Assembly (NCBI GenBank): GCA_933228675.1
Contig: OW121740.1
Location: 58,033,000 to 58,096,999, forward strand
Direction: 5' to 3'
Source: Stomorhina lunata
Taxonomy: Eukaryota; Arthropoda; Insecta; Diptera; Rhiniidae
DNA length: 64,000 bases
Shown: piece after piece, positions 1-64,000 of the stretch
Numbering within the stretch: the first letter of the stretch is position 1
How the letters are laid out: every line of letters starts with the position of its first letter
Notes under the pieces: generated by a model
Told to the model about the DNA's origin: nothing
Databases searched by the model: none
The model's input: the letters and a program-made list of their open reading frames with translations, nothing else
Made by a program: the position numbers and the translations under genes

Positions 1-621
1 GGTAGGTCCATAATTCATATTGTTACGTTTTTCCTTTAAAAACGTGAAAGGAATTCTTTTTGCAAACAACCGTAAACAAAATTAAAACACGTTATGTAGT
101 TTTGCAAAGTAATACTTTTGAAGTAGTTTTGCAAAGTAATACTTTTATTAACTTTAGAGTTAATCACTTAAAACGCACTTTCACAAAACTTTACAAATAT
201 TCTTAGTCACACTGTTCTCTTATACGCGTTTCAATTAAAACTGTTCCCACAATACTTGTCCATCGGCCTTATATAGTAGAGAAGGGAGTTTCTAGCAATT
301 TCTGCAGACGTGATTACACTAACAATGTGGCTTACGAAAGTTCATGCATGTTCCAATACATTTTCACATGATCAAGAACATACTCACACAAACGTACAAA
401 CAGATTATGTTCATGTACAAACAGATTATGAAGTTCATAGTAACAGAGAGAGAGAATGTAGATAAAAGAGAAAAATGTTGTTATACTCTTTACAGCACAT
501 AAGAGAAACATGTTGCTCTGCTCATAGAAACAAACAGAACAACAACAAGATCAACAGAAACATTCTAGAAAACTGGGGGAAGAATTAAAAGTAGTGAACT
601 TTGCACAATGGGGCGGATAAT
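1..621. other. AT-rich sequence without a recognised gene
   Basis: I see no coding exon or RNA gene here. A 27 bp direct duplication built on GTAGTTTTGCAAAGTAATAC lies at about 96-147. A shorter duplication of ACAAACAGATTATG occurs around 400-432. Both look like local slippage or duplication products. Confidence 0.5.
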
Positions 622-689
622 TTAAAAGTTCGTTACAATATAAATCGACATACGAGCGAACAAAGCACGAGTTAGAAAGTGTATATTGC

Positions 690-975
690 ACACATTCCAA
701 AAACATCTAAACACTCGGTGCTGTCTCAAAAGAGGTAAAATCCATTTTTGTAGGCACCCCGTTTCAAAATTTCTGTGTTCATAGTGCCTGATGCCACATA
801 TGCTTTGCTCCTTTTGCCAAAACTGCAAATAGCTTGCCATGAGAGAAATTTCTGTTTTTTGACCGAAACTCTTCCTAAACATTGCCTTGTTCATCAGCAA
901 CATAAATCTTGCCTGCGAAATTGAGAAAAGCCTGCCAGTATGTTCCATCATCCATCACAAAACTGGTGTATTTAT
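690..975 (-). pseudogene. DD37E transposase fragment, decayed
   Basis: On the minus strand this encodes the middle of the same transposase found at 13,826-15,102 and 32,236-33,517. It starts at the segment around the first catalytic aspartate (VMDDGTYW, corresponding to VMDDETYV) and runs through the region matching FYVADKRGNVRQEF, ICSCGKRSKVFVAS and the LLPFLREHRV equivalent. Homology fades just before the second catalytic aspartate. Reading frames must be switched several times to follow it, so it is dead. No N-terminal domain, C-terminus or terminal inverted repeat remains. It abuts the end of the family A repeat at about 974, so one of the two inserted into or deleted part of the other. 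Identification rests on direct comparison with the two longer copies. Confidence 0.75.
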
Positions 976-1730
976 ACCCTTCACCATCATAGGTGGAAGG
1001 GTATTATAAGTTTGTACTGATGTATGTAATGCATAGAAATATTTGTCTTAGACATTTTAGTACACCAATAGGCTTAGAATCACTTTCTGATTCGATTTAG
1101 CGATATCCGTCCATCCGTCTGACTGGACCCCCATGTAAATCATGTAATCAAAGTACAGGTCGCAATTCTAAAGATAATCTGATAAAATTTGGCACACATC
1201 ATTTTTTGATAGTGGGACCATGGCTATTTAAATTCGTCGAAATCGGTCCATTATTTATGGTACCTCCCATAGGTCCCACTTCCCGGAATTGATATTGTGG
1301 AAACAAATATCAATATTTTTTTCATTACATTTAAAACAAATACTGTTTATGTAAACTAAAATCACTCTACGAAATTTCATTGAAATCGATCCACATTTGA
1401 AACTCTTCTGTCAAAACACACTAAATGAGACAAAAATCACTAAAACGCTCGTAAATCTGAAGATAATGAGAATTTTGAGTTTATTTTAATTTTTGTAATA
1501 ACTGTAATTAATTCGCCAAATTTCGAGATAATCGGTCCATATTTGACCCTAGCTCTCATATAACTCCAAGTGACAGAAACAGCTTAAATATATAAATTTT
1601 GAGAAAATGTTTGTATGACGGCAAAATTTAGAAAATATTTGTCTTTATACAGGAAAAAGAACAGCTTTGACCTTAGTGGTGAAGGGTTTCATATGGTAGA
1701 GCTTGACCGACTATAGCACTTTCTTACTTA
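974..1730 (-). repeat. Interspersed repeat family A, copy 1
   Basis: This is the reverse complement of the repeat at 43,003-43,790 and 45,737-47,873. Shared landmarks are the start AAGTAAGAAAGTGCTATAGT (here at the high-coordinate end), a hairpin-forming TAGTCGG...CCGACTA, a GGGGGTCCAG block, a TTTAGAATTGCGACCTGTA block and the end GAAGGGTATA. I see no open reading frame conserved between copies and no terminal inverted repeat, so I treat it as a non-autonomous element of unknown class. Confidence 0.75.
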
Positions 1731-2077
1731 TTTTTAGAGAAATCTGTCTTTTCGCTTGGTAAGAAGGTGTCGCAGCAAACGAGTAACTTTTGTAAAGAGT
1801 TGGGGGCATACAAAAATAATTTTTAAAGATTTCGAAACATGTACAAAATTTTGTGATATTCGAAAAAAAAACTGTTTTTGGGTAGGTCTTTGCAGAGCGA
1901 TTTAAAATTTTTTAACAGTTTTGGAAAGTTAAGTGATCAAGCTTTTACAAGCTGTATACATTGGGCATATATTTTAAGAAATTATATAAGTTTTTATCAA
2001 AAGTTTATTTTTTTTTAATTTTTCATAATCTGTAAAATTGAAAAGCAAGTATGTGAACTTTTTTCTATAAAAACCAT
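1731..2077. other. AT-rich spacer
   Basis: I recognise no gene or ordered repeat here. It contains poly-T and poly-A runs. Confidence 0.4.
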
Positions 2078-2299
2078 CAGCCTAACCACAGAACATTAAA
2101 AGTCGACTTTAGACCGAAAAAGTCGACTTTATTTTGAAAATCGTACCACAAAACAATTTTTAAATTAAATTTGAAAGCTTCATTTTAAAAACTAAAACAA
2201 GCTTTTTCTTATTAAATATTTTTCATTTTGTGATCCGTTGGAAAAAAAATGTTAAATCGAAATTGGAAATTTTTCACAATTTTCAGTCATTACATGCAT

Positions 2300-2673
2300 T
2301 TAAATGTTAATTTCTTTAAAGCGGGTTGGGATCGTATAACAATTGTTAGAGAAGTTTTATATAAGCACTAGGCAGCATATAAAATTTTATCGAAATCGGT
2401 TCACATTTAACCATAGCTCCCATATAAAAAAATTTACGGAAACAGCCTAAATTCCGCCCGAAATTGACTTAAATGCCAATAAATGATAAACTGTAATAGC
2501 TTTGACCACTAAATTTAGCAAAAGGAAGTCTTATATGAATGCCAGCCAGTGTGCAAAATTTTGTCATAATCGGTCACCATTTGACCATAGCTACCATATA
2601 AAAAACTTACAAAAAGAAAAGGAGGTTTATGTCCGTCTGTCCATCAGATAAAAGCGCGACAGCTCCTTAACTA
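2300..2673. repeat. Family B repeat, left part
   Basis: Contains a block of about 200 bp, in two imperfect copies, built around ATCGGTCACCATTTGACCAT-like and AGCTCCCATATAAA-like phrases. It ends in GTCCGTCTGTCCATCAG. The same phrases resume beyond the mariner insertion at 3,441-3,900, which indicates that one repeat was split by that insertion. Confidence 0.55.
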
Positions 2674-3440
2674 ATGGGTGTTTTTTTAGAGGTATAGAAC
2701 TTCGAATTGAAATAAAACACAAGAAAATCGTTTTAATGTCCATCAATTTGGCTTTATTGGAAGGATAATTTTATGCCATTAATGTTTAAATATGATTTCG
2801 GGCATGTGGCCGCCGCGGCTGGCTCGAATAAAGCCAATTCTACAGGTCCAATTTTCAACTACTTTTTCGAGCATAGAATGTTTCCTTCAATAAATCAATT
2901 GTGACGTGCGCTGTGTGGCATGTAGCGCCGTCTTGTTGGAACCACGACTCATCCACATTCATGCCATCCAATTGGGGAACAAAATAGTCGGTTATCATGG
3001 CTCTATACCGGTCTCCATTTATGGTAACTGACTCTCCAGCATTATTTCGGAAGAAGTATGGCCCAATCGGGTCCTCTTCAACACTTTGCTCTACAGCGGC
3101 AATTGTTTCTTCGGTGCGCACTGTTCGACGTCGCTGCGGATGCGTATTATCACATAGAGTAAACGTAGTGCGAAAACGATCCATGGTTAACCGAATTAAT
3201 TGCTCTGATGGACGATTATGTCGACCATAAAATGGACGGAGCTTGCGGTAAACTTCGCGAACTGAACCATTATTTTCGAAATAAATTTGCACGATTTGCA
3301 AGCGTTGTTCTTTTGTCACCCTGTTCATGATGAAATGGCAAACCAAACTAAATATTAATCACTTGACAGCTGACAAAATGGCCGCCAGTTAAAAAAGTGA
3401 TGCCAACTTAAAGTTCTATACCTCAATAAAAAACACCCGA
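2674..3440 (-). mobile_element. Internally deleted mariner-type element
   Basis: A 767 bp element with ~27 bp terminal inverted repeats (left GGGTGTTTTTTTAGAGGTAT; the right end is its near-complement, AATAAAAAACACCC at the edge) and TA on both sides (2,672-2,673 and 3,441-3,442). The TA flanks and the transposase remnant fit the IS630/Tc1/mariner superfamily. It sits inside family B, whose phrases continue on either side. The element is too short to be autonomous. Confidence 0.85.
2855..3328 (-). pseudogene. Mariner-type transposase, two internal deletions
   Basis: A continuous frame of 157 codons begins at an ATG giving MNRVTKEQRLQIV and retains the N-terminal helix-turn-helix region (residues about 5-45) and a second DNA-binding segment ending near SVEEDP. 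It then jumps directly to IGPYFF and on to WFQQDGATCHTAH, which holds the second catalytic aspartate. From family knowledge, the segment with the first catalytic aspartate normally lies between SVEEDP and IGPYFF and is missing. A second deletion follows LLKETF, after which the frame runs into a stop. The family's C-terminal HMPEII segment survives in another frame downstream. The joined frame is open by chance. It cannot be a catalytically active transposase, though it could still bind terminal repeats if expressed. Confidence 0.8.
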
Positions 3441-3900
3441 TACAAAAGCTAGAAAGACAAAATGTTACAAAAGTAATTTTGATATGCAACAAAAGTTGTG
3501 TACTGAAAATGGGCAAAATCGATTTACATTTAGTTAGAGCTCCCACATAGCCCCGCCCCGGGAAACACCCGAATGCTGATAAATTGAGTACAATTGTAAT
3601 AGTTATGACGAATTAATTTAGAATAAAGAAGTTTTATGCAATTATTGGTCAGTATATCAAATTTTATAGGAATCGGTCCATATTTGACTATAGCTTTCAT
3701 ATAAAAAACACTCCAGGAAACCAAAAAATATTTAGCAAGGACCAGTTAAAAGCTATTAAATTAGAAACTGTGACAGCTATTGCCACTAAATTTTGCAAAA
3801 ATTAGCTTTATATAAATACCAGCCAGTGTGAGAAATTTTTTATAATCGGTCAACATTTGGCTATAATTCTTATATATATATTACATACCCTTTTTTATAT
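3441..3900. repeat. Family B repeat, right part
   Basis: Continues the repeat interrupted at 2,673. Phrases of the type ATCGGTCCATATTTGACTAT, AGCTTTCATATAAA and CCAGCCAGTGTG recur from the left part. No gene is seen. Confidence 0.5.
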
Positions 3901-4452
3901 TTACGATCAAAAAGATTCGGAGGTACAAGCAGCATATTATGATTTTGTATATGGTAGATGCATTTGGAACTCCTAACAAAATATATGGACCTGTCGTATT
4001 ACTATGAACTTCTTTATCCTAACTAAATATTAAACTAAACGAAAAGTATTTAACTACTTATTAATGTAAAACCATACCCGGTTACGAATTTTTTTCAAAG
4101 TAGATAAATACTAGGGAAACCACTTACACACTTTTGAATGTTGAACTATAAAGCTGCAACCGAAGTTATTCCAAATATTTTACCAATAATACCAACTAGC
4201 GTAACAACTTTTTTTCCGATTTGGTCCACGTTTTGAATTTGCTGCACCCTCGTAGATATATGAGATATGTTTCTAAATTTAACACAACTTGATGGTGGGT
4301 ATATAAGATTCGGCACAGCCGAATATAACACTCTTAATTGTTAAAGTCTTATTTTAAACATTTCTTATGGTACGAAAAATTACTAAAGTCGACTTTAAAA
4401 TAAAGTCGATTTTACATAAAAACGACTTGAAAATTTGTTTTATGGTTAGGCT

Positions 4453-6491
4453 GCATGTTTGTGTTTTACACTTATTTAAAGCTGGATCTATATAGAAAAA
4501 AATGAGATATAACTTATTGATATCGGTTTACATTAACAAAAGTTATTTAACTTTTTCCAAAGTTAAAATTTGTCGATTGCAAACAAAATAATTTTTATAA
4601 TGAATTTCTGGTGAAAATGTTTATATACGTAGTAGCATAGTAGTACGTAGTACATGGCGTAGTCGGTTTATAAAAAGCTTTATAATTTTTAGATTTTTCG
4701 TCTGATTTAAAAGATGAAAACCATGTTTTATTAGCAACTTAATTGTCCTGTTATATTAAAATAAACTTGTATAGGCTTTTTCTGCATCAAAAGTGATATA
4801 ATATTCTAATGCGCAATAAGTTTTCTTTTATTTGCTGTTAAAAATAATAAAATCGGATAAAAACTGGCTGAGCTACTTGTCGACGAACCTCGTTAAAATC
4901 GGGTTTTTGCGTATAACCCTCAAAACTCATGAATTCGATAAGGCGTTTCCCAAGATTTTTTATGTAAAATTGCTGGACAATTTTTTAAAAATTGCTGCTT
5001 ATTAGTGCGTCACAACAGAAGCATTGTTAAATATAGCTCAACTATCTTTTGGAAGCCTTCTTGCAGCTTCTTAGTAACTTTCAACAGGAGCATTGTCAAA
5101 GCTTTCTTACCCAGCAGCCATTCAAAGAATTGCTTGAAGTAGTTCTTAGTACGTTACAACAAGCTTTCAAAAAGCTATTCAAACAATTGTTAAGTATATT
5201 GTTTAAGATAGCGCAACTTTTCTGGCTTTTCAATATCAATTTAGATTATATGATTCGATTGTATAACCACCAGAATATAGAAATAAATTCTCTTAGAAGG
5301 TCTGCAAAGCAAAGGCCTTGGCATTGCTTATTGCGCAGGTGTATGTAAGTATATTTATATGAGTATAAATATTTGCGTTAAATGTCCCATAACTTTTGTT
5401 GCCACACGTTTTTCGTTTACAAGTTAAATGTGTGCCACAACCTTTGGCAAATAATCAATTGTAAACCAAAATATGTCCACGATAATGATGTGTCATCTTT
5501 TGAGTTATTTGTCCAATAAAACAAGTATTTTAGTAATGTGAAGCTCTATTTTGTTTGTGACTATAAATAAAACTGAAATGCCACTCCTAAATTGGCACAA
5601 AACGTATAGTTATGTATACGCTACATCATTGTAAAAGGGTTATAAGTTTACCAATTGCTTTCTACAAAAAAGCAATCAAAGTTAGTATAAAAAATATTTT
5701 TATATATAAACTTTGATTTTTGCAGTTCCAGATTTGAACATAGCTACCATATTTTGCTTTATTCCCGAAGACATTAAATTCTCTTGGAAGTACTTAATTT
5801 ATATTGAAAGTAAAATTTGAATAGGATTGACGGCAAAGAGAACATTTTGAATAAGTAAAACATTTTTATAAGAATCGGAACTACGAAATTTACTGAAATT
5901 CAATAAAACTATACTATTTTTGCTTAACCCAGTAGTCAGGGCAACTTAATGTCGGTCTTGACGGAATATTCCTAATTGTTTATGTTTTACTTAAACTTGA
6001 AGTCATTACAAATTGTTTAAAATATGTTTACAAAATCGTTTTTGTTCATAGCATCAATTAAATTGTCACACCTGGACAAAACAATGATACAAAAGAATTA
6101 CACAATAACTTAGGGTATTTAAAAATTTAACCAAACCCTGATTTAACTACGGCTACGCTGATTTTAGTTTTTTTTTTTAAAGCTATACTTTACTGAGTCA
6201 GTAACCTAATGAAAGCACTGATATTACCCAGTTCTAAAGTATAAAATTGAATCTATTATCTTTCTAATCCAAACTAACACAGAAAAACTACCAGAATCAT
6301 AGAAATCAACTGGTCAAATTCTCTCCGAGGGCATCCGATAACATGCTCGATTTTTCCCTCAACTATAACTTACCTTAATAGTATCAGAAGTTTCTATATA
6401 ATATTGATTATACGAATAAGATATTTCAGCTTACCTGAAAGTATAAAAATAAAAAATATATTTTAGTATTAATGCATAACATATACATATA
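4453..6491. other. AT-rich region, no recognised gene
   Basis: An open frame at 5,049-5,348 is leucine- and glutamine-rich (LLSNFQQEHCQSF, LSTLQQAFKKLF). The underlying DNA shows imperfect short tandem similarity, with recurring CAACA...CATTGTCAAAGCTTTC-type phrases. I therefore regard it as repeat-derived and not a gene. Short GTAGT-rich duplications occur at about 4,627-4,660. Confidence 0.4.
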
Positions 6492-7480
6492 TGGGGAATT
6501 CCAAGTCAAATCGGACAGTTTGGAAAAAATTTTTTTGATTTTGTTTATTTTTTGCTATGTTGATGCTCCTCCTCAGTAGAACAAACATTTCAGTACCTTT
6601 TCAGATTTTTTTGGCTAATGGTTACAGAGATATAGAATTTTGAAAAAATCGCATTATGAAAAAACCATATTCAAATAAATACTCATAACTTCTTTACTAT
6701 TGTTCCAAATGTCATTTAATTATTATTGAACACAATTTTTCATATGTTTCCTGAGTTTTATAATATGACTGATCTCACTTAACTTTTCTCAATGTTGTTA
6801 GACCAATTTAAATACATATTTTAACTAGCAACGCTCATAGCCAACAACAAATAAACCAGAATTTACAGCTATCCCCAATAAGTAAACAATACGTCAGGGA
6901 TAATTTAGAACTGCATTTTCGAGAATAAAGTATAATAAATAGGTACACTTACCTCCAAAAATACAATAAATACAATTTTTGCACAGTGGTTCAAAAAAAA
7001 ATTATTTATTTAAATTTTAAAAAATAAAAAATAAAATAGTAGATATTCGAATCCCACTACCAAACCGGTCTTAAAATTTTTATAATTGATCGTAGTTTAA
7101 TACGAAAAAATTTAAAGAAAATCGAAGAGTACAAACATTGAAAAAAAAATTTAAATATTAAATCCCGAAAATTCCATCCAAACCCACTGTGCAAATTTTT
7201 TTTATATTTTTTATAATATTAGATAGCTGATAAAAAAGCAAAAAATACAAAAAAAATTTTTTCCATTTGGAACAATAGTAAAGAAGTTATGAGTATTTAT
7301 TTGAATATGGTTTTTTCATAATGCGATTTTGTCAAAATTCGATATCTCTGTAACCATTAGCCAAAAAAAATATGAAAAGGTACTGAAATGTTCTACTGAG
7401 GAGGAGCATCAACATAGCAAAAAATAAACAAAATAAAAAATTTTTTTTCCAAACTGTCCGATTTGATTTGGACTTCCCCA
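6492..7480. mobile_element. Foldback element with ~220 bp inverted arms
   Basis: The left arm (6,492-6,711) starts TGGGGAATTCCAAGTCAAAT. The right arm (7,264-7,480) is its near-perfect inverted copy and ends GACTTCCCCA. Matching internal phrases include GTTGATGCTCCTCCTCAGTA, CAGTACCTTTTCA and ATACTCATAACTTCTTTACT. The ~550 bp loop is AT-rich with no credible frame. Flanks are TATA-rich on both sides, compatible with a TA-type target, but the duplication cannot be delimited. Likely a non-autonomous MITE or foldback element. Confidence 0.85.
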
Positions 7481-7611
7481 TATATATGTAAAAATGTATT
7501 TATTGCAGAGACTGTAAGTAAGGAATATTGCTTATAATAAAAAAGCATTGCTTTAAATCTTTAATAAAATTGCTGTTTTTAATCCTAACATTAGTTCAAA
7601 TTACATTATCT

Positions 7612-8525
7612 TGAGATTTACGAAGTACCTCTAGGAGTCTACGAATTTCAATAAAAATTAGTAGAATTCGTTCTTAGATCAACTAATAGGCATTTGACGA
7701 ATTTCACTAAATTTTATTGAGAAGTTCGCCTTATTCATTGAGAATTAAAATACATGAAAAAATAGGGGTCCAAGGCAGGTACCCCAAGAAGTCGACGGAT
7801 TTCAACCAAAATTAGTAGAGCTCTTTCTTGAATCAAAAAATGAAAGTGTGTTAAATTTTATCAAATTCCATTGAAAATTGCGGGTTATACATTAAGAAGG
7901 AATATAAGTGAAAAAATGGGGTTCCAAGGGAGGTACCCCAAGGAATCATCGGATGTGAACAAAAATTAGTAGGGCTCTTTTTTGGATCAAAAAAATAGAA
8001 ATGTGCTAAATTTTATCAAATTCTGCTGAAAATTTGCAGTTTATGCATTGAGAAGGAAAATAAGTGAAAAATGGGGGTCCAAAGGAGGTAGCCGAAGAAG
8101 TCGAAGAATTTCAACTAAAACAAGTACAGTTCTTTTTTGGATCAAAAAATAAAAGTGTGCTAAATTTTATCAAATTCTATTGAAAGTTGCCGGTTATTAA
8201 TTAAAAAGGAAAATAAGTAAAAAAAATCGTGGTCCAAGACAGGTACCCCAAGAAGTCGACGGATTTCAACCAAAATTAGTAGAGCTCTTTCTTGAACCAA
8301 AAAATAAACGTGTGCCGAATTTTATCAAATTCTATTGAAAATAGCATTTTATATATTGAGAATAAAAATAAGTGAAAAAATGGGGGTCTCCCAAGAAGTT
8401 GACGGATTTCAATCAAAACTAGTGGAGCTCTTTTTGGGGTCAAATAATAGAGTTGTGCCGATTTTCATGAAATGCTGGTGAAAATTGTGGATTATACATT
8501 GAGAAGAAAAGTAAGTGAAAAAAAA
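7612..8525. repeat. Tandem array of ~154 bp units
   Basis: About six diverged units. Markers of the type CAAGGCAGGTACC recur at 7,771, 7,925, about 8,080 and 8,235, so the spacing is 154-155 bp. A later unit near 8,391 has lost about 12 bp. Each unit carries a GGGGGTCCAAG block, a GAAGTCGACGGATTTCAA-like block, a TAGTAGAGCTCTTT block and a TAAATTTTATCAAATTC block. No coding frame is conserved across units. Confidence 0.85.
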
Positions 8526-10511
8526 AAGAGTTGATTATAATGGGATAAACCTGACATGAAGATGACATAAGTGCAGCAGGCACGTTAGTACCTCCATATT
8601 TAATACCCAACCGCCAAAATCTAACAAAAATAATGTAGCTCACTAAACATAAACATTCCTCACTAAAAAGAAAGTGTCGATGAAGCTAGATATTAATAAG
8701 ATTGACTAACCGATTTCACACATATAGTAGAGTATACTTTCAGGCAAAAATTTAAATGTATTTTAAAGACTTAAAATTCTTTTTTGAATTTAAATATATC
8801 ACATGAATTTAACCTTAAAACTATTCTTAAACAATAAATATTTGTAATTAGCTACATACCAAATTAATCATTTGCCATTGTCTTTTGTCTAAGATACAAA
8901 ATGTGCCATAATTAGACAAAATTATGACACAAATCTATTGTTTAAGAAAATTTTACTTTCCCACATCATATTTACAAGACTTGAAGACTTAGTTATGAAT
9001 ACGACGAGTGCATACATGAGTAAACATAAATTTGAAATTTATACCTCAATTTCTTAAACAAATAAATGAATTTCTATGAATTTTGCGGGCCAAGTTCAAT
9101 GTTATGAAAAGAAACTTTTTTTTCCAAGATTTTTTTCTTTGACGTTTTTCTTTTTGAAGTGTTTTTTTTTTTCTTAAGTGGGGGAATTTAGAGACAAATA
9201 TGTATTTTATTATTCATACATCATTTGTAAATTGTTATTTGTTTGACAAAGGTCTATTGTTTATGAACAAAATTTATATTAAATGTTATTGCGGCTTATT
9301 TGAGCCGCCAGCCAACATTTGAACAAAATTAACCACAAAAAGAGACAAAGACTAATAGTTAAGTACTTTAACGTATATTTTTATTGTTACGAAAAGATAT
9401 GGACAATTGTGATAGAAAATGACAGAGATCAAATTGATGACTATGACATTAATTATGGGAATTACAGTTTAGCTTGGAGAAGATTCGGAAATTATGTTCA
9501 AATAACATAAAGAAAGTGAGTGACATGACTTGTCGTGTAATTTATATATAATAAACCTCCAACATATCCATAATCCATATTAAAAGCCCATCATTTTCAA
9601 AATTATCCAACTTAAAATAATGTTAATAAATTTGAGTTTACAAACCATTCATTTAAAATTCCCTTGCCTCAGAGCACAGAAAACATTAAGCCGTAATAAA
9701 ATTTACAACTAATTACAATTTGATTGAATTTCTATACTACAAGAGAATTTTTTCATTAAAAACTAATTATTTTCTTATAATTTTTTTTTTTCCTAAGAAA
9801 ACCCCCAGCAACACAACAGCACCTTCCTTCTTCGTCTTACTTAAACTCTAAATAAGATAAATTAATTTAGTTTTGTCCGGGGCAATGATGAAGACGATGA
9901 TGCTGCTGAGATGGTATCTCTTACCTATGGCTGATCCAAACTGAGTAGTAACCAAGTTACAACAACCACTCTCACTTAGTTACTTACTTATGTCTCGTAA
10001 AACCTCTTTGGGTATTGCGGTGCAAAAAGAAAATAATATTAAATTAGTTCGAGAGATAAATGAATGAATGATGTAATAAAGCATACTTTGTGGCGTTATA
10101 CCAAGGGAGAAAACGAACGAATGTTTAAATAAAGTTTACAACTATGCTATGGACAAAGTGAAAATCCAAAGTGCAAACAAGACTTTTTTTTATGGAATAC
10201 ATCACTTCATATAAATTGGTTTTTAAATTCAATATGTCTCTGCTTTACTTCTCAATAGCCTAAGGATATGCTAGACATTTGCTAACATTTATCTATTCAA
10301 CAGTTGGGTTACAAATGGCTACAAAAAATGTGATGGTGTAATAAAAAAAAAAGACACAATTTAAAAAGAATCATAAGAAAAATAAGTTATTTAAAATTGT
10401 TGATGTATGGGGAAATTTCAGTTCAGTTAACCCATTGGGGGTGAAGAGTTATGTATATTTTGCCAAAGTTGTTGCCATTAAACTTTGAAAATTAAGAAAA
10501 GTATAGAAATT
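8526..10511. other. AT-rich region, no recognised gene
   Basis: Poly-T stretches occur at about 9,117-9,176 and 9,780-9,792. I found no exon with convincing protein similarity, no RNA gene and no ordered repeat. Confidence 0.4.
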
Positions 10512-10800
10512 CTATTCGTAGGCAAAAATTTCGAAACATTGTTCTAAAACAATGTTTTTAAAAACTGCAACTTGTTTAGTAAAAAAACAGCAACTTGTTT
10601 TGATTAGAAACATTGTTGATTGGGAGCAACAACTTGTTTTTCTGAAAAAAAAAAAAACAATGCTGCCTAGGAAAAAGAGATAGGTATGGCATTTTCTATA
10701 TAAACAATGTTGCAAAGAGATAACAAGAAAATGAATGAGCCTACTTCTATTACATTCTAGAAAAAGCTGACTTCTTTTGAGAGAAAGAGGGGGAACCAAT
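10512..10800. repeat. Short cluster of GCAAC-type minisatellite
   Basis: Phrases AAACATTGTT, GCAACTTGTTT and AACAATGTT alternate here in both orientations. They match the unit that becomes a dense array at 22.5-24.3 kb. This is the leftmost cluster I see. Confidence 0.55.
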
Positions 10801-10859
10801 AAAAGATCCTATTCAATTATTGCCACTAAACATGTTGTCTAATAAAATGATTTTATGAA

Positions 10860-10980
10860 AAATATAATTTTTATAAAAGGTACTTTTTATGAAAATGTAC
10901 TTTTTATGAAAAAAAGTACTTTAAAAAAAATGTACTTTTTATGAAAAAGGTACTTTTATGAAAAAGGTACTTTTACTTAT
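10860..10980. repeat. Short tandem repeat of a GTACTTTTTATGAAAA unit
   Basis: About seven imperfect copies of a ~16-20 bp unit with variable A-run length. Confidence 0.8.
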
Positions 10981-13083
10981 TATACATACCGTATTATTAT
11001 TATTATTTTTTTGTTTTAATTTTCAAAATAATATTCCGTGTGCTTTTCAAATTCTAAGACGTTTAAGCGATAGTTGTGACATCAGGGCATAATGACGATA
11101 AGTTAAAAATGAAATTATCTCCAGATTTATAAGCGTTTGATTTTCTGACCAGTTAAGTGGCTCTTGGAAAAAGGATTGTGAGATAACATTCAAAATCTTG
11201 CTTCATTTCAATGTAAGAAAAATTTCTGCTTAAGTTATCATCAATTTATCTTCCTTATTGTCACCAGTACCACAAGCTTTACTTGGACAGTCAAAAGATG
11301 GATAAACTGAAGTATTTCAATAAACTTAGAAAGGGATTCAGAGTCGATCGCTTAGGCGTTATATAGCAAGAAATTATATTACCCTTTCCAACTATGATGG
11401 CGTAAATTATAAAAAGTGGAAGACGTTTTATATCTAGAAAATTGTAAGGGAAGTTCTGTGGGAAAAGAAAATATGGTTTTAAACAAAGTCTTGAAAAAGC
11501 TCGCATTATGAATCATAAGTTAACTTATCTAAAAGAAACAGAATTCCTTAAAAGCCCTTAAATTTTTCTTATTAAGTACTTACATCTATGCGACTGATTT
11601 AGTTTTCTAACCTAAGGCTAAGAAATTTTAATAAACAAATATGTTGCCATAAAACTCAAGAGTGGGAGTAAAAATTCCCGTTTATTTTTCCTAAGCGACA
11701 TTGTCGCCACCCCTCGCCCAACTCTTGACTCCTTAAAGTATGTAGCAAGACAAAATGTTAATAAACATACATACATACATACATATACATTTGCCTTAAA
11801 GTTTGGCAGTGTGAAGTGAATGTGTTATACAAAAAAAGAAAAATGGCAACTGGGAAAATAAGAACAAAAAAGAGTTATTTGCTTATGTATGATACATAGA
11901 TATGTAAATGATATAGATGTGAACGTGTATATGAATATTTAGAAGCGTAAAATAATTTTTATTCCATACACGCGTCAAAATGTCGTCAGTTTCATGTTAT
12001 AAACACCCAACACTGGCGTTGGATAGACAAGACCCATTTATACTCATCTATAGAAATTCCTTCAGTTTCTTTAATTCCTTATTCTAAGGGTTTACTCCTC
12101 TATGTGTTTTGTACGAGTGAAGTGTTTATATGTTTTAATTTTGACGCCATTTATTTTCTTTTCGCTTCTCAACCCCCCAACTCCCCTACCCAGCAATTGT
12201 TGCTGGATTGTATGTCATCATGTTCGGACTGTTGCTTTTTGTGCTCTTAACCAACAACAAACTGTTGCTTTTTCAAGTTGTCGTTTTGTATTTTGTTTCT
12301 TTACATTTTTCCCTCATTGGGTATTTTTTAATGTTTAATCATAGATATAAAATTTCTATAGTATATTTTTAGGAGTTTATTATCATTTATATGCCACCAT
12401 ATGGTTAAAATGTTGCTGTATAGTGAGAGCTGTGGTGATGTTGTCTTTAAAGTGAAATGAAATAAAAGTATAAAAATGTTGAAAGTAGAGTAGAGAAAAA
12501 AAAGAAGCAACAAATAATTTTGCTATTAAACTTTAAGCAATAATGACGCTGATGACAAAAGGCGCCGTACACTGTTACGAAAGTGGACAAAAAACTTAAA
12601 TATGAAATTCAGTTATAAATTATAGAGAAACCCTAAGCATAATTTTTAAAATATTTTATTACCACGAATTTCTATTCCAATATATTAAAAGTTGAGTTGC
12701 AAAAATTCGCACAAACCTACTCACTTATTTTGTAAGTTTTCTTAAGCAACATGTTTTATAGACATAAAGTAATGCCTCAGAAACAAAGTTTCCAAAAGCA
12801 TTAACTTATGGTTGTTTTATAAAAGCAGCATTAAAAGAAATGACTGGTCACAGCAACATGTACCTAGATTACTCTGTGATCTATTTTGACAACTTTTTCT
12901 TAACGACAAAAGGACACAATGATAAAAGGGCGTAATAATAAATCTAGTTTTCGAGATATAGCCTTATAAAAACTGGAGGAGGTTGCGCAATAAATATTCC
13001 CGTAACTCAAAAACAGTTTATTTTCTTCAACTAAGTAAAAAACCGAAAGTCGGCAGCAAAACTGTCTTTCAGGAATACTAATT
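10981..13083. other. AT-rich region with a CATA microsatellite
   Basis: A short (CATA)n run lies at about 11,767-11,790. The polypyrimidine-rich stretch near 12,150-12,310 is open but has no recognisable protein. No gene is supported. Confidence 0.4.
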
Positions 13084-13260
13084 ATTTTTTTGTTTGCAAA
13101 TAAATTTTTTTTTTTTGAAAAATTACAAATTTTTTTTTTTGAAAAATTACAAATTTTTTTTTTTTGAAAAATTACAAATTTTTTTTTTGACAAATTACAA
13201 AAATTTCCATTTTCAAAAAAAATTTCTATTTTCGAAAAAAAAATTTTTTGCAAACAAAAA
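13084..13260. repeat. Poly-T/poly-A tandem repeat of ~26 bp
   Basis: Four near-copies of an AAAAATTACAAA phrase followed by a 9-13 base T run and TTGA. The array then switches to AAAAAAATTTCTATTTTC-type sequence, partly its complement. It opens long lysine/phenylalanine frames on both strands that I do not take as genes. Confidence 0.8.
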
Positions 13261-13825
13261 ACTTTGTTTAACGATTGCTCGGGTTAAAAGCTATATCTCC
13301 AAAACTAGAGCTAACCTAAAAAATGGTAAGCAATTTTGAATTCAGCGTACTCGAATTATCTTTACCACTAGGTCTCCCTTTTGTCGGTTTTTTCAACTAG
13401 CACCAGCATATTTTCGGATAGTAATATTTATAAAAATAAGCTAAGCTTCATTTGTCTAACAAGAATAAGATTTCACACTTTTTGCAACCACAAGTTGCAG
13501 CAACATATTTTTTCAGCAACAATGCTGCCATAAACCAACAAAATATTTTTGAAATCGAAACACTGAAATTTTATGATGTTTGTAGAGAATTTAAAATAGG
13601 TTCTGGCAACATTTTCTATGTAAAACATATCTGTGTCAATAAATAATAATGACTTAAGTCGAAATTTCGTGTTTTGAGATATTAAGTGTTTTGTCTAAAA
13701 GATAAAAGGGTTTTGTATGAAAAAGTTAAAATATATTATTAATAATGACATTTTATACTTGAAATTTTGCTGCGTGATAGATCTTGATCTCGAGAATAAG
13801 AAGCATTTATGTAAGAAAGCATTTA

Positions 13826-15102
13826 AAGAGTGTTCTAAAAAAATATGCATTTACTATTTTGACAAAATTTATCCATAGTGCAAGAAATAATTTATTTTTT
13901 GATCAAGTTAGTTTCTATAGATATGTCAGATACTATTATTTTAGAAATTATTAATTTTCAATAGTTATTTCAATCAAAATGGACTGCGAAAAAAAAGTTC
14001 GTGAAAATATAATTAAAACTTTTCAAAAAATCCGTCATGGACTTTTAAAAAAATAGCTAAAAATTTGAAAGTTGACCCTCGAGCGGTTTCTAATGCCATC
14101 AGACGGTATAAGGAAAACCTGAGCATTGAAAGAAAACCTGAATCAGGGAGGAAAAAAGGTCCTACAGATATTGGTAAGGCAAAAGAAGTCGAGCGACGCT
14201 TTCGAAGAGCGCCTAACACTTCTTTAAGAAAAGCAGCTCGTACGGTGAAATGTTCTACGAATTTTGCACATAGAGTCAAAGCTTATGCTGGACTGAAGAC
14301 ATACAAGGTTCCAGATCGCAATGCTATAAAGAACTTAGAAGCAAAAAAACGAGCGAAAAAATTGAAGTCTGATTTTATAAAAAAATACACCTGTTGTGTG
14401 ATGGATGATGAAACATACGTACTGGCAGACTTTTCTCAACTTCCTGGTCAAGATTTTTATGTTGCTGATAAACGGGGCAATGTCCGGCAAGAGTTTTGCA
14501 CAAAAAACAAACAAAATTCCCTAAGAAGTTGCTCGTGTGGCAACCTATTTGCAGTTGTGGCAAAAGAAGTAAAGTATTTGTGGCATCAATAAACACAGAA
14601 ATTTATATAAAGGAGTGCCTACAAAAACGGTTGTTACCCTTTTTAAGAGAGCACAGAGTGACTACATTTTTTGGCCCGATTTGGCATCATGCCATTATGG
14701 AAAAAAGGCACTTCAGTGGTACTCAAAGAATAATGTCATTTTTGTACCACGAGAGGCAAATCCACCTAACTCTCCAGAACTTCGGCCTGTGGAAAGGTAT
14801 TGGGCTCTGGTAAAAAAGGAATTGAAGAACACAGGAAAGATTTCCAAGAACATGTCCGATTTTAAGCCCAGGTGGAACACATGCTGCAAAAAGGTATCAG
14901 AAGCAACTGTAAAATCTTTAATGGGAGGGTTTCCGAAAAAAGTCGATAATTTTGCAAAACCCGAGTACTAAGTAAACATTTTAATGCTAAATGATTTTGT
15001 ATAATATGTCATTATATTTGCGTATTTTGTAGAGTTTTTATATTAAAAGGTTTGATTTTTATTTAAGAAAATCCAACTACAAATTTTATTTAGAGCACTC
15101 TT
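13826..15102 (+). mobile_element. Full-length DD37E Tc1/mariner element, copy 1
   Basis: A 1,277 bp element bounded by inverted repeats AAGAGTGTTCTAAA and TTTAGAGCACTCTT, with TA at 13,824-13,825 and again at 15,103-15,104. The TA duplication is the integration signature of the IS630/Tc1/mariner superfamily. It is nearly identical over its length to 32,236-33,517, which implies recent or related insertions. It contains one transposase gene (13,979-14,971) with ~150 bp leader and ~130 bp trailer sequences. Confidence 0.9.
13979..14971 (+). pseudogene. DD37E transposase with three one-base losses
   Basis: A DDE transposase for cut-and-paste movement. It starts MDCEKKVRENIIKTF at an ATG shared with the second copy, has a helix-turn-helix region around residues 20-45, then VMDDETYVLADF (first catalytic Asp) and a Tyr/His-rich second Asp region. 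It ends GGFPKKVDNFAKPEY. The frame breaks three times: a run of 7 A shortened to 6 near 14,025, 7 A to 6 near 14,503, and 7 T to 6 near 14,670, each judged against the second copy. In-frame differences from that copy (+3, -9, +12, -6 nt) cancel, so both genes would have 331 codons. It lacks the stop that interrupts copy 2. The breaks are either slippage mutations or homopolymer base-calling errors; the sequence alone cannot decide. Confidence 0.85.
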
Positions 15103-15292
15103 TATGTCAACTTAAGCCATTATCATTTATTGCCACAGATATAACAGAACAAACAATGTTAAATTACTAACAACAATATGTTGTTGGGAATATGTTGTTG
15201 ATGAGGCATGTCAGGAAAGATCTTCGCGTATATGAGGATAGCATACGAAGATATGTACTTGATCCTTTAGATCATACCTCGTATATGGCAGC
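15103..15292. other. Spacer between DD37E element and GC-rich patch
   Basis: Contains AACAATATGTTGTTGGGAAT, a local palindromic-looking repeat, then a sharp change to higher GC. No gene is supported. Confidence 0.35.
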
Positions 15293-15421
15293 ATTAACAC
15301 GTTCACGCCGGCGTGTACCACCGGTGGCTCGCACATGTCTACCTGATCGGGCGGCGCGTACCACCGGTGGCTCGCACAGAATTGTCTCATCGGGCGGCGC
15401 GTACCACCGGTGGCTCGCATA
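15293..15421. repeat. GC-rich 43 bp tandem repeat, ~2.6 units
   Basis: Each unit holds TACCACCGGTGGCTCGCA, with the 10 bp palindrome CCACCGGTGG, and ends CGGGCGGCG. The three palindromes fall at roughly 43 bp spacing. The patch is strikingly GC-rich for this window. Its left edge (15,293-15,311) is an exact 19 bp inverted copy of 15,618-15,636 in the LINE fragment next door. Confidence 0.85.
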
Positions 15422-15496
15422 TGATTGTACTACCAATCAGTGTGCATCACCAAATAACATAACCAATAACATAACCACAATAGCATCGAAAGAAAA

Positions 15497-15967
15497 ATGC
15501 AGACCCATGGAGACCATTTTCCCGTGCGATTCGTTGAAACATTTAGTTCGGCCCCGTCCGATGGAATAAAAAGCTTTCAGCGCAACCGCCTATGGGCGCG
15601 AAACATGAATTGCAGTGCCGGCGTGAACGTGTTAAACAACATTAATAAAGACGCCACCAACTCCGCGATTTCAGGTTATCGCATGAATGTTGTATTAGGA
15701 GGTCGCCCACCGACCATAGCAGAACAAGAAAAGAACCTGCCGCGGAAAACAAGAGTCGTTCTGGCTCAACTGAGATCGGGACGGAGCACTAGATTAAAAA
15801 CCTTTTGGTCCTGTATAGACCGTGCCGTCCCCAACATATGCCCAGCTTGTGGTCACATTTTCAACTGTACCGCCAATCCTACTTCACTTAGTCCTGAGGA
15901 TTTGTGGACTCATCCAGTTAAAGTAGCACAATATCTTGGCCTTGATCTCCAAACAGATCCGCCATAA
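15497..15967 (+). pseudogene. LINE ORF2 C-terminus, jockey/I-type, 5' truncated
   Basis: Encodes the tail of a non-LTR retrotransposon polymerase. Clear family features run from about 15,700: RPPTIAEQEKNLPRKTR, then LAQLRSG, then a cysteine motif CPAC...FNC, followed by NPTSLSPEDLWTHPV and a terminal YLGLDL. These are typical of the short domain that follows reverse transcriptase and RNase H in jockey/I-clade elements. The spacer normally separating the CxxC and the HLFNC part is shortened by several residues (CPACGHIFNC), so the zinc-binding motif is damaged. The reverse transcriptase, RNase H and endonuclease are absent, as expected of a 5'-truncated insertion. The first ~60 codons of this frame are not recognisable. 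A short AT-rich trailer with TTGTAAATGTTAG follows the stop. Confidence 0.8.
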
Positions 15968-16199
15968 AAACAAAATTATAAAATTGTAAATGTTAGAGCT
16001 GTTACAAGAACAACAACTAACAACAATTTTTCTGATTGATTCCATTTGTATAAAATTGAAACATGTTGATAAAAATGGGATTTGATTTTCTATTAGACAA
16101 TTAAGTAATGAATGTTGCCTCAAAGCAGAATGATGTTTTTTGTATATACAAATATGTTGCATTAGAAAATCAATTTGTGTTCGGTATAAAAACAATCTG
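15968..16199. other. LINE 3' trailer and adjoining AT-rich sequence
   Basis: The first ~50 bases resemble the 3' untranslated end of jockey-type LINEs. A clear poly-A tail or target duplication is not visible. Confidence 0.35.
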
Positions 16200-19100
16200 G
16201 CAAGCAACTTGTTCTTTTCGGAAAAAGTTGGTAAGACAAAAATCTATCAACTAATTATGAGTTGAAATAGTAGGTTGCATATACAAAATGTGTTGCCTTA
16301 GGTCATCGACATGTCTATTAATCTCATTAGAAATATTTTGTTCATTATACAGAAACAATGTTTTTCCAAAGCAACAAAAATGTTGCTTGATTTGCCATAG
16401 TAACAATAATGTTGCAACAGAAAACCCTTGTAATTGATACAAAAAATGTTGCCTATGAACAGCAACATGTTGATAGCAGCAGTTTTGTACTCTCTTTGTT
16501 TAGTTGAGGCAAAAGTTTTTACATCCAATATTTATTTTATTACAACGCTTGTTTCCTCAGGATAAGCAACATGCTGGAATATACAAAATGTTGCTGGCAA
16601 CATGTCTTCATATTTTTTTTGTTAAATTTGTAGTAAATTTCTTATTTTTGGATAAATTTTATTGAAAATTTCGACACTGTTCAGCGGTCGTCGTAATCAA
16701 CAATGACACTAAGATGCTTTGAGTTCATCTTACTGTCGACAATGACGATAATGATGAGGAGAAATGGTTTCGCTTTAACAGTCTACGGGTTTCTTTCTTC
16801 TCATTTCACATTATCTGGAACTAAGTTGTCATGGGCACGGACGTTGTATAGTAAGTGTCTATGTAAAAGTTCACTGATGTGTAAATGTATGCATAATTGC
16901 TAGGGTGTGTGTGTGTGTGTGTGTATAAGTTTATATGTTTGTGTGAGTCTGACACAAGAGATTAATTGTTAACAATGTAAAAATGATATTAAAAATGTTG
17001 TGTTGATAAAACATTATTATATATTTACGTTTTTTTATACCCTCTTTCCCTCTCCCGCTCTCTCTTTAGCAAGTTTTTCATTTCACAGTCATTCTCACAT
17101 ACAGTCAGTCGCAGCTAAATGGCGCCATGGAGTATTTTAATTTAATAAAATGAAAAAATATTCGCCATAGCACTAGATGAACAATTTTCACATTTTATTT
17201 CATCGTTCTATTTTAATTTTGTTTGTCATTAAAGCAAAGAGAGAGAGGGGGAATGGAAAAAGAAATGTATTATATTTATATTGCCAACGCCTAAATATAG
17301 ACTATAGTTTTGTAAATATTAATAATCCAACAAATATGCAATTAAATGTTGTGAAATTTGTTTTGGAAAAATTATTTACGGCTATTATTTGTTTTACGGG
17401 GCACAGTTTAGCACACAAATCAAAATACAGAAAAAAATAATCAATAAATCATTGAAGTTTTAATACTACGAGGAGAGAATATAAAAGTTGGTTATAACAT
17501 TTTTTAGAAAACTTTCAATTAGCTATCTTAGAATTTTCCTTTAAACGAGTTTGCTCAAATTATATTAGTCAGTTTCATGTTCTTAAATTTCAAAAATTTC
17601 CTCTTTACTTCCTAGTTTTTTTTTTTTATCAAACATGCAAGCAACATTTCTGCTTTTTCTGCTTTTAAAGACATTTATCTCATGTCGCAATTAAACAGAA
17701 TTTTTCTCTAGAAAATGGAAAAACTAAGCAACCAAATCCTAACTAAAAATCTTCTTCACTTGTTGAGTTTTACTCAATTAAAGCTGGTATCATAATCACA
17801 TTTTCCTTTAGTTACTGCAAAGATTTTTTCCCCCTTGTTCTGACACTGTTTAATGCCTCAACTCTTCTAACAAACATTCATACCTGTCCAATTTGCTAGA
17901 TCTAAAAAAGAGTTAGAGGCAGTCATTCATGTTTCTATCATTTGTTTTTTTTTTCGTTTTTTTGCAACATGTTGCCTGAACTAAGAAAAAACACACAACT
18001 AAGTTTGCAACATAATTTTTTACGATATTCTTGTATTCTAGGTCAATGACCAAGTTTTTCTAGTTTGCCACTGAACTGGTAGTTTGTAGTGGTAGAGAAG
18101 CAACACCAATTTTCTAAGGGGGAAATGTTGTTACGGTTTTTCCTTCTTTTTTGCTCTGCCTGTACCATAGAATTAGTTCTTTCTAAACACGTTCCAGCAT
18201 ATTTGGGGAAAAAGCTAAAAGAAAACTTTTCAATTAAATAAAAAAAAATGTTAGAAGATTTCTTTGAGGTTCAAAAAAAAAAATACCTTAAAAGCTAGCC
18301 TTTTCTTCATACTGGGTAAGAAATTTTACTGCTTCTTTTCGAGAGGTAAACAATTTTTTAGTCTAAGTAGCAACAAGTTGCATCATTAACTTTTTTGTTA
18401 GATTAGCAAAATGGTTGCCTAGATAAGGCTGTAATTGCTTTGAAACTCAAACATATTTTTTTCTGATTATCTTCAAAAAGTTACATAAAGTTTATACGGA
18501 AATTTGTTTTGTATAGATACGAAGAGATAATATTTTTTTGATCAGAAACATTTGTTTTTTGTACAAAGTTGGTTTAACTTATTATAGCCAGAAATGATTT
18601 CTATCTGCAACATGTTTCCAACAGATTTATGGTGCAAAATGAAACCATACCATCAAAATTCAACTTACAAATGTTCTTAAAAGTATTACTTAACATATAT
18701 AACCGAAAAAACAGTTAAGGTAGAATGTGAAAGGATTGGAATAAAACATGTTTTATTTTTGTTTGTAACTTTATATTTAAGTATATAGAAGACTTCTGCA
18801 ACATGTTGTCTAAAGAGATGCCAGCAACATGAACCATATAAAACAAACTACCAAAATAAAGTAGCCTTCGCTAAAACCAGCAACTTGTTTATAAAAAAAG
18901 CTGTACAGACAATTATGTTTTAAATAAAAATTAAAATTATATAACTTAATATGTAACGATATTAAATAGTTCAGCAACATTTAATAGTGCTGAGACCAGC
19001 AACATGATCAGTATACAAAAAAGCTATCATCAAGAAGTAAAGTGAAATTATCAACATGTTCTCATTCGCTAAGACTATCAACATTTTTTGCTACAAGAGA

Positions 19101-19555
19101 GGTCTAAAAAAATAGTACAGCAAAAAGTAGAGTAAAACTAGCAACATGCTTTCGTTCGCTAAGACTAGCAACATTTTTTGCTACGAAAGAGGTGTACAGA
19201 AAAAAAATGCTGAGGCCAGTTAACAGGCCAGGTTTCTTTTAAACAAAATTGGATGGTAAAGATAAGTAGCCTAAGAAGTGGAAAAGTTATGACAACTAAT
19301 ATTTTTTTGTGGAAAAAAATTAGACAATTTAGAATTCAAAAATTGCTGAAACCATTTATTTTATATAAAAATGTTGCTAAGTACCTGTGTAGACTTAATT
19401 AAGTAACATGTTTTAATAGATAGTGTTGCCCATGATCAGCAACATGTATCTTATAAAAATAATTGTTTAATGCCAATCAATAGAAAAAGATTGCCTGCCA
19501 TCAGTTAAAAGTTTTCTATAGAACTAAGAATTTGCAACATATTCGCTGTTAAGAA
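16200..19555. repeat. Scattered, degenerate GCAACATGTTGC minisatellite region
   Basis: GCAACATG, AACATGTTGC and GCAACATTTTT phrases recur irregularly, with clusters at about 16,275-16,620, 17,960-18,120, 18,370-18,420 and 18,790-19,450. Spacing is irregular and much sequence between hits is not repetitive. I read this as an old, eroded part of the same family that is ordered at 22.5-24.3 kb. No gene is supported. Confidence 0.55.
16905..16925. repeat. (GT)n microsatellite
   Basis: About ten uninterrupted GT dinucleotides. Confidence 0.95.
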
Positions 19556-19815
19556 AGTACCAAGATACATGTTTCTTAAGAAACAAAATATATGTTTCTA
19601 AAGAAAAATGATACATGTTTCTGAAGAAAAAAGATACATGTTTCTAAGGGAAAACGACTCATGTTTCTGAAGAAACGTGATACATGTTTCTGAAGAAATA
19701 TGATACATGTTGCAAAGGAAACATGTTAAATGTTTATCAGAAACATTATACATGTTTATAAAGAAAAAATATACATGTCTCTAATGGAACATGATACATA
19801 TTTCTAATGAAACAA
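19556..19815. repeat. Tandem repeat of GATACATGTTTCTAAAGAAA
   Basis: Roughly ten imperfect ~22-24 bp units, including GATACATGTTTCTGAAGAAA variants. The TTTCTAAAGAAA part is nearly palindromic. Confidence 0.8.
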
Positions 19816-19949
19816 GCAACATGTAAACTAAAGGAAATTAACAATATTTTCAATATAAAATTGCCTAAAAAGATCGATACGTTTCCCGATCGAAACCGGC
19901 CACATGTTTACATAGCCTTTCATATAGAAATAAATGTATCTTTAGAAAG

Positions 19950-20240
19950 CGCAACATTATTTCAATAGAACATTGTATTCAAGCATAATTAGTTTTATAT
20001 AAAAGAAAATATTTTTAGACCAGCAACATTGTTTAGAAAATTGTATTCTTAGACTTGCAACATTGTTTCTATTGATAAATGTATGCTGAGACAAGCAACA
20101 TTATTTGAATAGGAAATCGTATTCTGAGACCAGCAAGTTTGTTTCGATAAAAAATGTTCTGAGACCAGCAACATTTTTTTCTATAGAAAAATATATTCTG
20201 AGACAAGCAACATTGTTTGTACGTCTTTTCACAAAAAAGA
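19950..20240. repeat. Short block of AGCAACATTGTTT units
   Basis: About six units of ~37-40 bp: AGACCAGCAACATT, then GTTTCTATAGA-like, then a GTATTCTG phrase. Same family as the array at 22,540-24,260. Confidence 0.75.
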
Positions 20241-22539
20241 CATATTGCTTTAGAACAATGATGGACAAAGTCTCTCTGATTTTGTATTTTTTTGTTAGGA
20301 AAATACAAAATAAGGGAGAATCAGAGAGAGTTTGCTCAACATTGCTTTAGAACCACAACTTGTTTTTTGTATATTTTTTTTTTTTAATCAAAGTAGACTT
20401 TGAGTGGCAACATGTTGCAATCAAAAACAATATGTTTTGGGCAATATGTTTCCTACATGATAAAGATTTCTAGATCGAGCAACATGTGTTTAAGGTAATG
20501 TTGTTCGAGATCATTCTTTTTTATTTAACGACATAATTATTTAATAGATAAAGGTTGTCTGAGAACAGAAACAAATAAGTTGAGGAACATGTGTAGTGTA
20601 AAAACAGAAATATCACGACTACAAATAAGTCAGCTAAAATATTTTGCTTGATAGTGAAAACATTTCAATATGTTATATAATAAGATAGACGTGTCCTATA
20701 AAACATTTGCCTGAGACCAAAAATATTTTATACAAAAATACGTATTTGTGGACCAGCAACATGATTGCTTTAAAAAATTACATTGACCTGCAAAATTTTA
20801 CACCATTTAAAAAATGTTTCTGCTTGCAATAAGTTTTTTACTTGTCACCTAAAAAAGTTGCTGCAACATGATGCTATACAACTTTTTGTTCATATAACAA
20901 AGTTGACTTTAAACGGCAACTTGTTGCATTCAAAACAATATGTTTCTCATCGCAAAAAAGCTTTTGCTATCCTCGTGAGGATTTTTTATTTTATAATTTT
21001 ATTAGTATAAAATACATATTTTCAAATGTTTTTAAAACAATTTGTCCATAAAAAATCATTAATATTTATACCTAAATTAAAGCGAAAAGAGCTAAAAAGA
21101 TCATAAAAAGACAAAAACAAATTTAATCACTTTACCCAAAGATTACAAATTCTTTAAATAATTTCAGAAAATGTTAAACAAATTGTGTTAAATTGTTCCT
21201 AACGAAAAGCCTTAAAATAATATAAGATATTTTTATTGTACAATAAAACCTCTTCTCATAAAAAATAGCAAAAAAAAAACGTTGTCAACATTTAAAATGA
21301 AGACAAAAGAATTTAAAGATTAAAAAAAAGTGTTTCAAGAGATTTTTGTAGCAAGACAATGATAATTGATGTTTAAAATGATAATGGTGATGAAAAGATT
21401 TAAATAATTTAAAATTTAACTGCTTTTTTAACTTTTCGTAGAGTATGACTGAAAAAAGCGACAGTCTGTTAAGTGAAGAGGTTGCGGTCTTGGATGGTTA
21501 AACCCAAAGTTTGGTGTCATTTAAAAATAGTGCGTCAATAATTATAATGGCAAACATTAAAAAATATTTTTTTATGTTTTTTTCTGTTTTTTTACATTCT
21601 CTGGATAATGAGCCATAGAATTTGTTAACAGCAATGCACAACAAAATAATGTTAAAATTGTTAAAGACAATTAGTGTCTTGCTTTATAAACAATTAGGGT
21701 AGTCTTTGTTACATGGAAAAATATTAAACTAAATGCTTTATGAATTTTAAATAGTTTTAATATTTTTTCTTTAATACTTTGAGCAATTAAGTTCTTTTGT
21801 CTTGTTAAAACTAAATATGTTTTGTAAATTTAAAGATAAAATCTAAAATTTACTTAGTAATAATTATCCTAAAAATATCCAACATAAGCAAAATATAAAA
21901 CACAATAAAAAGATCAGCAACATTTTGGGGAAAAAAATACAAAAATATCATTTTAAAAAATTTATGAAAAGGATATTAAAGTTTACTTTACACTTTTTAT
22001 TTTGAAAAAAAAATAAATACATACTAGAGAAAAATTTATTTATCCTTTAGTCATCTGTGAAGCAGACATGTGTATCTGTGTTTTGCATTCGGTTTATGTG
22101 TGTTTGTAAATGTCTGAACAGGTGTGCTTGGGTCTGTGTGTGGATGTATGTATACAGAAAAATTAAAACAAATATTTACATTTATCATATTTAAAAAACT
22201 CTACTATTACCCAACAAAATTTTATTTTTCAAAAGAATATGATAAGTTATTTCCTTATAACAAAAATGTTCCCAGAGATCGGCAACATAACATTATTTTT
22301 TGCAACAAAGTTCCATGAGACTAGCAACATTTTTTTTACGTGAAAATGTATTCTGAACGAGTTTTTCTTAGAAATTTGTAACCTGATATTAGCAACATTT
22401 TTTACAACAACAACAATTTTCTAAAGAAAAATAAATTCTGAACCAGAAGTATTTTTTTTTTTTTAGGAATAATGTCTCTTGGGACATTTTTTATAGAAAA
22501 TTATCTCCGGAGACATGTAACATTTCTTCTATTAAGAAA
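20241..22539. other. AT-rich region with scattered minisatellite remnants
   Basis: GCAACATG-type motifs persist at 20,405-20,500 and 20,755-20,945. 20,950-21,900 shows none. Motifs reappear at about 21,915 and 22,280-22,400. No gene is seen; open frames here are short and unlike any family I know. Confidence 0.4.
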
Positions 22540-24260
22540 AATTACTTAAATATTTTTCAATAGAAAGTTGTATTTTAAATTTAGCAACATTATTTCAATA
22601 TAAATTTGTATTCTGCGACCAGCAACATTGTTTAAACAGAAAAATGTATCCCGAGACTAGCAACATTGTTTAAAGAAAAATATATTCCAAGACCAGCAAG
22701 CTTGTTTAATTAGAAAAATGTATCCTGAAACATTATTTCAATAAAAAAAATGTATCCTAAAATGTATAAAGAAAATATTCTGAGTCCAGCAACATTGTTT
22801 GTTCAGAAAATTGTATTCTAAGACCAGCAACATTGTTTCAAAATATAAATGTACCCTGAGACAAGCAACATTATTTCAATAGAAAATTGTATTCTGAGAC
22901 CAGCAACATTGTTTAAATAGAAAAATGAATCCTGAGAGTCGCCATATTGATTCTAAGGACAAATATATTCTGAGACCAGCAACATTGTTGGTTTTGAAAA
23001 TTGTATTCTCAGCCCAACAACATTGTTTTAAAAGATAAATGTATCCTGAGACTAGCAACATTATTTCAATAGAAAATTGTATTATGAGACCAGCAACATT
23101 GTTTAAAAAAATGTATCCTGAGAGCCGCAACATAATTTCTAAAGAAAAATATAATCTGAGACGAGTAATATTGTTTGTTTAGAAAATTGTTTACTCAGAC
23201 CATTAAGATTGTTTCTATAGAAAAATATAGAAAATGTATCCTGAGACGAGCAACATTAATTTTATAGAAAAATATATTCTGAGACAAACAACACTGTTTG
23301 TTTAGAAAATTATATTCACAGACCAGCAACATTGCTTCAATATATAAATGTATCCTGAGACCAGCAACATTATTACAATAGAAAGCTGTATTTTGAGACA
23401 AGCAACATTGGTTAAATAGAAAAATATATCCTGAGAGCTGCAACATTATTTCTAAAAAAAAATCTGATACCAGCAACATTGTTTGTTTTAAAAATTGTAT
23501 TCATTGTACACATTGTCTTAAAATATGACTTTATCCTAAGACTAGCAACATTATTTCAATAAAAAATTTTATTTTGAGACCATTAAGATTGTCTCAATAG
23601 CAAAATGTATCCTGAGACCAGCAGCATTATTTCTAAAGAAAAACATATTCTAAGTCCAGCATAATTGTTTGCTTAGAAAATTGTATTCTGAGACCACCAA
23701 CATTGTTTCAATATATAAATCTATCCTGAGACTAGCAATATTATTTCAATAGAAAATTGTATTCTGAGACCAGCAACATTGGTTAAATAGAAAAATGTAT
23801 CCTAAGAGAAATATACTATATATTCTGAGAACAGCAACATTGTTTATTTGCAAATTATATTCTTAGCTCAGCAACATTGTTTCAATAGATAAATGTATCC
23901 TGAACATTCTGAGACTAGCAACAGTGTTTGTTAGAGACTAGCAACATTATTTCAATAGAAAATTGCATTCTGTTTAAAAAGAAAAATATATCCTGAGACC
24001 AGCAACATCATTTCTAAAGAAAAATTTATTCTGAGTACAACAACTTTGTTTAAAAAATTGTATTCTCAGACCTGCAACAATGTTTCAATTTAATGTATCC
24101 TGAGACTAGCAACATTATTTAAATAGAAAATTGTATTTTTAGACCAGCAACATTATTTCTATAGAAAAATGTATCCTGAGACCAGCAACATTGAATATAA
24201 AGTATGTATATAGAAAATTTAATCTTGAATACAGAAAAATGTTTATATAGAAAAATATTT
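22540..24260. repeat. 37-38 bp minisatellite with five-unit higher-order repeat
   Basis: The basic unit is GAGACCAGCAACATTGTTT followed by a variable AATAGAAAA part and GTATCCT or GTATTCT. Five unit subtypes occur in a fixed order. The marker subtype TTGTTTGTTTAGAAAATTGT recurs at about 22,795, 22,984, 23,171, 23,294, 23,479, 23,665, 23,840 and 24,045. Spacings are 189, 187, 123, 185, 186, 175 and 205 bp. Open frames on the minus strand, rich in SQNTIFY and NVAGLRI phrases, are by-products of the repeat. Confidence 0.85.
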
Positions 24261-25984
24261 ACTTTCGACCAGCAGAGCCTGTTTCGCATAGATTCGGCGC
24301 AAGTTGTCGCTAGAACTATATGAATCTCCTAGTAGTCCTTATGAAATTTCGTGAGCATATTTTGAGTTAAACAGATACGTTTCGTACTTAACAACAAAGT
24401 GTGAAGTCATCATTTTTTAATCAAATTTTCCATCTCTAAACATACGAGGGTTTCTACATGTGCTTAAATACTTACATACATATGTACGAGTATATGTATG
24501 TGTAGAAATTCGTATATAGTAAAGTACATACCCAGTAGTTTAAAAACTGTTTAAACTTATAAGCTGTAAACATGATGGCAAGCAATTAAATGCTTATATT
24601 ATTACATAACAATGTATTGAGGTAAAAGCTTATTTCTTAGCAGAGCGGAAGCAATTATGTAATGTATAGGATAAGTTCAGATTGATTCAAAAGTGTGTAG
24701 TACTACAATTATTTGGGATTGTAGAACATTCGTCTCTTTTGAAAGCGTTTTGAAGCAAGCAATAAACCCAGGTTTCGGAGATGAGCCCTTACTTTAAAAC
24801 TGCTTGGTTTTTAGGATTTTGGATACAAAAAATTGTATGCATGAATAGTAAAACTTGTAGAATAAGGATAGCAGTAGAACCATTACTAATTTGAAAGAAC
24901 GTGCTCGGGGTTTTGGTCATCCTAGTGTCTTGCAGTTTGAGTTTTATGTGAGTTTGTAAAATGTATGTCAAACATGTTGCAGAATGTGAACAAAATATAT
25001 ATTTTTTGATAACTTTTCTATTTTAAATTTTCATTGCTTTTAATTCTTTTTTCCTCATACATATTCTTTTTTGGTAAAAATTTTCTAGTGTTTATTTATT
25101 TTTTTAGTTCTGCTTACTTTTATAATATTTTCATATTTATATTTTATCGGTGTCTGTTGAAGTAGCATTGGTCAGGAGCAGGATATTATAAAGTTCTGAT
25201 AAAAAAAATTTAATAAAAACATTTATCAAATAAAGAAATTGTTAAAGTATTTAGAAAACAAAAAAAAAAATAATAAAAAGATTTACATTAGTGTATTGCA
25301 TTAGGATCCCAATTTATTGCAATTATTTATTATTCTAATAGTTATTTGACAAAGCCAAAATATATTGGTGGTAGCTTTCCTAGATGTGTTTTGATGTTTG
25401 GTTAGGCCATCATAATCAAGAGCAGTATTCCTACTTCTAGACAGAGCGTAAATCACGCATTATATCATATTTTCAAAACAAAATAAATACGAATTATAGT
25501 TTCTAACAAATATCTACATTTAGCGAAGATATTCATATAAACAGAAACACACACCGTTTTCAAGAATTTGGTTCTACCAAAAAAAAAAAAAAACTATTTA
25601 TTACAATGATATATAATAGAAATATATTGGAATTCTAGTGCAATACACTTATGTAAAACTTTTTAATAAAATGTTTGACACCCTATAGTTCTTCAAAAAC
25701 TCTGCTAAACGAAAACAATACAAAAGAATTTACATATCGTTGGTTTCATGTAAAAAGGCCCTAACTTGCAAATTTACAACTTTACAGGAGAAGCTAAAAA
25801 CGGATTTAAAACAGTAATTGACAAAATTGTACGTTTTTTAAATGCAGTTATTATTAAAATGAAGGATGAATTTAGTTTTCAAAACTTTTTTTTAATTTTT
25901 AACTAAACTGAGATAGGTCTTTTTGTACTCTCATTTCGGACCATAAAAGGAACATAGGGTTTTTTTCTGTAGTGATGAAAACAA
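24261..25984. other. Unique AT-rich region
   Basis: 24,280-24,420 is less AT-rich and more complex (TTCGGCGCAAGTTGTCGCTA phrase) and may be a fragment of an element I do not recognise. The rest shows no gene or ordered repeat. Confidence 0.35.
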
Positions 25985-26765
25985 ATTATATTAAGGAAAG
26001 CTTAACATATTAAATATTTTCTATAGAAAAGCTAAAGATTTCTGTAGAAAAGCTTTCAATAGCGAATGTATTCTAAAGGAAATCTTCACAAAATCGATAC
26101 AAAAATTTTTTTTCTAAAGAAAAGCTTTCGATATTGAAAGTTTGTCTTCAAATGGTTTCTATATGAAATCTTTTGATTATCAAAGCTTTATAAAGGAAAT
26201 CAAAAGTTTTCTATAGAAAATCAAGCTTATTAAAGAAAGCCTTTTTAGATATTGGCAGTTTTATATTGGAAGGTTTTAAGTACTTAGAAAGCTTTGGATA
26301 TTAAAAATACCCTTTAGGAAATCTGTTGATATAAAAGGTTATTTAATATCAACAGAAAATATTTTGACGACAATAGTTTTATGTATAAGAAATCTTTTGG
26401 TATCGAATGTTCTCTATATGAAATTTTTCAATATCAAAATTTTATTATAAGAAAACTTTCGACATCGAAAGTTATATATAGAAAATCTTTTTTTAAAGCT
26501 TTCAATATGGAATGATTTTAGTTGAAAGTTTTTTTTTATCAAAAGTTACCCATAGGAAAGCTTTTAATATTGAAAGTTTTATATAAGCAAACATTTTTCG
26601 ATGAAGACATACTGTTTATTATAGGAATCGTTTCGACATCGAAAGTTTTATATAAGAATTTTTAATATCAACCGGTTTTTAGAAAGCTTTAGTTATTAAA
26701 GTATCTATAGGAAAGCTTCTGATATTGAAATTTTTCTATTAAGTTTTCTATAGAAGTTTTATATA
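25985..26765. repeat. Degenerate tandem repeat with CTATAGAAA/AAAGCTTTCGATAT phrases
   Basis: About 25 loosely conserved ~30 bp units alternate AAAGCTTTCGATATTGAAAG-like and TTTTATATAGGAAA-like phrases. TTTTCTATAGAAAA, the core of the 54.8-60.1 kb satellite, appears at about 26,020 and 26,205. The array resumes at 27,353. Confidence 0.7.
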
Positions 26766-26993
26766 CCGGTATGTGATGGAAATTGTTCGTTTTCAAAACG
26801 ATCGATTTCTGATATATTTTTGAGATTATTTTAGGTTATTTTCCCAAAAAATAAAATTTGTCCTTTAATCCTTTTGACTGATATCTTATCTTTTATTTTG
26901 ATTTAAAATTTTTGTGGAAATGGGGAAAATTATCTCAAAAATAAATCTGAAATCGATCGATTTGAAAACGATCGATTTATATCACATACCAGA
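26766..26993. mobile_element. 228 bp palindromic MITE-like element
   Basis: Arms of ~70 bp: the left begins CCGGTATGTGAT and carries TTTTCAAAACGATCGATTTC. The right carries the inverted match and ends ATCACATACC. The centre is short. It interrupts the degenerate array. Confidence 0.75.
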
Positions 26994-27029
26994 TAATAAA
27001 TTTCCTATCTGAAATATTTTGACGGGAAA

Positions 27030-27354
27030 TCGTCGTGCGGGAGTTTGTGTCCTATGCGCCATTTTACACATTTTGAGTTAATGATGCCATTTTAGATTTT
27101 CGACCCTAAGTTTTTTAAATCTACAATCCGTTTTCGACTATCTCGTCTAGTTTCTGAGATAAATAGTGCCTCTTTTGTTCTATATCCTTCAAAACAGTTT
27201 TTTGTGCTGTTTTGCTCTATACGCCAAATATAAGGAGCAAAAATCTCAAACTTCTATTGTATAGTTTTTTTGGAAAAATTAAATTAAAACTTTAAGATCG
27301 ATTTTCTCAAAATGCATTTTTGGCGTATAGAGCACATAAACTCCCGAACGACAA
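27030..27354. mobile_element. ~325 bp inverted-repeat element
   Basis: Arms of ~48 bp: the left has GTCGTGCGGGAGTTTGTGTC and TATGCGCC, the right has GGCGTATAGAGCACATAAAC and TCCCGAACGAC. Another internal CTCTATACGCC lies at about 27,217. It lies 36 bp from the previous palindromic element, and both sit within one degenerate array. Confidence 0.75.
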
Positions 27355-27530
27355 AATGTTTTATATACAAAATTTTTCGACATCGAAAGTTTATAATAGA
27401 AAACCTTTCAACATTGAATGTTTTATATAGGAAAAATTTAAATACATAATGGCATAATAACTTTATTGGAAAACATTCGATGTGAAATATTTTCAATAGA
27501 AAGCTTTAGATATAAAGAAAAAGATTGCCT
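27355..27530. repeat. Continuation of the degenerate 30 bp array
   Basis: Phrases TTTTCGACATCGAAAGTTTA and AAACCTTTCAACATTGAATG match those before 26,765, showing that the two palindromic elements landed in a pre-existing array. Confidence 0.65.
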
Positions 27531-28886
27531 TAAAGTTTTGTGTGGAGGTGTATTTGTGTTACAGGCATTGGAATCAATTTAGAAAAAAGTGTGAGTTAGG
27601 GCTTTTCTTCAATAAACCAACGATATGTAGATTATGTTCAACGTATTATTATTGATCTCCAATGTACTTTCTTATTTCCTCTTAGGCTGAGCTCAACAAT
27701 CCTATACAAACTAAGATATATGACTTAATCTTACCCATTTGCCAAAACTCCCCTTAGATATAACTTCCTTCCCAAAATATTTTCCCATTCCATCAAATAA
27801 ATCTTAGCAGCTTAATGTGAACCTATGTTTTACTGCTCTTGATATCTTACTAAGTTCGGGTTGTAAGACTTTAATCAAGGCTATATAGAACCCATTTGAG
27901 CCACTTTTCTTAAATCAAAACCCCGAGATAAATACAAAACTTTAAATATTTCTATATTTATTTTTTAGAAAAAGGATTTAAAAATCTTGCCTACACTTGT
28001 TGTCTTAAATCAAAAAAATATTTTAAATTCCATTCATGTTCTAATACCTTAAGGATATGAATTCTCGTATAAACTAATAGTTATACAGAAATTTTCTTAT
28101 ATGTGACAGTATGTGAATTTGTAACTGTAAACTTAGCTTTTGGCCTTTTTAAAACAAACTTTCACATACACACACATACATACACACTCTTAAGCAAATT
28201 GTCCATGTATGTGTTTGATAATCCTGCAGCCAATACATGAAAACACCTACAAACATATACATATGTAAGTGCATACAAACTTTTTAAACAAAAAAATCGA
28301 AGGTCCTTGTAAGTTTTATAGTTTTCTAAAATTTACACACTCTTACCATAGATCCTTTTATATCAAATATAACTTGTATGTACTCCTATCTATTGGTCGT
28401 ATCATTCATTTAATATTAGCTATAGCTCTTTAAAAGATAAACACATTTTCTATTTTAATATTATTTGAAATTAAATTGACCGAGAATGTAAAAAAAACTT
28501 TATGTGATATGTTTTCCAAGAGAAAGAATAAAAAATAAAACTACTTTAAAACTTTTGCTCTATGTTAAAAGGACTTTAAGCATGCAGATGTTTCAGATAT
28601 AATGGAAGAGAAGGTTATGTAAAATTTAAGATTTTGATCAAAATGGATAAAGGTTTTATCCAATATCGATTGAGTCTAATGACGGGAAGCCTTATAGTAA
28701 ATCAGACAAATATTCTATATCACTGAGATTCGGAGAACTGATAACTTCCTATAGTTTCCCAGACAATGGTTAGGATAGGGGGTTGCTTACCCTACCTCTA
28801 CCTTGAAGAAATTTGTCTCTTGCAGTCAAAAGTAAATGGAGCCAGGTGTGACACATCGACGACTCAGCCACACTCGTGCAATTTAT
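27531..28886. other. AT-rich region, no recognised gene
   Basis: Includes a CACATACACACACATACATA microsatellite at about 28,162-28,186. Nothing else ordered is seen. Confidence 0.4.
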
Positions 28887-29390
28887 ATGGATAACTTATA
28901 TAAAACAAAACAAAAAATATAACTTCTAATGTTTCATTTTATTAAAAGACAGGTTTAGGGAAATATGTCTCATGGTAGGGCAGAATGGTTCACTAGATGA
29001 ATGGACTTTTAATTGTTCTAATTTGAATTTAGTGCAACTTAAGACAAATGCTGACGGACTTAGAGGAGAAGAAGACTTGACCTTTCCAGAATTGGGAAAT
29101 TTCAGAAGAGAAAGCGAATAAAGGAGAAACTCTTGCTCCAATCTCAAAAACATTGTCAATATGAATCCAACTCAACGCTTAGGAGAGAAAATTGGCTCAG
29201 AACAACGTTGGCCAAATGAGAGTGCTCAATCTCAAAATGAGAATGTACTGTATGTTTTGTTATTGTAGTATACATTTTTGTCTGTGTTTTTTTTTTTTTT
29301 TGGCACGAGTAAAGAAAAAGTTTTTGTGTTTAATGTAAATTGCGGTTTTCCCCAGCCACGTAAATAATGGCCAATGTTGGTCTAGAACAG
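28887..29390 (-). repeat. Module shared with 46,726-47,232, inverted
   Basis: Nearly identical in reverse orientation to 46,726-47,232. It includes a 77-codon open frame (28,926-29,159, minus; MTMFLRLEQEFLLYSLSLL). The two copies differ at four residues (P/S, V/I, E/K, F/S), with few silent changes, so the frame shows no sign of protein-level constraint. A long A/T run and a CAACGTTGGCCA palindrome are also shared. Function unknown. Confidence 0.7.
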
Positions 29391-30195
29391 CCCAGTAAGA
29401 ACAGTGTCAAAAGTTTGAAATATGATGACTTTTACATTTGATATCAAACGTTTTTTTCAAACTTTTTTTAAACTTGAACAGATGTTTGAGATTCACATTC
29501 ATTTTTAAATGAGGGTTCATTTGAGAATAAACGTTTCAAAATTGATAGTTTCTCAAATTGAGAATAAAGGTTATTCTCAAATCATTATGAAACCCTAAGA
29601 TGATTTGAGAATAATTTGAAAAATTGTGGTATATAAATTTAATATCAAACCTTATTTCAAATTTTGTTCAAACATTCAAAAATATAATTTATGTTAAATA
29701 AAATTAATGTTTAAGATATTTTAATGGAATGGCATTGCATTTCAAAGAAATTCGTTATTTCTTTCGGATTTTTAAAAATTGATCCATATTTGACCATAAA
29801 ACCTTGCTTAAAAATTTTCAACATCAAAAAATCAATAATAAGTAAATTTTCTTTGTTTCTTAAAATTTGTTTACCTAACAATAAAACAATTATATTTTAA
29901 GCAAAAGAATTCAAATATGATGATCAAAATCAAAATAAACAAACTCAAAAATATCAAAAATACAACGCCATTTTATTTATGTTCCACATGTAGCTGATAT
30001 CCACATTTGAAAAACCTTTAAGAATGAGGTTTGATAATGATTAGAGAATAAAGGCATTTCTCAATTTGAGAATAAAGTCCCCTTTTTGTTGAGAACGCTA
30101 TTATTCTTAAATCAGTATCAAACGTTTGACCTTTGAAAAAAGATTTATTTTCAAATCATCCTCAATTTGAGAATAAACCTTTTTTTCTTACTGGG
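29391..30195 (-). mobile_element. 805 bp MITE with CCCAGTAAGAA ends
   Basis: Starts CCCAGTAAGAACAG and ends TTCTTACTGGG, an 11 bp terminal inverted repeat. The interior is packed with TTTGAGAATAA and its complement TTATTCTCAAA in both orientations, so long parts can fold back. It is the reverse of 45,899-46,725. Direct flanks are AG..AG and not TA, so its boundaries here may have been altered after insertion. Confidence 0.75.
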
Positions 30196-30240
30196 AGAGA
30201 TTGGCACAAACACATCAACATTTTGAGTTTGTGTGTGTGA

Positions 30241-30420
30241 GAAAAATTTTCAATTTAAATTTTTTTCTATAGAAAAATTTTAGATTTAAAATTTTTTGTA
30301 TAGAAAAATTTACAATATAAAATATTTTGTATAGAGAAATTTTAAGTATGAAATTTGTTGTATAGAAAAAATTTCAGTGAAAATTTGTGATTAAAAAAAA
30401 CTTTCAATGGACATTTTTAA
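30241..30420. repeat. Degenerate ~30 bp repeats with TTTCTATAGAAA-like cores
   Basis: Five or six units of AAAATTTT...GTATAGAAAAATTT. One core reads TTTTCTATAGAAAA. Related in core to 42,380-42,990 and to the 54.8 kb satellite. Confidence 0.65.
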
Positions 30421-30445
30421 TATTCAGCTATATTTATGTTATGCT

Positions 30446-30960
30446 AGCTGTACCCTGCGCGCTTTGCTGCTCCACCAACTAAAAAAAGTTTGAAAGAAAG
30501 ACATTAAACAAATATTCAATTAAAATGGAATCATTTTATTGATTTTGCCCGATCAGTACATGATCAAATGAATAGTTTCCAGTAGCGCCATTTGTTGAAA
30601 ATTGGTCATAAAAATTTAGAAAACTTCGCCACAACTTTGCTAAATATCATAGCATGATCAAATGAACAGTTTACGATTTAATTTAATTTGAGTAATTTCA
30701 GTGGCGTCACCTATCGGAAATTGGTCTTACCATATTAAAAACCTTTGTCGGCTCGTGCGCAACAACTTTTCTAAAGATAATAGCATGATCAAATGCACAG
30801 TTTACGATTTAATTAACTTTAAGCAATTTTCAGTGGCGCCACCTGTTGGAACTTTGCCAAACCAACTTAGCAATGTTCGTCGGCTCATGCGCAGTAACAC
30901 AGAAGCCAATCAGAATTCGCTGAAGAAATACTACAAAAGGCCGTTGTAGATCAAGATGAA
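30446..30960. repeat. ~130 bp tandem-repeat element, short copy
   Basis: Begins AGCTGTACCCTGCGCGCTTT. Three units carry a GTGGCGCCACCTG-type box (about 30,582, 30,701, 30,832), a CTCATGCGCAACAACTTT phrase, ATAGCATGATCAAATG and CAGTTTACGATTTAATT. The same units form a longer array at 50,200-51,030. A frame at 30,701-30,949 is open through the repeat but not gene-like. Confidence 0.8.
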
Positions 30961-31212
30961 TCTCTTGGGTTGAGTCCAACTTTAAGATTGGACTTTTGAA
31001 GGAATCTAAGGAAGATGAATCATTCTAGAGCGCAGAATGACAGAGGTGGTGAAGATTGTAACTGCTGAACTAGAAGATATTTTGATTTTCTGATGTCCGT
31101 TATTCAGAGCAGCAGCGACTTTTGCCCGTCTATTAAGCATGAGGTAAAATCAGCTTGCGAGATTTAACCAGGGGCTAAATCGCCGCATTCGATATCGATT
31201 GAAAACTCAGAC
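30961..31212. other. Moderately complex sequence, unrecognised
   Basis: Less AT-rich than its surroundings. It has no long frame and no protein match I recognise. It could be a mobile-element or gene remnant. Confidence 0.3.
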
Positions 31213-31313
31213 TTTTAAGAGAATATCGTGTAACATACCATAAGGATTTTCAAAATAATTTATTTTAAGAGAATATTGTGTAACATACCATACGGATTTT
31301 CAAAATAATTTAT
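31213..31313. repeat. Exact-type 50 bp tandem duplication
   Basis: TTTTAAGAGAATATCGTGTA to ATTTTCAAAATAATTTAT occurs twice in succession, with only two or three mismatches. A young duplication. Confidence 0.9.
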
Positions 31314-32235
31314 TTTGCAAATAGTTTAATAAAATTTGATATCTTAACATATAAGTTTGTTTGTCAAAATATTCAGTTTAAATGAAATTTTTTATAAATT
31401 AGTTATAATGTAGTGATCTTTATATGTTATATATTATTTAGATTATCCTAAAAGTATGCTACACAAATGTTTCTGAAATATCCGACATTTCTATCGAAAG
31501 CGGTGATTTGGCCCCAGACAAGTGCTGCACCGGAAAAAATGTGCTGATTTTTTTTTTCTTGAATTGTACAACCTTTTCAGAGACCAAGACTCTAAATTTC
31601 CTACTACCTCTCACAAACAACCACCCATTGCAAGGAGTAAATTTGTCACTCCCAGACACTTGTCGTAAGCAAACTCTTAAGTTGTCTGTCTCCTCGTGCA
31701 TCATTGACAATATGTTGTTCTTTAAAATCGTATTAAATAGTTTGTTTATAAATAACTTTCCTTCATATTAGTTTATATTTTTTCTCCCATTTTTTATATT
31801 TAACTTTTTATTCAGCAAAAAAAAAAGGAAAAGGAAATATTTATTTTTTACTTTTTTATGAAATTGTTAAAATAAATATTTATAAAACTTCTTTTTTACT
31901 TTCGTAATTCAGTTTGAAAGTGTTTGTTAAAGGCAATTTTGTTGGAAAAAGCATAACAAAATGTGAGTCAGCAGAAAATGTATTTAAAAGTAGTAGCAAG
32001 TAAAATGTTGACAAATTTTATAAAAGTTTATTTTTTGTTAACTCATTTTATTCTATTCTACTATATAGGCTATTTGTATAAAAGAAAGCAGAGTATGTAG
32101 TGTTGTTATTATTTTTTAAGTAAACTTTGCAAGTGCTAATGAACCATAAGATTTACTTAAAAGTATGTAAACAAATTAAATTTTGTTACTTAGGAAAAAG
32201 GGTTAAGTAGGATGTAATGATATCGAAAGCAAATA
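31314..32235. other. AT-rich region, no gene assigned
   Basis: 31,500-31,710 is more complex and open on both strands (for example minus-strand NLRVCLRQVSGSDKF), but no family is recognised and I do not call a gene. The rest is simple AT-rich DNA. Confidence 0.35.
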
Positions 32236-33517
32236 AAGAGTGTTCTAAAAAAAATATGCATTTACTATTTTAGACAAAATTTATCCATAGTGCAAGAAAT
32301 AATTTATTTTTTGATCAAGTTAGTTTCTATAGATATGTCAGATACTATTATTTTAGAAATTATTAATTTTCAATAGTTATTTCAATCAAAATGGACTGTG
32401 AAAAAAAAGTTCGTGAAAATATAATTAAAACTTTTCAAAAAAATCCGTCATGGACTTTTAAAAAAATAGCTAAAAATTTGAAAGTTGAAGCTCGAACGGT
32501 TTCTAATGCCATCAGACGGTATAAGGAAAACCTGAGCATTGAAAGAAAACCTGGTCCCTGATCAAGGTTTTCTACAGATATTGGTAAGGTAAAAGAAGTC
32601 GAGCGACTCTTTCGAAGAGCGCCTAACACTTCTTTAAGAAAAGCAGCTCGTACGGTGAAATGTTCTACGAATTTTGCACATAGAGTCAAAGCTTATGCGG
32701 GACTGAAGACATACAAAGTCCAAAAGGTTCCAGATCGCAATGCTATAAAGAACTTAGAAGCAAAAAAACGAGCGAAAAAATTGAAGTCTGATTTTATAAA
32801 AAAATACACCTGTTGTGTGATGGATAATGAAACATACGTACTGGCAGACTTTTCTCAACTTCCTGGTCAATATTTTTATGTTGCTGATAAACGGGGCAAT
32901 GTTCGGCAAGAGTTTCGCACAAAAAAACAAACAAAATTTCTCGTGTGGCAAGCTATTTGCAGTTGTGGCAAAAGAAGTAAAGTATTTGTGGCATCTGGCA
33001 CAATAAACACAGAAATTTATATAAAGGAGTGCCTACAAAAACGGTTGTTACCCTTTTTAAGAGAGCACAGAGTGACTACATTTTTTTGGCCCGATTTGGC
33101 ATCATGCCATTATGGAAAAAAGGCACTTGAGTGGTACTCAAAGAATAATGTCATTTTTGTACCACGAGAGGCAAATCCACCTAACTGTCCAGAACTTCGG
33201 CCTGTGGAAAGGTATTGGGCTCTGGTAAAAAAGGAATTGAAGAACACAGGAAAGATTTCCAAGAACATGTCCGATTTTAAGCGCAGGTGGAACACATGCT
33301 CCAAAAAGGTATCAGAAGCAACTGTAAAATCTTTAATGGGAGGGTTTCCGAAAAAAGTCGATAACTTTGCAAAACCCGAGTACTAAGTAAACATTTTAAT
33401 GCTAATTGATTTTGTATAATATGTCATTATATTTGCATATTTTGTAGACTTTTTATATTAAAAGGTTTGATTTTTATTTAAGAAAATCCAACTACAAATT
33501 TTATTTAGAGCACTCTT
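32236..33517 (+). mobile_element. Full-length DD37E Tc1/mariner element, copy 2
   Basis: A 1,282 bp element with the same AAGAGTGTTCTAAA / TTTAGAGCACTCTT ends as copy 1 and TA on both sides (32,234-32,235 and 33,518-33,519). Its transposase frame is intact except for one stop codon. Confidence 0.92.
32391..33386 (+). pseudogene. DD37E transposase, one in-frame stop
   Basis: 331 codons from ATG (MDCEKKVRENIIKTF) to TAA after NFAKPEY, in a single frame, interrupted only by TGA at 32,559-32,561 (codon 57). Helix-turn-helix at residues ~18-45 (WTFKKIAKNL, ARTVSNAIRRY). Catalytic triad: the Asp of VMDNETYV, the Asp of WPDLASCHYG and the Glu of RPVERYWALV. Exactly 37 residues separate the last two, which places it in the DD37E group (known from mosquito DD37E and TRT elements) and outside Tc1 (DD34E) and mariner (DD34D). 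The first-Asp motif has Asn where copy 1 has Asp at the following position. The stop lies in a ~20 bp stretch that reads like an inverted version of copy 1 at the same place. Some cells could read through or start downstream, but I consider it non-functional. Confidence 0.88.
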
Positions 33518-34046
33518 TACATAACAAAAACAACATTTTCAAAAAGGTTTAAATCCGAAATTGTCAATCCATACGCATTCAGAAATGAGCACTCTGGATA
33601 TTGGTCAATATAACTTTATTGGTCAGTATAACTTTAGTATAACGTTCGAAAACTAATTAAGAAAGTAAGAAAGAGAAATATGCTTACTGTACTACGCTAT
33701 CTCTAATAGTTTAAGAGATATTTAACGAAATGTCGTATATAACATATTATCTATGTATTCTTGAGACTTTGCTTCATCTGATTACAACTTTCTGAAGTAA
33801 ATGGATAACGCAGGGTATGTTTCAGCACTAATAACACACAATGACAAAATTTGACTTTTTGAAATTTTCCAGAAATATTTTTCGATTTTCCATTAGATTT
33901 TTATGTCACAATTTCAAATCAAGTAGCCGTTTTTTAAGTAAACTAGCTTTAGTTTTTTGTAAATAGCTTTTTTTTTGTATTTAAGTATTTAAGCACTTTT
34001 ACGAATTTTAGATAGTTTTGATATCAGTTGTGATAAAACTTTCGCG
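33518..34046. other. Spacer and upstream region of a broken repeat gene
   Basis: 33,590-33,640 has a duplicated TTGGTCA(A/G)TATAACTTTA phrase. The stretch directly before 34,047 probably belongs to the same repetitive element as the pseudogene, but ends cannot be set. Confidence 0.35.
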
Positions 34047-34648
34047 ATGACTACATCAAGGAGACGTTGCTTAATTGTGTGATTTAGATAAGCCGTGGGT
34101 ACCGCAAATTGTTTGTCAAAATTGCGTTGTTAGCTTGCGACAATGGACAAATGGAAAAAGAAGTTCAATGAAGTTCCAAACACCGATGATCTGGTGGGAA
34201 CCTAAAAATCATCATAATGATTGTTTTTTCTGTGTTGTTGATATAAGTGGAATTAATTCAAATAATGGATGCTAAACGACCAACCAAGTTATCTGATATA
34301 GTTGAAGAGTCTGTGCCACCAGTTACAATCTCGGAATCTGCATCAGCTTCCTCAGAAGTCGAAATACGAGACATAATATTCGCTAATAAGCCAAGTGAAT
34401 CTGATTTTGTTCCTGAAATAGAACCTTTTAGCCAAAATGAGTTAAATAACCTAGTAAGAGACCTCTATTTGACATAAGAGCATTCCGAGCTACTCGCCTC
34501 AAGACTGAAAGAAAAAAAGATGCTTGCACCGGATACTAAAATTACGATGTACCGTAAGCGAGAAAAAGATTTTATCAAATATTTGTCACAAGATAAAAAC
34601 TTAGTATTTTGTCAAGATGTTAAAGCTTTAATGAAAGATATGGCTTAA
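34047..34648 (+). pseudogene. Repetitive insect zinc-binding protein gene, broken
   Basis: The ATG gives MTTSRRRCL, then the frame shifts into LDKPWVPQIVCQNCVVSLRQ, a TNGKRSSMKF stretch and HHNDCFFC. The paired CxxC and HHxDCxFC look like a zinc-binding module. From memory, uncharacterised multicopy arthropod proteins begin the same way but carry ~35-40 extra residues, with another CxxC, between these parts, so a deletion has removed them. A +1 shift near 34,250 leads into an acidic, serine-rich linker and FSQNELNNLVRDLYLT. A TAA (34,475-34,477) then interrupts a conserved stretch that continues in the same frame (SELLASRLKEKKML, KITMYRKREKD) to the TAA at 34,646. The C-terminus is missing. 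The function of the family is unknown to me; its copy number suggests it travels with a mobile element. Confidence 0.65.
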
Positions 34649-35260
34649 AGCGAGATTTACCACAGGTTTTCCATGGCTTTATTGAAAATATTTTTGACTT
34701 TATTGAAAATATTTTTTTCCAACGATATAAATAAAGTTAAAATCGTTAAAAATTTTCCAAATTAATTCGTAGTTTTTCCGAACATTGTGAAAGGCCCTGA
34801 AAATATACAGCAAAAATTTATTCATCTGTGTCAAATATAAAGTCCATTAATATTTTTTATCAAGGCCGGATTAGGTTTAGGCAAATTTTAAATACTGCAA
34901 ATTGAACATTTTGTTTTAAGGCCATTTTCAAAACATCAGTTCCGGTTTTTTGAAAATTTTGTTTAAATAAATTTGAAATATAGAAAATCGATTGAAACTG
35001 TTTTATTAAGAACATTTACAGAATACAAAAAAAGAATGAGGTCGATATCTCTCATAGTTTAGCCGTACATGGCACTCAAATTCGAAACTTTTCGCCGAAA
35101 ATTACAATTTTTTGAAAATAACGACCATTAAATATCTCAATATATAGAGCTTATACAAGAAAACGGCTTTTATTTTCAGAGTCAGTATGTCAAATGTCTA
35201 CATTAAAGCAACTTAACTCTCTGGAAAACAATCCTTGTCGTACTGTGTAATATAAGCTAC
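34649..35260. repeat. Repetitive sequence related to 62,340-62,480
   Basis: A GGTCGATATCTCTCATAGTT phrase followed by AGCCGTAC and a run of AAATTACAATTTTTTGAAAA resembles TCGATATCTTGAACCG...GCCGTACC at 62,398-62,425. Probably pieces of one interspersed family; no coding content. Confidence 0.4.
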
Positions 35261-36484
35261 CTTAAAGTATGCAACACAATTAAGGAAAAGTCTCCCCAAT
35301 TTAATGTTAAATGACTTAAATGTCAATGTATACAAATTTCATCTTTTACTATTAAAAATTGCTAACATTTCCAAGATGACTAAAATTAACACGTTCTTTA
35401 TGACTAAATAAACCCAAAAACATTAAGTACCATTTAATTAACCTTAAAATTATGCTATAGCATGTTTTTCAACAGACAAGCGCCATAAAGTATACTTCAC
35501 CTAAATAGTTAACACTAAAAGCTAACAACTCTATTAAGATTAGCCGACAAGATTGATAAGATAAAGTAGAAACTAAGAGTGCACAAATATTGGGTAGGTG
35601 AAAAAATTAAGGTGAAGTTTTAATGTTTTTTGAGATTTTTAGAGTATATTTTTAGGGATTTAAAAGAATAATAAGATAAAAATGGAATGGACTTTCTATT
35701 TTGAAATTTCGCTTTAATATTTATTTATACAATGCTTCATAAAGATTAATTCTTCAAAACTAGTAAAAGCTTAAATGTAATATCTTATTGACACGTTTTA
35801 CGTTTGGGCCTTGGAATTCCAAAGGAATTCTAATAGATATTCACTCCTTCCCATCACCAATAATCCATCTATATTAATTTGCCGAAATTCTTATAAAATT
35901 GACATGTTGCAAAGACGTGCAGACATAAAACTTCGACATTAAGTTAAGGGCTTTAATAAAGTATTAAACCAATAGGAAATTTGCCAACATTTATACGAAA
36001 GTGTTGACAACAAATAAATGGTTTATGAAGGAAAAAAAGCACATCCACAACAAATTCTTATGAAAGTCTAGTTGACTTAAGACACGAAAGACTATGAGGG
36101 AAACTTTACCCTTACTCTACAAATGCATGTTTTTGCAAAGACTTGTTTTTGGTAACCAAGTGGCAGAAAAAATAAAAGCCAAGAACTAGACATTGAAAAT
36201 TTTTCTGGTTTAGAAAAAAAAATGAAAATCCCCAAAATCCTATTTCAACATATGCCAATCTAATAAGAAAGGAAGATGTTGCGAAAACTGAAAGGAAGCA
36301 AACAGGAATACCTTAAAGCACTGGCTGACTCTATGAGGGCGAAAGTGGAAATTATAAACAACTCCCTAAGTTTGATCTCTTCCTGGGCTTTTTCGTCTTT
36401 CAATGATTATTCCTTTTAAACTTCCTAAGCAACTAGAAAAAAAACAAGAAATTAAAAAAAAAATAAGGAAGAAAATACTATAGT
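35261..36484. other. AT-rich region, no recognised gene
   Basis: No ordered repeat, RNA gene or credible exon. Confidence 0.4.
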
Positions 36485-39400
36485 CGGAACAACTCAGTAA
36501 TACCCTATAGCAAATACATTTTTTGCTGAATCCTTGCAGATATGTATATGCAAAAATTTGTCATTTTACCGATATTTATGCATGACACTAGATATTGTGA
36601 CCCGGCATTCCCTGTGTTTTCCAACGATTCCATATCGTATGTAAAAACCCTAATATTTTCCTACTCTAAGCTGAGTTTTACTATTCAATAGTTAACAGAC
36701 TACTTGAATATACAAATTATTATGTAATATAGGGGAAAGAGTTCCCCCTGCTCCTATCCTACTTAATTTTGTCAAATCTTTGTCAAAATAGAACTACTAT
36801 TTCAAGTTTCAGAACTATAGATTTAAAAATTAAGAAGTTAAGCACAAAATAGTATTTTCTTTGTAAGGAGAAGGATCTCCCCCTGCTCTTTTCCTACCAT
36901 TTTCCTAGCAAAATTTAAAAGGAATGATAAAAACATAAGCTATACTAAGTTTTATAAATCTACCATTTATTTTGAATCATATTACGTATGATATTTTTTT
37001 TTTTCCAAAAGGAGTTAAACGCCTCCTGCTCCGATCTTTTTATTTTTTAACCAAATTTGATAAGAATGATAATATTTTAAGTGAATATCTTACCTCAATT
37101 TTTTTTTAATCTGAGTAGGGTGAACTTATTTGTATAGGAAATTTTTAAACAATTTCTTATTTTTATAGGAAATTTTTCCAAAAAATGTTATTGTTATAAG
37201 AAATTTTTAAAAATTTGTTTTTTTTTATAGGAAATTTTTCAAAAATTTCTTATTTTTATAGGACATTTTTCAAAAATTTCCTATTTTATAGGAAACTTTT
37301 CAAAAATTTCTTATTTTTATATAAATTTTTCGAAGATTTCTTATTTTTATAGGAAATTTAACAAAAATATCTTATTTTTATAGGAAATTTTTCAAAAATT
37401 TCCTATTTTTATAGGAACTTTTTTCTAGTTTTATAGGAACTTTTTCAAAAATTTCTTATTTTTCTAGGAAATTTTTCAAAAATTTCTTATTTTTATAGGA
37501 AATTTTTCAAAAATTTCTTATATTTGTAGGAAATTTTTCAAAAATTTCTTATATTTGTAGGAATTTTTTCAAAAATTTCTTATATTTGTAGGAAATTTTT
37601 CAAAAATTTCTTATATTTGTAGGAAATTTTTCAAAAATTTCTTATTTTTCTAGGAAATTTTTCAAAAATTTCCTATTATTATAGGAAATTTTTCAAAAAT
37701 TTCTTATTTTTCTAGGAAATTTTTCAAAAAATTCTTATTTTTGTAGGAAATTTTTCAAAAATTTCCTATTTTTATAGGAAATTTTTCAAAAATTTCCGAT
37801 TTTTATAGGAAATTTTTCAAAAATTTCCTATTTTTATAGGAAATTTTTCAAAAATTTCCTATTTTTATAGGAAATTTTTCAAAAATTTCCTATTTTTATA
37901 GGAAATTTTTCAAAAATTTCCTATTTTTATAGGAAATTTTTCAAAAATTTCCTATTTTTATAGGAAATTTTTCAAAAATTTCCTATTTTTATAGGAAATT
38001 TTTCAAAAATTTCCTATTTTTATAGGAAATTTTTCAAAAATTTCCTATTTTTATAGGAAATTTTTCAAAAATTTCCTAATTTTATAGGAAATTTTTCAAA
38101 AATTTCCTATTTTTATAGGAAATTTTTCAAAAATTTCCTATTTTTATAGGAAATTTTTCAAAAATTTCCTATTTTTATAGGAAATTTTTCAAAAATTTCC
38201 TATTTTTATAGGAAATTTTTCAAAAATTTCCTATTTTTATAGGAAATTTTTCAAAAATTTCCTATTTTTATAGGAAATTTTTTCTAGTTTTATAGGAACT
38301 TTTTCAAAAATTTGTTATTTTTCTAGGAAATTTTTCAAAAATTTCTTATTTTTATAGGAAATTTTTCAAAAATTTCTTATATTTGTAGGAAATTTTTCAA
38401 AAATTTCTTATATTTGTAGGAAATTTTTCAAAAATTTCTTATATTTGTAGGAAATTTTTCAAAAATTTCTTATTTTTCTAGGAAATTTTTCAAAAATTTC
38501 CTATTTTTATAGGAAATTTTTCAAAAATTTCTTATTTTTCTAGGAAATTTTTCAAAAAATTCTTATTTTTGTAGGAAATTTTTCAAAAATTTCCTATTTT
38601 TATAGGAAATTTTTCAAAAATTTCCGATTTTTATAGGAAATTTTTCAAAAATTTCCTATTTTTATAGGAAATTTTTCAAAAATTTCCTATTTTTATAGGA
38701 AATTTTTCAAAAATTTCCTATTTTTATAGGAAATTTTTCAAAAATTTCCTATTTTTATAGGAAATTTTTCAAAAATTTCCTATTTTTATAGGAAATTTTT
38801 CAAAAATTTCCTATTTTTATAGGAAATTTTTCAAAAATTTCCTATTTTTATAGGAAATTTTTCAAAAATTTCCTATTTTTATAGGAAATTTTTCAAAAAT
38901 TTCCTATTTTTATAGGAAATTTTTCAAAAATTTCCTATTTTTATAGGAAATTTTTCAAAAATTTCCTATTTTTATAGGAAATTTTTCAAAAATTTCCTAT
39001 TTTTATAGGAAATTTTTCAAAAATTTCCTATTTTTATAGGAAATTTTTCAAAAATTTCCTATTTTTATAGGAAATTTTTCAAAAATTTCCTATTTTTATA
39101 GGAAATTTTTCAAAAATTTCCTATTTTTATAGGAAATTTTTCAAAAATTTCCTATTTTTATAGGAAATTTTTCAAAAATTTCCTGTTTTTATAGGAAATT
39201 TTTCAAAAATTTCCTATTTTTATAGGAAATTTTTCAAAAATTTCCTATTTTTATAGGAAATTTTTCAAAAATTTCCTATTTTTATAGGAAATTTTTCAAA
39301 AATTTCCTATTTTTATAGGAAATTTTTCAAAAATTTCCTATTTTTATAGGAAATTTTTCAAAAATTTCCTATTTTTATAGGAAATTTTTCAAAAATTTCC

Positions 39401-41135
39401 TATTTTTATAGGAAATTTTTCAAAAATTTCCTATTTTTATAGGAAATTTTTCAAAAATTTCCTATTTTTATAGGAAATTTTTCAAAAATTTCCTATTTTT
39501 ATAGGAAATTTTTCAAAAATTTCCTATTTTTATAGGAAATTTTTCAAAAATTTCCTATTTTTATAGGAAATTTTTCAAAAATTTCCTATTTTTATAGGAA
39601 ATTTTTCAAAAATTTCCTACTTTTATAGGAAATTTTTCAAAAATTTCCTATTTTTATAGGAAATTTTTCAAAAATTTCCTATTTTTATAGGAAATTTTTC
39701 AAAAATTTCCTATTTTTATAGGAAATTTTTCAAAAATTTCCTATTTTTATAGGAAATTTTTCAAAAATTTCCTATTTTTACAGGAAATTTTTCAAAAATT
39801 TCCTATTTTTATAGGAAATTTTTCAAAAATTTCCTATTTTTATAGGAAATTTTTCAAAAATTTCCTATTTTTATAGGAAATTTTTCAAAAATTTCCTATT
39901 TTTATAGGAAATTTTTCAAAAATTTCCTATTTTTATAGGAAATTTTTCAAAAATTTCCTATTTTTATAGGAAATTTTTCAAAAATTTCCTATTTTTATAG
40001 GAAATTTTTCAAAAATTTCCTATTTTTATAGGAAATTTTTCAAAAATTTCCTATTTTTATAGGAAATTTTTCAAAAATTTCCTATTTTTATAGGAAATTT
40101 TTCAAAAATTTCCTATTTTTATAGGAAATTTTTCAAAAATTTCCTATTTTTATAGGAAATTTTTCAAAAATTTCCTATTTTTATAGGAAATTTTTCAAAA
40201 ATTTCCTATTTTTATAGGAAATTTTTCAAAAATTTCCTATTTTTATAGGAAATTTTTCAAAAATTTCCTATTTTTATAGGAAATTTTTCAAAAATTTCCT
40301 ATTTTTATAGGAAATTTTTCAAAAATTTCCTATTTTTATAGGAAATTTTTCAAAAATTTCCTATTTTTATAGGAAATTTTTCAAAAATTTCCTATTTTTA
40401 TAGGAAATTTTTCAAAAATTTCCTATTTTTATAGGAAATTTTTCAAAAATTTCCTATTTTTATAGGAAATTTTTCAAAAATTTCCTATTTTTATAGGAAA
40501 TTTTTCAAAAATTTCCTATTTTTATAGGAAATTTTTCAAAAATTTCCTATTTTTATAGGAAATTTTTCAAAAATTTCCTATTTTTATAGGAAATTTTTCA
40601 AAAATTTCCTATTTTTATAGGAAATTTTTCAAAAATTTCCTATTTTTATAGGAAATTTTTCAAAAATTTCCTATTTTTATAGGAAATTTTTATAGGAAAT
40701 TTTTCAAAAATTTCCTATTTTTATAGGAAATTTTTCAAAAATTTCCTATTTTTATAGGAAATTTTTCAAAAATTTCCTATTTTTATAGGAAATTTTTCAA
40801 AAATTTCCTATTTTTATAGGAAATTTTTCAAAAATTTCCTATTTTTATAGGAAATTTTTCAAAAATTTCCTATTTTTATGGGAAAATTTTCCAAAATTTC
40901 TTATTTTTATAGGAAATTTTTCCAAAATTTCTTATTTTTGTAGGAAATTTTTCCAAAATTTCTTATTTTTTTAGGAAATTTTTCCAAAATTTGTTATATT
41001 TATAGGAAATTTTTCCAAAATTTCTTATTTTTATAGGAAATTTTTTAACTTATATTTTAAGGAGGAGGAGCCCAGCATTTCCATACATTACAAGCATTAG
41101 CACTACCCTACACATCCTAAGCTGAAGTAGGGTAT
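36485..41135. repeat. Interspersed repeat hosting the 31 bp satellite
   Basis: Starts with ACTATAGTCGGAACAACTCA and ends TGAAGTAGGGTATAAC, resembling the ends of family A. Between 36,728 and 37,060 there are three ~140 bp internal units marked by GAGTTCCCCCTGCTCC-type boxes (about 36,738, 36,874, 37,015). A fourth box, GGAGGAGGAGCCCAGCATTT, lies beyond the satellite at 41,062. The satellite therefore sits inside this element. Confidence 0.6.
37131..41049. repeat. 31 bp hairpin satellite, ~126 units
   Basis: Each unit is an arm AGGAAATTTTT, a single C, the complementary arm AAAAATTTCCT and the spacer ATTTTTAT. The 23-base core is therefore a perfect palindrome around one base. The centre (about 38,640-40,870) is almost invariant, with isolated changes such as CCTGTTTTT at 39,182, CCTACTTTT at 39,617 and TTTACAGG at 39,778. 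Edge units are diverged (TTATATTTGTAGG, TTATTTTTCTAGG). A ~13 bp partial unit lies near 40,685. Homogeneous centre and diverged edges are what unequal crossing-over predicts. Confidence 0.95.
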
Positions 41136-42066
41136 AACAATCTGTTAGCTGCCCTTTAGAACCTAAGCACTCTGGCATCATCTTCATCTCAACATCTTGA
41201 AGATGTTCATGAAAATAACTTCACGTACGCATTTATGTTTCCCTATATCCATCTATCCATCCATCTCTGTGTTGTTTTCCTATTCCTACAATATTTTCTT
41301 TCCATATGGAAGATACACACGTACCATCAACATCTTCTTAGACTCCCACCATCACCGCATACCAAAACTCCCTACTTCTTGTGTTTAATTTAACGATACA
41401 ATAACGCTACAAGGAAAGAGCAACATTAGCAGCATGTAGCAATAACATCATCGATGTTGCTGTTGCTGCTGCCTTTCGGTTGCAAAAATACTTTATTCTA
41501 CGAGACTAAATACTCGTGTACAAGGTTAAAGTCAACCGAATGAAGTAGGAAAAATATTGTGGCAAGAACAAGAACTCGTACATATTTGTACGTTGTTTAT
41601 TCTACTTCTACTACATCTTAGTTACTTTATACCAAATTTCTAATAATCTTTCAACGTCACGTAATAATGTGAGGTTTTGTATCTTTATTTTCTCCTTGTG
41701 GCATTTTAATGTTTTCATATACGAAAAAAAAAAAATAAAATAACAAAAGTATAAAAAAAACCAAATAACGACAACTACGTTCTAGCGACAACTTCAAGAA
41801 GCTCGTGATATCTAAATAAAAGTGTATGTGAGTTTGGATTTAAAAGAAGAAAAGTGTTGGAAAATTCTCTTTAATGGAAAATTTAGTTATAAAAATTTGA
41901 TGAAAGCCTTTCGATAAAAAAAACAAGTTTTAAAGTGTTAACTGAAGTAGATTTAATGGCAGCTTTAGTAATTTTGAAAATTTCTTAATTAACCTCAGGA
42001 ATTTGAAACTCATTAGAGAGGTACTAATGCTAAGCTTATAACCTGAAATATCACAGCCTAGATAGC
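41136..42066. other. Complex AT-rich region, no gene assigned
   Basis: 41,190-41,520 is less repetitive, with ATCCATCTATCCATCCATCT and GTTGCTGTTGCTGCTGCC simple repeats. No recognisable protein. Confidence 0.35.
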
Positions 42067-42180
42067 AAGAGCAGACTACATTATCCTATTAATGTTGCCG
42101 CAATTGGGGCTCGAACCCAGGCAGGATTTAAAATTTTAGATACTACAACAATTTTTTTAAATGATAAATAAAATGTGTTG
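42067..42180 (-). ncRNA. tRNA-like B box, possible SINE remnant
   Basis: On the minus strand 42,107-42,117 reads GGTTCGAGCCC, a perfect match to the RNA polymerase III B-box consensus, within CTGCCTGGGTTCGAGCCCCA, which could form a T-arm. No cloverleaf or clear A box is visible upstream (toward 42,180), so this is not an intact tRNA. A decayed tRNA-derived SINE is possible; chance is also possible. Confidence 0.3.
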
Positions 42181-42379
42181 CATTTTTCTTTAAATTGTAT
42201 TCAAATTTTTGTTGTATCTAAATTTTTATGAATTTGATTAACTTTTTAACATCTCATGTAAAGTAATGAAAAATGGAGTTAGGTCTTTCTTTAGGGTTGC
42301 CGGAAAATTTTCGTAAAAAATCGGCATATTTTTGAAAAAAAAAACGGTATTATCGGCAGATAATGGAATTTTCAAAATT

Positions 42380-42995
42380 ATATCACAAATATAGCGGAAT
42401 ATTAAAAAACTGTTTATTGAAAATTTTCTATAAAACAAATTTCGTATTGAAAATTTTTCTTAAAGAAAAAATCATATTGAAAATTTCTCTATACAAACAT
42501 TTTTTTATTAAAAATTCTTCTAAACAAATGCGTCGAGAAAAGGTTTCCCCACCAACATTTTTTGGTTTTATCAAAAAACTATTTACAACAATAATAAATA
42601 ATTGTAATAAATTGGGATCTTAGTGCAATACACTACAGTAAAACTTTTTAATTAAATGTTTGATATCCCAAAATTTTGATAAACCTTTTGAAAAAATTGT
42701 ATATGGAAAATGTTTCTATTCAAAAAATTGTAAATGAAAAATTATACTTTACAAAAAAATTTATATAGGGACATTTTCGATAGGAAAAATTTTAAGTGAA
42801 AAATTTCACTACAGAAAAGAATTTATATATAAAATTTTTCTATAGAAAAAAATTTATATTGAAAGTTTTTAAGCGAAAAAAATTTTAAATTGAAAATTTT
42901 TCTATAGAAACAATTTTAAATGGAAAATTTGTATATAGAAAACAAATTTATATTGAAATGCTTCTACAGAAAAAAATTTATATAGCACAATTTTG
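42380..42995. repeat. Degenerate ~30 bp repeats, TTTCTATAGAAA cores
   Basis: About fifteen loose units of ATTGAAAATTTTTCTATAGA followed by AAAAAATTTATA. The TTTTCTATAGAAA core occurs at about 42,836 and 42,898. Ends against family A copy 2. Confidence 0.7.
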
Positions 42996-43002
42996 TATTA
43001 AA

Positions 43003-43790
43003 CAGGAAAGTGCTATAGTCGGTCAAGCCCGACTATACGATACCCTTCACCACTAAAGTCAAAGGTGTTTTTGTCCTGTATAGAGACAAATATTTGCTAA
43101 ATTTTGCCATCATACAAACATTTTCTCAAAACTTATGTATTTATGCTGTTTTCATCATTTGGACTGATATGAGAGCTAGGGTCAACTGTGGACGGATTAC
43201 CTCGAAATTTGGCAAATTTATTACAGTTGTTACAAAAATTATGTATGCAAAATATAAACTTAATGTTCTCATTATTTTCAGATTTACGAGCGTTTTAGTG
43301 ATTTTTGCCTCATTTAGTGCGTTTTGACAGAAGAGTTTGTATGGGAGCTATGGTCAAATGTGGACCGATTTCAACGAAATTCGGTACAGTAATTTAAGTT
43401 TACATAGTATTTGTTTAAAATTTCATGAAAAATATTTATTTTTGTAGCCAATATATCAATTGCGGGAAGTGGGACCTATGGGAGGTACCATAAGTAATGG
43501 ACCGATTTTGACGAATTTAGCCATGGTCCCATTATCAAAAAAAAAAAAAAATTATCTGTGTCAAATTTCATCAAATTATCTTTAGAATTGCGACCTGTAG
43601 TTTGATTACAAGGTTTACATGGGGGTCCAGCCAGGCAACCAGCCAGCCGTCCAGACGGACGGACTGATATCGCTAAATCGACGCAGAAAGTAATTCTAAG
43701 TCTATTGGTATACTAAAAGGCGGGTCTAAGACAAATATTTCTTTATATATATTTATAATAGCCTTTCCACCTATTCTGGTGTAGGGTATA
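43003..43790 (+). repeat. Interspersed repeat family A, copy 2
   Basis: Uninterrupted copy. It begins GGAAAGTGCTATAGTCGG, with the hairpin CGGTCAAGCCCGACTA, and ends GTGTAGGGTATA. It provides the empty-site reference for the insertion at 45,899-47,269: here the target reads GGACTGATATGAGAG. Confidence 0.85.
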
Positions 43791-45125
43791 AAAATTGTAT
43801 TTCGTTCCCAAATTTCGACTCTGTAAATTCCAATGTATCGGAATTATTAAAAACATATATCGTTTTTCAACCTCTGATTTGTAATATATGTTAAAAAAAA
43901 AAAGTGTTCAAATTTTGAGGCCAAGTTGGTCTTCGATATTATCTTAAAAATCTCCAATTTTCTATTCAAAATCTGCATACCAGAACTTTCCTATTTTTCA
44001 GGTCAAAATCGCCAAAATGACGATAAATCGGCAAATTTGGCAGACCTGATTAATGAATGTAAGCAAGAGTTAAATACATAAATGCAAAATCTCTCGTAAT
44101 TGAGTTATAAAAAGGATTTTATCAAATAAAATTTATATTTATTAGTCAAAACAATTGTTTGGATCAATTGACAAAAAAAAACCGCACCAAAAAAACTTCA
44201 ATTTTCTTATTTATTGTTGTCCACTTTATAGCTCATTTAACATTTCCCATTACAAAAAAAAAATGTTCAAAATCCCTTTACATGAAAGAAGATATGATTT
44301 ATTTATTTTACAAATTGTACTTACATCTTAAACATCTCTTAACCTATAAAGGCGATTACTTACAAATATTTATTACAAATCGATTTTTCTTATCGCACAA
44401 AATCATAAATAAATCTTGAGAATAACAATAACGACAAGACAAGACATTTGACCAAAAGTATGAGAAACTTGTTACAGGCTTGGCTATAAAACAAAAAACG
44501 AGACGAAGAAAAAATAGAAGTAATACAAAAATAACTTAAGAACCTCTTCTCCAAATAACTAACGCCTGTGACGGGCCAAAGAACCATCATTATAATCATT
44601 AATTTTAAACCATAAATTGGCGTGTTTCTAACTAACCAACGACAAGAACACAAAATTTATTTATACTTTACTAAAAATATGATCATTAACCTGATCATGA
44701 TCAATTTTAGAATCAATAATTTTCTAGGTCTAAAGAGTCAAAGCAAAAGAACAACTCAACAATTTGATGTTCACTGGGTAGCAGCAGCAGCGGCAGCAGC
44801 ATTAGTTTAACATTTTAAATAAAAAATGGATTTTTGATAAATTGAATTATTAAAATTTATTTTATATTAAATGTAATTGTTATTATTGTTGCTTTTTTAT
44901 GCTCTTATAATCATTAGATGGCCATAGGCTGAGTTTTAGCATTTTAGGGGAACTTCTTTTTAATTATTTTTCTATAGCTAGTAATTTTTAATTTGTCTAT
45001 ATAGAAAATTTGTTGAAGTCACGCTACAATTAGCAGTTTTTGTTACTTTTTTTTTTTTTTGTTATATAAATTGTATAAACCATTTTGATAAAGCCGAAAG
45101 AAACTATATCAAATAAAGTGTTAAA
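43791..45125. other. AT-rich region, no recognised gene
   Basis: A short (AGC)n-like run lies at 44,779-44,800 in an open frame without other support. No gene is called. Confidence 0.4.
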
Positions 45126-45648
45126 GTGCGTGTTTGTTTAAGAAAATCAGCCAAAAAAGTTAGCAAAAATTTTTGATTTCCTCAAAAAGTAGGCGATTGA
45201 AATCAATAAATGGTTCTCGCTATTAAATAAAATGGATGGGTTTACCTTTAAGTGACAGTCCAGTCCATTCAAAGGTCCGAAGCTTACTTAGGAAATGGTT
45301 TGCAATTTTTCTATCTAAAAAAGCGAGAAGCGGTTTCACCTTCAGAAAAAATTCTCCCTTTAGCGAGCGATTTTCTTCTGAAGTTTATACCTAGTGCGTG
45401 TTTGTTTAAGAAAATTAGCGAAAAAATTTTGATTTCCTCAAGTAGTCGCTTGAAATCAATTAATAGTTGTCGCTATTAAAAAAAATGGATGGGTTCATCT
45501 TTAAGTGATAGTGCAGTCCATTCAAAGGCCATAAGCTTACTTAGGAAATGGTTTACAATATTTTCTATCTAAAAAAGCGAGAAGCGGTTTCTCCTTCAAA
45601 AAAAAAAATGTTCCCTTTAGTGAGCGATTTTCTTCTGAAGTTTATTAT
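45126..45648. repeat. 268 bp tandem duplication
   Basis: GTGCGTGTTTGTTTAAGAAA starts both copies (45,126 and 45,394), and both end near TTTTCTTCTGAAGTTTAT. They share TTAAGTGACAGTCCAGTCCA-like and GCGAGAAGCGGTTTC blocks. Copies differ by scattered changes and small gaps. Confidence 0.9.
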
Positions 45649-45898
45649 ATCGAGTTCGAGTTTTTCGACAGGAAATTTTACTGCAAAAGAAAATCTCTAG
45701 TAACAAGTTTCTCTACAGAAGATATCTAGTTAAAGCAAGTAAGAAAGTGCTATCGATCAAGTCCGACCATACAATACCCTTTACCACTGAGGTCAAAGGT
45801 GCTATTTTTCCTGTATAAAGACAAATATTTGCTAAATTTTTCCAACATACATTTTCTCAAAACATATATATTTAAGCTGTTTTCGTTATTTGAACTTA

Positions 45899-47269
45899 CC
45901 CAGTAAGAAAAAAGGTTTATTCTCAAATTGAGGATGATTTGAAAATAAATCTTTTTTCAAAGGTCAAACGTTTGATACTGATTTGAGAATAATAGCGTTC
46001 TCAACAAAAAGGGGACTTTATTCTCAAATTGTGAAATGCCTTTATTCTCAAATCATTATCAAATCTCATTCTCAAAGGTTTTTCAAATGTGAATATCATC
46101 TACACGTGGAACATAAATAAAATGGCGTTGTATTTTTGATATTTTTGAGTTTGTTTATTCTGTTTTTGAAAACGGAGCATCATATTTGAATTATTTTGCT
46201 TAAAATATATTTTTTTTATTGTTGGGTAAAAAAAAAATTAAGAAACAAAGAAAATTTACTTATGCATATGAATATTATTGAATTTTTAATCTTGACATTT
46301 TTTAAGCAAATATTTTTATGGTTAAATATGGATCAATTCTTAAAAATCTGAAAGAAATAACGAATTTCTTTGAAATGCAATGCCATTCCATTAAAATATC
46401 TTAAACAATATTTTTTTTAACATGAATTATTTTTTTTTTAATGTTTGAAAAAAATTTGAAATAAAGTTTGATATCAAATTTATATAACACCATTTTTCAA
46501 TTTATTCTTAAATCATCTTAGGGTTTGATAATGATTTGAGAATAACCTTTATTCTCAATTTCAGAAACTATAATTTTTCAAACGTTTATTCTCAAATAAA
46601 CCATCATTTCAAAATGAATGTGAATCTCAAACATCTATTCAGGTTTGAAAAAAGTTTGAAAAAAATGTTTGATATCAAATGTAAAAGTCATCATATTTAA
46701 AACTTTTGACACTGTTCTTACTGGGCTGTTCTAGACCAACGTTGGCCATTATTTACGTGGCAGGGGAAAACCGCAATTTACATTAAACACGAAAACTTTT
46801 TCTTTACTCGTGCCAAAAAAAAAAAAAAAAAACACAGACAAAAATGTATACTACAATAACAAAACATACAGTACATTCTCATTTTGAGATTGAGCACTCT
46901 CATTTGGCCAACGTTGTTCTGAGCCAATTTTCTCTCCTAAGCGTTGAGTTGGATTCATATTGACAATGTTTTTGAGATTGGAGCAAGAGTTTCTCCTTTA
47001 TTCGCTTTCTCTTCTGAAATTTTCCAATTCTGGAAAGGTTAAGTCTTCTTCTCCTCTAAGTCCGTCAGCATTTGTCTTAAGTTGCACTAAATTCAAATTA
47101 GAACAATTAAAAATCCATTCATCTAGTAAACCATTCTGCCCTACCATGAGACATATTTCCCTAAACCTGTCTTCTAATAAAATGAAACATTAGAAGTTAT
47201 ATTTTTGGTTTTGTTTGATATAATTTATCCATCATCATATTTCAAACGTTTGACACTGTTCTTACTGGG
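45899..47269 (+). mobile_element. 1.37 kb composite insertion, CCCAGTAAGAA ends, TA target
   Basis: Begins CCCAGTAAGAA and ends TTCTTACTGGG. Flanking bases are TA at 45,897-45,898 and TA at 47,270-47,271, and deleting the insert plus one TA restores the family A sequence seen at 43 kb. Inside are a complete 827 bp MITE (45,899-46,725), a module shared with 28,887-29,390 (46,726-47,232) and a second 37 bp copy of the MITE right end (47,233-47,269). The outer ends moved as a unit, or the module entered a longer element. No transposase is encoded, so a Tc1/mariner-like helper is inferred from the TA target. Confidence 0.88.
46726..47232 (+). repeat. Module shared with 28,887-29,390
   Basis: Includes the 77-codon frame at 46,960-47,193 (MTMFLRLEQEFLLYSLSLL), an A run of ~19 and a CCAACGTTGG palindrome at each side of the run. 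I do not recognise the frame. Confidence 0.7.
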
Positions 47270-47873
47270 TATATGAGAGTTAGGGTCAAACGTGGACCGA
47301 TTATCTCGAAACTAGGCAAATTGATTACAAAAATTATGTATGCGAAAACTAAACCCAAAATTCTCAATATCTTCAGATTTACGAGCGTTTTAGTGATTTT
47401 TGTCTCACTTTGTTTTGACAGAAGAGTTTGTACGGGAGCTATGGTCGAATGTGGACCGATTTCAACAAAATTTGGTACAGTGATTTTGTTTTACATAAGC
47501 AGTATTTGTTTTAAATTTCGTGAAAAAATATTGATATTTGTGGCCAAAATATCAATTCCAAGAAATGGGACCTATAAAATAGACCAATTTTGACGATTTC
47601 AATAGCCATGGTCGCACTATCAAAAAATTATTTGTGCCAAATTTCATCAAATTATCTTTAGAATTGCGACCTGTACTTTGATTACATGGTTTACATGGGG
47701 GTCCAGCCAACCAGCCAGCCGTAAAACCAGACTGACATCACTAAATCGACTAGAAAGTGATTCTAAGGCTATTGGTCTACTAAAAGGTGGGTCCAAGACA
47801 AATATTTCTATGCGTTACATACATCAGCACAAACTTATAATACCCCTTTCCACCTATTGAGGTGAAGGGTATA

Positions 47874-48190
47874 AAAAACAAAAAAGTAGAAGATTTTCTA
47901 TAGAAAATTTCTCTATATAAATTGAAAATTTATCTTTATGAAGAAATGATTATATAAAGAAAATGTCTGCCTCTTAAAAGATAATTTTTTATAAAAAAAA
48001 TCTTTCTCTATTACAAACTGACTATTAATGAAAAGTTTATCTCTATTAGAAGTTAGTTTTGGAGGATTTTATCCTCAACTATTTCCGCTTATAAAGGACG
48101 ATATGAACTCGATAATTTGGTTTATAAATTATAAGAGGAATTTCTATAAAAGATTTTTCTTTGGTTAGAAAATTGTCTCGAAAAATGGGT
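47874..48190. repeat. Loose CTATAGAAAATTTCTC repeats
   Basis: TTTTCTATAGAAAATTTCTC and related phrases with TATCTCT/TTATCTTT spacers recur about six times. They resemble the sequence flanking the 54.8-60.1 kb satellite. Confidence 0.5.
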
Positions 48191-49683
48191 AAATTTTACA
48201 TTTTTGTGTTTAAAATTTATTTTTAGACAAAAATATTTAACAAAAAAATTAAAATTAGTTTCGTTTTGAAGCCCAAATTAATTGTTTAACAATTTGACCT
48301 TCTTTTTCATTCAAGTTTTGCTTTTGATCTTAAGTATATTCTATTCGTAAGTTTGTTGAACTTATGAAGTTCAAACCCTCATTAGTTCTAATAAATTAAG
48401 TATTCTTATGATTTCTATGAATTATCGAGACAATATGTAATATATCATTATTTTATTATTATTTTTTGTTTATGAATTGAAGCTGCCTTTAATGAATCGC
48501 TGTCTGCCTAATGTGAGGTGTTGAAAATCGTTTTTTTATAGCAAATATTTAGTTGACCTGGCATAATTCTCATTTGATGTTCATTTATTTGATGGTCTTA
48601 TGATGTAGAGTTTTTATGTTCGCTAATGCTATTGTTTTGGAAAATAATAGATGTTAGCAACATTGAACTTGGCATTAGAAAAATTAGATTATTTTCACAC
48701 CTAATTAATTTTCTAGCAAATAAATCATTAATTGGATTTTTGGGGCAAAACAGAAAACGCAATAAAATGTGATAATAATGAATAGAAAAAATTACAATAG
48801 ATACAAATGAAAAATGTAATTAGGAACAAATTTTCCACTTTCATTTCTCAGAAAATTTATTTAGAATATTTTTTCCGATTTCAATTTTGTTAATACAACC
48901 TTGGAGTTGTACTTTTAAATAATTATATTAAAGGCCATGGTTGTTATGTCAAAGTTTTATATAAATCAACATGTTAGGCTTAAATTTACAAAAAAAAATT
49001 GCTCCTTCAAAATTATTTTTTTTTAAATTAAATTAAATTAAATTATATTTTCTTTATATTCCTCGTTTTAAGTCAGGTAATTATTAGGTGTAGTAGGCCT
49101 AGTATTAAGACAAGCGTACAATAGTCATTTAAATAATTGTCCAAATTTGTTGATGGATAATAAGAAGAGTTAAATTATGCCTACTTTAAGTTAATTATAT
49201 AAAAAACAAATAACATAGTTTTAGTTAAAGCCTCTTGTTTTTTTGACAATTAACATCTTTTTATTTTCAGGGTTAAATTTTTTTTCTAAAAACGAAATTT
49301 GCTTCCGAAACCATTTTAAACAGATGATTAGAATAATTACTCAGAAATATTACCCATAAACCTGAGATTATAAAAAAATTATCTCTCTATAGCGAGAGAA
49401 TTTAAAAATTATCGCTTATTGGTGACTTTAAATATTAATATATCATCATCTTAAAGACCAAATAACCTATCTGCAAAAATTTCAAAATTGAGTTTTTTAT
49501 GGATTTTTATTCCCTATATCATAACGTATATCTGTGACAAATTATGAACATCTAATATAACAAATGACCAAATTATTACAGTTTTTAAAACTAGAGGACC
49601 GTTACGCACTTATAAAAAATTAAGCTAAATCATAAAAAATCGCGATAAAAGTTTAAAATAAACAGAAGTTTATTTTAGAAGTA
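48191..49683. other. AT-rich region, no recognised gene
   Basis: Nothing ordered beyond homopolymer runs and a TTAAATTAAATTAAATTA stretch at about 49,022-49,043. Confidence 0.4.
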
Positions 49684-49952
49684 CACTCAGGAAATTATTA
49701 TAGTTGTTTTGTTGTTTTCAAATGAATATTCATTTAAATTTACATGAAAATTGATTTTTAACATATTTACACATTTGTTTAAAAAAAACATTGAAAATCC
49801 GTAACATTTGAAAATATCAGTTGTTTAGTTTTTATATTTTTTTCAATTATTGTATCAAATTGAATTCTTGTTTTTCCTTAAGTTTTTAAATGAATATTCA
49901 TTCATTTCAAATTACATTTTAAGTTAATTTTACCTGCATAATAATCTGAGTG
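49684..49952. mobile_element. 269 bp MITE with CACTCAG ends
   Basis: Left end CACTCAGGAAATTATTAT, right end ATAATAATCTGAGTG, flanked by TA on both sides. Subterminal AAATGAATATTCATT palindromes occur in each half. TA target and length fit a Tc1/mariner-type MITE. Confidence 0.75.
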
Positions 49953-50055
49953 TAGGCTGTATCCATGCAGTTTTATAAAAAGAAAAATAACTAAATTGTC
50001 GGGATGTTAATTTCACTCAAAAAAAAAAAAAAATATTCGCACTTAATATTACAGT

Positions 50056-51582
50056 ACCTGGTTGACCGAGCCTTGCTCGGAGCTTAATGATTAGCATTTT
50101 GAGGCACATTTTAAAGTTTTTATATATTTTATATTATAAAGTGCTAAAATAAATTGAGAGGAAAGACATTGTACAAATATTCAGTTAATTTTGAATTATT
50201 TTATTTATTTTGTCCGACCAACACATAGTTTGCATAGTTTACAGTTTAACTCATTTTGAATAATTTTGGAAATTATTCATATCAACAGAAACCTCCGTCG
50301 ACTCATGCGCAACAACTTTGCTAAAGATAATAGTAGTCTGATCAAACGCACAGTTTACGATTTAATTCATTTTGAGTAGTTTGCAGTGGCGCCACCTGAA
50401 GTTGTTCATACCATATAAGAAACCTTTGTCTGCTTATTCGTAACAACTTTGCTTATGATTATAACATGATCAAATGCACAGTTTACTATTTAATTCACTT
50501 TGAGTAATTTTCTGTGCGCCACCTGTCGGACTTTGCTCATTCCAATTCATAAACCTTCTTCGGCTTATCCGTAACAACTTTGTTGAAGATTATAGCATGA
50601 TTAAATGTACAGCATACGATTAAATTGACTTTGAGTAAATTTCAGTGGCGCCACCTGTCGAAATTTCTTCATACCAACTAAGAAACCTTCGTCGGCTCAT
50701 GTGCAACAACTTTGCTAAAGATTGTAGCATGATTAAATGTACAGATTACGATTAAATTGACTTTGAGTAAGTTTCTGTAGCGCCACCTGTCGGAAATTAT
50801 TTATACCAACTAAAAAGCCTTCGCCGGCTCATGCGCTACAACTTTGTTAAAGATCATAGCATGATTAAATGTACAGTTTACGATTTAATTAATTTTTAGT
50901 AATTTTCAGTGGCGCCATCTGTCGGAAATTAATCTTATCAACTTTAAAACCTTCGCCGGCTTATCCGCAACATCTTCGCCAAAGAGCATAACACAATCAA
51001 ATTCACAGTTTACTATTTTATAAAGAACATACATACAGACAAACATTCATTTGTTTAAAATAATACTAATTTTTCCCCCTTTTTATTCCCTAATTTCTAA
51101 AAGTTCCATATGTATATTTGGTACTTTTTTGGTGCCAATTGAATTCGGTACATTTTTTTAAAACGCATTTAACATAATGTATAATGTTCCTATTCATATA
51201 TTACTTTGGAGATGTTAAGTTATCATTTTATCCCTATTTTACCCATTTTGGCTCCAAAATCAAAAAAGTACCAAATACGTGTTTCATGTTTCTTTTACAT
51301 CTATTAATTGCAGTACAAAGTTTATTTCTATATTCCTTAGTTAAAAATATAAGAGTGGGTTAAAAAGGTACCAAAAAAACTAATTTTACCCTTCTTTACC
51401 CCCTATCGGACATAGTTTCAAAAAAGGACCAAACACCTGTCCGCTTATTTTCATAGCTGTTTAAAACGTAATCTTAATTTTGTTTCTATACCTATTACTT
51501 TAGGAGATATACCCGTCCAAAAGTCCCTTCCTACCCACTGTCCAAATTTTATCAAAATCGTTAGAGCCGTTTTCGAGATAGC

Positions 51583-51665
<83 letters not shown>
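50056..51665. repeat. ~130 bp tandem-repeat element, long copy with (AT)n tail
   Basis: Starts ACCTGGTTGACCGAGCCTTG. Units carrying GGCGCCACCTG-type boxes at about 50,388, 50,516, 50,646, 50,779 and 50,910 are 126-133 bp apart. A different section (51,080-51,500) follows with recurring TTGGTACTTTTTTG phrases, then AATCGTTAGAGCCGTTTTCG and a (AT)n run. Related to 30,446-30,960. Class unknown. Confidence 0.8.
51588..51665. repeat. (AT)n microsatellite, ~38 dinucleotides
   Basis: An uninterrupted TATATA run at the end of the preceding element. It opens an isoleucine/tyrosine frame that is not a gene. Confidence 0.97.
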
Positions 51666-51671
<6 letters not shown>

Positions 51672-51839
51672 CATACAATTATTGCTCGTTTAAGAATATA
51701 ACATTTATTTATTAATGTAATAGACAGAAAGATGAAACTGAAAAATATCTGTGTTTAATTTTGTTAAGTCGATAATCTTAGCTTTTAGCTATGATTTACA
51801 AACATAATTCGTAATGATTGTGTTTGTAAAATAGATAAT

Positions 51840-52085
51840 AAGAATTTCTTGTCAAAAGTGAGATATATTTCATAGAAAATCATATCTAATTGAAGAGAAA
51901 TTTTCTATATAAAAATATCTCTCTTTATTTCATTTCGCTTTAACGATTATCACTCCTTATCGAGAAATTTTCTAAAACAAAAAAAGAAAATGATTACGCT
52001 TTGGAGAGAAATTTACTATATAAAAAGAAGTCTTTTTGGCAAGAAATATTTCTCTGAATGAAAACCAGTGAACATTTTTCTATAA
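51840..52085. repeat. Loose GAGAAATTTTCTATATAAA repeats
   Basis: Four or five phrases of the GAGAAATTTTCTATA...TCTCTTT type, again like the flanks of the 54.8 kb satellite. Confidence 0.45.
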
Positions 52086-52092
52086 TATACAT

Positions 52093-53474
52093 ATGAGCAA
52101 ATCCTACGTGACGGACGATACATTTGTACGGATTTTGTTGTACTTAAATGTACCCCATTGTCGTTCTACACTAGATATCTTTGCATAGATTTCTGAGAAT
52201 ATTAGGCCATCGATCGTGCTATTGAATGGCATTTGTTAATTTACATACTTCTTTCGCAGGAAAAATATATTCGATTTTAAAGTGTTGTGACGGACGCTAC
52301 AAAAAATGTAAGTGACTTTTTTTTCAACGCGTTTTTCTGTAATATTCATCAAATCGGTCATAGTAATAAAAAAAAATGTAAATACATTAAAGATAGAGGA
52401 AAATCAGAGGATTACAAAACTAAATTTTATGAAATATTTTAAAGTTTCCAGTTTCACAAAAAATCCTTAAATGAACTGTTGCGGACGCTACGTAACGGAC
52501 GATACAGTTTTTACTTTTATGTTTTTAATTAGGAAAAAACTCATATTTCATATTTTTTTTGAGGATTCGTTAAATCAGTGGAAATAATGGTTTTATGAGC
52601 TCCCGAATTTTATTTCCTTTCTTTTCATGTTCGCGGTTAAAATGCGATTTTTGGGTACAATTAAATATTTCACAAAACGGCTATATACATATATTTATTT
52701 AAAATGCTCACTTCTTACATCTTATTTTTCGTCGAAAGAATACTGCGGGTAGCTGTTAGAGTGTCCCAAAAATAAAAAAAAAAATAAAATTTCAAAACCA
52801 TCAAATTTGCCCCACTGTATATTTTTTAACACCTAATATCTTAAATTTAATCTGTGGATATAGACAGTGTTATTGCTTTATTAATAAGACAGATACGTGT
52901 TTGCGAATATGTATTGTATTTAATAAATATCATTTTGTAAAAAATATATACTGTGACGGACGCTACACACTTTTGTATACATATTATTCTGTAAAATGCT
53001 ATATAAACATCTATATATTTTTAACCTAATGTAAAGCATACTATAAGTTCTCTTTACAAACTAAGTTCAATTTTCTGTCAAATTAAAAAAACTGTTTTTC
53101 TGTGACGGACGCTACATACTGTGAGCCCTTTTTTACTTGACGTTATTTATATTACTCCAATTACTTTTGATGGGGTCTTTTACATCTAATTATATAAAAT
53201 TAAGCAGACTTTGAGCCCATATTGAAACTTGACAGCAAAATGAATGTTGTGATTTTTATGAACTTTAAAAAAACCTATTATTTTAAAAAATGTATACAAA
53301 TTCGTGATGGGTGCAAATAAAGACCTGCCATTCACGAAAATACCAATCAAAAAATTGTATCCATTATATATTCTTAAGGAAAAACATATGGTAAATTTTT
53401 TCATAAACGCAAATAAGTGATTTTGACAGTTTTAAAATTTTGTCCTTAATTTAATGTTTTTCGGATTTGCCCAT
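52093..53474. mobile_element. Unclassified element with GTGACGGACGCTAC motifs
   Basis: ATGAGCAAATCC at 52,093 is matched by GGATTTGCCCAT at 53,463 in inverted orientation, a candidate 12 bp terminal repeat (one mismatch). Between them a GC-rich motif, GTGACGGACG(C/A)TACA, occurs six times in the same orientation at about 52,108, 52,287, 52,481, 52,493, 52,953 and 53,102. No transposase is visible. The pairing of the ends is tentative. Confidence 0.5.
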
Positions 53475-54650
53475 AAGAGCAACTTAGCGAAAATGTTTTT
53501 AAATTATTTTTAGAAATTTATATTTTAACCATCATAAATTCTGCGGGATTCGCGTAAAATCATTAACGAGAACGGATTTTACATTCACTAAGCTCCCTTA
53601 ATAAAACTCCAAAAAATATTTAGTGTGCGATCAACAATTTTTTTGTTTTTTTAACTCCGAAAATTAAAACTATGTATTTGAAGTTGCACACCTAATATTA
53701 AATAGGATTTATATTAAATTTAAATTCGAATAAATTTCACTTTAAAAGTGAAATTTCTACAATTCTTAACAATCCAGAATGTATCGTTTTGACCTTCCTC
53801 ACGCTTCAAGAGAATAAACCCTAAAATAAACATTAGAAAATTATCTAAAATAATTAAGAAATAATTTAGTTTTTCTAATGAATCTAACCTCTTTTTATAT
53901 CCGTAAAGATCAAGATCATTAATATTTGACTAATGATCAACCATTTGATGTTTCTAAACATTTTTTGTTACATTCTTAGCGCAAAGCAAAGAACTTTGTG
54001 ATTTTTTTTAAACATTAAGGGGAAAAACTGAAAAAAATCATTACAGTACTAACATAATATGTAATTAAAGTTCATTAACTTAATAAAGTTGATGATGATG
54101 ATAATAATAATGAAAGGCAAGATCAACAAAGTGAACAAATTTGTGAAAAGAAAAACTAACAAAGTTTGATCAAAGAAGTTGTAAGCAAAAAAGTTTGAAA
54201 TGTCTGTCTTTAGTCTTCGGGCTTGATAATAAAATGATTTTATATCTTATTTTACTTTGTCCCATTCTACATGTCTTTTACAAAAACTGAAATGCGTAAA
54301 TTTAAAAGGAGACATCAACAATAACTATGAAAAATTAAGTTATATTTTCAGAATGTCCAATAATCATTTGTTATTCAGTCATTTTGTCTGTCTGTCTTTT
54401 TAATTTATTTGTATGTCTCTTCTTATGTAAAGTGACCACAATTTGTAAAATTCTAATGATTTTTTTTTTGTCATTTTGATTTTTTTCTGTTCGCAATTAC
54501 CCTGACCTTAACATTGTCAGATCTGTTGTTTAAGTTTTTAACCCTTAACTGAACAAAATAGACCAATATTTACCCACAATTAAAGCAGTCATTTACATAC
54601 CTGCAAAGAAATAGAAAATACAAACAAATTAGTTAAGAATAATATACAAA
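53475..54650. other. AT-rich region, no recognised gene
   Basis: Simple AT-rich DNA with short runs (GATGATGATGATAATAATAA near 54,093). Nothing gene-like. Confidence 0.4.
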
Positions 54651-54659
54651 ATATTTTAT

Positions 54660-54807
54660 AGACAAGAGATTTTTAAATATTTGTTATCTAAGCGAGAGAT
54701 TTTCTTTAGAGAAACATTTCCTTAAAGCGAGAGATTTTTTATAGGAAATCATCTCTTAAAGGCGAGAGATTTACTATAAAAAAAGCATCTCTTTAAGACG
54801 AGAGATT
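54660..54807. repeat. Diverged ~43 bp repeats bordering the satellite
   Basis: Three or four units of GCGAGAGATTTTCTATAGGA followed by ATCATCTCTTTAAG. They share the TTTTCTATAG core with the satellite but have a longer spacer, so they may be the ancestral form. Confidence 0.7.
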
Positions 54808-57800
54808 CTCTATAGAAAAACATTAATTTTCTATAGAAAATCATTCCTTTTCTATAGAAAATCATTGCTTTTCTATAGAAAATCATTGCTTTTCTATAGA
54901 AAATCATTGCTTTTCTATAGAAAATCATTGCTTTTCTATAGAAAATCATTGCTTTTCTATAGAAAATTATTGCTTTTCTATAGAAAATCATTGCTTTTCT
55001 ATAGAAAATCATTGCTTTTCTATAGAAAATCATTGCTTTTCTATAGAAAATCATTGCTTTTCTATAGAAAATCATTGCTTTTCTATAGAAAATCATTGCT
55101 TTTCTATAGAAAATCATTGCTTTTCTATAGAAAATCATTGCTTTTCTATAGAAAATCATTGCTTTTCTATAGAAAATCATTGCTTTTCTATAGAAAATCA
55201 TTGCTTTTCTATAGAAAATCATTGCTTTTCTATAGAAAATCATTGCTTTTCTATAGAAAATCATTGCTTTTCTATAGAAAATCATTGCTTTTCTATAGAA
55301 AATCATTGCTTTTCTATAGAAAATCATTGCTTTTCTATAGATAATCATTGCTTTTCTATAGAAAATCATTGCTTTTCTATAGAAAATCATTGCTTTTCTA
55401 TAGAAAATCATTGCTTTTCTATAGAAAATCATTGCTTTTCTATAGAAAATCATTGCTTTTCTATAGAAAATCATTGCTTTTCTATAGAAAATCATTGCTT
55501 TTCTATAGAAAATCATTGCTTTTCTATAGAAAATCATTGCTTTTCTATAGAAAATCATTGCTTTTCTATAGAAAATCATTGCTTTTCTATAGAAAATCAT
55601 TGCTTTTCTATAGAAAATCATTGCTTTTCTATAGAAAATCATTGCTTTTCTATAGAAAATCATTCCTTTTCTATAGAAAATCATTCCTTTTCTATAGAAA
55701 ATCATTCCTTTTCTATAGAAAATCATTCCTTTTCTATAGAAAATCATTCCTTTTCTATAGAAAATCATTCCTTTTCTATAGAAAATCATAACTTTTCTAT
55801 AGAAAGTCATTCCTTTTCTATAGAAAATTATTCCTTTCTATAGAAAATCATTGCTTTTCTATAGAAAATCATTGCTTTTCTATAGAAAATCATTGCTTTT
55901 CTATAGAAAATCATTGCTTTTCTATAGAAGATCATTGCTATTCTATAGAAAATCATTCCTTTTCTATAGAAAATAATTACTTTTCTATAGAAAATCATTG
56001 CTTTTCTATAGAAAATCATTCCTTTTCTATAGAAAATCATTCCTTATCTATAAAAAATAATTCCTTTTCTATAGAAAATCATTTCTTTTCTATAGAAAAT
56101 CATGCCTTTTATATAGAAAATCATTCCTTTTCTATAGAAAATCATTCCATTTCTATAGAAAATCATTCCATTTCTATAGAAAATCATTCCTTATCTATAG
56201 AAAATCATTCCTTTTCTATAGAAAATCATTCATTTTCTATAGAAAATCATTACTTTTCTATAGAAATCATTCCTTTTCTAAAGAAAATCATTCCTTTTCT
56301 ATAGAAAATCATTCCTTTTCTATGAAAAATCATTCATTTTCTATAGAAAATCATTCCTTTTCTATTTAAAATCATTCCTTTTCTATAGAAAATCATTTCT
56401 TATCTATAGAAAATCAATCCTATTCTATAGAAAATCATTCCTTTTCTATAGAAAATCATTCCTTTTCTATAGAAAAACATTCCTTTTCTATAGAAAATCA
56501 TTCCTTTTCTATAGAAAATCATTCCTTTTCTATAGAAAATCATTCCTTTTCTATAGAAAATCATTCCTTTTCTATAGAAAATCATTCCTTTTCTATAGAA
56601 AATCATTGCTTTTCTATAGAAAATCATTGCTTTTCTATAGAAAATCATTGCTTTTCTATAGAAAATCATTGCTTTTCTATAGAAAATCATTGCTTTTCTA
56701 TAGAAAATCATTGCTTTTCTATAGAAAATCATTGCTTTTCTATAGAAAATCATTGCTTTTCTATAGAAAATCATTGCTTTTCTACAGAAAATCATTGCTT
56801 TTCTATAGAAAATCATTACTTTTCTATAGAAAATTATTGCTTTTCTATAGAAAATCATTGCTTTTCTATAGAAAATCCTTGCTTTTCTATAGAAAATCAT
56901 TGCTTTTCTATAGAAAATCATTGCTTTTCTATAGAAAATCATTCCTTTTCTATAGAAAATCATTCCTTTTCTATAGAAAATCATTCCTTTTCTATAGAAA
57001 ATCATTCCTTTTCCATAGAAAATCATTCCTTTTCTATAGAAAATCATTACTTTTCTATAGAAAATCATTCCTTTTCTATAGAAAATCATTCCTTTCTATA
57101 GAAAATCATTGCTTTTCTATAGAAAATCATTGCTTTTCTATAAAAAATCATTGCTTTTCTATAGAAAATCATTCCTTTTCTATAGAAAATAATTACTTTT
57201 CTATAGAAAATCATTGCTTTTCTATAGAAAATCATTGCTTTTCAATAGAAAATCATTCCTTTTCAATAGAAAATCATTCACTTTCTGTAGAAAATCATTC
57301 CTTTTCTATAGAAAATCATTCCTTTTCTATAGAAAATCATTCCTTTTCTATAGAAAATCATTCCTTTTCTATAGAAAATCATTCCTTTTCTATAGAAAAT
57401 CATTCCTTTTCTATAGAAAATCATTCCTTTTCTATTTAAAATCATTCCTTTTCTATAGAAAATCATTTCTTATCTATAAAAAATCAATCCTATTCTATAG
57501 AAAATCATTCCTTTTCTATAGAAAATCATTCCTTTTCTATAGAAAAACATTCCTTTTCTATAGAAAATCATTCCTTTTCTATAGAAAATCATTCCTTTTC
57601 TATAGAAAATCATTCCTTTTCTATAGAAAATCATTCCTTTTCTATAGAAAATCATTCCTTTTCTATAGAAAATCATTCCTTTTCTATAGAAAATCATTGC
57701 TTTTCTATAGAAAATCATTGCTTTTCTATAGAAAATCATTGCTTTTCTATAGAAAATCATTGCTTTTCTATAGAAAATCATTGCTTTTCTATAGAAAATC

Positions 57801-60126
57801 ATTGCTTTTCTATAGAAAATCATTGCTTTTCTATAGAAAATCATTACTTTTCTATAGAAAATTATTGCTTTTCTATAGAAAATCATTGCTTTTCTATAGA
57901 AAATCCTTGCTTTTCTATAGAAAATCATTGCTTTTCTATAGAAAATCATTGCTTTTCTATAGAAAATCATTCCTTTTCTATAGAAAATCATTCCTTTTCT
58001 ATAGAAAATCATTCCTTTTCTATAGAAAATCATTCCTTTTCTATAGAAAATCATTCCTTTTCTATAGAAAATCATTCCTTTTCTATAGAAAATCATTACT
58101 TTTCTATAGAAAATCATTCCTTTTCTATAGAAAATCATTCCTTTCTATAGAAAATCATTGCTTTTCTATAGAAAATCATTGCTTTTCTATAAAAAATCAT
58201 TGCTTTTCTATAGAAAATCATTCCTTTTCTATAGAAAATAATTACTTTTCTATAGAAAATCATTGCTTTTCTATAGAAAATCATTGCTTTTCAATAGAAA
58301 ATCATTCCTTTTCAATAGAAAATCATTCACTTTCTGTAGAAAATCATTCCTTTTCTATAGAAAATCATTCCTTTTCTATAGAAAATCATTCCTTTTCTAT
58401 AGAAAATCATTCCTTTTCTATAGAAAATCATTCCTTTTCTATAGAAAATCATTCCTTTTCTACAGAAAATCATTCCTTTTCTATAGAAAATCATTCCTTT
58501 TCTATAGAAAATCATTCCTTTTCTAGAGAAAATCATTCCTTTTCTATAGAAAATCATTCCTTTTCTATAGAAAATCATTCCTTTTCTATAGAAAATAATG
58601 CCTTTTCTATAGAAAATCATTCCTTTTCTAGAAAATCATTCCTTTTCTAGAAAATCATTTCTTTTCTATAGAAAATCATTCCTTTTCTATAGAAAATTAT
58701 TCTTTTTCTATAGAAAATTATTCTTTTTCTATAGACAATTATTCCTTTTCTATAGAAAATTATTCCTTTTCTATAGAAAATTATTCCTTTTCTATAGACA
58801 ATTATTCCTTTTCTATAGAAAATTATTCCTTTTCTATAGAAAATCATTCCTTTTCTATAGAAAATCATTCATTTTCTATGGAAAATCGTTTCTTTTCTAT
58901 AGAAAATCATTCCTTTTCTATAGAAAATCATTCCTTTTCTATAGAAAATCATTCCTTTTCTATAGAAAATCATTCCTTTTCTATAGAAAATCATTCCTTT
59001 TCTATAGAAAATCATTCTTTTCTATAGAAAATCATTCCTTTTCTATAGAAAATCATGACTTTTCTATAGAAAATCATTCCTTTTCTAGAAAATCATTCCT
59101 TTTCTAGAAAATCATTTCTTTTCTATAGAAAATCATTTCTTTTCTATAGAAAATCATTCCTTTTCTATAGAAAATTATTCTTTTTCTATAGAAAATTATT
59201 CCTTTTCTATAGAAAATTATTGCTTTTCTATAGAAAATTATTCCTTTTCTATAGAAAATTATTCCTTTTCTATAGAAAACCATTCCTTTTCTATAGAAAA
59301 TCATTCCTTTTCTATAGAAAATCATTCCTTTTCTATAGAAAATCATTCCTTTTCTATAGAAAATCATTACTTTTCTATAGAAAATCATTCCTTTTCTATA
59401 GAAAATCATTCCTTTCTATAGAAAATCATTGCTTTTCTATAGAAAATCATTGCTTTTCTATAAAAAATCATTGCTTTTCTATAGAAAATCATTCCTTTTC
59501 TATAGAAAATAATTACTTTTCTATAGAAAATCATTGCTTTTCTATAGAAAATCATTGCTTTTCAATAGAAAGTCATTCCTTTTCAATAGAAAATCATTCA
59601 CTTTCTGTAGAAAATCATTCCTTTTCTATAGAAAATCATTCCTTTTCTATAGAAAATCATTCCTTTTCTATAGAAAATCATTCCTTTTCTATAGAAAATC
59701 ATTCCTTTTCTATAGAAAATCATTCCTTTTCTATAGAAAATCATTCCTTTTCTATAGAAAATCATTCCTTTTCTATAGAAAATCATTCCTTTTCTAGAGA
59801 AAATCATTCCTTTTCTATAGAAAATCATTCCTTTTCTATAGAAAATCATTCCTTTTCTATAGAAAATCATTTCTTTTCTATAGAAAATCATTCCTTTTCT
59901 ATAGAAAATCATTCCTTTTCTATAGAAAATCATTCCTTTTCTATAGAAAATCATTCCTTTTCTATAGAAAATCATTCCTTTTCTATAGAAAATCATTCCT
60001 TTTCTATAGAAAATCATTCCTTTTCTATAGAAAATCATTCCTTTTCTAGAGAAAATCATTACTTTTCTATAGAAAATCATTCCTTTTCTATAGAAAATCA
60101 TTCCTTTTCTATAGAAAATCATTCCT
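54808..60126. repeat. 21 bp palindromic satellite, ~250 units
   Basis: The unit is the perfect palindrome TTTTCTATAGAAAA plus the spacer TCATTGC or TCATTCC. Runs of G-type and C-type spacers alternate in blocks (for example G-type 54,860-55,660, C-type 55,665-55,790). Because 21 is divisible by three and no phase contains a stop, all six frames stay open for hundreds of codons (MIFYRKA/G on one strand; LLFYRKS, FLFYRKS and SFSIENH on the other). A ~1,049 bp higher-order block is repeated. I call no gene. Confidence 0.97.
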
Positions 60127-60270
60127 TTAAGGCGAGAAATCATCACTTCATGGCGATAGCTTTTCTACACAGAAAATCATCTCTTTAAATCATAATGGCA
60201 ACAGATTTTCTATAGGAAACCATCCCTATCAGTTGAGAGATTCTTTAATAGATATCCATCTCTTTAAGGG
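60127..60270. repeat. Diverged ~43 bp repeats, right border of satellite
   Basis: TTTAAGGCGAGAAATCATCA, TGGCGATAGCTTTTCTACAC and TTGAGAGATTCTTTAATAGA phrases mirror the left border at 54,660-54,807. Confidence 0.65.
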
Positions 60271-61903
60271 AAAAGAAAAACATATAAGTACTTCTATTTC
60301 AAGTCTCATGGGTTAAGTCCCCATGAAATAAATCTGTTTATGTTTTATCGTTCCCTTATGTTTTCTTGTGTTTTTACAATTTGTACAATCACAACAGGTA
60401 TCTTCTTTTTTTTTCTCTAGTACATTTTTGTGTACACAACATCATCCAACTATTTCGACTAGGTACAACTACAACTAAAAAAACATCTTCCTTTTACTAC
60501 AACAAAAGAAAGAAAAATAAGACGAAAAAACTGCTATTAGTATATTTTTTAGAAGTCAAGTTCAGCCAATAACCCAGAGCGTGACGTGTTTTATAGTCAG
60601 TGGCATGAAGTACAAAAAGATGGCTAGGAGTACTCATGCTTGTAGTTGTAGCCAGCAAGTAGCAGCAGATGCTGTTGGCTGGTTGGTTTTGTTGCCACCA
60701 ATGTTTGTAATGATGATTTCGTTTGTAAGACTGAACTCGTAAAAAATAACAAAGTAGTGTTGATCAAAACAGAGTGAAAGGGAATAGTTGGAACGGGTTT
60801 TTGAAATATATGATTTTATAAAAATCATCAAACCCGTCAGAGGGTTAACTGTAAAAAAATTGGGATTTTTCATGTGCTACATTGTTTCTTTCTACTTATA
60901 TTTTTCGTTCCTTTTATATCATTCCACACTGTAATTCAATACCCCATCTGTGTTTAAATTCAAATTTTAATGCGAATTAAAAAAAAGAAACTATACAAAG
61001 CTTAAACTACCTACTATTGCGCAAGTGTCAAATTCAGTTACACATGCGTCTAGTACTCAATAGTAAGAACTTTTCGTTTTGTATTTCTGAGGAAATGTCT
61101 TTATTTGTCTTTAATTCTAAAAAATTATACCACAAAAACTAAGGGGCAGTCGAACAAACTCAACCTTTTAAAAATTACACTTGTCATAATGTGCTTATGG
61201 GTAGGTTTTCTATAAACATTAACTCTAGCTTATTCTCATTGAAAAGTAAAAAAAAAGAAGTAGAAATAAAGCTAAAGACACTAATTGTTAAAAAAAATAT
61301 AATTTAATATTTTTTGTTATTACGTTTTCTTTATTTAACATCAAATAAATGTAAGTTTTGATTCAAAAACTAAGTACAGAAGAGTATATACAATTTCCTT
61401 GTGTTACACATACCGTGACAGAAATATTGCCCAGTGGGAAAAAATAATATATGGCATTCAGTCTCTTCACGGGTAAATCCTATTGTTATTTGCCTAACTA
61501 TTTTTTTAGGTTTTCTATCGGAAACAAAGAAAAAAAGAGGGAACAGCAAAAGACATATTGTGCAAAATGGAAAGATTTAGTCATGAAAGATTTACCCCTC
61601 GCCTATACAAAATCATCTAATTACGCTCATTCTGAGATACCCACCTTATAAGGGGTTCCAAGGTCCCAACTTTCTTAATATTATTTTTATGTCCAAATAA
61701 AAAGTTTGTCCAGATGAAATTTTCATTCGGATTATATTGGGTTGTTGGGAACGTTATTTTTCACGGCAGAAGATTTAATTTGTATAATTAGTATTTCGTT
61801 AACTGTATTGGTGTTTGCTCTTCCATAAGGAACTTTTGGGCACCCTTGATGTAAAGCAATAATTAGCATTTTAGTCCTTTTTTACTATTCAAAAAAACAT
61901 GTA
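60271..61903. other. AT-rich region, no recognised gene
   Basis: 60,590-60,720 is more complex (AGCCAGCAAGTAGCAGCAGA phrase), with no recognisable product. No ordered repeats. Confidence 0.4.
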
Positions 61904-61962
61904 AGAAAAGCTATAGTTAGCAATGCCCGACTATATGATAATTTTCCTTACGGTCTTAAGAG
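61904..61962. repeat. Short family A-like start
   Basis: GTAAGAAAAGCTATAGTTAG followed by GCCCGACTATATGATA resembles the first ~50 bases of family A and is then replaced by other sequence. Confidence 0.5.
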
Positions 61963-61964
61963 AC

Positions 61965-62792
61965 TAGAGTGCCAATAGTGTATACGGGGAAATTTTCTTG
62001 AAGGTATACGTTTCGAGCCAACCCCCAGGTTTGATCGAAATGCTAAGAAAATAATCTTTTGAAAATTTTAGGTCAATCGGATGGGGGAAAGCCTGCCCAT
62101 GGCCCGCCCAAAATTTGCAAAATACCTGATTATTTACTTTGATTGTAAATGACTTAATTAATACTTTGTAAGGCATGATTTACAATTCTATGGCCTGTAA
62201 GTACTAAATAGCTGAGTTTCTTCAAAATGTTATCAAATTTACATTTTTTTTCATATTAGAAAATTTTTAGGTCGGTTCCAAAAATCATTTTTTGATTTTT
62301 GTCTTAAATTTTATTCAATAAATGTTACAAATAATAAATTATCGTTTCAGGTTCTTAAAAAAACAAATTAGAGAATAAAACACAGAAAAAATGGTGTCGA
62401 TATCTTGAACCGTTTCGCCGTACCTACGATTTGAAATCTTAGGATTTTTAGAAAATGTAATTTTTTGGTCATAATTTGATTATATGATTGTTAAATTGTA
62501 TCTAAGTTCAATTTTAATAAAGGTCTGTGGAGAATTAACATTATAAAAGATCAACATTTTTTCCCGAGGTCAAAGGTCAAAATTAGTTATTTTAGATTTC
62601 CATAGCAAAATAGTGGAATATTAAAAATATATTAATGAATTATAATCCAAATGCAAAAAAGTATAAATTTTTATAAAACTTCAGTATTTGTTTATTAAAA
62701 TATTTTAAAAATTTTCAAGGGATTATTTTTTTAGCATTTCGAACAAATCTGGGGGGTTGGCCGCATACAAATCCCAACTTACTGGCACTCTA
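61965..62792. mobile_element. ~830 bp element with ~85 bp inverted ends
   Basis: The left end begins AGAGTGCCAATAGTG and continues through GAGCCAACCCCCAGGTTTGA and CGAAATGCTAA. The right end is the inverted counterpart, with TTAGCATTTCGAACAAATCT, GGGGGGTTGGC and CTGGCACTCT. The interior has no transposase. Part of it (62,340-62,480) resembles 35,020-35,110. Confidence 0.7.
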
Positions 62793-62804
62793 ATTTACAC
62801 TATG

Positions 62805-63850
62805 TTTTTTCAAAATTTGAGAATTTTCAATTGAAAATGAGAAATATTCAATTAAAATTGAGAAATTTGAAATTGAAATTAAGACTTTTCAATAGAAATT
62901 GAGAAATATTCAATTGAAATTGAGAATTTTCAGTTGAAAATGAGAAATTTTCAATTGAAATTGAGAAATTTTCAATTGAAATTGAGAATTTTTTGAAAAT
63001 GAAAATTTGTAAATTGAAATTGAGAAAATCCCAATTGGAAATGAGAAATTTTCAATTGAAATTGAGAATTTTTCAATTGAAATTGAGAAAAGCCCAATTG
63101 AAAATGAGGTTGATTTTTTTAATTTAAATTGAGAAATTTTCAATTGGAATTGAGAAATTTTCAACTGAAAATGAGAAATTTTCAATTGAAAATGAGAAAT
63201 TTTCAATAGAAAATGAGAAATTTTCAATTGAAAATGAGACATTTTAATGAGAATCTTTAAGAATTTTAGAATTGAAATTGAGAAAACCTAAATTGAAAAT
63301 GAGGTTGAAATTCCACTTGGGGTGTTCTCAATTTCAATTGAAAAATTCTCAATTTAAATTTAAAATTTCTCAATTTAAATTTAAAATTTCTGAATTTCAA
63401 TTGAAAATTTCTCAATTTCAATTGAAAATTTCTCATTTTCAATTGAAAACTTCTCAATTTCAATTAAAAAATTTAACCTCATTTTCAATTGTGCTTTTCT
63501 CAATTTCAATTGAAAAATTCTCAATTTTAATTTAAAAATTCTCAATTTCAATTGAAAATTTCTCATTTTCAATTGGGCTTTTCTCAATTTCAATTCAAAA
63601 ATTCTCAATTTTAATTGAAAATTTCTCAATTTCAACTGAATGTTTCTCATTTCCAATTAGGGTTTTCTCAATTTTAATTGAAAATTTCTCAGTTTTAATT
63701 GAAAATTCTCAATTTCAATTGAAAATTACTCAATTTCAAATGAAAATTCTCAATTTCAATTGAAAATTTCTCATTTTCAATTGAAAATTTTAAATTTCAA
63801 TTGAAAATTTCTCAATTTCAATTGAATATTTCTCAATTTCAATTGAAAAT
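62805..63850. repeat. Second 21 bp palindromic satellite, two facing halves
   Basis: The unit has the core palindrome TTTTCAATTGAAAA plus a GAGAAA-type spacer, 21 bp in total. Units in 62,805-63,280 read TTCAATTGAAAATGAGAAA. Units in 63,330-63,850 read the complement (TTTCTCAATTTCAATTGAAA). Variant blocks also match in mirror order: AAAATGAGGTT at 63,101 against AACCTCATTTT at 63,475, and CCCAATTGG at about 63,030 against CCAATTAGGG at about 63,653. The array is thus a large inverted repeat centred near 63,290-63,345. Open frames (QLKISHF, FSISIE phrases) are by-products. Confidence 0.9.
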
Positions 63851-64000
63851 GGTGTAGTACCTCGATAGCGAGAGTACAAGAGCGTTGTATTGTAAGGCAG
63901 TGCGGGTCAATTAACTAGCTTATGACAAGTATATATGTGCTAAATTTAAGGAAGGTAATAAGCAAAGATGACGTTACTGAGGGCAACTAAATATCGCTTA
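63851..64000. other. Sequence beyond the satellite
   Basis: A short unique stretch, slightly less AT-rich; nothing recognised before the window ends. Confidence 0.3.

Follow-up and report, generated by a model that had tools for sequence, protein, structure and literature searches.

Short-Unit Tandem Arrays of Stomorhina lunata as Probable Young Satellites Born from a Stock of Palindromic Repeats

Introduction

A stretch of 64,000 nucleotides from contig OW121740.1 of the dipteran Stomorhina lunata (hereafter, the window) carries three arrays of short tandem repeats, designated A, B, and C. The original prediction regarded them as three unrelated satellites sharing one design, namely a hairpin unit with helically phased A/T tracts, and proposed that what is copied or selected may be local DNA structure instead of sequence. 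The question raised by this locus is whether the palindromes and the predicted curvature of the arrays represent such a selected design or come with the origin, period, and composition of the repeats.

Structure and Growth of the Arrays

The arrays, with their unit lengths and coordinates, were borne out by TRF, which placed array A at 54809–60128 (254 copies, 95% matches), array B at 37,127–41,045 (126.6 copies, 94% matches), and array C at 62,817–63,850 (21 bp, 49.4 copies, 76% matches). Features of the arrays and of the related repeats are listed in Table 1.

Table 1. Tandem arrays, their subdivisions, and related repeats in the window
Feature	Coordinates	Strand	Details
Array B, 31-bp unit	37131–41045	+	129 monomers, 121 full length, 24 distinct
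Old degenerate 31-bp repeat	42690–42980	+	exact TTTCTATAGAAA cores at 42837 and 42899
Left remnant of older ~35-bp repeat	54677–54823	+	4 copies; type GCGAGAGATTTTCTATAG...CATCTCTTTAAG
Array A, 21-bp units	54827–60128	+	254 monomers (wrap-around alignment)
18-monomer run in array A	57030–57407	+	end approximate (18 x 21); again in the same order ~1,049 bp downstream, at 58,079
Boundary of array A	60105–60140	+	last 21-bp unit (...TCATTCC) continues directly into the additional part of the longer unit, TTTAAGGCGAGA...
Right remnant of the longer repeat	60130–60277	+	family D1; diverged, spacing less regular
Array C, left block, unit TTGAGAAATTTTCAATTGAAA	62817–63310	+	forward orientation
Array C, right block, unit TTGAGAAATTTTCAATTGAAA reversed	63325–63850	-	inverted-arm alignment

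Both A and B are long head-to-tail runs of near-identical units, as is characteristic of satellites and minisatellites. The consensus unit of array A, TTTTCTATAGAAAATCATT[C/G]C, is composed of a 14-bp perfect palindrome (TTTTCTATAGAAAA) and a 7-bp spacer. Among its monomers aligned to the consensus, 243 were of full length and without indels (41 distinct); position 20, located in the spacer, was occupied by C in 141 and by G in 83 of these 243. The tract arrangement ascribed to the unit (TTTTCTATAGAAAATCATTCC) was confirmed on the consensus: a T4 tract at positions 1–4, an A4 tract at 11–14, and tract centres 10 and then 11 bp apart. The second copy of the 18-monomer run lies 50 monomers further along, and a run of 13 monomers is repeated at a distance of 61. 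Of the signs of unequal exchange, array A therefore bears repeated monomer runs; diverged edges are absent, as we looked for divergence towards the ends of the array and found none. The lack of diverged ends suggests a younger or differently bounded expansion. Long open reading frames extending across array A were taken as a by-product of the 21-bp period, since 21 is divisible by three.

The unit of array B is a 27-bp palindrome, ATAGGAAATTTTTCAAAAATTTCCTAT, followed by TTTT. The three A/T tracts described for it are present, with centres at 6.5, 15.5, and 25.5 of 31 and spacings of 9, 10, and 12 bp as counted on the consensus, but the mean spacing of ~10.3 bp is mere arithmetic (31/3) and is no evidence when taken alone. 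Position 21 was C in 94 and T in 27 of the 121 full-length monomers. The palindrome of the commonest unit is more nearly perfect than that of the T21 variant, which, by reading, is located mostly in the ends of the array and in an inner patch. With the array divided into 12 bins, the first and last of which each hold a partial monomer, the mean number of differences per monomer was 5.5 and 3.3 in the two leftmost bins, 1.6 and 3.4 in the two rightmost ones, and 0–0.18 in bins 3 and 6–10; bins 4–5, with 1.9 and 1.1, formed an inner diverged patch. The diverged ends and this single inner patch are signs of unequal exchange in array B. In addition, a 22-bp variant found at 37.4 kb is present again at 38.3 kb.

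The run duplications of A, together with the divergence pattern and the 22-bp variant of B, form the pattern that unequal exchange would be expected to leave, and we infer slippage and unequal exchange as the growth process of the arrays. Array B would have grown and become homogenised at 31 bp by the process that enlarged array A.

It is highly improbable that array B is an inserted element. A 7-bp direct match, AACTTAT, is present at both its edges (37,123–37,129 and 41,047–41,053); however, when 1000 pairs of equal length were drawn at random from the background, 11% had a match this long, and the longest inverted match between the flanks of B is 4 bp. Target-site duplications were sought for A, the A cluster, B, and C, and none of the candidates was convincing.

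Origin of Array A

The supposition that the three satellites are unrelated fails for array A: repeats of the 35-bp type, sharing one orientation, are found at both its edges, and the flanking unit minus 14 bp is the unit of A. The left remnant (TRF: 54692–54823, period 35) consists of copies with spacings of 35, 35, and 36 bp. On the right side, copies of the longer repeat were found at 60163, 60206, and 60242, with 61–78% identity to the reference and last spacings of 58, 43, and 36 bp. TTTTCTATAGAAAATCATTCC joined with TTTAAGGCGAGAGA, the last two bases of which are taken from the left-hand copies, makes up 35 bp; removal of these 14 bp (~TTTAAGGCGAGAGA) yields the 21-bp unit of A, and TTT is present at both break sites.

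We infer that a palindromic repeat gave rise to array A at this site, presumably in the direction from 35 to 21 bp. A ~35-bp unit would have lost 14 bp (about TTTAAGGCGAGAGA), giving a 21-bp unit, which slippage and unequal exchange would then have multiplied locally to 254 copies. The palindrome of A appears to be inherited from this local parent repeat. Array A looks like a legible case of satellite birth, with the older repeat on both sides, a likely 14-bp loss, and the expanded product between.

Kinship of the Repeats

The core TTTCTATAGAAA, with at most one mismatch, had 36 matches outside the arrays, compared with 0.8 ± 0.8 in 20 dinucleotide shuffles. Of these matches, 17 fell into 12 listed tandem-repeat stretches with periods of 21, 23, 31, 35, and 38 bp. 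The matches at 13,912 and 32,324 have identical surroundings and were taken to be two copies of one transposon.

Under a null model keeping the palindromes, kinship P values were 0.083 for A–B, 0.060 for A–C, and 0.030 for B–C; in pairs involving A, B, or C, raw P was below 0.05 in 13 of 18. Kinship of A with B is not claimed: plain shuffles gave 0 of 300 and, with other gap costs, P 0.0055 of 2000, but the palindrome-keeping value was 0.083. The result for the 18 pairs leans towards a common stock, to which B and C may belong. The DNA of the window is strewn with old degenerate A/T-rich repeats, many of them built around a palindrome of the TTTC-TATA-GAAA type.

As for other contents of the window, they have a eukaryotic look and probably indicate a calyptrate fly. 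A LINE-like reading frame at 15.5–16.0 kb had eight protein matches, of which the three named ones were from Lucilia cuprina (54–67% identity over 48–68% of the query). A transposase fragment at 2.9–3.4 kb matched proteins of Musca autumnalis (up to 92% over ~40% of length), with many spider proteins among the best 120 of 1511 matches. Rfam (at gathering thresholds) and tRNA scans of the window found nothing, and the exact unit patterns of A and B had no match in viral contigs.

Opposed Blocks of Array C

Array C consists of two 21-bp arrays in opposite orientation with the switch near 63,310–63,325, which the original prediction missed. Its left block aligns with the reverse complement of the right one (62,823–63,303 versus 63,369–63,850), the inverted arms comprising 253 nt with 85% and 170 nt with 86% complementarity. 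As in foldback elements, the long inverted arms are composed of short tandem repeats, and array C can be described as two small arrays in a foldback-like arrangement.

That it represents a foldback-type non-autonomous transposon, and that such elements seed the satellites, seems unlikely to us. The ~480-bp inverted arms built of 21-bp repeats speak for this origin, and a precedent is given in the available text on Tetris, a foldback element of D. virilis, the inner repeats of which became satellite arrays (PMC4079207). However, no target-site duplication was found at array C (in flanks of ~30 bp, no word of more than 4 bp was shared; P 0.97), though one may have been present and decayed; no unique terminal sequence was seen, and the monomer order common to the arms was not above chance (P 0.178 of 500). 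A collinear inverted duplication was not supported by this monomer-order value.

Palindromes and Hairpins

Each unit had been described as a palindrome plus a spacer, with hairpin scores expected to exceed those of shuffled units. This holds for A, with arms of 7 bp (P 0.008 in 1000 shuffled units; hairpin energy P 0.005 in 200 shuffles), and for B, with arms of 13 bp and one centre base (0 of 1000; energy P 0). The case of C is weaker: its 6-bp arms did not differ from shuffled units (P 0.114 of 1000), and it stood out by hairpin energy only (P 0.02).

We extended the comparison to 14 distinct units hand-picked from 58 overlapping TRF rows (15 rows in the palindrome table, including the G variant of A); the 155-bp, 132-bp, and (TA)39 arrays, among others, were left out. 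In this sample, where several units have a common core and are not independent and two units have only about two copies each, arm length gave P ≤ 0.05 in 4 of 14 and hairpin energy in 7 of 14, two of the latter at exactly 0.05.

Palindromes could also be favoured by the process of expansion itself, with no function: hairpin-forming units would slip or template-switch more, so that palindromic copies expand, while bend follows unit length. We see this as possible, though doubtful. It agrees with the commonest units of A and B being perfect palindromes, with the imperfect copies found in the 35-bp flanks of A and in the T21 variant of B, with the presence of palindromic units among the tested arrays, and with the three compensatory cells in the right block of C (P 0.013). 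On the other hand, the 38-bp repeats reached 27 copies with arms of only 4 bp (P 0.711; hairpin energy P 0.05), and the sample is small, with units not independent owing to the common core. Moreover, the diverged flanks of A already have a near-perfect palindrome as their consensus, and a perfect palindrome in A is therefore unsurprising.

Predicted Curvature

Bend was calculated as the mean predicted over 63 bp in four settings of the De Santis, Bolshoy, and AA wedge models, the parameters of which were taken from general knowledge; tilt signs were calibrated so that A4T4 was more bent than T4A4 in all four settings. The predicted values were 69–108 degrees for A, 116–149 for B, and 53–87 for the two blocks of C. 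The background, represented by 50 1-kb blocks of this window only, had a mean of 30–36 degrees and a highest block of 39–48; A, B, and both blocks of C exceeded all 50 blocks in four of four settings.

Short-period arrays near whole helix turns accumulate bend anyway, and the proper control is therefore a tandem array of shuffled units. Compared with this control, B was more bent in every model (P at most 0.001), whereas A (P 0.048–0.21), its G variant (0.02–0.38), and C (0.05–0.36) were borderline or unremarkable. When shuffles kept the palindrome, P was at most 0.0025 for B, 0.19–0.33 for A, 0.11–0.49 for the G variant, and 0.15–0.38 for C. Thus, only for B was the expected excess of curvature over shuffled arrays found in every model. 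On these models, array B may well be truly curved DNA, whereas A and C do not clearly surpass the bend that follows from their period and composition. Curvature in such arrays needs the shuffled-unit tandem control before being read as design.

Random units of 76% A+T arranged in tandem had the most bend near 21 and 31 bp; units of these lengths are near whole helix turns and hence add up their bends. The curvature of A and C may be accounted for in the same way, because their A/T-rich 21-bp units make two helix turns and the bends sum from unit to unit. Lengthening the unit of A by 3 or 5 bp lowered its predicted bend from 78–106 to 13–38 degrees. Two of three models predicted a smaller bend for the flank copies than for A itself; in the third, the Bolshoy model, the left 35-bp flank had 68.5 degrees compared with 69.3 for A, and the right copies had 31.5. 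The 35-bp TRF unit was bent beyond its own shuffles in three of three models.

A filter acting on helical phase has been considered as well. From a palindromic stock (23, 31, 35, and 38 bp), perfect palindromes at whole helix turns would expand to hundreds of copies, bent hairpin-forming repeats slipping, exchanging, or packing into nucleosomes more readily; the 14-bp loss would have turned the out-of-phase 35-bp repeat of A into an in-phase 21-bp one before its expansion. If true genome-wide, this would predict on physical grounds which repeats turn into satellites; we rate it as decidedly unlikely. Three of the 14 chosen units had bend P ≤ 0.05 in all three models, namely B, the 35-bp unit, and a 17-bp unit; the bends of the 35- and 17-bp units were just 27–62 degrees. 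Periods within 0.5 bp of 10.5k were also found in three further 31-bp units and one of 21 bp, and these were not more bent than their shuffles, which speaks against a simple phase rule.

Conservation of Shape

The null model for conservation comprised 300 versions, in which each distinct monomer kept its number of substitutions and their positions were random. The fraction of intact pairs was 0.957 in B (null 0.954), 0.829 in the ends of B (null 0.841), 0.752 in the left block of C (null 0.714, P 0.073), and 0.760 in its right block (null 0.737, P 0.17). In A, with position 20 unmasked, it was 0.973 versus 0.925 (0 of 300). This excess was dropped as evidence of conservation, since the substitutions of A are dominated by the C/G polymorphism of spacer position 20; with this position masked, 29 of 48 substitutions in distinct haplotypes fell in the palindrome at an expected share of 0.70 (P 0.10).

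For curvature, P against random placement ranged from 0.02 to 0.57, and no array was low in all three models. The lowest values were obtained with the De Santis model for B (0.023), A (0.060), and the ends of B (0.067); the right block of C had 0.073 in the Bolshoy model. Compensatory changes numbered 0 in A, 1 in B (0 among full-length monomers), and 1 in the left block of C, the test having little power for A and B, where the null expects <1. The right block of C had 3 versus 0.7 in the null (P 0.013), representing, by reading, one or two events.

These data bear on the possibility that selection or preferential copying acts on DNA shape, a phased bend with a dyad, for instance in the packing of heterochromatin or centromeres, and that the arrays converged on this shape. 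We consider this very unlikely. It would be consistent with the predicted bend of A, B, and C above all background blocks, with B exceeding every bend control, and with palindromes being common in the 14 chosen units (4 by arm length, 7 by energy). Nevertheless, A and C did not stand out in every model from tandem arrays of shuffled units, bend and pairing were not robustly kept as compared with random placement of substitutions, and only three of the 14 units passed all models, two of those (35 and 17 bp) with smaller absolute bends. Also contrary to it, the older core-bearing arrays at 19.6, 22.8, 30.2, and 42.4 kb had predicted bends of 23–48 degrees at background means of 30–36. The region 42,415–42,980 was at background level; the 23-bp array (48.4) and the 31-bp array at 30.2 kb (48.1), in one setting each, were slightly above the top background block. 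As the older arrays bend near background, A shares with them chiefly the palindrome and not the bend.

Copying or selection of structure instead of sequence is thus unsupported, with no robust conservation of curvature or pairing in comparison with random substitution. Neither is a shared selected design supported: the palindrome of A appears to be inherited, and the bend of A and C does not clearly exceed that given by period and composition.

The arrays are probably ordinary young satellites or minisatellites, born from a stock of palindromic repeats, and they presumably lack function. Under this explanation, C is simply two opposed 21-bp arrays, and B is predicted to be bent beyond the effect of unit length. 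Several observations point the other way. In all models the bend of B surpasses the two shuffle controls, and its commonest unit prevails over T21, as might result if hairpin-forming or bent units were favoured. A exceeded the random-placement null for intact pairs before position 20 was masked. One of three models gives the left 35-bp flank a bend equal to that of A, and the 35-bp unit exceeds its shuffles. Finally, the ends of A are undiverged, while the copies of the longer repeat on its right-hand side are irregularly spaced.

Comparison with Known Systems

A literature search for the core string TTTCTATAGAAA returned only works on bacterial polysaccharides and a tumour suppressor, as judged by title. 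Nothing was found on foldback elements with 31-bp repeats or on calyptrate minisatellites, which is no proof of absence. Judged by title, works on calliphorid satellites did not concern such repeats, and those on helical-period minisatellites did not concern a helical-period effect.

The idea that dyads matter at centromeres, invoked in the original prediction, is tested in a study of D. melanogaster, where, according to its available text, dyad density was higher than in the control only at the Y centromere (PMC9070824). Curvature of A-T tracts and dyad or inverted repeats are reported for insect satellites in the accessible part of a review (PMC8122249), and the tandem units of this window, with predicted curvature and palindromes, resemble them. 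Unlike the satellites covered there, which mostly have nucleosome-sized or 5–10 bp units, the units here are of 21 and 31 bp.

Array C, being made of oppositely oriented blocks of one satellite, is similar to the macro-dyads of Tribolium madens, as far as the consulted portion of that work describes them (PMC13081366). It differs in scale: the T. madens element is ~110 bp, with symmetries over tens of kilobases, whereas C spans ~1 kb. Tandem repeats inside long inverted arms, as in C, are also found in Galileo, for the long inverted repeats of which multiplied protein-binding sites are given as a possible function in the sections available (PMC3688188). In contrast to Galileo, described there with transposon ends and a P-superfamily transposase, no such ends were seen for C.

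Tetris/TIR-220 of Drosophila virilis, in the part of the source at hand (PMC4079207), has ~220-bp repeats, 8–10 bp target-site duplications, and distinct flanking domains, none of which were seen for C. The likeness to our arrays lies in the tandem repeats within inverted arms and in the amplification of a local repeat, in place, into a satellite.

Tandem repeats, array flanks and transposase-like sequences

The predicted bend over 63 bp was 39–54 degrees in the 155-bp tandem repeat, slightly above the background of the window (50 blocks of 1 kb, with means of 30–36 degrees); in the 22,776–23,807 part of the 38-bp repeats, it did not exceed this background. The 155-bp unit is close to nucleosome length. 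TTTC-N4-GAAA cores were present in the 38-bp repeats. The G+C content of the 43-bp repeat was higher than that of the neighbouring sequence. This repeat lies next to a LINE-like frame that has relatives among the proteins of Lucilia cuprina.

Regarding the idea that the 31-bp satellite array (array B) is an inserted element, a copy of AACTTAT was found on each side of it; flank matches of this grade were equalled in 11% of trials with random flanks.

Features identified in the window
Feature	Position	Strand	Details
Transposase fragment	2855–3358	minus	protein database matches
155-bp tandem repeat	7625–8523		5.9 copies
Tc1/mariner-like transposase, copy 1	14017–14971		reading frame broken across two overlapping frames
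43-bp tandem repeat	15309–15428		2.8 copies
38-bp repeats	22583–24192 and 20010–20219		unit AGACCAGCAACATTGTTTC..., diverged
Tc1/mariner-like transposase, copy 2	32562–33386		
AACTTAT	37123–37129 and 41047–41053		one copy each side of array B
132-bp tandem repeat	50268–51018		5.7 copies
(TA)39 run	51588–51665		downstream of 132-bp repeat

Copy 2 of the Tc1/mariner-like transposase had 550 relatives in a database search (E ≤ 0.001). Among the matches listed for the transposase fragment were proteins of the spider Trichonephila clavipes, named DD41D or Tc3 transposase, as well as uncharacterised proteins of Musca autumnalis.
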